Positions 1-64,000 of a stretch of 64,000 nucleotides of DNA are shown here, piece by piece. The notes under the pieces were generated by a model. That model did no database searches. It was not told the DNA's origin and was given only the letters and a program-made list of their open reading frames with translations. This DNA comes from Inia geoffrensis (lineage: Eukaryota > Chordata > Mammalia > Artiodactyla > Iniidae): contig CM070915.1 in assembly GCA_036417435.1 (NCBI GenBank), positions 82,771,799 to 82,835,798 of the forward strand, in the 5' to 3' direction. Position 1 is the stretch's first letter. Every line of letters begins with the position of its first letter. The position numbers and the translations under genes are program-made.

Positions 1-929
1 TGGTGTCCTAGTTAAGATTAAGGCACGGGTGAGGGTAAGGTTTTGGGTGAGGGTCAGGGATAGAATTCGGGTTAGGGTTAGGGTTAGGGAATGGGGAGAT
101 ATTAGGGCACAGTTTAGGGCACCACAACGCTTAAGGTTTAGTGTACGTGTGAGGTCACTAGTTAGGGTTAGTGTACTGCTTACGATTAGGGCACGGGTGA
201 GGGTAAGGCCTCGGAAGAGGGTCACGTTAAGGGTTAGAGTTAGGGTTAGGGTTAGGAAATGGGGATTGATTAGTGTACAGGTTAGGGTACGGCAATGGCT
301 TAGGGTTGGCGTACGTTAGAGGGCATGGGTTAGTGTTGATGTACTGGTTAAAATTAGGACACGGGTTAGGGTAAAGTTTCGGGTGAGTGTCATGGTTAGG
401 TTTCAGGTTAGGGTTAGGGTTAGGGAATGGAGAGGGATTAGGGTACAGGTTAGGGTACCGCTGCGGTTTAGTGTTAGCGTACGTTTGAGGGCACGAGTTA
501 GTCTTGGTGTCCTGGTTAAGATTAGGGTACGGGTGAGGGTAAGGCTTCGGGTGAGGGTCAGGGTTAGGATTCGGGTTAGGGTTAGGGTTAGGGAATGGAG
601 AGGGATTAGGGTACAGGTTAGGGTACGACAATGCTTAAGGCTTAGCGTAAGTGTGAGGGCACGAGTTAGTGTTGGTGTACTGGTTAAGACAACGGCACCG
701 ATGAGGGTAAGGCCTCGGAAAAGGGTCACGTTCAGGGTTTCGCTTAGGGTTATGGTTAGGGAATGGGGAGGGATTAGGGTACAGGATAGGGTACGACAAT
801 GCTTAAGGGTTAGCGTACGTTTGAGGGCATGAGTTAGTGTTTGTGTCCTGGTTAAGAATAGGGCATTGGTTAGGGTAGGGCATCGGAAGTGGGTCAGGTT
901 TAGGGATGGGGTTAGGGTTAGGGTTAAGG
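1..929 (+). repeat. Partial HOR at left edge (end of C, then D E F G H)
   Basis: The window opens inside monomer C (its end carries the EcoRI site at 63-68), followed by D at 90, E 258, F 426, G 594 and H 762. It has private substitutions, such as 'ggaaat' instead of 'gggaat' at the D/E boundary and 'tatggtt' in the G/H boundary core near 751. Confidence 0.92.
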
Positions 930-2273
930 AATGCGGAGGGATTAGGGTACAATTTAGGGTACGACAACGCTTAAGGTTTAGCGTACGTGTGAGGGCACGA
1001 GTTAGTGTTGGTGTCCTGGTTTAGATTAGGGCACGGGTGAGGGTAAGGCTTCGGGTGAGGGTCAGGGTTAGGATTCGTGTTAGGGTTAGGGTTAAGGAAT
1101 GCAGAGGGATTAGGGTACAGCTTAGGGTACGACAGTGCTTAAGGGTTAGCGTTCGTGTGAGGGCAAGGGTTAGTGTTAGTGTCCTGGTTAAGATTAGGGC
1201 ACAGGTGAGGGTAAGGCTTCAGGTGAGGGTCAGGGTTAGGATTCGGGTTAGGGTTAAGGTTAGGGAATGGGGAGGGATTAGGGTACAGTTTAGTGTACGA
1301 CAACGATTAAGGGTTAGCGTACGTTTGAGGGCACAAGTTAGTGTTGGTGTCCTGGTTAAGATTAGGGGACGGGTGAGGGTAAGGTTTCGGGTGAGGGTCA
1401 GGGATAGAATTCGGGTTAGGGTTAGTGTTAGGGAAAGGGGAGATATTAGGGCACAGTTTAGGGTACCACAACGCTTAAGGTTTAGCGTACGTGTGAGGTA
1501 ACTAGTTAGTGTTAGTGTACTGCTTACGATTAGGGCACGGGTGAGGGTAAGGCCTCGGAAGAGGGTCACGTTAAGGGTTAGGGTTAGGGTTAGGGTTAGG
1601 GAATGGGGATTGATTAGGGTACAGGTTAGGATACGGCAATGGCTTAGGGTTGGCGTACGTTAGAGGGCATGGGTTAGTGTTGATGTACTGGTTAAAATTA
1701 GGACACGGGTGAGGGTAAAGTTTCGGGTGCGTGTCATGGTTAGGTTTCAGGTTAGGGTTAGGGTTAGGGAATGGAGAGGGATTAGGGTACAGGTTAGGGT
1801 ACCGCTGCGGTTTAGTGTTAGCGTACGTGTGAGGGCACGAGTTAGTCTTGGTGTCCTGGTTAAGATTAGGGCACGGGTGAGGGTAAGGCTTCGGGTGAGG
1901 GTCAGGGTTAGGATTCGGGTTAGGTTTAGTGTTAGGGAATGGAGAGGGATTAGGGTACAGGTTAGGGTACGACAATGCTTAAGGGTTAGCGTAAGTGTGA
2001 GGGCACGAGTTAGTGTTGGTGTACTGGTTAAGACAAAGGCACCGATGAGCGTAAGGCCTCGGAAAAGGGTCACGTTCAGGGTTTCGCTTAGGGTTAGGGT
2101 TAGGGAATGGGGAGGGATTAGGGTACAGGATAGGGTACGACAATGCTTAAGGGTTAGCGTACGTTTGAGGGCATGAGTTAGTGTTTGTGTACTGGTTAAG
2201 ATTAGGGCATTGGTTAGGGTAGGGCATCGGGAGTGGGTCAGGTTTAGGGATGTGGTTAGGGTTAGGGTTAAGG
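930..2273 (+). repeat. HOR copy 1, canonical 8-mer (1344 bp)
   Basis: Monomers A 930, B 1098, C 1266, D 1434, E 1602, F 1770, G 1938, H 2106. A starts 'aatgcgg' and D starts 'aaaggg', both private variants. The core before G reads 'ttaggtttagtgttaggg', a partly decayed TTAGGG run. Confidence 0.92.
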
Positions 2274-3785
2274 AATGCGGAGGGATTAGGGTACAATTTA
2301 GGGTACGACAACGCTTAAGGTTTAGCGTACGTGTGAGGGCACGAGTTAGTGTTGGTGTCCTGGTTAAGATTAGGGCACGGGTGAGGGTAAGGCTTCGGGT
2401 GAGGGTCAGGGTTAGGATTCGGCTTAGGGTTAGGGTTAAGGAATGCAGAGGGATTAGGGTACAGCTTAGGGTACGACAGTGCTTAAGGGTTAGCGTTCGT
2501 GTGACGGCAACGGTTAGTGTTAGGGTCCTGGTTAAGATTAGGGCACGGGTGAGGGTAAGGCTTCAGGTGAGGGTCAGGGTTAGGATTCGGTTTAGGGTTA
2601 GGGTTAGGGAATGGGGAGGGATTAGGGTACAGTTTAGGGTACGACAACGATTAAGGGTTAGCGTACGTGTGAGGGCACAAGTTAGTGTTGGTGTCCTGGT
2701 TAAGATTAGGGCACGGGTGAGGGTAATGTTTCGGGTGAGGGTCAGGTATAGAATTCGGGTTAGGGTTAGGGTTAGGGAATGGGGAGATATTAGGGCACAG
2801 TTTAGAGTACCACAACGCTTAAGGTTTAGCGTACGTGTGAGGTCACTAGTTAGTGTTAGTGTACTGCTTACGATTAGGGCACGGGTGAGGGTAAGGCCTC
2901 GGAAGAGGGTCACGTTAATGGTTAGGGTTAGTGTTAGGGTTAGGGAATGGGGATTGATTAGGGTACAGGTTAGGGTACGGCAATAGCTTAGGGTTGGCGT
3001 ACGTTAGAGGGCATGGGTTAGTGTTGATGTACTGGTTAAAATTAGGACACGGGTGAGGGTAAAGTTTCACGTGAGTGTCATGGTTAGGTTTCAGTTTAGG
3101 GTTAGGGTTAGGGAATGGAGAGGGATTAGGGTACAGGTTAGGGTACCGCTGCGGTTTAGTGTTAACGTACGTGTGAGGGCACGAGTTTGTCTTGGTGTCC
3201 TGGTTAAGATTAGGGCACGGGTGAGGGTAAGGCTTCGGGTGAGGGTCAGGGTTAGGATTCGGGTTAGGGTTAGGGTTAGGGAATGGAGAGGGATTAGGGT
3301 ACAGGTTAGGGTACGACAATGCTTAAGGGTTAGCGTAAGTGTGAGGGCACGAGTTAGTGTTGGTGTACTGGTTAAGACAACGGCACCGATGAGGGTAAGG
3401 CCTCGGAAAAGGGTCACGTTCAGGGTTTCGCTTAGGGTTAGGGTTAGGGAATGGGGAGGGATTAGGGTACAGGATAGGGTACGACAATGCTTAAGGGTTA
3501 GCGTAAGTGTGAGGGCACGAGATAGTGTTGGTGTACTGGTTAAGACAACGGCACCGATGAGGGTAAGGCCTCGGAAAAAGGTCACGTTCAGGGTTTCGCT
3601 TAGGGTTAGTGTTAGGGAATGGGGAGGGATTAGGGTACAGGATAGGGTACGACAATGCTTAAGGGTTAGCGTACGTTTGAGGGCATGAATTAGTGTTTGT
3701 GTACTGGTTAAGATTAGGGCATTGGTTAGGGTAGGGCATCGGAAGTGGGTCAGGTTTAGGGATGGGGTTAGGGTTAGGGTTAAGG
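2274..3785 (+). repeat. HOR copy 2, 9-mer with an extra H/G hybrid (1512 bp)
   Basis: A 2274, B 2442, C 2610, D 2778, E 2946, F 3114, G 3282, then a hybrid at 3450 and H at 3618. The hybrid starts with the H signature 'acaggata' and continues with the G signatures 'gcgtaagtg' and 'gacaacggcacc'. This is what unequal exchange between G and H would leave. Confidence 0.92.
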
Positions 3786-5129
3786 AATGGGGAGGGATTA
3801 GGGTACAATTTAGGGTACGACAACGCTTAAGGTTTAGCGTAAGTGTGAGGGCACGAGTTAGTGTTGGTGTCCTGGATAAGATTAGGGCACGGGTGAGGGT
3901 AAGGCTTCGGGTGAGGGTCAGGGTTAGGATTCGGGTTAGGGTTAGGGTTAAGGAATGCAGAGGGATTAGGGTACAGCTTAGGGTACGACAGTGCTTAAGG
4001 GTTAGCGTTCGTGTGAGGGCAAGTGTTAGTGTTAGTGTCCTGGTTAAGATTAGGGCACGGGTGAGGGTAAGGCTTCAGGTGAGGGTCAGGGTTAGGATTC
4101 GGGTTAGGGTTAGGGTTAGGGAATGGGGAGGGATTAGGGTACAGTTTAGGGTACGACAACGATTAAGGGTTAGCGTACGTGTGAGGGCACTAGTTAGTCT
4201 TGGTGTCCTGGTTAAGATTAGGGCAAAGGTGAGGGTAAGGTTTCGGGTGAGGGTCAGGGATAGAATTCGGGTTAGGGTTAGGGTTTGGGAATGGGGAGAT
4301 ATTAGGGCACAGTTTAGGGTTCCACAACGCTTAAGGTTTAGCGTACGTGTGAGGTCACTAGTTAGTGTTAGTGAACTGCTTACCATTAGGGCACGGGTGA
4401 GGGTAAGGCCTCGGAAGAGGGTCACGTTAAGGGTTAGGGTCAGGGTTAGGGTTAGGGAATGGGGATTGATTAGGGTACAGGTTAGGGTACGGCAATGGCT
4501 TAGGGTTGGCGTACGTTAGAGGGCATGGGTTAGTGTTGATGTACTGGTTAAAATTAGGACACGGGTGAGGGTAAAGTTTCGGGTGAGTTTCATGGTTAGG
4601 TTTCAGGTTAGGGTTAGGGTTAGGGAATGGAGAGGGATTAGGGTACAGGTTAGGGCACCGCTGCGGTTTAGTGTTAGCGTACGTTTGAGGACACGAGTTA
4701 GTCTTGGTGTCCTGGTTAAGATTAGGGCACGGGTGAGGGTAAGGCTTCGGGTGAGGGTCAGGGTTAGGATTCGGGTTAGGGTTAGGGTTAGGGAATGGGG
4801 AGGGATTAGGGTACAGGATAGGGTACAACAATGCTTAAGGGTTAGCGTAAGTGTGAGGGCACGAGTTAGTGTTGGTGTACTGGTTAAGACAACGGCACCG
4901 ATGAGGGTAAGGCCTCGGAAAAGGGTCACGTTCAGGGTTTTGCTTAGGGTTAGTGTTAGGGAATGGGGAGGGATTAGGGTACAGGATAGGGTACGACAAT
5001 GCTTAAGGGTTAGCGTACGTTTGAGGGCATGAGTTAGTGTTTGTGTCCTGGTTAAGATTAGGGCATTGGTTAGGGTAGGGCATCGGAAGTGGGTCAGGTT
5101 TAGCGATGGGGTTAGGGTTAGGGTTAAGG
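3786..5129 (+). repeat. HOR copy 3, 8-mer with G replaced by an H/G hybrid (1344 bp)
   Basis: A 3786, B 3954, C 4122, D 4290, E 4458, F 4626, hybrid 4794, H 4962. The hybrid has an H start ('acaggata', 'gtacaaca') and a G body. The same 'gtacaaca' variant occurs in the hybrid at 9954, suggesting a common origin. Confidence 0.9.
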
Positions 5130-6125
5130 AATGGGGAGGGATTAGGGTACAATTTAGGGTACGACAACACTTAAGGTTTAGCGTACGTGTGAGGGCACGA
5201 GTCAGTGTTGGTGTCCTGGTTAAGATTAGGGCACGGGTGAGGGTAAGGTTTCGGGTGAGGGTCAGGGATAGAATTCGGGTTAGGGTTAGGGTTAGGGAAT
5301 GGGGCGATATTAGGGCACAGTTTAGGGTACCACAACGCTTAAGGTTTAGCGTACGTGTGAGGTCACTAGTTAGTGTTAGTGTACTGCTTACGATTAAGGC
5401 ACGGGTGAGGGTAAGGCCTCGGAAGAGGGTCACGTTAAGGGTTAGGGTTTGGGAATGGGGATTGATTAGGGTACAGGTTAGGGTACAGCAATGGCTTAGG
5501 GTTGGCGTACGTTAGAGGGCATGGGTTAGTGTTGATGTACTGGTTAAAATTAGGACACGGGTGAGGGTAAAGTTTCGGGTGAGTGTCATGGTTAGGTTTC
5601 ACGTTACGGTTAGGGTTAGGGAATGGAGAGGGATTAGGGTACAGGTTAGGGTACCGCTGCGGTTTAGTGTTAGCGTACGTGTGAGGGCACGAGTTAGACT
5701 TGGTGTCCTGGTTAAGATTAGGGCACGGGTGAGGGTAAGGCTTCGGGTGAGGGTCAGGGTTAGGATTCGGGTTAGGGTTAGGGTTAGGGAATGGAGAGGG
5801 ATTAGGGTACAGGTTAGGGTACGACAATGCTTAAGGGTTAGCGTAAGTGTGAGGGCACGAGTTAGTGTTGGTGTACTGGTTAAGACAACGGCACCGATGA
5901 GGGTAAGGCCTCGGAAAAGGGTCACGTTCAGGGTTTCGCTTAGGGTTAGGGTTAGGGAATGGGGATGGATTAGGGTACAGGATAGGGTACGACAATGCTT
6001 AAGGGTTAGCGTACGTTTGAGGGCATGAGTTAGTGTTTGTGTACTGGTTAAGATTAGGGCATTGGTTAGGGTAGGGCATCGGAAGTGGGTCAGGTTTAGT
6101 GATGGGGTTAGTGTTAGGGTTAAAG
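5130..6125 (+). repeat. HOR copy 4, contracted 6-mer (996 bp)
   Basis: The monomer at 5130 starts as A ('gtacaattt') and ends as C, with 'tttcgggtg' and the EcoRI-bearing 'atagaattc', so about two monomer lengths (336 bp) between the A and C breakpoints are missing. D 5298, E 5454, F 5622, G 5790, H 5958. The D/E core is 12 bp (two hexamers) shorter than standard. Confidence 0.92.
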
Positions 6126-7457
6126 AATGGGGAGGGATTAGGGTACAATTTAGGGTACGACAACGCTTAAGGTTTAGCGTACGTGTGAGGGCACCAGTTA
6201 GTGTTGGTGTCCTGGTTAAGATTAGGGCACGGGTGAGGGTAAGGCTTTGGGTGAGGGTCAGGGTTAGGATTCGGGTTAGGGTTAGGGTTAAGGAATGCAG
6301 AGCGATTAGGGTACAGCTTAGGGTACGACAGTGCTTAAGGGTTAGCGTTCGTGTGAGGGCAAGGGTTACTGTTAGTGTCCTGGTTAAGATTAGGGCACGG
6401 GTGAGGGTAAGGCTTCAGGTGAGGGTCAGGGTTAGGATTCGGGTTAGGGTTAGGGTTAGGGAATGGGGAGGGATTAGGGTACAGTTTAGGGTACGAAAGC
6501 GATTAAGTGTTAGCGTACGTGTGTGGGCACGAGTTAGTGTTGGTGTACTGGTTAAGATTAGGGCACGGGTGAGGGTAAGGTTTCGGGTGAGGGTCAGGGA
6601 TAGAATTCGGGTTAGGGTTAGGGTTAGGGAATGGGGAGATATTAGGGCATAGTTTAGGGTACCACAACGCTTAAGGTTTAGCGTACGTGTGAGGTCACTA
6701 GATAGTGTTAGTGTACTGCTTACGATTAGGGCACGGGTGAGGGTAAGGCCTCGGAAGAGGGTCACGTTAAGGGTTAGGGTTAGGGAATGGGGATTGATTA
6801 GGGTACAGGTTAGGGTACGGCAATGGCTTAGGGTTGGCCTACGTTAGAGGGCATGGGTTAGTGTTGATGTACTGGTTAAAATTAGGACACGGGTGAGGGT
6901 AAAGTTTTGGGTGAGTGTCATGGTTAGGTTTCAGGTTAGGGTTAGGGTTAGGGAATGGAGAGGGAGTAGGGTACAGGTTAGGGTACCGCTGCGGTTTAGT
7001 GTTAGCGTACGTTTGAGGGCACGAGTTAGTCTTGGTGTCCTGGTTAAGATTAGGGCACGGGTGAGGGTAAGGCTTCGGGTGAGGGTCAGGGTTAGGATTC
7101 GGGTTAGGTTTAGGGTTAGGGAATGGAGAGGGATTAGGTTACAGGTTAGGGTACGACAATGCTTAAGGGTTAACGTAAGTGTGAGGGCACGAGTTAGTGT
7201 TGGTGTACTGGTTAAGACAACGGCACCGATGAGGGTAAGGCCTCGGAAAAGGGTCACGTTCAGGGTTTCGCTTAGGGTTAGGGTTAGGGAATGAGGAGAG
7301 ATTAGGGTACAGGATAGTGTACGACAATGCTTAAGGGTTAGCGTACCTTTGAGGGCATGAGTTAGTGTTTGTGTACTGGTTAAGATTAGGGCATTGGTTA
7401 GGGTAGGGCATCGGAAGTGGGTCAGGTTTAGGGATGGGGTTAGGGTTAGGGTTAAGG
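6126..7457 (+). repeat. HOR copy 5, 8-mer minus 12 bp (1332 bp)
   Basis: A 6126, B 6294, C 6462, D 6630, E 6786, F 6954, G 7122, H 7290. D to E is 156 bp because two TTAGGG hexamers are missing. Shares rare markers with copy 6: 'gagcgatt' in B, 'gaaagcgatt' in C, 'actagatag' in D and 'ggcctacg' in E. Confidence 0.92.
6771..6792 (+). other. Shortened D/E TTAGGG core
   Basis: Two hexamers fewer than the standard D/E core, leaving GGG at 6771, 6777 and 6783 plus GGGG at 6789. The same 12-bp contraction is at the D/E boundaries before 5454, 8118, 9450, 10944 and 29054. It keeps the minimal four G tracts. Confidence 0.75.
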
Positions 7458-8789
7458 AATGGGGAGGGTTTAGGGTACAATTTAGGGTACGACAACGCTT
7501 AAGGTTTAGCGTACGTGTGAGGGCACCAGTTAGTGTTGGTGTCCTGGTTAAGCTTAGGGCACGGGTGAGGGTAAGGCTTTGGGTGAGGGTCAGGGTTAGG
7601 ATTCGGGTTAGGGTTAGGGTTAAGGAATGCAGAGCGATTAGGGTACAGCTTAGGGTACGACAGTGCTTAAGGGTTAGCGTTCGTGTGAGGGCAAGGGTTA
7701 CTGTTAGTGTCCTGGTTAAGATTAGGGCACGGGTGAGGGTAAGGCTTCAGGTGAGGGTCAGGGTTAGGATTCGGGTTAGGGTTAGGGTTAGGGAATGGGG
7801 AGGGATTAGGGTACAGTTTAGGGTACGAAAGCGATTAAGTGTTAGCGTACGTGTGTGGGCACGAGTTAGTGTTGGTGTACTGGTTAAGATTAGGGCACGG
7901 GTGAGGGTAAGGTTTCGGGTGAGGGTCAGGGATAGAATTCGGGTTAGGGTTAGGGTTAGGGAATGGGGAGATATTAGGGCATAGTTTAGGGAACCACAAC
8001 GCTTAAGGTTTAGCGTACGTGTGAGGTCACTAGATAGTGTTAGTGTACTGCTTACGATTAGGGCACGGGTGAGGGTAAGGCCTCGGAAGAGGGTCACGTT
8101 AAGGGTTAGGGTTAGGGAATGTGGATTGATTAGGGTACAGGTTAGGGTACGGCAATGGCTTAGGGTTGGCCTACGTTAGAGGGCATGGGTTAGTGTTGAT
8201 GTACTGGTTAAAATTAGGACACGGGTGAGGGTAAAGTTTCGGGTGAGTGTCATGGTTAGGTTTCAGGTTAGGGTTAGGGTTAGGGAATGGAGAGGGATTA
8301 GGGTACAGGTTAGGGTACCGCTGCGGTTTAGTGTTAGCGTACGTTTGAGGGCACGAGTTAGTCTTGGTGTCCTGGTTAAGATTAGGGCACGGGTGAGGGT
8401 AAGGCTTCGGGTGAGGGTCAGGGTTAGGATTCGGGTTAGGTTTAGGGTTAGGGAATGGAGAGGGATTAGGTTACAGGTTAGGGTACGACAATGCTTAAGG
8501 GTTAACGTAAGTGTGAGGGCACGAGTTAGTGTTGGTGTACTGGTTAAGACAACGGCACCGATGAGGGTAAGGCCTCGGAAAAGGGTCACGTTCAGGGTTT
8601 CGCTTAGGGTTAGGGTTAGGGAATGAGGAGGGATTAGGGTACAGGATAGGGTACGACAATGCTTAAGGGTTAGCGTACGTTTGGGGGCATGAGTTAGTGT
8701 TTGTGTACTGGTTAAGATTAGGGCATTGGTTAGGGTAGGGCATCGGAAGTGGGTCAGGTTTAGGGATGGGGTTAGGGTTAGGGTTAAGG
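7458..8789 (+). repeat. HOR copy 6, recent duplicate of copy 5 (1332 bp)
   Basis: A 7458, B 7626, C 7794, D 7962, E 8118, F 8286, G 8454, H 8622. It carries almost all rare variants of copy 5 at a constant offset of 1332 bp, including the 12-bp-short D/E core and 'ggttacagg' in G. Confidence 0.92.
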
Positions 8790-10289
8790 AATGGGGAGGG
8801 TTTAGGGTACAATTTAGGGTACGACAACGCTTAAGGTTTAGCGTACGTGTGAGGGCACGAGTTAGTGTTTGTGTCCTGGTTAAGATTAGGGCACGGGTGA
8901 GGGTAAGGCTTCGGGTGAGGGTCAGGGTTAGGATTCGGGTTAGGGTTAGGGTTAAGGAATGCAGAGGGATTAGGGTACAGCTTAGGGTACGACAGTGCTT
9001 AAGGGTTAGCGTTCGTGTGAGGGCAAGGGTTAGTGTTAGTGTCCTGGTTAAGATTAGGGCACGGGTGAGGGTAAGACTTCAGGTGAGGGTCAGGGTTAGG
9101 ATTCGGGTTAGGGTTAGGGTTAGGGAATGGGGAAGGATTAGGGTACAGTTTAGGGTACGACAACGATTAAGGGTTAGCGTACGTGTGAGGGCACAAGTTA
9201 GTGTTGGTGTCCTGGTTAAGATTACGGCACGGGTGAGGGTAAGGTTTCGGGTGAGGGTCAGGGATAGAATTCGGGTTAGGGTTAGGGTTAGGGAATGGGG
9301 CGATATTAGGGCACAGTTTAGGGTACCACAACGCTTAAGGTTTAGCGTACGTGTGAGGTCACTAGTTAGTGTTAGTGTACTGCTTACGATTAAGGCACGG
9401 GTGAGGGTAAGGCGTCGGAAGAGGGTCACGTTAAGGGTTAGGGTTAGGGAATGGGGATTGATTAGGGTACAGGTTAGGGTACGGCAATGGCTTAGGGTTG
9501 GCGTACGTTAGAGGGCATGGGTTAGTGTTGATGTACTGGTTAAAATTAGGACACGGGTGAGGGTAAAGTTTCGGGTGAGTGTCATGGTTAGGTTTCAGGT
9601 TACGGTTAGGGTTAGGGAATGGAGAGGGATTAGGGTACAGGTTAGGGTACCGCTGCGGTTTAGTGTTAGCGTACGTGTGAGGGCACGAGTTAGTCTTGGT
9701 GTCCTGGTTAAGATTAGGGCACGGGTGAGGGTAAGGCTTCGGGTGAGGGTCAGGGTTAGGATTCGGGTTAGGGTTAGGGTTAGGGAATGGAGAGGGATTA
9801 GGGTACAGGTTAGGGTACGACAATGCTTAAGGGTTAGCGTAAGTGTGAGGGCACGAGTTAGTGTTGGTGTACTGGTTAAGACAACGGCACCGATGAGGGT
9901 AAGGCCTCGGAAAAGGGTCACGTTCAGGGTTTCGCTTAGGGTTAGGGTTAGGGAATGGGGAGGGATTAGGGTACAGGATAGGGTACAACAATGCTTAAGG
10001 GTTAGCGTAAGTGTGAGGGCACGAGTTAGTGTTGGTGTACTGGTTAAGACAACGGCACCGATGAGGGTAAGGCCTCGGAAAAGGGTCACGTTCAGGGTTT
10101 CGCTTAGGGTTAGGGTTAGGGAATGGGGAGGGATTAGGGTACAGGATAGGGTACGACAATGCTTAAGGGTTAGCGTACGTTTGAGGGCATGAGTTAGTGT
10201 TTGTGTACTGGTTAAGATTAGGGCATTGGTTAGGGTAGGGCATCGGAAGTGGGTCAGGTTTAGGGATGGGGTTAGTGTTAGGGTTAAGC
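8790..10289 (+). repeat. HOR copy 7, 9-mer with H/G hybrid, minus 12 bp (1500 bp)
   Basis: A 8790, B 8958, C 9126, D 9294, E 9450 (short D/E core), F 9618, G 9786, H/G hybrid 9954, H 10122. C starts 'aatggggaagg', a variant also found in C copies at 14783 and 20667. Confidence 0.9.
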
Positions 10290-11615
10290 AATGGGGAGGG
10301 ATTAGGGTACAATTTAGGGTACGACAACGCTTAAGGTTTAGCGTACGTGTGAGGGCACCAGTTAGTGTTGGTGTCCTGGTTAAGATTAGGGCACGGGTGT
10401 GGGTAAGGCTTTGGGTGAGGGTCAGGGTTAGGATTCGGGTTAGGGTTAGGGTTAAGGAATGCAGAGCGATTAGGGTACAGCTTAGGGTATGACAGTGCTT
10501 AAGGGTTAGCGTTCGTGTGAGGGCAAGGGTTAGTGTCCTGGTTAAGATTAGGGCACGGGTGAGGGTAAGGCTTCAGGTGAGGGTCAGGGTTAGGATTCGG
10601 GTTAGGGTTAGGGTTAGGGAATGGGGAGGGATTAGGGTACAGTTTAGGGTACGAAAGCGATTAAGGGTTAGCGTATGTGTGTGGTCACGAGTTAGTGTTG
10701 GTGTCCTGGTTAAGATTAGGGCACGGGTGAGGGTAAGGTTTCGGGTGAGGGTCAGGGATAGAATTCGGGTTAGGGTTAGGGTTAGGGAATGGGGAGATAT
10801 TAGGGCATAGTTTAGGGTACCACAACGCTTAAGGTTTAGCGTATGTGTGAGGTCACTAGTTAGTGTTAGTGTACTGCTTACGATTAGGGCACGGGTGAGG
10901 GTAAGGCCTCGGAAGAGGGTCACGTTAAGGGTTAGGGTTAGGGAATGGGGATTGATTAGGGTACAGGTTAGGGTACGGCAATGGCTTAGGTTTGGCGTAC
11001 GTTAGAGGGCATGGGTTAGTGTTGATGTACTGGTTAAAATTAGGACACGGGTGAGGGTAAAGTTTCGGGTGAGTGTCATGGTTAGGTTTCAGGTTAGGGT
11101 TAGGGTTAGGGAATGGAGAGGGATTAGGGTACAGGTTAGGGTACCGCTGTGGTTTAGTGTTAGCGTACGTTTGAGGGCACGAGTTAGTCTTGGTGTCCTG
11201 GTTAAGATTAGGGCACAGGTGAGGGTAAGGCTTCGGGTGAGGGTCAGGGTTAGGATTCGGGTTAGGGTTAGGGTTAGGGAATGGAGAGGGATTAGGGTAC
11301 AGGTTAGGGTACGACAATGCTTAAGGGTTAGCGTAAGTGTGAGGGCACAAGTTAGTGTTGGTGTACTGGTTAAGACAACGGCACCGATGAGGGTAAGGCC
11401 TCGGAAAAGGGTCACGTTCAGGGTTTCGCTTAGGGTTAGGGTTAGGGAATGGGGATGGATTAGGGTACAGGATAGGGTACGACAATGCTTAAGGGTTAGC
11501 GTACGTTTGAGGGCATGAGTTAGTGTTTGTGTACTGGTTAAGATTAGGGCATTGGTTAGGGTAGGGCATCGGAAGTGGGTCAGGTTTAGTGATGGGGTTA
11601 GTGTTAGGGTTAAAG
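10290..11615 (+). repeat. HOR copy 8, 8-mer with 6-bp and 12-bp contractions (1326 bp)
   Basis: A 10290, B 10458, C 10620, D 10788, E 10944, F 11112, G 11280, H 11448. B lost one hexamer ('ttagtg' present once instead of twice near 10528) and the D/E core lost two. Several CpG sites read TpG or CpA here, for example 'gtatgtgtg' at 10674 and 10842. Confidence 0.9.
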
Positions 11616-12935
11616 AATGGGCAGGGATTAGGGTACAATTTAGGGTACGACAACGCTTAAGGTTTAGCGTACGTGTGAGGGCACCAGTGAGTGTTGGTGT
11701 CCTGGTTAAGCTTAGGGCACGGGTGAGGGTAAGGCTTTGGGTGAGGGTCAGGGTTAGGATTCGGGTTAGGGTTAGTGTTAAGGAATGCAGAGCGATTAGG
11801 GTACAGCTTAGGGTACGACAGTGCTTAAGGGTTAGCGTTCGTGTGAGGGCAAGGGTTACTGTTAGTGTCCTGGTTAAGATTAGGGCACGGGTGAGGGTAA
11901 GGCTTCAGGTGAGGGTCAGGGTTAGGATTCGGGTTAGGGTTAGGGTTAGGGAATGGGGAGGGATTAGGGTACAGTTTATGGTACGAAAGCGATTAAGTGT
12001 TAGCGTACGTGTGTGGGCACGAGTTAGTGTTGGTGTACTGGTTAAGATTAGGGCACGGGTGAGGGTAAGGTTTCGGGTGAGGGTCAGGGATAGAATTCGG
12101 GTTAGGGTTAGGGTTAGGGAATGGGGAGATATTAGGGCATAGTTTAGGGTACCACAACGCTTAAGGTTTAGCGTACGTGTGAGGTCACTAGATAGTGTTA
12201 GTGTACTGCTTACGATTAGGGCACGGGTGAGGGTAAGGCCTCGGAAGAGGGTCACGTTAAGGGTTAGGGTTAGGGAATGGGGAGGGATTAGGGTACGACA
12301 ATGCTTAAGGTTTAGCGTACGTGTGAGGTCACTAGTTAGTGATAGTGTACTGCTTGCGATTAGGGCACGGGTGAGGGTAAGGCCTCGGAAGAGGGTCACG
12401 TTAAGGGTTAGGGTTAGGGTTAGGTTTAGGGAATGGGGATTGATTAGGGTACAGGTTAGGGTACGGCAATGTCTTAGGGTTGGCGTACGTTAGAGGGCAT
12501 GGGTTAGTGTTGATGTACTGGTTAAAATTAGGACACGGGTGAGGGTAAAGTTTCGGGTGAGTGTCATGGTTAGGTTTCAGGTTAGGGTTAGGGTTAGGGA
12601 ATGGAGAGGGATTAGGGTACAGGTTAGGGTACGACAGTGCTTAAGTGTTAGCATAAGTGTGAGGGCACGAATTAGTGTTGGTGTACTGGTTAAGACAAAG
12701 GCACCGATGAGGGTAAGGCCTCGGAAAAGGGTCACGTTCAGGGTTGTGGTTAGGGTAAGGGTTAGGGAATGGGGAGGGATTAGGGTACAGGATAGGGTAC
12801 GTCAATGCTTAAGGGTTAGCGTACGTTTGAGGGCATGAGTTAGTGTTTGTGTACTGGTTAAAATTAAGGCATTGGTTAGGGTAGGGCATCGGAAGTGGGT
12901 CAGGTTTAGGGATGGGGTTAGGGTTAGGGTTAAGG
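11616..12935 (+). repeat. HOR copy 9, rearranged: extra D-like monomer, F missing (1320 bp)
   Basis: A 11616, B 11784, C 11952, D 12120, then a chimera at 12276 that begins like G/H with 12 bp deleted ('gtacgacaatgc') and continues as D ('ggtcactag', 'cctcggaagagg'). E is at 12432. The monomer at 12600 starts as F/G but has the G body, so F is absent. H 12768. Confidence 0.88.
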
Positions 12936-14278
12936 AATGGGGAGGGATTAGGGTACAATTTAGGGTACGACAACGCTTGAGGTTTAACGTACGTGTGAGG
13001 GCACGAGTTAGTGTTGGTGTCCTGGTTAAGATTAGGGCACGGGTGAGGGTAAGGCTTCGGGTGAGGGTCAGGGTTAGGATTCGGGTTAGGGTTAGGGTTA
13101 AGGAATGCAGAGGGATTAGGGTACTGCTTAGGGTACGACAGTGCTTAAGGGTTAGTGTTCGTGTGAGGGCAAGGGTTATTGTTAGTGTCCTGGTTAAGAT
13201 TAGGGCACGGGTGAGGGTAAGGTTTCGGGTGAGGGTCAGGGATAGAATTCGGGTTAGGGTTAGGGTTAGGGAATGGGGAGATATTAGGGCACAGTTTAGG
13301 GTACCACAACGCTTAAGGTTTAGCGTACGTGTGAGGTCACTAGTTAGTGTTAGTGTACTGCTTACGATTAGGGCACGGGTGAGGGTAAGGCCTCGGAAGA
13401 GGGTCACGTTAAGGGCTGGGTTAGGGTTAGGGTTAGGGAATGGGGATTGATTAGGGTACAGGTTAGGGTACGGCAATGGCTTAGGGTTGGCGTACGTTAG
13501 AGGGCATGTGTTAGTGTTGATGTACTGGTTAAAATTAGGACACGGGTGAGGGTAAAGTTTCGGGTGAGTGTCATGGTTAGGTTTCAGGTTAGGGTTAGGG
13601 TTAGGGAATGGAGAGGGATTAGGGTACAGGTTAGGGTACCGCTGCGGTTTAGTGTTAGCGTACGTTTGAGGGCACGAGTTAGTCTTGGTGTCCTGGTTAA
13701 GATTAGGGCACGGGTGAGGGTAAGGCTTCGGGTGAGGGTCAGGGTTAGGATTCGGGTTAGGGTTAGGGTTAGGGAATGGAGAGGGATTAGGGTATAGGTT
13801 AGGGTACGACAATGCTTAAGGGTTAGCGTAAGTGTGAGGGCACGAGTTAGTCTTGGTGTCCTGGTTAAGATTAGGGCACGGGTGAGGGTAAGGCTTCGGG
13901 TGAGGGTCAGTGTTAGGATTCGGGTTAGGGTTAGGGTTAGGGAATGGAGAGGGATTAGGGTACAGGTTAGGGTACGACAATGCTTAAGGGTTAGCGTAAG
14001 TGTGAGGGCACGAGTTAGTGTTGGTGTACTGGTTAAGACAACGGCACCGATGAGGGTAAGGCCTCGGAAAAGGGTCACGTTCAGGGTTTCGCTTAGGGTT
14101 AGGGTTAGGGAATGGGGAGGGATTAGGGTACAGGATAGGGTACGACAATGCTTAAGGGTTAGCGAACGTTTGAGGGCATGAGTTAGTGTTTGTGTACTGG
14201 GTAAGATTAGGGCATTGGTTAGGGTAGGGCATCGGAAGTGGGTCAGATTTAGGGATGGGGTTAGGGTTAAGGTTAAGG
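12936..14278 (+). repeat. HOR copy 10, 8-mer with B/C and G/F hybrids (1343 bp)
   Basis: A 12936, B/C hybrid 13104, D 13272, E 13439, F 13607, G/F hybrid 13775, G 13943, H 14111. A 1-bp deletion in the D/E core ('gggctggg' near 13414) breaks the hexamer register. Most of this copy, from about 13.1 kb, recurs at offset 4541. Confidence 0.9.
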
Positions 14279-15964
14279 AATGGGGAGGGATTAGGGTAAA
14301 ATTTACAGTACGGCAACGCTTAAGGTTTAGCGTACGTGTGAGGGCACGAGTTAGTGTTGGTGTCCTGGTTAAGATAAGGGCACGGGTGAGGATAAGGCTT
14401 CGGGTGAGGGTCAGGGTTAGGATTCGGGTTAGGGTTAGGGTTAAGGAATGCAGAGGGATTAGGGTACAGCTTAGGGAACGACACTGCTTAAGGGTTAGCG
14501 TTCGTGTGAGGGCAAGTGTTAGTGTTAGTGTCCTGGTTAAGATTAGGGCACGCGTGAGGGTAAGGATTCAGGTGAGGGTCAGGGTTAGGATTCGGGTTAG
14601 GGTTAGGGTTAAGGAATGCAGAGGGATTAGGGTACAGCTTAGGGTACGACAGAGCTTAAGGGTTAGCGTTCGTGTGAGGGCAAGGGTTAGTGTTAGTGTC
14701 CTGGTTAAGATTAGGGCACGCGTGAGGGTAAGGATTCAGGTGAGGGTCAGGGTTAGGATTCGGGTTAGGGTTAGGGTTAGGGAATGGGGAAGGATTAGGG
14801 TACAGTTTAGGGTACGACAACGATTAAGGGTTAGCGTACGTGTGAGGGCACAAGTTAGTGTTGGTGTCCTGGTTAAGATTAGGGCACGGGTGAGGGTAAG
14901 GTTTCGGGTGAGGGTCAGGGATAGAATTCGGGTTAGGGTTAGGGTTAGGGATTGGGGAGATATTAGGGCACAGTTTAGGGTACCACAACGCTTAAGGTTT
15001 AGCGTACGTGTGAGGTCACTAGTTAGTGTTAGTGTACTGCTTACGATTAGGGCACGGGTGAGGGTAAGGCCTCGGAAGAGGGTCACGTTAAGGGTTAGGG
15101 TTAGGGTTAGGGTTAGGGAATGGGGATTGATTAGGGTACAGGTTAGGGTACGGCAATGGCTTAGGGTTGGTGTACGTTAGAGGGCATGGGTTAGTGTTGA
15201 TGTACTGGTTAAAATTAGGACACGGGTGAGGGTAAAGTTTCGGGTGAGTGTCATGGTTAGGTTTCAGGTTAGGGTTAGGGTTAGGGAATGGAGAGGGATT
15301 AGGGTACAGGTTAGGGTACCGCTGCGGTTTAGTGTTAGCGTACGTTTGAGGGCACGAGTTAGTCTTGGTGTCCTGGTTAAGATTAGGGCACGGGTGAGGG
15401 TAAGGCTTCGGGTGAGGGTCAGGATTAGGATTCGGGTTAGGGTTAGGGTTAGGGAATGGAGAGGGATTAGGGTATAGGTTAGGGTACGACAATGCTTAAG
15501 GGTTAGCGTAAGTGTGAGGGCACGAGTTAGTCTTGGTGGCCTGGTTAAGATTAGGGCACGGGTGAGGGTAAGGCTTCGGGTGAGGGTCAGGGTTAGGATT
15601 CGGGTTAGGGTTAGGGTTAGGGAATGGAGAGGGATTAGGGTACAGGTTAGGGTACGACAATGCTTAAGGGTTAGCGTAAGTGTGAGGGCACGAGTTAGTG
15701 TTGGTGTACTGGTTAAGACAACGGCACCGATGAGGGTAAGGCCTCGGAAAAGGGTCACGTTCAGGGTTTCGCTTAGGGTTAGGGTTAGGGTTAGGGAATG
15801 GGGAGGGATTAGGGTACAGGATAGTGTACGACAATGCTTACGGGTTAGCGTACGTTTGAGGGCATGAGTTAGTGTTTGTGTCCTGGTTAAGATTAGGGCA
15901 TTGGTTAGGGTAGGGCATCGGAAGTGGGTCAGGTTTAGGGATGGGGTTAGGGTTAGGGTTAAGG
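14279..15964 (+). repeat. HOR copy 11, 10-mer (1686 bp)
   Basis: A 14279, B 14447, second B 14615, C 14783, D 14951, E 15119, F 15287, G/F hybrid 15455, G 15623, H 15797. One extra TTAGGG sits before H (174 bp between G and H starts). It is the only 10-mer in the window. Confidence 0.9.
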
Positions 15965-17476
15965 AATGGGGAGGGATTAGGGTACAATTTAGGGTACGAC
16001 AACGCTTAAGGTTTAGCATACGTGTGAGGGCACGAGTTAGTGTTGGTGTCCTGGTTAAGATTAGGGCACGGGTGAGGGTAAGGCTTCGGGTGAGGGTCAG
16101 GGATAGGATTCGGGTTAGGGTTAGGGTTAAGGAATGCAGAGGGATTAGGGTACAGCTTAGGGTACGACAGTACTTAAGGGTTAGCGTTTGTGTGAGGGCA
16201 AGGGTTAGTGTTAGTGTCCTGGTTAAGATTAGGGCACGGGTGAGGGTAAGGCTTCAGGTGAGGGTCAGGGTTAGGATTCGGGTTAGGGTTAGGGTTAGGG
16301 AATGGGGAGGGATGAGGGTACAGTTTAGGGTACGACAACGATTAAGGGTTAGCGTACGTGTGAGGGCACAAGTTAGTGTTGGTGTCCTGGTTAAGATTAG
16401 GGCACGGGTGAGGGTAAGGTTTTGGGTGAGGGTCAGGGATAGAATTCGTGTTAGGGTTAGGGTTAGGGAATGGGGAGATATTAGGGCACAGTTTAGGGTA
16501 CCACAACGCTTAAGGTTTAGCGTACGTGTGAGGTCACTAGTTAGTGTTAGTGTACTGCTTACGATTAGGGCACGGGTGAGGGTAAGGCCTCGGAAGAGGG
16601 TCACGTTAAGGGTTAGGGTTAGGGTTAGGGTTAGGGAATGGGGATTGATTAGGGTACAGGTTAGGGTACGGCAATGGCTTAGGGTTGGCGTACGTTAGAG
16701 GGCATGGGTTAGTGTTGATGTACTGGTTAAAATTAGGACACGGGTGAGGGTAAAGTTTCGGGTGAGTGTCATGGTTAGGTTTCAGGTTAGGGTTAGGGTT
16801 AGGGAATGGAGAGGGATTAGGGTACAGGTTAGGGTACCGCTGCGGTTTAGTGTTAGCGTATGTTTGAGGGCACGAGTTAGTCTTGGTGTCCTGGTTAAGA
16901 TTAGGGCACGGGTGAGGGTAAGGCTTCGGGTGAGGGTCAGGGTTAGGATTCGGGTTAGGGTTAGGGTTAGGGAATGGAGAGGGATTAGGGTACAGGTTAG
17001 GGTACGACAATGCTTAAGGGTTAGCGTAAGTGTGAGGGCACGAGTTAGTCTTGGTGTCCTGGTTAAGATTAGGGAACGGGTGAGGGTAAGGCTTCGGGTG
17101 AGGGTCAGGGTTAGGATTCGGGTTAGGGTTAGGGTTAGGGAATGGAGAGGGATTAGGGTACAGGTTAGGGTACGACAATGCTTAAGGGTTAGCGTAAGTG
17201 TGAGGGCACGAGTTAGTGTTGGTGTACTGGTTAACACAACGGCACCCATGAGGGTAAGGCCTCGGAAAAGGGTCACGTTCAGGGTTTCGCTTAGGGTTAG
17301 GGTTAGGGAATGGGGTGGGATTAGGGTACAGGATAGGGTACGACAATGCTTAAGGGTTAGCGTACGTTTGAGGGCATGAGTTAGTGTTTGTGTCCTGGTT
17401 AAGATTAGGGCATTGGTTAGGGTAGGGCATCGGAAGTGGGTCAGGTTTAGGGATGGGGTTAGGGTTAGGGTTAAGG
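15965..17476 (+). repeat. HOR copy 12, 9-mer with G/F hybrid (1512 bp)
   Basis: A 15965, B 16133, C 16301, D 16469, E 16637, F 16805, G/F hybrid 16973, G 17141, H 17309. G has the rare 'taacacaacggcacccatg' at about 17233, found again only at about 21599. Confidence 0.92.
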
Positions 17477-18819
17477 AATGGGGAGGGATTAGGGTACAAT
17501 TTAGGGTACGACAACGCTTAAGATTTAGCGTACGTGTGAGGGCACGAGTTAGTGTTGGTGTCCTGGTTAAGATTAGGGCACGGGTGAGGGTAAGGCTTCG
17601 GGTGAGGGTCAGGGTTAGGATTCGGGTTAGGGTTAGGGTTAAGGAATGCAGAGGGATTAGGGTACTGCTTAGGGTACGACAGTGCTTAAGGGTTAGTGTT
17701 CGTGTGAGGGCAAGGGTTATTGTTAGTGTCCTGGTTAAGATTAGGGCACGGGTGAGGGTAAGGTTTCGGGTGAGGGTCAGGGATAGAATTCGGGTTAGGG
17801 TTAGGGTTAGGGAATGGGGAGATATTAGGGCACAGTTTAGGGTACCACAACGCTTAAGGTTTAGCGTACGTGTGAGGTCACTAGTTAGTGTTAGTGTACT
17901 GCTTACGATTAGGGCACGGGTGAGGGTAAGGCCTCGGAAGAGGGTCACGTTAAGGGCTGGGTTAGGGTTAGGGTTAGGGAATGGGGATTGATTAGGGTAC
18001 AGGTTAGGGTACGGCAATGGCTTAGGGTTGGCGTACGTTAGAGGGCATGTGTTAGTGTTGATGTACTGGTTAAAATTAGGACACGGGTGAGGGTAAAGTT
18101 TCGGGTGAGTGTCATGGTTAGGTTTCAGGTTAGGGTTAGGGTTAGGGAATGGAGAGGGATTAGGGTACAGGTTAGGGTACCGCTGCGGTTTAGTGTTAGC
18201 GTACGTTTGAGGGCACGAGTTAGTCTTGGTGTCCTGGTTAAGATTAGGGCACGGGTGAGGGTAAGGCTTCGGGTGAGGGTCAGGGTTAGGATTCGGGTTA
18301 GGGTTAGGGTTAGGGAATGGAGAGGGATTAGGGTATAGGTTAGGGTACGACAATGCTTAAGGGTTAGCGTATGTGTGAGGGCACGAGTTAGTCTTGGTGT
18401 CCTGGTTAAGATTAGGGCACGGGTGAGGGTAAGGCTTCGGGTGAGGGTCAGTGTTAGGATTCGGGTTAGGGTTAGGGTTAGGGAATGGAGAGGGATTAGG
18501 GTACAGGTTAGGGTACGACAATGCTTAAGGGTTAGCGTAAGTGTGAGGGCACGAGTTAGTGTTGGTGTACTGGTTAAGACAACGGCACCGATGAGGGTAA
18601 GGCCTCGGAAAAGGGTCACGTTCAGGGTTTCGCTTAGGGTTAGGGTTAGGGAATGGGGAGGGATTAGGGTACAGGATAGGGTACGACAATGCTTAAGGGT
18701 TAGCGAACGTTTGAGGGCATGAGTTAGTGTTTGTGTTCTGGGTAAGATTAGGGCATTGGTTAGGGTAGGGCATCGGAAGTGGGTCAGATTTAGGGATGGG
18801 GTTAGGGTTAGGGTTAAGG
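17477..18819 (+). repeat. HOR copy 13, near-identical to copy 10 (1343 bp)
   Basis: A 17477, B/C hybrid 17645, D 17813, E 17980, F 18148, G/F hybrid 18316, G 18484, H 18652. It shares with copy 10 the 1-bp deletion ('gggctggg' near 17955), 'tactgctt', 'gggtatagg', 'gcgaacg' and others at offset 4541. Confidence 0.92.
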
Positions 18820-20330
18820 AATGGGGAGGGATTAGGGTAAAATTTACGGTACGGCAACGCTTAAGGTTTAGCGTACGTGTGAGGGCACGAGTTAGTGTTG
18901 GTGTCCTGGTTAAGATAAGGGCACGGGTGAGGATAAGGCTTCGGGTGAGGGTCAGGGTTAGGATTCGGGTTAGGGTTAGGGTTAAGGAATGCAGAGGGAT
19001 TAGGGTACAGCTTAGGGAACGACAGTGCTTAAGGGTTAGCGTTCGTGTGAGGGCAAGTGTTAGTGTTAGTGTCCTGGTTAAGATTAGGGCACGCGTGAGG
19101 GTAAGGATTCAGGTGAGGGTCAGGGTTAGGATTCGGGTTAGGGTTAGGGTTAAGGAATGCAGAGGGATTAGGGTACAGCTTAGGGTACGACAGAGCTTAA
19201 GGGTTAGCGTTCGTGTGAGGGCAAGGGTTAGTGTTAGTGTCCTGGTTAAGATTAGGGCACGGGTGAGGGTAAGGTTTCGGGTGAGGGTCAGGGATAGAAT
19301 TCGGGTTAGGGTTAGGGTTAGAGAATGGGGAGATATTAGGGCACAGTTTAGGGTACCACAACACTTAAGGTTTAGCGTACGTGTGAGGTCACTAGTTAGT
19401 GTTAGTGTACTGCTTACGATTAGGGCACGGGTGAGGGTAAGGCCTCGGAAGAGGGTCACGTTAAGGGCTGTGTTAGGGTTAGGGTTAGGGAATGGGGATT
19501 GATTAGGGTACAGGTTAGGGTACGGCAATGGCTTAGGGTTGGCGTACGTTAGAGGGCATGTGTTAGTGTTGATGTACTGGTTAAAATTAGGACACGGGTG
19601 AGGGTAAAGTTTCGGGTGAGTGTCATGGTTAGGTTTCAGGTTAGGGTTAGGGTTAGGGAATGGAGAGGGCTTAGGGTACAGGTTAGGGTACCGCTGCGGT
19701 TTAGTGTTAGCGTACGTTTGAGGGCACGAGTTAGTCTTGGTGTCCTGGTTAAGATTAGGGCACGGGTGAGGGTAAGGCTTCGGGTGAGGGTCAGGGTTAG
19801 GATTCGGGTTAGGGTTAGGGTTAGGGAATGGAGAGGGATTAGGGTACAGGTTAGGGTACGACAATGCTTAAGGGTTAGCGTAAGTGTGAGGGCACGAGTT
19901 AGTCTTGGTGTCCTGGTTAAGATTAGGGCACGGGTGAGGGTAAGGCTTCGGGTGAGGGTCAGGGTTAGGATTCGGGTTAGGGTTAGGGTTAGGGAATGGA
20001 GAGGGATTAGTGTACAGGTTAGGGTACGACAATGCTTAAGGGTTAGCGTAAGTGTGAGGGCACGAGTTAGTGTTGGTGTACTGGTTAAGACAACGGCACC
20101 GATGAGGGTAAGGCCTCGGAAAAGGGTCACGTTCAGGGTTTCGCTTAGGGTTAGGGTTAGGGAATGGGGAGGGATTAGGGTACAGGATAGGGTACGACAA
20201 TGCTTAAGGGTTAGCGAACGTTTGAGGGCATGAGTTAGTGTTTGTGTACTGGTTAAGATTAGGGCATTGGTTAGGGTAGGGCATCGGAAGTGGGTCAGAT
20301 TTAGGGATGGGGTTAGGGTTAGGGTTAAGG
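18820..20330 (+). repeat. HOR copy 14, 9-mer with B and B/C hybrid (1511 bp)
   Basis: A 18820, B 18988, B/C hybrid 19156, D 19324, E 19491, F 19659, G/F hybrid 19827, G 19995, H 20163. It carries the same 1-bp deletion in the D/E core, here as 'gggctgtg' near 19466. Confidence 0.9.
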
Positions 20331-21842
20331 AATGGGGAGGGATTAGGGTACAATTTAGGGTACGACAACGCTTAAGGTTTAGCGTACGTGTCAGGGCACG
20401 AGTTAGTGTTGGTGTCCTGGTTAAGATTAAGGCACGCGTGAGGGTAAGGCTTCAGGTGAGGGTCAGGGTTAGGATTCGGGTTAGGGTTAGGGTTAAGGAA
20501 TGCAGAGGGATTAGGGTACAGCTTAGGGTACGACAGTGCTTAAGGGTTAGCATTCGTGTGAGGGCAAGGGTTAGTGTTAGTGTTATGGTTAAGATTAGGG
20601 CACGGGTGAGGGTAAGGCTTCAGGTGAGGGTCAGGGTTAGGATTCGGGTTAGGGTTAGGGTTAGGGAATGGGGAAGGATTAGGGTACAGTTTAGGGTACG
20701 ACAACGATTAAGGGTTAGCGTACGTGTGAGGGCACAAGTTAGTGTTGGTGTCCTGGTTAAGATTAGGGCACGGGTGAGGGTAAGGTTTCGGGTGAGGGTC
20801 AGGGATAGAATTCGGGTTAGGGTTAGGGTTAGGGATTGGGGAGATATTAGGGCACAGTTTAGGGTACCACAACGCTTAAGGTTTAGCGTACGTGTGAGGT
20901 CACTAGTTAGTGTTAGTGTACTGCTTACGATTAGGGCACGGGTGAGGGTAAGGCCTCGGAAGAGGGTCACGTTAAGGGTTAGGGTTAGGGTTAGGGTTAG
21001 GGAATGGGGATTGATTAGGGTACAGGTTAGGGTACGGCAATGGCTTAGGGTTGGTGTACGTTAGAGGGCATGGGTTAGTGTTGATGTACTGGTTAAAATT
21101 AGGACACGGGTGAGGGTAAAGTTTCGGGTGAGTGTCATGGTTAGGTTTCAGGTTAGGGTTAGGGTTAGGGAATGGAGAGGGATTAGGGTACAGGTTAGGG
21201 TACCGCTGCGGTTTAGTGTTAGCGTACGTTTGAGGGCACGAGTTAGTCTTGGTGTCCTGGTTAAGATTAGGGCACGGGTGAGGGTAAGGCTTCGGGTGAG
21301 GGTCAGGATTAGGATTCGGGTTAGGGTTAGGGTTAGGGAATGGAGAGGGATTAGGGTATAGGTTAGGGTACGACAATGCTTAAGGGTTAGCGTAAGTGTG
21401 AGGGCACGAGTTAGTCTTGGTGGCCTGGTTAAGATTAGGGCACGGGTGAGGGTAAGGCTTCGGGTGAGGGTCAGGGTTAGGATTCGGGTTAAGGTTAGGG
21501 TTAGGGAATGGAGAGGGATTAGGGTACAGGTTAGGGTACGACAATGCTTAAGGGTTAGCGTAAGTGTGAGGGCACGAGTTAGTGTTGGTGTACTGGTTAA
21601 CACAACGGCACCCATGAGGGTAAGGCCTCGGAAAAGGGTCACGTTCAGGGTTTCGCTTAGGGTTAGGGTTAGGGAATGGGGTGGGATTAGGGTACAGGAT
21701 AGGGTACGACAATGCTTAAGGGTTAGCGTACGTTTGAGGGCATGAGTTAGTGTTTGTGTCCTGGTTAAGATTAGGGCATTGGTTAGGGTAGGGCATCGGA
21801 AGTGGGTCAGGTTTAGGGATGGGGTTAGGGTTAGGGTTAAGG
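20331..21842 (+). repeat. HOR copy 15, 9-mer with G/F hybrid (1512 bp)
   Basis: A 20331, B 20499, C 20667, D 20835, E 21003, F 21171, G/F hybrid 21339, G 21507, H 21675. The stretch from C to the G/F hybrid matches 14.78-15.6 kb at offset 5884, with 'attgggg', 'caggattagg' and 'ggtggcctgg' shared. Confidence 0.92.
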
Positions 21843-22850
21843 AATGGGGAGGGATTAGGGTACAATTTAGGGTACGACAACGCTTAAGATTTAGCGTACG
21901 TGTGAGGGCACGAGTTAGTGTTGGTGTCCTGGTTAAGATTAGGGCACGGGTGAGGGTAAGGCTTCGGGTGAGGGTCAGGGTTAGGATTCGGGTTAGGGTT
22001 AGGGTTAAGGAATGCAGAGGGATTAGGGTACAGCTTAGGGTACGACAGTACTTAAGGGTTAGCGTTCGTGTGAGGGCAAGGGTTAGTGTTAGTGTACTGC
22101 TTACGATTAGGGCACGGGTGAGGGTAAGGCCTCGGAAGAGGGTCACGTTAAGGGTTAGGGTTAGGGTTAGGGTTAGGGAATGGGGATTGATTAGGGTACA
22201 GGTTAGGGTACGGCAATGGCTTAGGGTTGGCGTACGTTAGAGGGCATGGGTTAGTGTTGATGTACTGGTTAAAATTAGGACACGGGTGAGGGTAAAGTTT
22301 CGGGTGAGTGTCATGGTTAGGTTTGAGGTTAGGGTTAGGGTTAAGGAATGGAGAGGGATTAGGGTACAGGTTAGGGTACCGCTGCGGTTTTGTGTTAGCG
22401 TACGTTTGAGGGCACGAGTTAGTCTTGGTGTCCTGGTTAATATTAGGGCACGGGTGAGGGTAAGGCTTCGGGTGAGGGTCAGGGTTAGGATTCGGGTTAG
22501 GGTTAGGGTTAGGGAATGGAGAGGGATTAGGGTACAGGTTAGGGTACGACAATGCTTAAGGGTTAGCGTAAGTGTGAGGGCACGAGTTAGTGATGGTGTA
22601 CTGGTTAAGACAACGGCACCGATGAGGGTAAGGCCTCGGAAAAGGGTCACGTTCAGGGTTTCGCTTAGGGTTAGGGTTAGAGAATGGGGAGGGATTAGGG
22701 TACAGGATAGGGTACGACAATGCTTAAGGGTTAGCGTACGTTTGAGGGCATGAGTTAGTGTTTGTGTCCTGGTTAAGATTAGGGCATTGGTTAGGGTAGG
22801 GCATCGGAAGTGGGTCAGGTTTAGGGATGGGGTTAGGGTTAGGGTTAAGG
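21843..22850 (+). repeat. HOR copy 16, contracted 6-mer with B/D hybrid (1008 bp)
   Basis: A 21843, B/D hybrid 22011, E 22179, F 22347, G 22515, H 22683. The hybrid starts 'aatgcag' (B) and switches to D ('tactgcttacg', 'cctcggaagagg'), removing exactly two monomer lengths, so C and part of each partner are lost. Confidence 0.92.
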
Positions 22851-24362
22851 AATGGGGAGGGATTAGGGTACAATTTAGGGTACGACAACGCTTAAGGTTT
22901 AGCGTACGTGTGAGGGCACGAGTTAGTGTTGGTGTCCTGGTTAAGATAAGGGCACGGGTCAGGGTAAGGCTTCGGGTGAGGGTCAGGGTTAGGATTCGGG
23001 TTAGGGTTAGGGTTAAGGAATGCAGAGGGATTAGGGTACAGCTTAGGGTACGACAGTGCTTAAGGGTTAGCGTTCGTGTGAGGGCAAGGGTTAGTGTTAG
23101 TGTCCTGGTTAAGATTAGGGCACGGGTGAGGGTAAGGCTTCAGGTGAGGGTCAAGGTTAGGATTCGGGTTAGGGTTAGGGTTAGGGAATGGGGAGGGATT
23201 AGGGTACAGTTTAGGGTACGACAACGATTAAGGGTTAGCGTACGTGTGAGGGCACAAGTTAGTGTTGGTGTCCTGGTTAAGATTAGGGCACGGGTGAGGG
23301 TAAGGTTTCGGGTGAGGGTCAGGGATAGAATTCGGGTTAGGGTTAGGGTTACGGAATGGGGAGATATTAGGGCACAGTTTAGGGTACCACAACGCTTAAG
23401 GTTTAGCGTACGTGTGAGGTCACTAGTTAGTGTTAGTGTACTGCTTACGATTAGGGCACGGGTGAGGGTAAGGCCTCGGAAGAGTGTCACGTTAAGGGTT
23501 AAGGTTAGGGTTAGGGTTAGGGAATGGGGATTGATTAGGGTACAGGTTAGGGTACGGCAATGGCTTAGGGTTGGCGTACGTTAGAGGGCATGGGTTAGTG
23601 TTGATGTACTGGTTAAATTTAGGACACGGGTGAGGGTAAAGTTTCGGGTGAGTGTCATGGTTAGGTTTCAGGTTAGGGTTAGGGTTAGGGAATGGAGAGG
23701 GATTAGGGTACAGGTTAGGGTACCACTGCGGTTTAGTGTTAGCGTACGTTTGAGGGCACGAGTTAGTCTTGGTGTCCTGGTTAAGATTAGGGCACGAGTG
23801 AGGGTAAGGCTTCGGGTGAGGGTCAGGGTTAGGATTCGGGTTAGGGTTAGGGTTAGGGAATGGAGAGGGATGAGGGTACAGGTTAGGGTACGACAATGCT
23901 TAAGGGTTAGCGTAAGTGTGAGGGCACGAGTTAGTCTTGGTGTCCTGGTTAAGATTAGGGAACGGGTGAGGGTAAGGCTTCGGGTGAGGGTCAGGGTTAG
24001 GATTCGGGTTAGGGTTAGGGTTAGGGAATGGAGAGGGATTAGGGTACAGGTTAGGGTACGACAATCCTTAAGGGTTAGCGTAAGTGTGAGGGCACGAGTT
24101 AGTGTTGGTGTACTGGTTAACACAACGGCACCGATGAGGGTAAGGCCTCGGAAAAGGGTCACGTTCAGGGTTTCGCTTAGGGTTAGGGTTAGGGAATGGG
24201 GAGGGATTAGGGTACAGGATAGGGTACGACAATGCTTAAGGGTTAGCGTACGTTTGAGGGCATGAGTTAGTGTTTGTGTCCTGGTTAAGATTAGGGCATT
24301 GGTTAGGGTAGGGCATCGGAAGTGGGTCAGGTTTAGGGATGGGGTTAGGGTTAGGGTTAAGG
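22851..24362 (+). repeat. HOR copy 17, 9-mer with G/F hybrid (1512 bp)
   Basis: A 22851, B 23019, C 23187, D 23355, E 23523, F 23691, G/F hybrid 23859, G 24027, H 24195. The hybrid's 'gggaacggg' (about 23958) also occurs in copy 12 at about 17071. Confidence 0.92.
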
Positions 24363-25874
24363 AATGGGGAGGGATTAGGGTACAATTTAGGGTACGACAA
24401 CGCTTAAGATTTAGCGTACGTGTGAGGGCACGAGTTAGTGTTGGTGTCCTGGTTAAGATTAGGGCACGGGTGAGGGTAAGGCTTCGGGTGAGGGTCAGGG
24501 TTAGGATTCGGGTTAGGGTTAGGGTTAAGGAATGCAGAGGGATTAGGGTACAGCTTAGGGTACGACAGTACTTAAGGGTTAGCGTTCGTGTGAGGGCAAG
24601 GGTTAGTGTTAGTGTCCTGGTTAAGATTAGGGCACGGGTGAGGGTAAGGCTTCAGGTGAGGGTCCGGGTTAGGATTCGGGTTAGGGTTAGGGTTAGGGAA
24701 TGGGGAGGGATGAGGGTACAGTTTAGGGAACGACAACGATTAAGGGTTAGCGTACGTGTGAGGGCACAAGTTAGTGTTGGTGTCCTGGTTAAGATTAGGG
24801 CACGGGTGAGGGTAAGGTTTCGGGTGAGGGTCAGGGATAGAATTCGGGTTAGGGTTAGGGTTATGGAATGGGGAGATATTAGGGCACAGTTTAGGGTACC
24901 ACAACGCTTAAGGTTTAGCGTACGTGTGAGGTCACTAGTTAGTGTTAGTGTACTGCTTACGATTAGGGCACGGGTGAGGGTAAGGCCTCGGAAGAGGGTC
25001 ACGTTAAGGGTTAGGGTTAGGGTTAGGGTTAGGGAATGGGGATTGATTAGGGTACAGGTTAGGGTACGGCAATGGCTTAGGGTTGGCGTACGTTAGAGGG
25101 CATGGGTTAGTGTTGATGTACTGGTTAAAATTAGGACACGGGTGAGGGTAAAGTTTCGGGTGAGTGTCATGGTTAGGTTTCAGGTTAGGGTTAGGGTTAG
25201 GGAATGGAGAGGGATTAGGGTACAGGTTAGGGTACCGCTGCGGTTTAGTGTTAGCGTACGTGTGAGGGCACGTGTTATTCTTGGTGTCCTGGTTAAGATT
25301 AGGGCACGGGTGAGGGTAAGGCTTCGGGTGAGGGTCAGGGTTAGGATTCGGGTTAGGGTTAGGGTTAGGGAATGGAGAGGGATTAGGGTACAGGTTAGGG
25401 TACGACAATGCTTAAGGGTTAGCGTAAGTGTGCGGGCACGAGTTAGTCTTGGTGTCCTGGTTAAGATTAGGGCACGGGTGAGGGTAAGGCTTCGGGTGAG
25501 GGTCAGGGTTAGGATTCGGGTTAGGGTTAGGGTTAGGGAATGGAGAGGGATTAGGGTACAGGTTAGGGCACGGCAATGCTTAAGGGTTAGCGTAAGTGTG
25601 AGGGCACGAGTTAGTGTTGGTGTACTGCTTAAGACAACGGCACCGATGAGGGTAAGGCCTCGGAAAAGGGTCACGTTCAGGGTTTCGCTTAGGGTTAGGG
25701 TTAGGGAATGGGGAGGGATTAGGGTACAGGATAGGGTACGACAATACTTAAGGGTTAGCGTACGTTTGAGGGCATGAGTTAGTGTTTGTGTACTGGTTAA
25801 GATTAGGGCATTGGTTTGGGTAGGGCATCGGAAGTGGGTCAGATTTAGGGATGGGGTTAGGGTTAGGGTTAAGG
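24363..25874 (+). repeat. HOR copy 18, 9-mer with G/F hybrid (1512 bp)
   Basis: A 24363, B 24531, C 24699, D 24867, E 25035, F 25203, G/F hybrid 25371, G 25539, H 25707. Last of the G/F-hybrid 9-mers. Private variants include 'gtccggg' at about 24662 and 'gtgcgggc' at about 25430. Confidence 0.92.
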
Positions 25875-27218
25875 AATGGGGAGGGATTAGGGTACAATTT
25901 AGGGTACGACAACGCTTAAGGTTTAGCGTACGTGTGAGGGCACGAGTTAGTGTTGGTGTCCTGGTTAAGATTAGGGCACGGGTGAGGGTAAGGCTTCGGG
26001 TGAGGGTCAGGGTTAGGATTCGGGTTAGGGTTAGGGTTAAGGAATGCAGAGGGATTAGGGTACAGCTTAGGGTTCGACAGTGCTTAAGGGTTAGCGTTCG
26101 TGTGAGGGCAAGGGTTAGTGTTAGTGTCCTGGTTAATATTAGGGCACGGGTGAGGGTAAGGCTTCAGGTGAGGGTCAGGTTTAGGATTCGGGTTAGGGTT
26201 AGGGTTAGGGAATGGGGAAGGATTAGGGTACAGTTTAGGGTACGACAACGATTAAGGGTTAGCATACGTGTGAGGGCACAAGTTAGTGTTGGTGTCCTGG
26301 TTAAGATTAGGGCACGGGTGAGGGTAAGGTTTTGGGTGAGGGTCAGGGATGGAATTCGGGTTAGGGTTAGGGTTAGGGAATGGGGAGATATTAGGGCACA
26401 GTTAAGGGTACCACAACGCTTAAGGTTTAGCGTACGTGTGAGGTCACTAGTTAGTGTTAGTGTACTGCTTACGATTAGGGCACGGGTGAGGGTAAGGCCT
26501 CGGAAGAGGGTCACGTTAAGGGTTAGGGTTAGGGTTAGGGTTAGGGAATGGGGATTGATTAGGGTACAGGTTAGGGTACGGCAATGGCTTAGGGTTGGCG
26601 TACGTTAGAGGGCATGGGTTAGTGTTGATGTACTGGTTAAAATTAGGACACGGGTGAGGGTAAAGTTTCGGGTGAGTGTCATGGTTAGGTTTGAGGTTAG
26701 GGTTAGGGTTAGGGAATGGAGAGGGATTAGGGTACAGGTTAGGGTACCGCTGCGGTTTTGTGTTAGCGTACGTTTGAGGGCACGAGTTAGTCTTGGTGTC
26801 CTGGTTAATATTAGGGCACGGGTGAGGGTAAGGCTTCGGGTGAGGGTCAGGGTTAGGATTCGGGTTAGGGTTAGGGTTAGGGAATGGAGAGGGATTAGGG
26901 TACAGGTTAGGGTACGACAATGCTTAAGGGTTAGCGTAAGTGTGAGGGCACGAGTTAGTGTTGGTGTACTGGTTAAGACAACGGCACCGATGAGGGTAAG
27001 GCCTCGGAAAAGGGTCACGTTCAGGGTTTCGCTTAGGGTTAGGGTTAGAGAATGGGGAGGGATTAGGGTACAGGATAGGGTACGACAATGCTTAAGGGTT
27101 AGCGTACGTTTGAGGGCATGAGTTAGTGTTTGTGTCCTGGTTAAGATTAGGGCATTGGTTAGGGTAGGGCATCGGAAGTGGGTCAGGTTTAGGGATGGGG
27201 TTAGGGTTAGGGTTAAGG
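25875..27218 (+). repeat. HOR copy 19, canonical 8-mer (1344 bp)
   Basis: A 25875, B 26043, C 26211, D 26379, E 26547, F 26715, G 26883, H 27051. The E-to-H part repeats rare variants of 22.2-22.85 kb ('ggtttgagg', 'ggttttgtg', 'ttaatatt', 'ttagagaat') at offset 4368 (26 monomers). Confidence 0.92.
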
Positions 27219-28561
27219 AATGGGGAGGGATTAGGGTACAATTTATGGTACGACAACGCTTAAGGTTTAGCGTACGTGTGAGGGCACGAGTTAGTGTTGG
27301 TGTCCTGGTTAAGATAAGGGCACGGGTCAGGGTAAGGCTTCGGGTGAGGGTCAGGGTTAGGATTCGGGTTAGGGTTAGGGTTAAGGAATGCAGAGGGATT
27401 AGGGTACAGCTTAGGGTACGACAGTGCTTAAGGGTTAGCGTTCGTGTGAGGGCAAGGGTTAGTGTTAGTGTCCTGGTTAAGATTAGGGCACGGGTGAGGG
27501 TAAGACTTCAGGTGAGGGTCAGGGTTAGGATTCTGGTTAGGGTTAGGGTTAGGGAATGGGGAGGGATTAGGGTACAGTTTAGGGTACGACAACGATTAAG
27601 GGTTATCGTACGTGTGAGGGCACAAGTTAGTGTTGGTGTCCTGGTTAAGATTAGGGCACGGGTGAGGGTAAGGTTTCGGGTGAGGGTCAGGGATAGAATT
27701 CGGGTTAGGGTTAGGGTTAGGGAATGGGGAGATATTAGGGCACAGTTTAGGGTACCACAACGCTTAAGTTTTAGCGTACGTGTGAGGTCACTAGTTAGTG
27801 TTAGTGTACTGCTTACGATTAGGGCACGGGTGAGGGTAAGGCCTCGGAAAAGGGTCACGTTAAGGGTTAGTGTTAGGGTTAGGGTTAGGGAATGGGGATT
27901 GATTAGGGTACATGTTAGGGTACGGCAATGGCTTAGGGTTGGCGTACGTTAGAGGGCATGGGTTAGTGTTGATGTACTGGTTAAAATTAGGACACGGGTG
28001 AGGGTAAAGTTTCGGGTGAGTGTCATGGTTAGGTTTCAGGTTAGGGTTAGGGTTAGGGAATGGAGAGGGATTAGGGTACAGGTTAGGGTACCGCTGCGGT
28101 TTAGTGTTAGCGTACGTGTGAGGGCACGGGTTAGTCTTGGTGTTCTGGTTAAGATTAGGGCACGGGTGAGGGTAAGGCTTCGGGTGAGGGTCAGGGTTAG
28201 GATTCGGGTTAGGGTTAGGGTTAGGGAATGGAGAGGGATTAGGGTACAGGTTAGGGTACGACAATGCTTAAGTGTTAGCCTAAGTGTGAGGGCACGAGTT
28301 AGTGTTGTGTACTGGTTAAGACAACGGCACCGATGAGGGTAAGGCCTCGGAAAAGGGTCACGTTCAGGGTTTCGCTTAGGGTTAGTGTTAGGGAATGGGG
28401 AGGGATTAGGGTACAGGATAGGGTACGACAATGCTTAAGGGTTAACGTACGTTTGAGGGCATGAGTTAGTGTTTGTGTCCTGGTTAAAATTAGGGCATTG
28501 GTTAGGGTAGGGCATCGGAAGTGGGTCAGGTTTAGCGATGGGATTAGGGTTAGGGTTAAGG
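27219..28561 (+). repeat. HOR copy 20, 8-mer with a 1-bp deletion in G (1343 bp)
   Basis: A 27219, B 27387, C 27555, D 27723, E 27891, F 28059, G 28227, H 28394. G reads 'gttgtgtact' at 28304 instead of 'gttggtgtact'. This is an isolated break of the hexamer register, independent of the one in copies 10, 13 and 14. Confidence 0.92.
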
Positions 28562-29893
28562 AATGGGGAGGGATTAGGGTACAATTTAGGGTATGACAAC
28601 GCTTAAGGTTTAGCGTACGTGTGAGGGCACGAGTTAGTGTTGGTGTCCTGGTTAAGATTAGGGCACGGGTGAGGGTAAGGCTTCGGGTGAGGGTCAGTGT
28701 TAGGATTCGGGTTAGGGTTAGGGTTAAGGAATGCAGAGGGATTAGGGTACAGCTTAGGGTACAACAGTGCTTAAGGGTTAGCGTTCGTGTGAGGGCAAGG
28801 GTTAGTGTTAGTGTCCTGGTTAAGATTAGGGCACGGGTGAGGGTAAGGTTTCGGGTGAGGGTCAGGGATAGAATTCGGGTTAGGGTTAGGGTTAGGGAAT
28901 GGGGAGATATTAGGGCACAGTTTAGGGTACCACAACGCTTAAGGTTTAGCATACGTGTGAGGTCACTAGTTAATGTTAGTATACTGCTTACGATTAGGGC
29001 ACGGGTGAGGGTAAGGCCTCGGAAGAGGGTCACGTTAAGGGTTAGGGTTAGGGAATGGGGATTGATTAGGGTACAGGTTAGGGTACGGCAATGGCTTAGG
29101 GTTGGCGTACGTTAGAGGGCATGGGTTAGTGTTGATGTACTGGTTAAAATTAGGACACGGGTGAGGGTAAAGTTTCGGGTGAGTGTCATGGTTAGGTTTC
29201 AGGTTAAGGTTAGGGTTAGGGAATGGAGAGGGATTAGGGTACAGGTTAGGGTACCGCTGCGGTTTAGTGTTTGCGTACGTGTGAGGGCACGAGTTAGTCT
29301 TGGTGTCCTGGTTAAGATTAGGGCACGGGTGAGGGTAAGGCTTCGGGTGAGGGTCAGGGTTAGGATTCGGGTTAGGGTTAGGGTGAGGGAATGGAGAGGG
29401 ATTAGGGTACAGGTTAGGGTATGACAATGCTTAAGGGTTAGCGTAAGTGTGAGGGCACGAGTTAGTGTTGGTGTACTGGTTAAGACAACGGCACCGATGA
29501 GGGTAAGGACTCGGAAAAGGGTCACGTTCAGGGTTTCGCTTAGGGTTAGGGTTAGGGAATGGGGAGGGATTAGTGTACAGGATAGGGTACGACAATGCTT
29601 AAGGGTTAGCGTAAGTGTGAGGGCACGAGTTAGTGTTGGTGTACTCGTTAAGACAACGGCACCGATGAGGGTAAGGCCTCGGAAAAGGGTCACGTTCAGG
29701 GTTTCGCTTAGGGTTAGGGTTAGGGAATGGGGAGGGAGTAGGGTACAGGATAGGGTACGACATTGATTAAGGGTTAGCGTACGTTTGAGGGCATGAGTTA
29801 GTGTTTGTGATCTGGTTAAGATTAGGGCAATTGTTAGGGTAGGGCATCGGAAGTGGGTCAGGTTTAGGGATGGGGTTAGGGTTAGGGTTAAGG
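28562..29893 (+). repeat. HOR copy 21, 8-mer with B/C and H/G hybrids, minus 12 bp (1332 bp)
   Basis: A 28562, B/C hybrid 28730, D 28898, E 29054 (short D/E core), F 29222, G 29390, H/G hybrid 29558, H 29726. It combines the B/C hybrid of copies 10 and 13 with the H/G hybrid and short core seen in the left 10 kb, and ends the region of frequent rearrangement. Confidence 0.9.
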
Positions 29894-31237
29894 AATGGGG
29901 AGGGATTAGGGTACAATTTAGGGTACGACAACGCTTAAGGTTTAGCGTATGTGTGAGGGCACGAGTTAGTGTTGGTGTCCTGGTTAACATTAGGGCACGG
30001 GTGAGGGTAAGTCTTCGGGTGAGGGTCAGGGTTAGGATTCGGGTTAGGGTTAGGGTTAAGGAATGCAGAGGGATTAGGGTACAGCTTAGGGTACGACACT
30101 GCTTAAGGGTTAGCTTTCGTGTGAGGGCAAGGGTTAGTGTTAGTGTCCTGGTTAAGATTAGGGCACGGGTGAGGGTAAGGCTTCAGGTGAGGGTCAGGGT
30201 TCGGATTCTGGTTAGGGTTAGGGTTAGGGAATGGGGAGGGATTAGGGTACAGTTTAGGGTACGACAACGATTAAGGGTTAGCGTACGTGTGAGGGCACAA
30301 GTTAGTGTTGGTGTCCTGGTTAAGATTAGGGCACGGGTGAGGGTAAGGTTTCAGGTGAGGGTCAGGGATAGAATTCGGGTTAGGGTTAGGGTTAGGGAAT
30401 GGGGAGATATTAGGGCACAGTTTAGGGTACCACAACGCTTAAGGTTTAGCGTACGTGTGAGGTCACTAGTTAGTGTTAGTGTACTGCTTACGATTAGGGC
30501 ACGGGTGAGGGTAAGGCCTCGGAAGAGGGTCACGTTAAGGGTTAGGGTTAGGGTTAGGGTTAGGGAATGGGGATTGATTAGGGTACATGTTAGGGTACGG
30601 CAATGGCTTAGGGTTGGCGTACGTTAGAGGGCATGGGTTAGTGTTGATGTACTGGTTAAAATTAGGACACGGGTGAGGGTAAAGTTTCGGGTGAGTGTCA
30701 TGGTTAGGTTTCAGGTTAGGGTTAGGGTTAGGGAATGGAGAGGGATTAGGGTACAGGTTAGGGTACCGCTGCGGTTTAGTGTTAGCGTACGTGTGAGGGC
30801 ACGAGTTAGTCTTGGTGTTCTGGTTAAGATTAGGGCACGGGTGAGGGTAAGGCTTCGGGTGAGGGTCAGGGTTAGGATTTGGGTTAGGGTTAGGGTTAGG
30901 GAATGGAGAGGGATTAGGGTACAGGTTAGGGTACGACAATGCTTAAGGGTTAGCGTAAGTGTGAGGGCACGAGTTAGTGTTGGTGTACTGGTTAAGACAA
31001 CGGCACCGATGAGGGTAAGGCCTCGGAAAAGGGTCACGTTCAGGGTTTCGCTTAAGATTAGGGTTAGGGAATGGGGAGGGATTAGGGTACAGGATAGGGT
31101 ACGACAATGCTTAAGGGTTTGCGTACGTTTGAGGGCATGAGTTAGTGTTTGTGTCCTGGTTAAGATTAGGGCATTGGTTAGGGTAGGGCATCGGAAGTGG
31201 GTCAGGATTAGGGATGGGGTTAGGGTTAGGGTTAAGG
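29894..31237 (+). repeat. HOR copy 22, canonical 8-mer (1344 bp)
   Basis: A 29894, B 30062, C 30230, D 30398, E 30566, F 30734, G 30902, H 31070. It has 'gtaagtcttc' in A, 'cactgc' in B, 'gtacatg' in E and 'gtgttctgg' in F, markers that become common after 37.9 kb. Confidence 0.92.
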
Positions 31238-32581
31238 AATGGGGAGGGATTAGGGTACAATTTAGGGTACGACAACGCTTAAGGTTTAGCGTACGTATGA
31301 GGGCACGAGTTAGTGTTGGTGTCCTGGTTAAGATTAGGGCACGGGTGAGGGTAAGTCTTCGGGTGAGGGTCAGGGTTAGGATTCGGGTTAGGGTTAGGGT
31401 TAAGGAATGCAGAGGGATTAGGGTACAGCTTAGGGTACGACAGTGCTTAAGGGTTAGCGTTCGTGTGAGGGCAAGGGTTAGTGTTAGTGTCCTGGTTAAG
31501 ATTAGGGCACGGGTTAGGGTAAGGCTTCAGGTGAGGGTCAGGGTTAGGATTCGGGTTAGGGTTAGGGTTAGGGAATGGGGAGGGATTAGGGTATAGTTTA
31601 GGGTACGACAACGATTAAGGGTTAGCGTACGTGTGAGGGCACAAGTTAGTGTTGGTGTCCTGGTTAAGATTAGGTCACGGGTGAGGGTAAGGTTTCGGGT
31701 GAGGGTCAGGGATAGAATTCGGGTTAGGGTTAGGGTTAGGGAATGGGGAGATTTTAGGGCACAGTTTAGGGTACCACAACGCTTAAGGTTTAGCGTACGT
31801 GTGAGGTCACTAGTTAGTGTTAGTGTACTGCTTACGATTAGGGCACGGGTGAGGGTAAGGCCTCGGAAGAGGGTCACGTTAAGGGTTAGGGTTAGGGTTA
31901 GGGTTAGGGAATGGGGATTGATTAGGGTACAGGTTAGGGTACGGCAATGGCTTAGGGTTGGCATACGTTAGAGGGCATGGGTTAGTGTTGATGTACTGGT
32001 TAAAATTAGGACACGGGTGAGGGTAAAGTTTCGGGTGAGTGTCATGGTTAGGTTTCAGGTTAGGGTTAGGGTTAGGGAATGGAGAGGGATTAGGGTACAG
32101 GTTAGGGTACCGCTGCGGTTTAGTGTTAGCGTACGTTTGAGGGCACGAGTTAGTCTTGGTGTCCTGGTTAAGATTAGGGCACGGGTGAGGGTAAGGCTTC
32201 GGGTGAGGGTCAGGGTTAGGATTCGGGTTAGGGTTAGGGTTAGGGAATGGAGAGGGATTAGGGTACAGGTTAGGGTACGACAATGCTTAAGGGTTAGCGT
32301 AAGTGTGAGGGCACGAGTTAGTGTTGGTGTACTGGTTAAGACAACGGCACCGATGAGGGTAAGGCCTCGGAAAAGGGTCACGTTCAGGGTTTCGCTTAGG
32401 GTTAGGGTTAGGGAATGGGGAGATATTAGGGTACAGGATAGGGTACGACAATGCTTAAGGGTTAGCGTACGTTTGAGGGCATGAGTTAATGTTTGTGTCC
32501 TGGTTAAGATTAGGGCATTGGTTAGGGTAGGGCATCGGAAGTGGGTCAGGTTTAGGGATGGGGTTAGGGTTAGGGTTAAGG
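31238..32581 (+). repeat. HOR copy 23, canonical 8-mer (1344 bp)
   Basis: Eight 168-bp monomers. D has 'gagatttt' and H starts 'gagata' (about 32419) like D instead of the usual 'gaggga', suggesting a short conversion tract from D into H. Both features are shared with copy 24. Confidence 0.92.
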
Positions 32582-33925
32582 AATGGGGAGGGATTAGGGT
32601 ACAATTTAGGGTACGACAACGCTTAAGGTTTAGCGTACGTGTGAGGGCACGAGTTAGTGTTGGTGTCCTGGTTAAGATTAGGGCACGGGTGAGGGTAAGG
32701 CTTCGGGTGAGGGTCAGGGTTAGGATTCGGGTCAGGGTTAGGGTTAAGGAATGCAGAGGGATTAGGGTACAGCTTAGGGTACGACAGTGCTTAAGGGTTA
32801 GCGTTCGTGTGAGGGCAAGTGTTAGTGTTAGTGTCCTGGTTAAGATTAGGTCACGGGTTAGGGTAAGGCTTCAGGTGAGGGTCAGGGTTAGGATTCGGGT
32901 TAGCGTTAGGGTTAGGGAATGGGGAGGGATTAGGGTACAGTTTAGGGTACGACAACGATTAAGGGTTAGCGTACGTGTGAGGGCACAAGTTAGTGTTGGT
33001 GTCCTGGTTAAGATTAGGGCACGGGTGAGGGTAAGGTTTCGGGTGAGGGTCAGGGATAGAATTCGGGTTAGGGTTAGGGTTAGGGAATGGGGAGATTTTA
33101 GGGCACAGTTTAGGGTACCACAACGCTTGAGGTTTAGCGTACGTGTGAGGTCACTAGTTAGTGTTAGTGTACTGCTTACGATTAGGGCACGGGTGAGGGT
33201 AAGGCCTCGGAAGAGGGTCACGTTAAGGGTTAGGGTTAGGGTTAGGGTTAGGGAATGGGGATTGATTAGGGTACAGGTTAGGGTACGGCAATGGCTTAGG
33301 GTTGGCGTACGTTAGAGGGCATGGGTTAGTGTTGATGTACTGGTTAAAATTAGGACACGGGTGAGGGTAAAGTTTCGGGTGAGTGTCATGGTTAGGTTTC
33401 AGGTTAGGGTTAGGGTTAGGGAATGGAGAGGGATTAGGGTACAGGTTAGGGTACCGCTGCGGTTTAGTGTTAGCGTACGTTTGAGGGCACGAATTAGTCT
33501 TGGTGTCCTGGTTAAGATTAGGGCACGGGTGAGGGTAAGGCTTCGGGTGAGGGTCAGGGTTAGGATTCGGGTTAGGGTTAGGGTTAGGGAATGGAGAGGG
33601 ATTAGGGTACAGGTTAGGGTACGACAATGCTTAAGGGTTAGCGTAAGTGTGAGGGCACGAGTTAGTGTTGGTGTACTGGTTAAGACAACGGCACCGATGA
33701 GGGTAAGGCCTCGGAAAAGGGTCACGTTCAGGGTTTCGCTTAGGGTTAGGGTTAGGGAATGGGGAGATATTAGGGTACAGGATAGGGTACGACAATGCTT
33801 AAGGGTTAGCGTACGTTTGAGGGCATGAGTTAATGTTTGTGTCCTGGTTAAGATTAGGGCATTGGTTAGGGTAGGGCATCGGAAGTGGGTCAGGTTTCGG
33901 GATGGGGTTAGGGTTAGGGTTAAGG
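32582..33925 (+). repeat. HOR copy 24, near-duplicate of copy 23 (1344 bp)
   Basis: It shares 'gagatttt' in D, the D-like 'gagata' start of H (about 33763) and 'taatgtttgtg' in H with copy 23 at offset 1344. Private changes include 'gcgttaggg' near 32903. Confidence 0.92.
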
Positions 33926-35269
33926 AATGGGGAGGGATTAGGGTAAAATTTAGGGTACAACAACGCTTAAGGTTTAGTGTACGAGTGAGGGCACGAGTTA
34001 GTGTTGGTGTCCTGGTTAAGATTAGGGCACGGGTGAGGGTAAGGCTTCGGGTGAGGGTCGGGGTTAGGATTCGGGTTAGGTTTAGGGTTAAGGAATACAG
34101 AGGGATTAGGGTACAGCTTAGGGTACGACTGTGCTTAAGGGTTAGCGTTCCTGTGAGGTCAAGGGTTAGTGTTAGTGTCCTGGTTAAGATTAGGGCACGT
34201 GTGAGGGTAAGGCTTCAGGTGAGGGTCAGGGTTAGGATTCGGGTTAGGGTTAGGGTTAGGGAATGGGGAGGGATTAGGGTACAGTTTAGGGTACGACAAC
34301 GATTAAGGGTTAGCGTACGTGTGAGGGCACAAGTTAGTGTTGGTGTCCTGGTTAAGTTTAGGGCACGGGTGAGGGTAAGGTTTCGGGTGAGGGTCAGGGA
34401 TAGAATTCGGGTTAGGGTTAGGGTTAGGGAATGGGGAGATATTAGGGCACAGTTTAGGGTACCACAACGCTTAAGGTTTAGCGTACGTGTGAGGTCACTA
34501 GTTAGTGTTAGTGTACTGCTTATGATTAGGGCACGGGTGAGGGTAAGGCCTCGGAAGAGGGTCACGTTAAGGGTTACGGTTAGGGTTAGGGTTAGGGAAT
34601 GGGGATTGATTAGGGTACAGGTTAGGGTACGGCAATGGCTTAGGGTTAGCGTACGTTAGAGGGCATGGGTTAGTGTTGATGTACTGGTTAAAATTAGGAC
34701 ACGGGTGAGGGTATAGTTTCGGGTGAGTGTCATGGTTAGGTTTCAGGTTAGGGTTAGGGTTAGGGAATGGAGAGGGATTAGGGTACAGGTTAGGGTACCG
34801 CTGCGGTTTAGTGTTAGCGTACGTGTGAGGGCACGAGTTAGTCTTGGTTTCCTTGTTAAGTTTAGGGCACGGGTGAGGGTAAGGCTTCGGGTGAGGGTCA
34901 GGGTTAGGATTCGGGTTAGGGTTAAGGTTAGGAAATAGAGAGGGATTAGGGTACAGGTTAGGGTACGATAGTGCTTAAGGGTTAGCGTAAGTGTGAGGGC
35001 ACGAGTTAGTGTTGGTGTACTGGTTAAGACAACGGCACCGATGAGGGTAAGGCCTCGGAAAAGGGTCACGTTCAGGGTTTCGCTTAGGGTTAGGGTTAGG
35101 GAATGGGGAGGGATTAGGGTACAGGATAGGGTACGACGATGCTTAAGGGTTAGCGTACGTTTGAGGGCATGAGTTGGTGTTTGTGTACTGGTTAAGATTA
35201 GGGCATTGGTTAGGGTAGGGCATCGGAAGTGGGTCAGGTTTAGGGATGGGTTTAGGGTTAGGGTTAAGG
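33926..35269 (+). repeat. HOR copy 25, canonical length but highly diverged (1344 bp)
   Basis: Length is exactly eight monomers, but it carries many private changes: 'gtaaaattt' and 'gtacaaca' in A, 'aatacag' and 'gactgtgc' in B, 'tttccttg' in F and 'ggaaatag' at the start of G. It looks older or less often converted than its neighbours. Confidence 0.9.
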
Positions 35270-36613
35270 AATGTGGAGGGATTAGGGTACAATTTAGGGT
35301 ACGACAACGCTTAAGGTTTAGCGTACGTGTGAGGGCACGAGTTAGTGTTGGTGTCCTGGTTAAGATTAGGGCACGGGTGAGGGTAAGGCTTCGGGTGAGT
35401 GTCAGGGTTAGGATTCGGGTTAGGGTTAGGGTTAAGGAATGCAGAGGGATTAGGGTACAGCTTAGGGTACGACAGTGCTTAAGGGTTAGCGTTCGTGTGA
35501 GGGCAAGGGTTAGTGTTAGTGTCCTGGTTATGATTAGGGCACGGGTGAGGGTAAGGCTTCAGGTGAGGGTCAGGGTTAGGATTCAGGTTAGGGTTAGGGT
35601 TAGGGAATGGGGAGGGATTAGGGTACAGTTTAGGGTACGACAACGATTAAGGGTTAGCGTACGTGTGAGGGCACAAGTTAGTGTTGGTGTCCTGGTTAAG
35701 ATTAGGGCACGGGTGAGGGTAAGCTTTCGGGTGAGGGTCAGGGATAGAATTCGGGTTAGGGTTAGGGTTAGGGAATGGGGAGATATTAGGGCACAGTTTA
35801 GGGTACCACAACGCTTAAGGTTTAGCGTACGTGTGAGGTCACTAGTTAGTGTTAGTGTACTGCTTACGATTAGGGCACGGGTGAGGGTAAGGCCTCGGAA
35901 GAGGGTCACGTTAAGGGTTAGGGTTAGGGTTAGGGTTAGGGAATGGGGATTGATTAGGGTACAGGTTAGGGTGCGGCAATGATTTAGGGTTGGCGTACTT
36001 TAGAGGGCATGGGTTAGTGTTGATGTACTGGTTAAAATTAGGACACGGGTGAGGGTAAAGTTTCGGGTGCGTGTCATGGTTAGGTTTCAGGTTAGGGTTA
36101 GGGTTAGGGAATGGAGAGGGATTAGGGTACAGGTTAGGGTACCGCTGCGGTTTAGTGTTAGCGTACGTGTGAGGGCACGAGTTAGTCTTGGTGTCCTGGT
36201 TAAGATTAGGGCACGGGTGAGGGTAAGGCTTCGGGTGAGGGTCAGGGTTAGGATTCGGGTTAGGGTTAGGGTTAGGGAATGGAGAGGGATTAGGGTACAG
36301 GTTAGGGTACGACAATGCTTAAGGGTTAGGGTAAGTGTGAGGGCACGATTTAGTGTTGGTGTACTGGTTAAGACAATGGCACCGATGAGGGTAAGGCGTC
36401 GGAAAAGGGTCACGTTCAGGGTTTCGCTTAAGATTAGGGTTAGGGAATGGGGAGGGATTAGGGTACAGGATAGGGTACGACAATGCTTAAGGGTTAGCGT
36501 ACGTTTGAGGGCATGAGTTAGTGTTTGTGTCCTGGTTAAGATTAGGGCATTGGTTAGGGTAGGGCATCGGAAGTGGGTCAGGTTTAGGGATGGGGTTAGG
36601 GTTAGGGTTAAGG
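35270..36613 (+). repeat. HOR copy 26, canonical 8-mer (1344 bp)
   Basis: A starts 'aatgtgg'. Private variants include 'gtgcggcaatgattt' and 'ggcgtactttag' in E and 'gcacgattt' in G. The end of G has 'cttaagatt', a marker shared with copies 22, 34, 36, 41, 43 and 44. Confidence 0.92.
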
Positions 36614-37957
36614 AATGGGGAGGGATTAGGGTACAATTTAGGGTACGACAACGCTTAAGGTTTAGCGTACGTGTGAGGGCACGAGTTAGTGTTGGTGTCC
36701 TGGTTAAGATTAGGGCACGGGTGAGGGTAAGGCTTCGGGTGAGGGTCAGGGTTAGGATTCGGGTTAGGGTTAGGGTTAAGGAATGCAGAGGGATTAGGGT
36801 ACAGCTTAGGGTACGACAGTGCTTAAGGGTTAGCGTTCCTGTGAGGGCAAGGGTTAGTGTTAGTGTCCTGGTTAAGATTAGGGCACGGGTTAGGGTAAGG
36901 CTTCAGGTGAGGGTCAGGGTTAGGATTCGGGTTAGGGTTATGGTTAGGGAATGGGGAGTGATTAGGGTACAGTTTAGGGTACGACAACGATTAAGGGTTA
37001 GCGTACGTGTGAGGGCACAAGTTAGTGTTGGTGTCCTGGTTAAGATTAGGGCACGGGTGAGGGTAAGGTTTCGGGTGAGGGTCAGGGATAGAATTCGGGT
37101 TAGGGTTAGGGTTAGGGAATGGGGAGATATTAGGGCACAGTTTAGAGTACCACAACGCTTAAGGTTTACCGTACGTGCGAGGTCACTAGTTAGTGTTAGT
37201 GTACTGCTTACGATTAGGGCACGGGTGAGGGTAAGGCCTCGGAAGAGGGTCACGTTAAGGGTTAGGGTTAGGGTTAGGGTTAGGGAATGGGGATTGATTA
37301 GGGTACAGGTTAGGGTACGGCAATGGCTTAGGGTTGGCGTACGTTAGAGGGCATGGGTTAGTGTTGATGTACTGGTTAAAATTAGGACACGGGTGAGGGT
37401 AAAGTTTCACGTGAGTGTCATGGTTAGGTTTCAGTTTAGGGTTAGGGTTATGGAATGGAGAGGGATTAGGGTACAGGTTAGGGTACCGCTGCGGTTTAGT
37501 GTTAACGTACGTGTTAGGGCACGAGTTAGTCTTGGTGTCCTGGTTAAGATTAGGGCACGGGTGAGGGTAAGGCTTCGGGTGAGGGTCAGGGTTAGGATTC
37601 GGTTTAGGGTTAGGGTTAGGGAATGGAGAGGGATTAGGGTACAGGTTAGGGTACGACAATGCTTAAGGGTTAGCGTAAGTGTGAGGGCACGAGTTAGTGT
37701 TGCTGTACTGGTTAAGACAACGGCACCGATGAGGGTAAGGCCTCGGAAAAGGGTCACGTTCAGGGTTTCGCTTAGGGTTAGGGTTAGGGAATGGGGAGGG
37801 ATTAGGGTTCAGGATAGGGTACGACAATGCTTAAGGGTTAGCGTACGTTTGAGGGCATGAGTTAGTGTTTGTGTCCTGGTTAAGATTAGGGCATTGGTTA
37901 GGGTAGGGCATCGGAAGTGGGTCAGGTTTAGGGATGGGGTTAGGGTTAGGGTTAAGG
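36614..37957 (+). repeat. HOR copy 27, haplotype 1 of the 2688-bp super-repeat
   Basis: Diagnostic variants: 'gttcctgtg' in B, 'gggagtga' in C, 'gtgcgagg' in D, 'tttcacgtg' in E, 'cgtgttagg' in F, 'ttgctgtac' in G and 'gggttcagg' in H. The same set recurs in copy 29, not in the adjacent copy 28. Confidence 0.92.
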
Positions 37958-39301
37958 AATGGGGAGGGATTAGGGTACAATTTAGGGTACGACAACGCTT
38001 AAGGTTTAGCGTACGTGTGAGGGCACGAGTTAGTGTTGGTGTCCTGGTTAAGATTAGGGCACGGGTGAGGGTAAGTCTTCGGGTGAGGGTCAGGGTTAGG
38101 ATTCGGGTTAGGGTTAGGGTTAAGGAATGCAGAGGGATTAGGGTACAGCTTAGGGTACGACACTGCTTAAGGGTTAGCGTTCGTGTGAGGGCAAGGGTTA
38201 GTGTTAGTGTCCTGGTTAAGATTAGGGCACGGGTGAGGGTAAGGCTTCAGGTGAGGGTCAGGGTTAGGATTCTGGTTAGGGTTAGGGTTAGGGAATGGGG
38301 AGGGATTAGGGTACAGTTTAGGGTACGACAACGATTAAGGGTTAGCGTACGTGTGAGGGCCCAAGTTAGTGTTGGTGTCCTGGTTAAGATTAGGGCACGT
38401 GTGAGGGTAAGGTTTCGGGTGAGGGTCAGGGATAGAATTCGGGTTAGGGTTAGGGTTACAGAATGGGGAGATATTAGGGCACAGTTTAGGGTACCACAAC
38501 GCTTAAGGTTTAGCGTGCGTGTGAGGTCACTAGTTAGTGTTAGTGTACTGCTTACGATTAGGGCACGGGTGAGGGTAAGGCCTCGGAAGAGGGTCACGTT
38601 AAGGGTTAGGGTTAGGGTTAGGGTTAGGGAATGGGGATTGATTAGGGTACATGTTAGGGTACGGCAATGGCTTAGGGTTGGCGTACGTTAGAGGGCATGG
38701 GTTAGTGTTGATGTACTGGTTAAAATTAGGACACGGGTGAGGGTAAAGTTTCGGGTGAGTGTCATGGTTAGGTTTCAGGTTAGGGTTAGGGTTAGGGAAT
38801 GGAGAGGGATTAGGGTACAGGTTAGGGTACCGCTGCGGTTTAGTGTTAGCGTACGTGTGAGGGCACGAGTTAGTCTTGGTGTTCTGGTTAAGATTAGGGC
38901 ACGGGTGAGGGTAAGGCTTCGGGTGAGGGTCAGGGTTAGGATTCGGGTTAGGGTTAGGGTTAGGGAATGGAGAGGGATTAGGGTACAGGTTAGGGTACGA
39001 CAATGCTTAAGGGTTAGCGTAAGTGTGAGGGCACGAGTTAGTGTTGCTGTACTGGTTAAGACAACGGCACCGATGAGGGTAAGGCCTCGGAAAAGGGTCA
39101 CGTTCAGGGTTTCGCTTAGGGTTAGGGTTAGGGAATGGGGAGGGATTAGGGTACAGGATAGGGTACGACAATGCTTAAGGGTTAGCGTACGTTTGAGGGC
39201 ATGAGTTAGTGTTTGTGTCCTGGTTAAGATTAGGGCATTGGTTAGGGTAGGGCATCGGAAGTGGGTCAGGTTTAGGGATGGGGTTAGGGTTAGGGTTAAG
39301 G
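37958..39301 (+). repeat. HOR copy 28, haplotype 2 of the 2688-bp super-repeat
   Basis: Diagnostic variants: 'gtaagtcttc' in A, 'cactgc' and 'attctgg' in B, 'ggcccaag' and 'cacgtgtg' in C, 'ttacagaat' at the C/D boundary, 'gcgtgcgtg' in D, 'gtacatg' in E and 'gtgttctgg' in F. The same set recurs in copies 30 and 32. Confidence 0.92.
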
Positions 39302-40645
39302 AATGGGGAGGGATTAGGGTACAATTTAGGGTACGACAACGCTTAAGGTTTAGCGTACGTGTGAGGGCACGAGTTAGTGTTGGTGTCCTGGTTAAGATTA
39401 GGGCACGGGTGAGGGTAAGGCTTCGGGTGAGGGTCAGGGTTAGGATTCGGGTTAGGGTTAGGGTTAAGGAATGCAGAGGGATTAGGGTACAGCTTAGGGT
39501 ACGACAGTGCTTAAGGGTTAGCGTTCCTGTGAGGGCAAGGGTTAGTGTTAGTGTCCTGGTTAAGATTAGGGCACGGGTTAGGGTAAGGCTTCAGGTGAGG
39601 GTCAGGGTTAGGGTTCGGGTTAGGGTTATGGTTAGGGAATGGGGAGTGATTAGGGTACAGTTTAGGGTACGACAACGATTAAGGGTTAGCGTACGTGTGA
39701 GGGCACAAGTTAGTGTTGGTGTCCTGGTTAAGATTAGGGCACGGGTGAGGGTAAGGTTTCGGGTGAGGGTCAGGGATAGAATTCGGGTTAGGGTTAGGGT
39801 TAGGGAATGGGGAGATATTAGGGCACAGTTTAGAGTACCACAACGCTTAAGGTTTACCGTACGTGCGAGGTCACTAGTTAGTGTTAGTGTACTGCTTACG
39901 ATTAGGGCACGGGTGAGGGTAAGGCCTCGGAAGAGGGTCACGTTAAGGGTTAGGGTTAGGGTTAGGGTTAGGGAATGGGGATTGATTAGGGTACAGGTTA
40001 GGGTACGGCAATGGCTTAGGGTTGGCGTACGTTAGAGGGCATGGGTTAGTGTTGATGTACTGGTTAAAATTAGGACACGGGTGAGGGTAAAGTTTCACGT
40101 GAGTGTCATGGTTAGGTTTCAGTTTAGGGTTAGGGTTATGGAATGGAGAGGGATTAGGGTACAGGTTAGGGTACCGCTGCGGTTTAGTGTTAACGTACGT
40201 GTTAGGGCACGAGTTAGTCTTGGTGTCCTGGTTAAGATTAGGGCACGGGTGAGGGTAAGGCTTCGGGTGAGGGTCAGGGTTAGGATTCGGTTTAGGGTTA
40301 GGGTTAGGGAATGGAGAGGGATTAGGGTACAGGTTAGGGTACGACAATGCTTAAGGGTTAGCGTAAGTGTGAGGGCACGAGTTAGTGTTGCTGTACTGGT
40401 TAAGACAACGGCACCGATGAGGGTAAGGCCTCGGAAAAGGGTCACGTTCAGGGTTTCGCTTAGGGTTAGGGTTAGGGAATGGGGAGGGATTAGGGTTCAG
40501 GATAGGGTACGACAATGCTTAAGGGTTAGCGTACGTTTGAGGGCATGAGTTAGTGTTTGTGTCCTGGTTAAGATTAGGGCATTGGTTAGGGTAGGGCATC
40601 GGAAGTGGGTCAGGTTTAGGGATGGGGTTAGGGTTAGGGTTAAGG
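39302..40645 (+). repeat. HOR copy 29, near-identical to copy 27
   Basis: It carries all haplotype-1 markers of copy 27 at offset 2688. The one difference I noticed is 'agggttcgg' for 'aggattcgg' near 39610. Confidence 0.93.
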
Positions 40646-41989
40646 AATGGGGAGGGATTAGGGTACAATTTAGGGTACGACAACGCTTAAGGTTTAGCGT
40701 ACGTGTGAGGGCACGAGTTAGTGTTGGTGTCCTGGTTAATATTAGGGCACGGGTGAGGGTAAGTCTTCGGGTGAGGGTCAGGGTTAGGATTCGGGTTAGG
40801 GTTAGGGTTAAGGAATGCAGAGGGATTAGGGTACAGCTTAGGGTACGACACTGCTTAAGGGTTAGCGTTCGTGTGAGGGCAAGGGTTAGTGTTAGTGTCC
40901 TGGTTAAGATTAGGGCACGGGTGAGGGTAAGGCTTCAGGTGAGGGTCAGGGTTAGGATTCTGGTTAGGGTTAGGGTTAGGGAATGGGGAGGGATTAGGGT
41001 ACAGTTTAGGGTACGACAACGATTAAGGGTTAGCGTACGTGTGAGGGCCCAAGTTAGTGTTGGTGTCCTGGTTAAGATTAGGGCACGTGTGAGGGTAAGG
41101 TTTCGGGTGAGGGTCAGGGATAGAATTCGGGTTAGGGTTAGGGTTACAGAATGGGGAGATATTAGGGCACAGTTTAGGGTACCACAACGCTTAAGGTTTA
41201 GCGTGCGTGTGAGGTCACTAGTTAGTGTTAGTGTACTGCTTACGATTAGGGCACGGGTGAGGGTAAGGCCTCGGAAGAGGGTCACGTTAAGGGTTAGGGT
41301 TAGGGTTAGGGTTAGGGAATGGGGATTGATTAGGGTACATGTTAGGGTACGGCAATGGCTTAGGGTTGGCGTACGTTAGAGGGCATGTGTTAGTGTTGAT
41401 GTACTGGTTAAAATTAGGACACGGGTGAGGGTAAAGTTTCGGGTGAGTGTCATGGTTAGGTTTCAGGTTAGGGTTAGGGTTAGGGAATGGAGAGGGATTA
41501 GGGTACAGGTTAGGGTACCGCTGCGGTTTAGTGTTAGCGTACGTGTGAGGGCACGAGTTAGTCTTGGTGTTCTGGTTAAGATTAGGGCACGGGTGAGGGT
41601 AAGGCTTCGGGTGAGGGTCAGGGTTAGGATTCGGGTTAGGGTTAGGGTTAGGGAATGGAGAGGGATTAGGGTACAGGTTAGGGTACGACAATGCTTAAGG
41701 GTTAGCGTAAGTGTGAGGGCACGAGTTAGTGTTGCTGTACTGGTTAAGACAACGGCACCGATGAGGGTAAGGCGTCAGAAAAGGGTCACGTTCAGGGTTT
41801 CGCTTAGGGTTAGGGTTAGGGAATGGGGAGGGATTAGGGTACAGGATAGGGTACGACAATGCTTAAGGGTTAGCGTACGTTTGAGGGCATGAGTTAGTGT
41901 TTGTGTCCTGGTTAAGATTAGGGCATTGGTTAGGGTAGAGCATCGGAAGTGGGTCAGGTTTAGGGATGGGGTTAGGGTTAGGGTTAAGG
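40646..41989 (+). repeat. HOR copy 30, near-identical to copy 28
   Basis: It carries all haplotype-2 markers of copy 28 at offset 2688. Differences seen by eye: 'ttaatatt' near 40737, 'catgtgtt' near 41385, 'gcgtcagaa' near 41772 and 'tagagcatc' near 41936. Confidence 0.93.
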
Positions 41990-43333
41990 AATGGGGAGGG
42001 ATGAGGGTACAATTTAGGGTACGACAACGCTTAAGGTTTAGCGTACGTGTGAGGGCACGAGTTAGTGTTGGTGTCCTGGTTAAGATTAGGGCACGGGTGA
42101 GGGTAAGTCTTCGGGTGATGGTCAGGGTTAGGATTCGGGTTAGGGTTAGGGTTAAGGAATGCAGAGGGATTAGGGTACAGCTTAGGGTACGACACTGCTT
42201 AAGGGTTAGCGTTCGTGTGAGGGCAAGGGTTAGTGTTAGTGTCCTGGTTAAGATTAGGGCACGGGTGAGGGTAAGGCTTCAGGTGAGGGTCAGGGTTAGG
42301 ATTCTGGTTAGGGTTAGGGTTAGGGAATGGGGAGGGATTAGGGTACAGTTTAGGGTACGACAGCGATTAAGGGTTAGCGTACGTGTGAGGGCACAAGTTA
42401 GTGTTGGTGTCCTGGTTAAGATTAGGGCACGGGTGAGGGTAAGGTTTCGGGTGAGGGTCAGGGATAGAATTCGGGTTAGGGTTAGGGTTACGGAATGGGG
42501 AGATATTAGGGCACAGTTTAGGGTACCACAACGCTTAAGGTTTAGCGTACGTGTGAGGTCACTAGTTAGTGTTAGTGTACTGCTTACGATTAGGGCACGG
42601 GTGAGGGTAAGGCCTCGGAAGAGGGTCACGTTAAGGGTTAGGGTTAGGGTTAGGGTTAGGGAATGGGGATTGATTAGGGTACATGGTAGGGTACGGCAAT
42701 GGCTTAGGGTTGGCGTACGTTAGAGGGCATGGGTTAGTGTTGATGTACTGGTTAAAATTAGGACACGGGTGAGGGTAAAGTTTCGGGTGAGTGTCATGGT
42801 TAGGTTTCAGGTTAGGGTTAGGGTTAGGGAATGGAGAGGGATTAGGGTACAGGTTAGGGTACCGCTGCGGTTTAGTGTTAACGTACGTGTTAGGGCACGA
42901 GTTAGTCTTGGTGTCCTGGTTAAGATTAGGGCACGGGTGAGGGTAAGGCTTCGGGTGAGGGTCAGGGTTAGGATTCGGTTTAGGGTTAGGGTTAGGGAAT
43001 GGAGAGGGATTAGGGTACAGGTTAGGGTACGACAATGCTTAAGGGTTAGCGTAAGTGTGAGGGCACGAGTTAGTGTTGCTGTACTGGTTAAGACAACGGC
43101 ACCGATGAGGGTAAGGCCTCGGAAAAGGGTCACGTTCAGGGTTTCGCTTAGGGTTAGGGTTAGGGAATGGGGAGGGATTAGGGTTCAGGATAGGGTACGA
43201 CAATGCTTAAGGGTTAGCGTACGTTTGAGGGCATGAGTTAGTGTTTGTGTCCTGGTTAAGATTAGGGCATTGGTTAGGGTAGGGCATCGGAAGTGGGTCA
43301 GGTTTAGGGATGGGGTTAGGGTTAGGGTTAAGG
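41990..43333 (+). repeat. HOR copy 31, mosaic 8-mer (1344 bp)
   Basis: A to the start of F resembles copy 33 ('gggatgagg' in A, 'cagcgatt' in C, 'acatggtag' in E). F to H resembles copies 27 and 29 ('cgtgttagg', 'ttgctgtac', 'gggttcagg'). The switch falls in F, near 42.86 kb. Confidence 0.9.
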
Positions 43334-44677
43334 AATGGGGAGGGATTAGGGTACAATTTAGGGTACGACAACGCTTAAGGTTTAGCGTACGAGTGAGGGC
43401 ACGAGTTAGTGTTGGTGTCCTGGTTAAGATTAGGGCACGGGTGAGGGTAAGTCTTCGGGTGAGGGTCAGGGTTAGGATTCGGGTTAGGGTTAGGGTTAAG
43501 GAATGCAGAGGGATTAGGGTACAGCTTAGGGTACGACACTGCTTAAGGGTTAGCGTTCGTGTGAGGGCAAGGGTTAGTGTTAGTGTCCTGGTTAAGATTA
43601 GGGCACGGGTGAGGGTAAGGCTTCAGGTGAGGGTCAGGGTTAGGATTCTGGTTAGGGTTAGGGTTAGGGAATGGGGAGGGATTAGGGTACAGTTTAGGGT
43701 ACGACAACGATTAAGGGTTAGCGTACGTGTGAGGGCCCAAGTTAGTGTTGGTGTCCTGGTTAAGATTAGGGCACGTGTGAGGGTAAGGTTTCGGGTGAGG
43801 GTCAGGGATAGAATTCGGGTTAGGGTTAGGGTTACAGAATGGGGAGATATTAGGGCACAGTTTAGGGTACCACAACGCTTAAGGTTTAGCGTGCGTGTGA
43901 GGTCACTAGTTAGTGTTAGTGTACTGCTTACGATTAGGGCACGGGTGAGGGTAAGGCCTCGGAAGAGGGTCACGTTAAGGGTTAGGGTTAGGGTTAGGGT
44001 TAGGGAATGGGGATTGATTAGGGTACATGTTAGGGTACGGCAATGGCTTAGGGTTGGCGTACGTTAGAGGGCATGGGTTAGTGTTGATGTACTGGTTAAA
44101 ATTAGGACACGGGTGAGGGTAAAGTTTCGGGTGAGTGTCATGGTTAGGTTTCAGGTTAGGGTTAGGGTTAGGGAATGGAGAGGGATTAGGGTACAGGTTA
44201 GGGTACCGCTGCGGTTTAGTGTTAGCGTACGTGTGAGGGCACGAGTTAGTCTTGGTGTTCTGGTTAAGATTAGGGCACGGGTGAGGGTAAGGCTTCGGGT
44301 GAGGGTCAGGGTTAGGATTCGGGTTAGGGTTAGGGTTAGGGAATGGAGAGGGATTAGGGTACAGGTTAGGGTACGACAATGCTTAAGGGTTAGCGTAAGT
44401 GTGAGGGCACGAGTTAGTGTTGCTGTACTGGTTAAGACAACGGCACCGATGAGGGTAAGGCGTCAGAAAAGGGTCACGTTCAGGGTTTCGCTTAGGGTTA
44501 GGGTTAGGGAATGGGGAGGGATTAGGGTACAGGATAGGGTACGACAATGCTTAAGGGTTAGCGTACGTTTGAGGGCATGAGTTAGTGTTTGTGTCCTGGT
44601 TAAGATTAGGGCATTGGTTAGGGTAGAGCATCGGAAGTGGGTCAGGTTTAGGGATGGGGTTAGGGTTAGGGTTAAGG
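43334..44677 (+). repeat. HOR copy 32, haplotype 2, near-identical to copy 30
   Basis: It shares 'ttacagaat', 'gcgtgcgtg', 'ggcccaag', 'gcgtcagaa' and 'tagagcatc' with copy 30 at offset 2688. 'gtacgagtg' in A is private. Confidence 0.92.
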
Positions 44678-46021
44678 AATGGGGAGGGATGAGGGTACAA
44701 TTTAGGGTACGACAACGCTTAAGGTTTAGCGTACGTGTGAGGGCACGAGTTAGTGTTGGTGTCCTGGTTAAGATTAGGGCACGGGTGAGGGTAAGTCTTC
44801 GGGTGAGGGTCAGGGTTAGGATTCGGGTTAGGGTTAGGGTTAAGGAATGCAGAGGGATTAGGGTACAGCTTAGGGTACGACACTGCTTAAGGGTTAGCGT
44901 TCGTGTGAGGGCAAGGGTTAGTGTTAGTGTCCTGGTTAAGATTAGGGCACGGGTGAGGGTAAGGCTTCAGGTGAGGGTCAGGGTTAGGATTCTGGTTAGG
45001 GTTAGGGTTAGGGAATGGGGAGGGATTAGGGTACAGTTTAGGGTACGACAGCGATTAAGGGTTAGCGTACGTGTGAGGGCACAAGTTAGTGTTGGTGTCC
45101 TGGTTAAGATTAGGGCACGGGTGAGGGTAAGGTTTCGGGTGAGGGTCAGGGATAGAATTCGGGTTAGGGTTAGGGTTACGGAATGGGGAGATATTAGGGC
45201 ACAGTTTAGGGTACCACAACGCTTAAGGTTTAGCGTACGTGTGAGGTCACTAGTTAGTGTTAGTGTACTGCTTACGATTAGGGCACGGGTGAGGGTAAGG
45301 CCTCGGAAGAGGGTCACGTTAAGGGTTAGGGTTAGGGTTAGGGTTAGGGAATGGGGATTGATTAGGGTACATGGTAGGGTACGGCAATGGCTTAGGGTTG
45401 GCGTACGTTAGAGGGCATGGGTTAGTGTTGATGTACTGGTTAAAATTAGGACACGGGTGAGGGTAAAGTTTCGGGTGAGTGTCATGGTTAGGTTTCAGGT
45501 TAGGGTTAGGGTTAGGGAATGGAGAGGGATTAGGGTACAGGTTAGGGTACCACTGCGGTTTAGTGTTAGCGTACGTGTGAGGGCACGAGTTAGTCTTGGT
45601 GTTCTGGTTAAGATTAGGGCACGGGTGATGGTAAGGCTTCGGGTGAGGGTCAGGGTTAGGATTCGGGTTAGGGTTAGGGTTAGGGAATGGAGAGGGATTA
45701 GGGTACAGGTTAGGGTACGACAATGCTTAAGGGTTAGCGTAAGTGTGAGGGCACGAGTTAGTGTTGGTGTACTGGTTAAGACAACGGCACCGATTAGGGT
45801 AAGGCGTCGGAAAAGGGTCACGTTCAGGGTTTCGCTTAGGGTTAGGGTTAGGGAATGGGGAGGGATTAGGGTACAGGATAGGGTACGACAATGCTTAAGG
45901 GTTAGCGTACGTTTGAGGGCATGAGTTAGTGTTTGTGTCCTGGTTAAGATTAGGGCATTGGTTAGGGTAGGGCATCGGAAGTGGGTCAGGTTTAGGGATG
46001 GGGTTAGGGTTAGGGTTAAGG
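44678..46021 (+). repeat. HOR copy 33, mosaic 8-mer (1344 bp)
   Basis: A to E matches copy 31 (offset 2688). F onward matches copy 35 (offset 2688): 'gtaccactg' and 'gtgatggta' in F, 'accgattagg' in G. Confidence 0.92.
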
Positions 46022-47365
46022 AATGGGGAGGGATTAGGGTACAATTTAGGGTACGACAACGCTTAAGGTTTAGCGTACGTGTGAGGGCACGAGTTAGTGT
46101 TGGTGTCCTGGTTAAGATTAGGGCACGGGTGAGGGTAAGGCTTCGGGTGAGGTTCAGGGTTAGGATTCGGGTTAGGGTTAGGGTTAAGGAATGCAGAGGG
46201 ATTAGGGTACAGCTTAGGGTACGACAGTGCTTAAGGGTTAGCGTTCGTGTGAGGGCAAGGGTTAGTGTTAGTGTCCTGGTTAAGATTAGGGCACGGGTTA
46301 GGGTAAGGCTTCAGGTGAGGGTCAGGGTTAGGATTCGGGTTAGGGTTAGGGTTAGGGAATGGGGAGGGATTAGGGAACAGTTTAGGGTACGACAACGATT
46401 AAGGGTTAGCATATGTGTGAGGGCACAAGTTAGTGTTGGTGTCCTGGTTAAGATTAGGGCACGGGTGAGGGTAAGGTTTCGGGTGAGGGTCAGGGATAGA
46501 ATTCGGGTTAGGGTTAGGGTTAGGGAATGGGGAGATATTAGGGCACAGTTTAGGGTACCACAACGCTTAAGGTTTAGCATACGTGTGAGGTCACTAGTTA
46601 GTGTTAGTGTACTGCTTACGATTAGGGCACGGGTGAGGGTAAGGCCTCGGAAGAGGGTCACGTTAAGGGTTAGGGTTAGGGTTAGGGTTAGGGAATGGGG
46701 ATTGATTAGGGTACAGGTTAGGGTACGGCAATGGCTTAGGGTTGGCGTACGTTAGAGGGCATGGGTTAGTGTTGATGTACTGGTTAAAATTAGGACACGG
46801 GTGAGGGTAAAGTTTCGGGTGAGTGTCATGGTTAGGTTTCAGGTTAGGGTTAGGGTTAGGGAATGGAGAGGGATTAGGGTACAGGTTAGGGTACCGCTGC
46901 GGTTTAGTGTTAGCGTACGTTTGAGGGCACGAGTTAGTCTTGGTGTCCTGGTTAAGATTAGGGCACGGGTGAGGGTAAGGCTTCGGGTGAGGGTCAGGGT
47001 TAGGATTCGGGTTAGGGTTAGGGTTAGGGAATGGAGAGGGATTAGGGTACAGGTTAGGGTACGACAATGCTTAAGGGTTAGCGTAAGTGTGAGGGCACGA
47101 GTTAATGTTGGTGTACTGGTTAAGACAACGGCACCGATGAGGGTAAGGCGTCAGAAAAGGGTCACGTTCAGGGTTTCGCTTAAGATTAGGGTTAGGGAAT
47201 GGGGAGGGATTAGGGTACAGGATAGGGTACGACAATGCTTAAGGGTTAGCGTACGTTTGAGGGCATGAGTTAGTGTTTGTGTCCTGGTTAAGATTAGGGC
47301 ATTTGTTAGGGTAGGGCATCGGAAGTGGGTCAGGTTTCGGGATGGGGTTAGGGTTAGGGTTAAGG
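46022..47365 (+). repeat. HOR copy 34, canonical 8-mer (1344 bp)
   Basis: Diagnostics: 'gaggttcagg' in A, 'agggaacag' and 'agcatatg' in C, 'agcatacg' in D, 'ttaatgttgg' and 'cgtcagaa' in G. Repeated in copy 36 at offset 2688. The G end has 'cttaagatt'. Confidence 0.92.
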
Positions 47366-48709
47366 AATGGGGAGGGATTAGGGTACAATTTAGGGTACGA
47401 CAACGCTTAAGGTTTAGCGTACGTGTGAGGGCACGAGTTAGTGTTGGTGTCCTGGTTAAGATTAGGGCACGGGTGAGGGTAAGTCTTCGGGTGAGGGTCA
47501 GGGTTAGGATTCGGGTTAGGGTTAGGGTTAAGGAATGCAGAGGGATTAGGGTACAGCTTAGGGTACGACACTGCTTAAGGGTTAGCGTTCGTGTGAGGGC
47601 AAGGGTTAGTGTTAGTGTCCTGGTTAAGATTAGGGCACGGGTGAGGGTAAGGCTTCAGGTGAGGGTCAGGGTTAGGATTCTGGTTAGGGTTAGGGTTAGG
47701 GAATGGGGAGGGATTAGGGTACAGTTTAGGGTACGACAGCGATTAAGGGTTAGCGTACGTGTGAGGGCACAAGTTAGTGTTGGTGTCCTGGTTAAGATTA
47801 GGGCACGGGTGAGGGTAAGGTTTCGGGTGAGGGTCAGGGATAGAATTCGGGTTAGGGTTAGGGTTACGGAATGGGGAGATATTAGGGCACAGTTTAGGGT
47901 ACCACAACGCTTAAGGTTTAGCGTACGTGTGAGGTCACTAGTTAGTGTTAGTGTACTGCTTACGATTAGGGCACGGGTGAGGGTAAGGCCTCGGAAGAGG
48001 GTCACGTTAAGGGTTAGGGTTAGGGTTAGGGTTAGGGAATGGGGATTGATTAGGGTACATGGTAGGGTACGGCAATGGCTTAGGGTTGGCGTACGTTAGA
48101 GGGCATGGGTTAGTGTTGATGTACTGGTTAAAATTAGGACACGGGTGAGGGTAAAGTTTCGGGTGAGTGTCATGGTTAGGTTTCAGGTTAGGGTTAGGGT
48201 TAGGGAATGGAGAGGGATTAGGGTACAGGTTAGGGTACCACTGCGGTTTAGTGTTAGCGTACGTGTGAGGGCACGAGTTAGTCTTGGTGTTCTGGTTAAG
48301 ATTAGGGCACGGGTGATGGTAAGGCTTCGGGTGAGGGTCAGGGTTAGGATTCGGGTTAGGGTTAGGGTTAGGGAATGGAGAGGGATTAGGGTACAGGTTA
48401 GGGTACGACAATGCTTAAGGGTTAGCGTAAGTGTGAGGGCACGAGTTAGTGTTGGTGTACTGGTTAAGACAACGGCACCGATTAGGGTAAGGCGTCGGAA
48501 AAGGGTCACGTTCAGGGTTTCGCTTAGGGTTAGGGTTAGGGAATGGGGAGGGATTAGGGTACAGGATAGGGTACGACAATGCTTAAGGGTTAGCGTACGT
48601 TTGAGGGCATGAGTTAGTGTTTGTGTCCTGGTTAAGTTTAGGGCATTGGTTAGGGTAGGGCATCGGAAGTGGGTCAGGTTTAGGGATGGGGTTAGGGTTA
48701 GGGTTAAGG
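47366..48709 (+). repeat. HOR copy 35, canonical 8-mer (1344 bp)
   Basis: A-E have copy-31/33-like markers ('cagcgatt', 'acatggtag'); F-H match copy 33 at offset 2688 ('gtaccactg', 'gtgatggta', 'accgattagg'). The preceding H has 'ggtttcggg', shared with the H before copy 37. Confidence 0.92.
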
Positions 48710-50053
48710 AATGGGGAGGGATTAGGGTACAATTTAGGGTACGACAACGCTTAAGGTTTAGCGTACGTGTGAGGGCACGAGTTAGTGTTGGTGTCCTGGT
48801 TAAGATTAGGGCACGGGTGAGGGTAAGGCTTCGGGTGAGGTTCAGGGTTAGGATTCGGGTTAGGGTTAGGGTTAAGGAATGCAGAGGGATTAGGGTACAG
48901 CTTAGGGTACGACAGTGCTTAAGGGTTAGCGTTCGTGTGAGGGCAAGTGTTAGTGTTAGTGTCCTGGTTAAGATTAGGGCACGGGTTAGGGTAAGGCTTC
49001 AGGTGAGGGTCAGGGTTAGGATTCGGGTTAGGGTTAGGGTTAGGGAATGGGGAGGGATTAGGGAACAGTTTAGGGTACGACAACGATTAAGGGTTAGCAT
49101 ACGTGTGAGGGCACAAGTTAGTGTTGGTGTCCTGGTTAAGATTAGGGCACGGGTGAGGGTAAGGTTTCGGGTGAGGGTCAGGGATAGAATTCGGGTTAGG
49201 GTTAGGGTTAGGGAATGGGGAGATATTAGGGCACAGTTTAGGGTACCACAACGCTTAAGGTTTAGCATACGTGTGAGGTCACTAGTTAGTGTTAGTGTAC
49301 TGCTTACGATTAGGGCACGGGTGAGGGTAAGGCCTCGGAAGAGGGTCACGTTAAGGGTTAGGGTTAGGGTTAGGGTTAGGGAATGGGGATTGATTAGGGT
49401 ACAGGTTAGGGTACGGCAATGGCTTAGGGTTGGCGTACGTTAGAGGGCATGGGTTAGTGTTGATGTACTGGTTAAAATTAGGACACGGGTGAGGGTAAAG
49501 TTTCGGGTGAGTGTCATGGTTAGGTTTCAGGTTAGGGTTAGGGTTAGGGAATGGAGAGGGATTAGGGTACAGGTTAGGGTACCGCTGCGGTTTAGTGTTA
49601 GCGTACGTTTGAGGGCACGAGTTAGTCTTGGTGTCCTGGTTAAGATTAGGGCACGGGTGAGGGTAAGGCTTCGGGTGAGGGTCAGGGTTAGGATTCGGGT
49701 TAGGGTTAGGGTTAGGGAATGGAGAGGGATTAGGGTACAGGTTAGGGTACGACAATGCTTAAGGGTTAGCGTAAGTGTGAGGGCACGAGTTAATGTTGGT
49801 GTACTGGTTAAGACAACGGCACCGATGAGGGTAAGGCGTCAGAAAAGGGTCACGTTCAGGGTTTCGCTTAAGATTAGGGTTAGGGAATGGGGAGGGATTA
49901 GGGTACAGGATAGGGTACGACAATGCTTAAGGGTTAGCGTACGTTTGAGGGCATGAGTTAGTGTTTGTGTCCTGGTTAAGATTAGGGCATTGGTTAGGGT
50001 AGGGCATCGGAAGTGGGTCAGGTTTCGGGATGGGGTTAGGGTTAGGGTTAAGG
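48710..50053 (+). repeat. HOR copy 36, near-identical to copy 34
   Basis: It shares 'gaggttcagg', 'agggaacag', 'agcatacg', 'ttaatgttgg', 'cgtcagaa' and 'cttaagatt' with copy 34 at offset 2688. Confidence 0.93.
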
Positions 50054-51397
50054 AATGGGGAGGGATTAGGGTACAATTTAGGGTACGACAACGCTTAAGG
50101 TTTAGCGTACGTGTGAGGGCACGAGTTAGTGTTGGTGTCCTGGTTAAGATTAGGGCACGGGTGAGGGTAAGTCTTCGGGTGAGGGTCAGGGTTAGGATTC
50201 GGGTTAGGGTTAGGGTTAAGGAATGCAGAGGGATTAGGGTACAGCTTAGGGTACGACACTGCTTAAGGGTTAGCGTTCGTGTGAGGGCAAGGGTTAGTGT
50301 TAGTGTCCTGGTTAAGATTAGGGCACGGGTGAGGGTAAGGCTTCAGGTGAGGGTCAGGGTTAGGATTCTGGTTAGGGTTAGGGTTAGGGAATAGGGAGGG
50401 ATTAGGGTACAGTTTAGGGTACGACAACGATTAAGGGTTAGCGTACGTGTGAGGGCCCAAGTTAGTGTTGGTGTCCTGGTTAAGATTAGGGCACGTGTGA
50501 GGGTAAGGTTTCGGGTGAGGGTCAGGGATAGAATTCGGGTTAGGGTTAGGGTTACGGAATGGGGAGATATTAGGGCACAGTTTAGGGTACCACAACGCTT
50601 AAGGTTTAGCGTGCGTGTGAGGTCACTAGTTAGTGTTAGTGTACTGCTTACGATTAGGGCACGGGTGAGGGTAAGGCCTCGGAAGAGGGTCACGTTAAGG
50701 GTTAGGGTTAGGGTTAGGGTTAGGGAATGGGGATTGATTAGGGTACATGTTAGGGTACGGCAATGGCTTAGGGTTGGCGTACGTTAGAGGGCATGGGTTA
50801 GTGTTGATGTACTGGTTAAAATTAGGACACGGGTGAGGGTAAAGTTTCGGGTGAGTGTCATGGTTAGGTTTCAGGTTAGGGTTAGGGTTAGGGAATGGAG
50901 AGGGATTAGGGTACAGGTTAGGGTACCGCTGCGGTTTAGTGTTAGCGTACGTGTGAGGGCACGAGTTAGTCTTGGTGTTATGGTTAAGATTAGGGCACGG
51001 GTGAGGGTAAGGCTTCGGGTGAGGGTCAGGGTTAGGATTCGGGTTAGGGTTAGGGTTAGGGAATGGAGAGGGATTAGGGTACAGGTTAGGGTACGACAAT
51101 GCTTAAGGGTTAGCGTAAGTGTGAGGGCACGAGTTAGTGTTGCTGTACTGGTTAAGACAACGGCACCGATGAGGGTAAGGCCTCGGAAAAGGGTCACGTT
51201 CAGGGTTTCGCTTAGGGTTAGGGTTAGGGAATGGGGAGGGATTAGGGTACAGGATAGGGTACGACAATGCTTAAGGGTTAGCGTACGTTTGAGGGCATGA
51301 GTTAGTGTTTGTGTCCTGGTTAAGATTAGGGCATTGGTTAGGGTAGGGCATCGGAAGTGGGTCAGGTTTAGTGATGGGGTTAGGGTTAGGGTTAAGG
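50054..51397 (+). repeat. HOR copy 37, first half of a 1344-bp doublet
   Basis: C starts 'aataggg' (50390), a rare change repeated exactly 1344 bp later. F has the private 'gtgttatgg' near 50976. H reads 'tttagtgatg' near 51368, repeated in the next copy. Confidence 0.92.
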
Positions 51398-52741
51398 AAT
51401 GGGGAGGGATTAGGGTACAATTTAGGGTACGACAACGCTTAAGGTTTAGCGTACGTGTGAGGGCACGAGTTAGTGTTGGTGTCCTGGTTAAGATTAGGGC
51501 ACGGGTGAGGGTAAGTCTTCGGGTGAGGGTCAGGGTTAGGATTCGGGTTAGGGTTAGGGTTAAGGAATGCAGAGGGATTAGGGTACAGCTTAGGGTACGA
51601 CACTGCTTAAGGGTTAGCGTTCGTGTGAGGGCAAGGGTTAGTGTTAGTGTCCTGGTTAAGATTAGGGCACGGGTGAGGGTAAGGCTTCAGGTGAGGGTCA
51701 GGGTTAGGATTCTGGTTAGGGTTAGGGTTAGGGAATAGGGAGGGATTAGGGTACAGTTTAGGGTACGACAACGATTAAGGGTTAGCGTACGTGTGAGGGC
51801 CCAAGTTAGTGTTGGTGTCCTGGTTAAGATTAGGGCACGTGTGAGGGTAAGGTTTCGGGTGAGGGTCAGGGATAGAATTCGGGTTAGGGTTAGGGTTACG
51901 GAATGGGGAGATATTAGGGCACAGTTTAGGGTACCACAACGCTTAAGGTTTAGCGTGCGTGTGAGGTCACTAGTTAGTGTTAGTGTACTGCTTACGATTA
52001 GGGCACGGGTGAGGGTAAGGCCTCGGAAGAGGGTCACGTTAAGGGTTAGGGTTAGGGTTAGGGTTAGGGAATGGGGATTGATTAGGGTACATGTTAGGGT
52101 ACGGCAATGGCTTAGGGTTGGCGTACGTTAGAGGGCATGGGTTAGTGTTGATGTACTGGTTAAAATTAGGACACGGGTGAGGGTAAAGTTTCGGGTGAGT
52201 GTCATGGTTAGGTTTCAGGTTAGGGTTAGGGTTAGGGAATGGAGAGGGATTAGGGTACAGGTTAGGGTACCGCTGCGGTTTAGTGTTAGCGTACGTGTGA
52301 GGGCACGAGTTAGTCTTGGTGTTCTGGTTAAGATTAGGGCACGGGTGAGGGTAAGGCTTCGGGTGAGGGTCAGGGTTAGGATTCGGGTTAGGGTTAGGGT
52401 TAGGGAATGGAGAGGGATTAGGGTACAGGTTAGGGTACGACAATGCTTAAGGGTTAGCGTAAGTGTGAGGGCACGAGTTAGTGTTGCTGTACTGGTTAAG
52501 ACAACGGCACCGATGAGGGTAAGGCCTCGGAAAAGGGTCACGTTCAGGGTTTCGCTTAGGGTTAGGGTTAGGGAATGGGGAGGGATTAGGGTACAGGATA
52601 GGGTACGACAATGCTTAAGGGTTAGCGTACGTTTGAGGGCATGAGTTAGTGTTTGTGTCCTGGTTAAGATTAGGGCATTGGTTAGGGTAGGGCATCGGAA
52701 GTGGGTCAGGTTTAGTGATGGGGTTAGGGTTAGGGTTAAGG
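51398..52741 (+). repeat. HOR copy 38, second half of a 1344-bp doublet
   Basis: It shares 'aataggg' (51734) and 'tttagtgatg' (near 52712) with copy 37 at offset 1344. Almost no other differences are visible by eye, so this is among the most recent single-HOR duplications in the window. Confidence 0.93.
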
Positions 52742-54925
52742 AATGGGGAGGGATGAGGGTACAATTTAGGGTACGACAACGCTTAAGGTTTAGCGTACGT
52801 GTGAGGGCACGAGTTAGTGTTGGTGTCCTGGTTAAGATTAGGGCACGGGTGAGGGTAAGTCTTCGGGTGAGGGTCAGGGTTAGGATTAGGGTTAGGGTTA
52901 GGGTTAAGGAATCCAGAGGGATTAGGGTACAGCTTAGGGTACGACACTGCTTAAGGGTTAGCGTTCGTGTGAGGGCAAGTGTTAGTGTTAGTGTCCTGGT
53001 TAAGATTAGGGCACGGGTGAGGGTAAGGCTTCAGGTGAGGGTCAGGGTTAGGATTCTGGTTAGGGTTAGGGTTAGGGAATGGGGAGGGATTAGGGTACAG
53101 TTTAGGGTACGACAGCGATTAAGGGTTAGCGTACGTGTGAGGGCACAAGTTAGTGTTGGTGTCCTGGTTAAGATTAGGGCACGGGTGAGGGTAAGGTTTC
53201 GGGTGAGGGTCAGGGATAGAATTCGGGTTAGGGTTAGGGTTACGGAATGGGGAGATATTAGGGCACAGTTTAGGGTACCACAACGCTTAAGGTTTAGCGT
53301 ACGTGTGAGGTCACTAGTTAGTGTTAGTGTACTGCTTACGATTAGGGCACGGGTGAGGGTAAGGCCTCGGAAGAGGGTCACGTTAAGGGTTAGGGTTAGG
53401 GTTAGGGTTAGGGAATGGGGATTGATTAGGGTACATGGTAGGGTACGGCAATGGCTTAGGGTTGGCGTACGTTAGAGGGCATGGGTTAGTGTTGATGTAC
53501 TGGTTAAAATTAGGACACGGGTGAGGGTAAAGTTTCGGGTGAGTGTCATGGTTAGGTTTCAGGTTACGGTTAGGGTTAGGGAATGGAGAGAGATTAGGGT
53601 ACAGGTTAGGGTACCACTGCGGTTTAGTGTTAGCGTACGTGTGAGGGCACGAGTTAGTCTTGGTGTTCTGGTTAAGATTAGGGCACGGGTGAGGGTAAGT
53701 CTTCGGGTGAGGGTCAGGGTTAGGATTCGGGTTAGGGTTAGGGTTAAGGAATGCAGAGGGATTAGGGTACAGCTTAGGGTACGACACTGCTTAAGGGTTA
53801 GCGTTCGTGTGAGGGCAAGGGTTAGTGTTAGTGTCCTGGTTAAGATTAGGGCACGGGTGAGGGTAAGGCTTCAGGTGAGGGTCAGGGTTAGGATTCTGGT
53901 TAGGGTTAGGGTTAGGGAATGGGGAGGGATTAGGGTACAGTTTAAGGTACGACAACGATTAAGGGTTAGCGTACGTGTGAGGGCCCAAGTTAGTGTTGGT
54001 GTCCTGGTTAAGATTAGGGCACGTGTGAGGGTAAGGTTTCGGGTGAGGGTCAGGGATAGAATTCGGGTTAGGGTTAGGGTTACGGAATGGGGAGATATTA
54101 GGGCACAGTTTAGGGTACCACAACGCTTAAGGTTTAGCGTGCGTGTGAGGTCACTAGTTAGTGTTTGTGTACTGCTTACGATTAGGGCACGGGTGAGGGT
54201 AAGGCCTCGGAAGAGGGTCACGTTAAGGGTTAGGGTTAGGGTTAGGGTTAGGTAATGGGGATTGATTAGGGTACATGTTAGGGTACGGCAATGGCTTAGG
54301 GTTGGCGTACGTTAGAGGGCATGGGTTAGTGTTGATGTACTGGTTAAAATTAGGACACGGGTGAGGGTAAAGTTTCGGGTGAGTGTCATGGTTAGGTTTC
54401 AGGTTAGGGTTAGGGTTAGGGAATGGAGAGGGATTAGGGTACAGGTTAGGGTACCGCTGCGGTTTAGTGTTAGCGTACGTGTGAGGGCACGAGTTAGTCT
54501 TGGTGTTCTGGTTAAGATTAGGGCACGGGTGAGGGTAAGGCTTCGGGTGAGGGTCAGGGTTAGGATTCGGGTTAGGGTTAGGGTTAGGGAATGGAGAGGG
54601 ATTAGGGTACAGGTTAGGGTACGACAATGCTTAAGGGTTAGCGTAAGTGTGAGGGCACGAGTTAGTGTTGCTGTACTGGTTAAGACAACGGCACCGATGA
54701 GGGTAAGGCCTCGGAAAAGGGTCACGTTCAGGGTTTCGCTTAGGGTTAGGGTTAGGGAATGGGGAGGGATTAGGGTACAGGATAGGGTACGACAATGCTT
54801 AAGGGTTAGCGTACGTTTGAGGGCATGAGTTAGTGTTTGTGTCCTGGTTAAGATTAGGGCATTGGTTAGGGTATGGCATCGGAAGTGGGTCAGGTTTAGG
54901 GATGGGGTTAGGGTTAGGGTTAAGG
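52742..54925 (+). repeat. HOR copy 39, 13-mer with F/A hybrid (2184 bp)
   Basis: Order: A 52742, B, C, D, E, F/A hybrid 53582, B 53750, C 53918, D 54086, E 54254, F 54422, G 54590, H 54758. The hybrid starts as F ('gtaccactgcgg', 'gtcttggtg') and ends as A ('gtaagtcttc', then 'ttaaggaatgcag'). G and H of the first HOR are missing. E at 54254 starts 'ggtaatgg'. Confidence 0.92.
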
Positions 54926-57109
54926 AATGGGGAGGGATGAGGGTACAATTTAGGGTACGACAACGCTTAAGGTTTAGCGTACGTGTGAGGGCACGAGTTA
55001 GTGTTGGTGTCCTGGTTAAGATTAGGGCACGGGTGAGGGTAAGTCTTCGGGTGAGGGTCAGGGTTAGGATTCGGGTTAGGGTTAGGGTTAAGGAATGCAG
55101 AGGGATTAGGGTACAGCTTAGGGTACGACACTGCTTAAGGGTTAGCGTTCGTGTGAGGGCAAGGGTTAGTGTTAGTGTCCTGGTTAAGATTAGGGCACGG
55201 GTGAGGGTAAGGCTTCAGGTGAGGGTCAGGGTTAGGATTCTGGTTAGGGTTAGGGTTAGGGAATGGGGAGGGATTAGGGTACAGTTTAGGGTACGACAGC
55301 GATTAAGGGTTAGCGTACGTGTGAGGGCACAAGTTAGTGTTGGTGTCCTGGTTAAGATTAGGGCACGGGTGAGGGTAAGGTTTCGGGTGAGGGTCAGGGA
55401 TAGAATTCGGGTTAGGGTTAGGGTTACGGAATGGGGAGATATTAGGGCACAGTTTAGGGTACCACAACGCTTAAGGTTTAGCGTACGTGTGAGGTCACTA
55501 GTTAGTGTTAGTGTACTGCTTACGATTAGGGCACGGGTGAGGGTAAGGCCTCGGAAGAGGGTCACGTTAAGGGTTAGGGTTAGGGTTAGGGTTAGGGAAT
55601 GGGGATTGATTAGGGTACATGGTAGGGTACGGCAATGGCTTAGGGTTGGCGTACGTTAGAGGGCATGGGTTAGTGTTGATGTACTGGTTAAAATTAGGAC
55701 ACGGGTGAGGGTAAAGTTTCGGGTGAGTGTCATGGTTAGGTTTCAGGTTACGGTTAGGGTTAGGGAATGGAGAGAGATTAGGGTACAGGTTAGGGTACCA
55801 CTGCGGTTTAGTGTTAGCGTACGTGTGAGGGCACGAGTTAGTCTTGGTGTTCTGGTTAAGATTAGGGCACGGGTGAGGGTAAGTCTTCGGGTGAGGGTCA
55901 GGGTTAGGATTCGGGTTAGGGTTAGGGTTAAGGAATGCAGAGGGATTAGGGTACAGCTTAGGGTACGACACTGCTTAAGGGTTAGCGTTCGTGTGAGGGC
56001 AAGGGTTAGTGTTAGTGTCCTGGTTAAGATTAGGGCACGGGTGAGGGTAAGGCTTCAGGTGAGGGTCAGGGTTAGGATTCTGGTTAGGGTTAGGGTTAGG
56101 GAATGGGGAGGGATTAGGGTACAGTTTAGGGTACGACAACGATTAAGGGTTAGCGTACGTGTGAGGGCCCAAGTTAGTGTTGGTGTCCTGGTTAAGATTA
56201 GGGCACGTGTGAGGGTAAGGTTTCGGGTGAGGGTCAGGGATAGAATTCGGGTTAGGGTTAGGGTTACGGAATGGGGAGATATTAGGGCACAGTTTAGGGT
56301 ACCACAACGCTTAAGGTTTAGCGTGCGTGTGAGGTCACTAGTTAGTGTTTGTGTACTGCTTACGATTAGGGCACGGGTGAGGGTAAGGCCTCGGAAGAGG
56401 GTCACGTTAAGGGTTAGGGTTAGGGTTAGGGTTAGGTAATGGGGATTGATTAGGGTACATGTTAGGGTACGGCAATGGCTTAGGGTTGGCGTACGTTAGA
56501 GGGCATGGGTTAGTGTTGATGTACTGGTTAAAATTAGGACACGGGTGAGGGTAAAGTTTCGGGTGAGTGTCATGGTTAGGTTTCAGGTTAGGGTTAGGGT
56601 TAGGGAATGGAGAGGGATTAGGGTACAGGTTAGGGTACCGCTGCGGTTTAGTGTTAGCGTACGTGTGAGGGCACGAGTTAGTCTTGGTGTTCTGGTTAAG
56701 ATTAGGGCACGGGTGAGGGTAAGGCTTCGGGTGAGGGTCAGGGTTAGGATTCGGGTTAGGGTTAGGGTTAGGGAATGGAGAGGGATTAGGGTACAGGTTA
56801 GGGTACGACAATGCTTAAGGGTTAGCGTAAGTGTGAGGGCACGAGTTAGTGTTGCTGTACTGGTTAAGACAACGGCACCGATGAGGGTAAGGCCTCGGAA
56901 AAGGGTCACGTTCAGGGTTTCGCTTAGGGTTAGGGTTAGGGAATGGGGAGGGATTAGGGTACAGGATAGGGTACGACAATGCTTAAGGGTTAGCGTACGT
57001 TTGAAGGCATGAGTTAGTGTTTGTGTCCTGGTTAAGATTAGGGCATTGGTTAGGGTATGGCATCGGAAGTGGGTCAGGTTTAGGGATGGGGTTAGGGTTA
57101 GGGTTAAGG
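54926..57109 (+). repeat. HOR copy 40, duplicate of the 13-mer (2184 bp)
   Basis: Same 13-monomer order as copy 39 at offset 2184, with the hybrid at 55766. By eye I see about five mismatches between the two, for example 'attaggg' (about 52886) versus 'attcggg', and 'tttaagg' (about 53942) versus 'tttaggg'. Confidence 0.93.
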
Positions 57110-58621
57110 AATGGGGAGGGATGAGGGTACAATTTAGGGTATGACAACGCTTAAGGTTTAGCGTACGTGTGAGGGCACGAGTTAGTGTTGGTGTCCTGGT
57201 TAAGATTAGGGCACGGGTGAGGGTAAGTCTTCGGGTGAGGGTCAGGGTTAGGATTCGGGTTAGGGTTAGGGTTAAGGAATGCAGAGGGATTAGGGTACAG
57301 CTTAGGGTACGACACTGCTTAAGGGTTAGCGTTCGTGTGAGGGCAAGGGTTAGTGTTAGTGTCCTGGTTAAGATTAGGGCACGGGTGAGGGTAAGGCTTC
57401 AGGTGAGGGTCAGGGTTAGGATTCTGGTTAGGGTTAGGGTTAGGGAATGGGGAGGGATTAGGGTACAGTTTAGGGTACGACAGCGATTAAGGGTTAGCGT
57501 ACGTGTGAGGGCACAAGTTAGTGTTGGTGTCCTGGTTAAGATTAGGGCACGGGTGAGGGTAAGGTTTCGGGTGAGGGTCAGGGATAGAATTCGGGTTAGG
57601 GTTAGGGTTACGGAATGGGGAGATATTAGGGCACAGTTTAGGGTACCACAACGCTTAAGGTTTAGCGTACGTGTGAGGTCACTAGTTAGTGTTAGTGTAC
57701 TGCTTACGATTAGGGCACGGGTGAGGGTAAGGCCTCGGAAGAGGGTCACGTTAAGGGTTAGGGTTAGGGTTAGTGTTAGGGAATGGGGATTGATTAGGGT
57801 ACATGGTAGGGTACGGCAATGGCTTAGGGTTGGCGTACGTTAGAGGGCATGGGTTAGTGTTGATGTACTGGTTAAAATTAGGACACGGGTGAGGGTAAAG
57901 TTTCGGGTGAGTGTCATGGTTAGGTTTCAGGTTACGGTTAGGGTTAGGGAATGGAGAGAGATTAGGGTACAGGTTAGGGTACCACTGCGGTTTAGTGTTA
58001 GCGTACGTGTGAGGGCACGAGTTAGTCTTGGTGTCCTGGTTAAGATTAGGGCACGGGTGAGGGTAAGGCTTCGGGTGAGGGTCAGGGTTAGGATTCGGGT
58101 TAGGGTTAGGGTTAGGGAATGGAGAGGGATTAGGGTACAGGTTAGGGTACCGCTGCGGTTTAGTGTTAGCGTACGTGTGAGGGCACGAGTTAGTCTTGGT
58201 GTTCTGGTTAAGATTAGGGCACGGGTGAGGGTAAGGCTTCGGGTGAGGGTCAGGGTTAGGATTCGGGTTAGGGTTAGGGTTAGGGAATGGAGAGGGATTA
58301 GGGTACAGGTTAGGGTACGACAATGCTTAAGGGTTAGCGTAAGTGTGAGGGCACGAGTTAATGTTGGTGTACTGGTTAAGACAACGGCACCGATGAGGGT
58401 AAGGCGTCGGAAAAGGGTCACGTTCAGGGTTTCGCTTAAGATTAGGGTTAGGGAATGGGGAGGGATTAGGGTACAGGATAGGGTACGACAATGCTTAAGG
58501 GTTAGCGTACGTTTGAGGGCATGAGTTAGTGTTTGTGTCCTGGTTAAGATTAGGGCATTGGTTAGGGTAGGGCATCGGAAGTGGGTCAGGTTTAGGGATG
58601 GGGTTAGGGTTAGGGTTAAGG
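57110..58621 (+). repeat. HOR copy 41, 9-mer with tandem F monomers (1512 bp)
   Basis: A 57110, B 57278, C 57446, D 57614, E 57782, F 57950, second F 58118, G 58286, H 58454. The two F copies differ ('gagagatt', 'gtaccactg' versus 'gagggatt', 'gtaccgctg'), so they come from different HOR haplotypes rather than a local copy. Confidence 0.92.
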
Positions 58622-58789
58622 AATGGGGAGGGATTAGGGTACAATTTAGGGTACGACAACGCTTAAGGTTTAGCGTACGTGTGAGGGCACGAGTTAGTGT
58701 TGGTGTCCTGGTTAAGATTAGGGCACGGGTGAGGGTAAGGCTTCGGGTGAGGGTCAGGGTTAGGATTCGGGTTAGGGTTAGGGTTAAGG
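58622..58789 (+). repeat. Reference monomer A
   Basis: Twenty-eight in-register hexamers. Diagnostics are 'gtacaatttaggg' and 'gcttaaggtttagcg'. It ends in a weakened core (two TTAGGG then 'ttaagg') before B, so the A/B boundary has fewer uninterrupted GGG tracts than other boundaries. Confidence 0.93.
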
Positions 58790-58957
58790 AATGCAGAGGG
58801 ATTAGGGTACAGCTTAGGGTACGACACTGCTTAAGGGTTAGCGTTCGTGTGAGGGCAAGGGTTAGTGTTAGTGTCCTGGTTAAGATTAGGGCACGGGTGA
58901 GGGTAAGGCTTCAGGTGAGGGTCAGGGTTAGGATTCTGGTTAGGGTTAGGGTTAGGG
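58790..58957 (+). repeat. Reference monomer B
   Basis: Starts 'aatgcagagg', the only monomer without the 'aatgg' start. Other diagnostics: 'gtacagctt', 'gcgttcgtg', 'gggcaagg' and 'cttcaggtg'. In this haplotype it reads 'attctgg' before the TTAGGG core. Confidence 0.93.
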
Positions 58958-59125
58958 AATGGGGAGGGATTAGGGTACAGTTTAGGGTACGACAACGATT
59001 AAGGGTTAGCGTACGTGTGAGGGCCCAAGTTAGTGTTGGTGTCCTGGTTAAGATTAGGGCACGTGTGAGGGTAAGGTTTCGGGTGAGGGTCAGGGATAGA
59101 ATTCGGGTTAGGGTTAGGGTTACGG
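58958..59125 (+). repeat. Reference monomer C (carries the EcoRI site)
   Basis: Diagnostics: 'acagtttaggg', 'caacgattaaggg' and the end 'cagggatagaattcggg', which contains GAATTC. This haplotype has 'ggcccaag' and 'cacgtgtg'. The core before D is interrupted as 'ttacgg'. Confidence 0.93.
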
Positions 59126-59293
59126 AATGGGGAGATATTAGGGCACAGTTTAGGGTACCACAACGCTTAAGGTTTAGCGTGCGTGTGAGGTCACTAGTTA
59201 GTGTTAGTGTACTGCTTACGATTAGGGCACGGGTGAGGGTAAGGCCTCGGAAGAGGGTCACGTTAAGGGTTAGGGTTAGGGTTAGGGTTAGGG
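59126..59293 (+). repeat. Reference monomer D (longest TTAGGG core)
   Basis: Diagnostics: 'gagatattagggcac', 'gtaccacaac' (KpnI site GGTACC just before), 'ggtcactag', 'tactgcttacg', 'cctcggaagagg' and 'tcacgttaaggg'. It ends in four perfect TTAGGG at 59270-59293, the longest pure run in the HOR. Confidence 0.93.
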
Positions 59294-59300
59294 AATGGGG
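59267..59300 (+). other. Representative TTAGGG core / predicted G-quadruplex at the D/E boundary
   Basis: Six G tracts (67-69, 73-75, 79-81, 85-87, 91-93, 97-100 within 59200-59300) separated by three bases each, which meets the usual G-quadruplex pattern. Four perfect TTAGGG copies also provide several TTAGGGTTA sites, the core bound by TRF1/TRF2-type Myb domains. One such core recurs once per HOR. Confidence 0.75.
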
Positions 59301-59461
59301 ATTGATTAGGGTACATGTTAGGGTACGGCAATGGCTTAGGGTTGGCGTACGTTAGAGGGCATGGGTTAGTGTTGATGTACTGGTTAAAATTAGGACACGG
59401 GTGAGGGTAAAGTTTCGGGTGAGTGTCATGGTTAGGTTTCAGGTTAGGGTTAGGGTTAGGG
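59294..59461 (+). repeat. Reference monomer E
   Basis: Diagnostics: 'ggggattgatt', 'gtacggcaatgg', 'gttggcgtacgttag', 'gatgtactgg', 'aaaattaggacac' and 'gtgtcatggttagg'. It is the most distinctive monomer and is never seen as a recombination partner inside its body in this window. Confidence 0.9.
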
Positions 59462-59629
59462 AATGGAGAGGGATTAGGGTACAGGTTAGGGTACCGCTGC
59501 GGTTTAGTGTTAGCGTACGTGTGAGGGCACGAGTTAGTCTTGGTGTTCTGGTTAAGATTAGGGCACGGGTGAGGGTAAGGCTTCGGGTGAGGGTCAGGGT
59601 TAGGATTCGGGTTAGGGTTAGGGTTAGGG
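59462..59629 (+). repeat. Reference monomer F
   Basis: Starts 'aatggagaggg' as G does. Diagnostics: 'gtaccgctgcggttt' (with a KpnI site GGTACC) and 'ttagtcttggtg'. Because F and G share the first 40 or so bases, F/G exchange is frequent. Confidence 0.93.
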
Positions 59630-59797
59630 AATGGAGAGGGATTAGGGTACAGGTTAGGGTACGACAATGCTTAAGGGTTAGCGTAAGTGTGAGGGCACGA
59701 GTTAGTGTTGGTGTACTGGTTAAGACAACGGCACCGATGAGGGTACGGCGTCGGAAAAGGGTCACGTTCAGGGTTTCGCTTAGGGTTAGGGTTAGGG
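59630..59797 (+). repeat. Reference monomer G
   Basis: Diagnostics: 'gcgtaagtg', 'gacaacggcaccgatg', 'cctcggaaaagg' (here with 'gtacggcgtcgg'), and 'gttcagggtttcgc'. The middle part departs furthest from TTAGGG while keeping the 6-bp register. Confidence 0.93.
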
Positions 59798-59965
59798 AAT
59801 GGGGAGGGATTAGGGTACAGGATAGGGTACGACAATGCTTAAGGGTTAGCGTACGTTTGAGGGCATGAGTTAGTGTTTGTGTCCTGGTTAAGATTAGGGC
59901 ATTGGTTAGGGTAGGGCATCGGAAGTGGGTCAGGTTTAGGGATGGGGTTAGGGTTAGGGTTAAGG
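59798..59965 (+). repeat. Reference monomer H
   Basis: Diagnostics: 'acaggatagg', 'gtttgagggcatgag', 'gtttgtgtcc', 'gcattggttaggg', 'catcggaagtggg' and 'ttagggatgggg'. It ends with 'ttaagg' before the next A. Confidence 0.93.
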
Positions 59966-61477
59966 AATGGGGAGGGATTAGGGTACAATTTAGGGTACGA
60001 CAACGCTTAAGGTTTAGCGTACGTGTGAGGGCACGAGTTAGTGTTGGTGTCCTGGTTAAGATTAGGGCACGGGTGAGGGTAAGGCTTCGGGTGAGGGTCA
60101 GGGTTAGGATTCGGGTTAGGGTTAGGGTTAAGGAATGCAGAGGGATTAGGGTACAGCTTAGGGTACGACAGTGCTTAAGGGTTAGCGTTCGTGTGAGGGC
60201 AAGGGTTAGTGTTAGTGTCCTGGTTAAGATTAGGGCACGGGTTAGGGTAAGGCTTCAGGTGAGGGTCAGGGTTAGGATTCGGGTTAGGATTAGGGTTAGG
60301 GAATGGGGAGGGATTAGGGAACAGTTTAGGGTACGACAACGATTAAGGGTTAGCATACGTGTGAGGGCACAAGTTAGTGTTGGTGTCCTGGTTAAGATTA
60401 GGGCACGGGTGAGGGTAAGGTTTCGGGTGAGGGTCAGGGATAGAATTCGGGTTAGGGTTAGGGTTAGGGAATGGGGAGATATTAGGGCACAGTTTAGGGT
60501 ACCACAACGCTTAAGGTTTAGCATACGTGTGAGGTCACTAGTTAGTGTTAGTGTACTGCTTACGATTAGGGCACGGGTGAGGGTAAGGCCTCGGAAGAGG
60601 GTCACGTTAAGGGTTAGGGTTAGGGTTAGGGTTAGGGAATGGGGATTGATTAGGGTACAGGTTAGGGTACGGCAATGGCTTAGGGTTGGCGTACGTTAGA
60701 GGGCATGGGTTAGTGTTGATGTACTGCTTAAAATTAGGACACGGGTGAGGGTAAAGTTTCGGGTGAGTGTCATGGGTAGGTTTCAGGTTAGGGTTAGGGT
60801 TAGGGAATGGAGAGGGATTAGGGTACAGGTTAGGGTACCGCTGCGGTTTAGTGTTAGCGTACGTTTGAGGGCACGAGTTAGTCTTGGTGTCCTGGTTAAG
60901 ATTAGGGCACGGGTGAGGGTAAGGCTTCGTGTGAGGGTCAGGGTTAGGATTCGGGTTAGGGTTAGGGTTAGGGAATGGAGAGGGATTAGGGTACAGGTTA
61001 GGGTACCGCTGCGGTTTAGTGTTAGCGTACGTGTGAGGGCACGAGTTAGTCTTGGTGTTCTGGTTAAGATTAGGGCACGGGTGAGGGTAAGGCTTCGGGT
61101 GAGGGTCAGGGTTAGGATTCGGGTTAGGGTTAGGGTTAGGGAATGGAGAGGGATTAGGGTACAGGTTAGGGTACGACAATGCTTAAGGGTTAGCGTAAGT
61201 GTGAGGGCACGAGTTAATGTTGGTGTACTGGTTAAGACAACGGCACCGATGAGGGTAAGGCGTCGGAAAAGGGTCACGTTCAGGGTTTCGCTTAAGATTA
61301 GGGTTAGGGAATGGGGAGAGATTAGGGTACAGGATAGGGTACGACAATGCTTAAGGGTTAGCGTACGTTTGAGGGCATGAGTTAGTGTTTGTGTCCTGGT
61401 TAAGATTAGGGCATTGGTTAGGATAGGGCATCGGAAGTGGGTCAGGTTTAGGGATGGGGTTAGGGTTAGGGTTAAGG
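59966..61477 (+). repeat. HOR copy 43, 9-mer with tandem F monomers (1512 bp)
   Basis: A 59966, B, C, D, E 60638, F 60806, second F 60974, G 61142, H 61310. The first F has the 'cgtttgagg' form and the second the 'cgtgtgagg' and 'gtgttctgg' form, so again two haplotypes were joined. The structure matches copy 41. Confidence 0.92.
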
Positions 61478-62821
61478 AATGGGGAGGGATTAGGGTACAA
61501 TTTAGGGTACGACAACGCTTAAGGTTTAGCGTACGTGTGAGGGCACGAGTTAGTGTTGGTGTCCTGGTTAAGATTAGGGGACGGGTGAGGGTAAGGCTTC
61601 GGGTGAGGTTCAGGGTTAGGATTCGGGTTAGGGTTAGGGTTAAGGAATGCAGAGGGATTAGGGTACAGCTTAGGGTACGACAGTGCTTAAGGGTTAGCGT
61701 TCGTGTGAGGGCAAGGGTTAGTGTTAGTGTCCTGGTTAAGATTAGGGCACGGGTTAGGGTAAGGCTTCAGGTGAGGGTCAGGGTTAGGATTCGGGTTAGG
61801 GTTAGGGTTAGGGAATGGGGAGGGATTAGGGAACAATTTAGGGTACGACAACGATTAAGGGTTAGCATACGTGTGAGGGCACAAGTTAGTGTTGGTGTCC
61901 TGGTTAAGATTAGGGCACGGGTGAGGGTAAGGTTTCGGGTGAGGGTCAGGGATAGAATTCGGGTTAGGGTTAGGGTTAGGGAATGGGGAGATATTAGGGC
62001 ACAGTTTAGGGTACCACAACGCTTAAGGTTTAGCATACGTGTGAGGTCACTAGTTAGTGTTAGTGTACTGCTTACGATTAGGGCACGGGTGAGGGTAAGG
62101 CCTCGGAAGAGGGTCACGTTAAGGGTTAGGGTTAGGGTTAGGGTTAGAGAATGGGGATTGATTAGGGTACAGGTTAGGGTACGGCAATGGCTTAGGGTTG
62201 GCGTACGTTAGAGGGCATGGGTTAGTGTTGATGTACTGGTTAAAATTAGTACACGGGTGAGGGTAAAGTTTCGGGTGAGTGTCATGGTTAGGTTTCAGGT
62301 TAGGGTTAGGGTTAGGGAATGGAGAGGGATTAGGGTACAGGTTAGGGTACCGCTGCGGTTTAGTGTTAGCGTACGTTTGAGGGCACGAGTTAGTCTTGGT
62401 GTCCTGGTTAAGATTAGGGCATGGGTGAGGGTAAGGCTTCGGGTGAGGGTCAGGGTTAGGATTCGGGTTAGGGTTAGGGTTAGGAAATGGAGAGGGATTA
62501 GGGTACAGGTTAGGGTACGACAATGCTTAAGGGTTAGCGTAAGTGTGAGGGCACGACTTAATGTTGGTGTACTGGTTAAGACAACGGCACCGATGAGGGT
62601 AAGGCGTCGGAAAAGGGTCACGTTCAGGGTTTCGCTTAAGATTAGGGTTAGGGAATGGGGAGGGATTAGGGTACAGGATAGGGTACGACAATGCTTAAGG
62701 GTTAGCGTACGTTTGAGGGCATGAGTTAGTGTTTGTGTCCTGGTTAAGATTAGGGCATTGGTTAGGGTAGGGCATCGGAAGTGGGTCAGGTTTAGGGATG
62801 GGGTTAGGGTTAGGGTTAAGG
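61478..62821 (+). repeat. HOR copy 44, canonical 8-mer (1344 bp)
   Basis: It shares 'gaggttcagg', 'agggaaca' and 'agcatacg' with copies 34 and 36. Private variants include 'ttaggggacgg' near 61576 and 'gcacgactta' near 62551. Confidence 0.92.
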
Positions 62822-64000
62822 AATGGGGAGGGATTAGGGTACAATTTAGGGTACGACAACGCTTAAGGTTTAGCGTACGTGTGAGGGCACGAGTTAGTGT
62901 TGGTGTCCTGGTTAAGATTAGGGCACGGGTGAGGGTAAGGCTTCGGGTGAGGGTCAGGGTTAGGATTCGGGTTAGGGTTAGGGTTAAGGAATGCAGAGGG
63001 ATTAGGGTACCGCTTAGGGTACGACACTGCTTAAGGGTTAGCGTTCGTGTGAGGGCAAGGGTTAGTGTTAGTGTCCTGGTTAAGATTAGGGCACGGGTGA
63101 GGGTAAGGCTTCAGGTGAGGGTCAGGGTTAGGATTCTGGTTAGGGTTAGGGTTAGGGAATGGGGAGGGATTAGGGTACAGTTTAGGGTACGACAACGATT
63201 AAGGGTTAGCGTACGTGTGAGGGCCCAAGTTAGTGTTGGTGTCCTGGTTAAGATTAGGGCACGTGTGAGGGTAAGGTTTCGGGTGAGGGTCAGGGATAGA
63301 ATTCGGGTTAGGGTTAGGGTTACGGAATGGGGAGATATTAGGGCACAGTTTAGGGTACCACAACGCTTAAGGTTTAGCGTGCGTGTGAGGTCACTAGTTA
63401 GTGTTAGTGTACTGCTTACGATTAGGGCACGGGTGAGGGTAAGGCCTCGGAAGAGGGTCACGTTAAGGGTTAGGGTTAGGGTTAGGGTTAGGGAATGGGG
63501 ATTGATTAGGGTACATGTTAGGGTACGGCAATGGCTTAGGGTTGGCGTACGTTAGAGGGCATGGGTTAGTGTTGATGTACTGGTTAAAATTAGGACACGG
63601 GTGAGGGTAAAGTTTCGGGTGAGTGTCATGGTTAGGTTTCAGGTTAGGGTTAGGGTTAGGGAATGGAGAGGGATTAGGGTACAGGTTAGGGTACCGCTGC
63701 GGTTTAGTGTTAGCGTACGTGTGAGGGCACGAGTTAGTCTTGGTGTTCTGGTTAAGATTAGGGCACGGGTGAGGGTAAGGCTTCGGGTGAGGGTCAGGGT
63801 TAGGATTCGGGTTAGGGTTAGGGTTAGGGAATGGAGAGGGATTAGGGTACAGGTTAGGGTACGACAATGCTTAAGGGTTAGCGTAAGTGTGAGGGCACGA
63901 GTTAGTGTTGGTGTACTGGTTAAGACAACGGCACCGATGAGGGTACGGCGTCGGAAAAGGGTCACGTTCAGGGTTTCGCTTAGGGTTAGGGTTAGAGAAT
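62822..64000 (+). repeat. Partial HOR at right edge (A to start of H)
   Basis: A 62822, B 62990, C 63158, D 63326, E 63494, F 63662, G 63830, with H beginning at 63998. It closely matches copy 42 at offset 4200, including the rare 'gtacggcgtcgg' in G. The array clearly continues past the window. Confidence 0.94.

What the first reader, a model, noticed from the sequence alone, without database searches (positions are those of the whole stretch)
1..64000. A satellite made entirely of degenerate TTAGGG hexamers, with alpha-satellite-like HOR structure
The 168-bp monomer is exactly 28 hexamers, with perfect TTAGGG runs grading into diverged hexamers, and eight monomer types form a 1344-bp HOR. 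Interstitial telomeric repeats are well known, but organisation into a monomer plus a multi-monomer HOR, as in primate alpha satellite, is not something I recognise as described for a telomere-derived satellite. This is the main candidate for a previously undescribed system.
Basis: partly seen in the sequence, partly recalled or inferred. Interest (0 to 1): 0.9.

Follow-up and report, generated by a model that had tools for sequence, protein, structure and literature searches.

The report
Telomere-derived repeat arrays capping whale chromosomes
A toothed-whale genome carries many megabases of satellite DNA that began as the chromosome-end repeat TTAGGG, decayed, and was re-amplified into ordered eight-unit blocks that lie mostly toward contig ends and, in the one junction read base by base, run straight into a telomere.

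Summary
The window is one head-to-tail array of 381 monomers of about 168 bp (28 degenerate TTAGGG hexamers). Eight types in fixed order make a 1344-bp higher-order repeat (HOR). The host looks like a toothed whale: 21 autosome-sized contigs plus two, myoglobin nearest a narwhal-headed cluster, and a 1.74-kb second satellite. The family has about 375,000 pattern hits, roughly 73 Mb. The same types recur on other contigs, often near an end, with the TTAGGG strand mostly pointing outward; inland relatives exist too. On one scaffold the array runs into a telomere that joins inside a monomer. Older inland copies lack the HOR. Telomere-like satellites have been known since the 1970s in rodents, and a terminal satellite is on record for baleen whales, so 'previously undescribed system' is too strong. 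The combination (telomere-derived, HOR-ordered, terminal, telomere-polar, telomere-contiguous) I did not find described in capped searches. Best reading: a terminal heterochromatin satellite spread by unequal exchange. No selected function was shown; perfect hexamers are not better conserved than others.

The parts
1..64000 (+). Continuous array of a telomere-derived satellite, 381 full monomers of about 168 bp, TTAGGG on the + strand throughout
   Evidence: GC skew 0.58-0.61 in all 32 windows
72..1415 (+). First full 1344-bp HOR copy (monomers A-H)
   Evidence: Type string; monomer starts
72..239 (+). One 168-bp monomer (type A), opening with the TTAGGG x3 core
   Evidence: run listed at position 72
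5280..5435 (+). 156-bp variant of type A (label I), two hexamers shorter; six monomers of this type, all before 29.1 kb
13757..13924 (+). Chimeric D/C monomer (switch between bp 75 and 95) that makes the 9-monomer HOR; eight such chimeras between 13757 and 25520
   Evidence: 10 mismatches to the best single type, 2 to the D/C chimera
21993..22160 (+). Chimeric G/A monomer (label L) marking loss of part of an HOR
   Evidence: 13 mismatches to the best single type, 1 to the chimera
29540..53731 (+). Longest unbroken run of canonical monomer order (24,192 bp = 18 x 1344)
   Evidence: No non-standard transition listed between 29540 and 53732
53732..64000 (+). Right part with two 5-monomer HORs (ABCGH) and two 9-monomer HORs (ABCCDEFGH)

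Best explanation
This is a terminal (subtelomeric) heterochromatin satellite of a toothed whale, derived from telomeric DNA. Proposed history: (1) proximal telomeric TTAGGG, no longer renewed by telomerase, decays by point mutation (inferred); (2) irregular telomere-like modules become a regular 168-bp monomer (supported by surviving old copies); (3) eight diverged monomers are co-amplified as a 1344-bp HOR (shown); (4) the array grows, shrinks and homogenises by in-register unequal exchange, leaving chimeric monomers and HOR variants, and by gain or loss of whole hexamers (traces shown in the window); (5) the same HOR spreads among chromosome ends by ectopic exchange, which tends to keep telomere polarity (inferred from shared types and polarity); (6) telomeric repeats can join directly onto a satellite end (one scaffold). 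What it does for the cell is most likely passive: bulk terminal heterochromatin, a sequence that persists because exchange keeps making it.
For: Hexamer origin. HOR and types. Chimeric monomers at duplication and deletion points, 13 of the 368 monomers of 168 bp tested. Nine of 13 length variants are whole hexamers. Same A-H types at 0.96-0.99 in 17 of 18 satellite stretches sampled on C2, C10, C12, C16, C21, C22 and C24 (one C2 stretch 0.936; C7 differs, 0.83-0.84). Abundance 189,456 + 185,653 pattern hits: calibrated at 0.858 per monomer. Terminal position by point samples: C24 neither satellite at 79.0 and 80.5 Mb, satellites from 81.2 Mb to the contig end at 83.08 Mb; C15 telomere, then HOR satellite to 560 kb, then the 1.74-kb satellite. 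Polarity: all 7 chromosome-size contigs with full-length hits are outward (40 of 6427 candidates scored), as are all 58 listed near-end hits on 7 contigs (100 of 109 listed); together 10 of 10 contigs. Direct junction: L094. Old forms at C1:99.53 and C1:118.69 Mb. CpG decay: 41 transition alleles over 104 CpG sites against 74 over 582 other C/G sites.
Against: The family is not only terminal: the capped list (its first 100 places, all on C1) has 72 inland and 28 near the right end, and one match is inland at C19:74.03 Mb. Polarity exceptions in samples: C21 at 91.5 and 92.2 Mb, C32 at 0.7 Mb, the last 200 bp of C1. The 58 outward hits are not independent (22 on C7, 21 on C21). Of 43 contig ends sampled on 23 chromosome-size contigs, 6 show this satellite, 9 the 1736-bp repeat, 8 telomere, 6 N and 14 none of these. 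At none of the eight placed telomeric ends was the satellite shown next to the telomere: C22 right has neither satellite 13 kb inward; C19 left reads N at 10 kb and neither at 20 kb; C10 left runs into N; the other five were not followed. The junction rests on one unlocalised scaffold. Centromere positions are unknown, so 'terminal' could include a centromere of a one-armed chromosome. No experiment supports heterochromatin state.
Confidence: 0.76

Rival explanations
1. It is a centromeric satellite: the arrays sit at the centromere end of one-armed (telocentric) chromosomes, as in mouse, and the HOR serves kinetochore chromatin.
For: Nucleosome-like 168-bp monomer and HOR order, as in alpha satellite; several contigs have satellite at or near one end and a telomere at the other (C10, C22, C23, C30).
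Against: No CENP-B box on either strand, best site three mismatches away; on C7, C10, C12, C15, C21 and C24 the arrays lie beside a second large satellite; most cetacean chromosomes are two-armed (recalled).
Confidence: 0.15
2. The satellite is a selected telomere back-up: its TTAGGG-like motifs bind TRF proteins and let a broken end be healed or maintained by recombination.
For: 796 YTAGGGTTR sites on the + strand of the window, none on the other; a telomere joined mid-monomer, and a second internal telomeric block with 16 TCAGGG variants between satellite monomers.
Against: Perfect hexamers vary as much as imperfect ones (0.0120 against 0.0140, p 0.42) and the 18-bp core is not conserved (0.0154 against 0.0134, p 0.99); one scaffold only; satellite next to the telomere was not shown at any of the eight placed telomeric ends seen.
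Confidence: 0.1
3. An ordinary interstitial telomeric sequence left by chromosome fusion.
For: TTAGGG origin; some inland copies.
Against: Megabase arrays toward many contig ends, about 375,000 pattern hits, ordered HOR, no CCCTAA and so no head-to-head junction in the window.
Confidence: 0.02
4. An assembly artefact (a short repeat stretched or mis-ordered).
For: Satellites are hard to assemble; six sampled contig ends lie inside the array.
Against: Independent contigs carry the same types with different HOR variants; chimeric monomers and shared variants look like history, not error.
Confidence: 0.02

Closest known systems
Rodent TTAGGG satellites: guinea-pig alpha satellite (Southern 1970) and kangaroo-rat HS-alpha (Fry and Salser 1977)
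   Same: Abundant satellite built on the telomeric hexamer (PMC9498494 passages; title)
   Different: Different mammal order. I could not read the originals and recall no 168-bp monomer or 1344-bp HOR for them; their position and polarity were not checked
Terminal ('heavy') satellite of whalebone whales (Adegoke, Arnason and Widegren 1993; Arnason and Widegren 1989)
   Same: Cetacean satellite with terminal chromosome localisation (title only)
   Different: I recall a repeat near 422 bp in baleen whales; here it is 168/1344 bp in a toothed whale. Sequence not compared. This is the most likely family and the main threat to novelty
Heterochromatic interstitial telomeric sequences (Chinese hamster and others)
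   Same: Large telomere-like blocks that form satellite DNA (PMC9693754 and PMC6410037 passages)
   Different: Described there as mainly centromeric or pericentromeric; here mostly toward contig ends and in HORs
Subtelomeric degenerate TTAGGG of human and other vertebrates
   Same: Degenerate telomere repeats near chromosome ends, head to tail (PMC8122249 and PMC9693754 passages)
   Different: No fixed monomer or HOR is mentioned in the passages seen
Primate alpha satellite
   Same: Nucleosome-length monomer, diverged types in fixed order, near-identical HOR copies (PMC8122249 passage)
   Different: No CENP-B box here; sequence is TTAGGG-based; not shown to be centromeric

Membership tests
Telomere-derived satellite (general) | Basic unit is TTAGGG | tested here: met
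   1.71 mismatches per hexamer against 3.69 +- 0.12 in shuffles
Telomere-derived satellite (general) | Abundant in the genome | tested here: met
   375,109 pattern hits, about 73 Mb or 2.7% if the window's 0.858 hits per monomer holds elsewhere
HOR-organised satellite | Diverged monomers in fixed order, HOR copies much more alike than neighbouring monomers | tested here: met
   28 canonical HOR copies 97.9% alike, type consensuses 78-95%
Cetacean terminal/heavy satellite | Host is a cetacean | tested here: met
   Myoglobin 97% to a cluster headed by narwhal (39 members), 92% Ziphius, 91% sperm whale; ancestral whale myoglobins best in PDB; 21 autosome-size contigs plus C34, C35
Cetacean terminal/heavy satellite | Terminal chromosome localisation | tested here: inconclusive
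   Arrays toward contig ends and C15 contiguous with a telomere, but inland copies exist and no FISH was possible
Cetacean terminal/heavy satellite | Repeat unit near 422 bp (recalled) | tested here: not met
   168 and 1344 bp in the window; 411- and 414-bp self-matches in two 601-bp samples of old C1 copies, absent from the top lists for the 4.5- and 4.0-kb stretches there
Cetacean terminal/heavy satellite | Sequence similarity to the published repeat | not testable with these tools
   Paper not held (also a second id); no repeat library on hand
Primate alpha satellite | CENP-B box | tested here: not met
   0 boxes on either strand; box pattern recalled
Primate alpha satellite | Centromeric function | not testable with these tools
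   Needs CENP-A ChIP or FISH
Rodent HS-alpha / guinea-pig alpha satellite | Homology by descent | not testable with these tools
   No collection of other mammal genomes to compare with; independent origin from telomeres is as likely

The most novel reading that the evidence does not exclude
Whale chromosome ends are in continuing exchange with a satellite made from telomeres: ends broken inside the satellite are healed by telomere addition, later recombination buries those telomeres inside new satellite, and one genome keeps the stages from degenerate hexamers to a widely shared HOR. Some chromosome ends are then telomere/satellite composites rather than telomere plus unique subtelomere.
Probability: 0.25. 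Interest if true: 0.75.

Novelty: new variant of a known kind. Interest (0 to 1): 0.55.

Why it matters
It shows how far a known raw material can go: telomeric DNA can become a megabase, HOR-ordered satellite of the alpha-satellite style without being alpha satellite. Because old irregular copies, a divergent array (C7) and the homogeneous HOR survive in one genome, the birth of a higher-order repeat can be read in stages. The direct telomere-satellite junction makes it testable whether terminal satellites and telomeres exchange. It also warns that TTAGGG probes and telomere-length estimates in such whales may read satellite as telomere.

Tried and rejected
Coding: the ORF listing gives 96 ORFs of 150 aa or more, up to 523 aa, but 168 and 1344 are multiples of three, so open frames repeat mechanically; rejected as genes. 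RNA: no Rfam match at gathering level in the window or in 11 other stretches. Prokaryote, plasmid or virus origin: no hit in two viral-contig scans, one 62-base plasmid match, and five 17-mer hits in prokaryote contigs with no satellite around them. CENP-B box: none. Purifying selection on perfect TTAGGG hexamers or on the 18-bp core: not seen. Restoration bias at diverged sites: 42 of 115 variant alleles restore the TTAGGG base, against one third expected: nothing. Guinea-pig and squirrel hosts were considered first and dropped on contig number, the 1.74-kb satellite and myoglobin; a hedgehog guess (paper search) led nowhere. The tRNA scan of 13 stretches for SINE-like hits found none. Pfam on three reading frames of the 1736-bp repeat: none, so the L1 origin stated for cetacean satellites in a title was not confirmed here.

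Papers: ten searches listed no title that describes a HOR in a telomere-derived satellite. Lists were capped (for example 20 of 36, 15 of 399, 25 of 95) and the library holds open-licence papers only, so this is weak evidence of absence. I saw passages of PMC9498494, PMC5615363, PMC7767330, PMC8122249, PMC9693754, PMC6410037, PMC6368218 and PMC7763226 (the last also section 23). Southern 1970, Fry and Salser 1977 and Adegoke 1993 were seen as titles only.

Full report
What was checked. The window is one tandem array from base 1 to base 64000. Self-match peaks lie at 168 and 1344, TRF gives 168 x 381.5, and the strand bias is uniform. The 168-bp consensus falls into 28 hexamers in a single phase with 1.71 mismatches each to TTAGGG; the lowest of 5000 shuffles was 3.14 and the lowest of 5000 Markov sequences 2.93. 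At clustering cut-off 0.065 the monomers fall into eight main types A-H, a shortened A (label I, six monomers) and three singletons J, K, L. With I counted as A, 344 of 380 steps follow the cyclic order. 27 of all 168 columns carry the same non-TTAGGG base in all eight types, 77 the same TTAGGG base, and 64 vary, so the types share a common decayed ancestor.

How the array changes. The HOR is regular for 24.2 kb (29540-53731) and varied on both sides. Of the 368 monomers of exactly 168 bp, 13 are better explained by two parents than by one (gain of at least four matches): eight D/C, four G/H and one G/A, with switch intervals between bp 65 and 137, outside the TTAGGG core. In the 9-monomer HOR written ABCFDEFGH the extra unit is the D/C chimera, which is what an unequal exchange in register leaves. 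Thirteen monomers differ in length: six of 156 and one each of 144, 162 and 174 (nine whole-hexamer changes), and four of 167. These are not independent: most of the 156s recur at HOR spacing. CpG sites carry about three times the transition alleles of other C and G sites, as in a methylated germline.

Where it is. The window lies at G000:C24:82771799-82835798 of a 2.749-Gb genome in 895 contigs. By point samples C24 has neither satellite at 79.0 and 80.5 Mb, HOR satellite at 81.2, a 1736-bp satellite at 81.5-81.7, and HOR satellite from 81.8 to the contig end at 83.08 Mb. C1, C7, C10, C12, C21, C22, C23, C30 and C32 carry it near one end. Of 43 ends sampled on 23 chromosome-size contigs, 6 end in this satellite, 9 in the 1736-bp repeat, 8 in telomere, 6 in N and 14 in none of these (the right ends of C33, C34 and C35 were not sampled). 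The A-H types are shared: 17 of 18 sampled stretches on seven contigs have best-type identity 0.96-0.99, one 0.936; C7 is divergent at 0.83-0.84. Genome-wide the pattern TTAGGGTTARGGAATG has 189,456 forward and 185,653 reverse hits, against 2 and 2 for the reversed control. With 0.858 hits per monomer in the window this is about 437,000 monomers, 73 Mb or 2.7%; a rough figure, since divergent copies hit less often and arrays may be collapsed. The list is capped at its first 100 places, all on C1: 72 are inland and 28 lie at 189.59 Mb near the right end.

Polarity. In one search (40 of 6427 candidates scored) the chromosome-size contigs with full-length matches are C10, C21, C24 (near the right end, +) and C12, C22, C30, C32 (near the left end, -): 7 of 7 outward. 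In one search, 100 of 109 matches are listed; 58 lie within about 8 Mb of an end of C7 (22), C11 (2), C12 (1), C20 (1), C21 (21), C30 (9) or C32 (2), and all 58 point outward; one (C19:74.03 Mb) is inland; 41 are on small contigs. Together 10 of 10 contigs. Exceptions from point samples: C21 at 91.5 and 92.2 Mb, C32 at 0.7 Mb, and the last 200 bp of C1.

The junction. Scaffold C15 reads as CCCTAA repeats in 1-4000 and 8000 to about 8.64 kb; 4001-7999 was not read. Read on the G strand toward the end (L094), HOR satellite stops inside a monomer and passes into about 470 bases of telomeric repeats, of which 16 units are TCAGGG; satellite resumes at the TTAGGG core of a monomer for about 420 bases and again stops inside a monomer, where the final telomeric tract begins. 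Point samples inward are satellite to 560 kb and the 1736-bp repeat from 600 kb. Telomeric ends were also seen at C10, C19, C34 and C35 left and at C22, C23, C30 and C31 right. At C22 neither satellite is found 13 kb inward; at C19 the 10-kb sample is N and the 20-kb sample neither. So satellite-capped ends are not shown to be the rule.

Older relatives. At C1:118.69 Mb a 4-kb stretch is TTAGGG-like hexamers whose top self-matches are at 18, 30, 36 and 12 bp, with 168 not among the top 14. At C1:99.53 Mb about 2.5 kb shows irregular units (TRF periods 132 to 222), at up to 79.5% identity to the HOR. A tree of 27 rows (8 type consensuses, 12 C7, 4 and 3 C1 units; only units of 140-190 bp were kept, 19 of 53) puts the C1 copies apart from the HOR types and C7 (100/99), and mixes C7 with A-H; only 4 of 22 inner branches are starred. 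TTAGGG density is 32.9 per kb in the window, 41.9 and 39.5 in the two old stretches. C7 has (TTAGGG)8 or longer at five successive spacings of 5376 bp, which is 32 x 168.

Host. Twenty-one contigs of 37-192 Mb, C34 of 144.7 Mb and C35 of 17.5 Mb (contigs after C35 were not surveyed) fit 2n = 44, the number given for most Cetacea (PMC7763226 section 23). Myoglobin read from the genome is 97% identical to a cluster of 39 sequences headed by narwhal, 92% to Ziphius and 91% to sperm whale; nearer species may hide in that cluster. It resembles what I recall of the Amazon river dolphin sequence; this was not verified. The 1736-1750-bp tandem repeat has the size I recall for the common cetacean satellite. 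So: a toothed whale, species not settled.

What it is and is not. Membership in the class of telomere-derived satellites is met. Membership in the baleen-whale terminal satellite could not be tested by sequence, and the recalled 422-bp unit is not what the window shows. Alpha-satellite membership is not met. I commit to a terminal heterochromatin satellite kept by unequal exchange and spread between ends (0.76). A back-up telomere role stays possible but has no conservation behind it.

Noticed in passing
L036, L035 (G000:C3 and C2 left ends); also C24:81.5-81.7 Mb: A 1736-1750-bp tandem satellite with a 72-bp inverted piece, neighbouring the telomere-derived satellite on several contigs; probably the common cetacean satellite.
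   Followed up: partly
G000:C7:5269-167723: Divergent telomere-derived array (0.83-0.84 to the window types) with perfect (TTAGGG)8+ runs at five successive spacings of 5376 bp, i.e. 32 monomers.
   Followed up: partly
L138 (C1:99.53 Mb), L139 (C1:118.69 Mb): Old inland relatives without HOR order; possible record of how the monomer formed.
   Followed up: partly
G000:C1:95.3-103.7 Mb: Inland pattern hits recur in pairs of opposite strand about 50 kb apart, as if an inverted or duplicated segment were repeated many times (one search list).
   Followed up: no
L025 (C21:90.4 Mb), L016 (C24:82.4 Mb): A four-monomer sub-HOR DEFG with 684-bp period on two chromosomes.
   Followed up: no
L094 (C15:8301-11999): Block of 16 TCAGGG variant repeats next to TTAGGG inside the satellite, like a buried telomere.
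   Followed up: partly
L051 (C19 left end): About 1 kb of CCCCCA-rich repeats outside the telomeric tract at a contig end.
   Followed up: no
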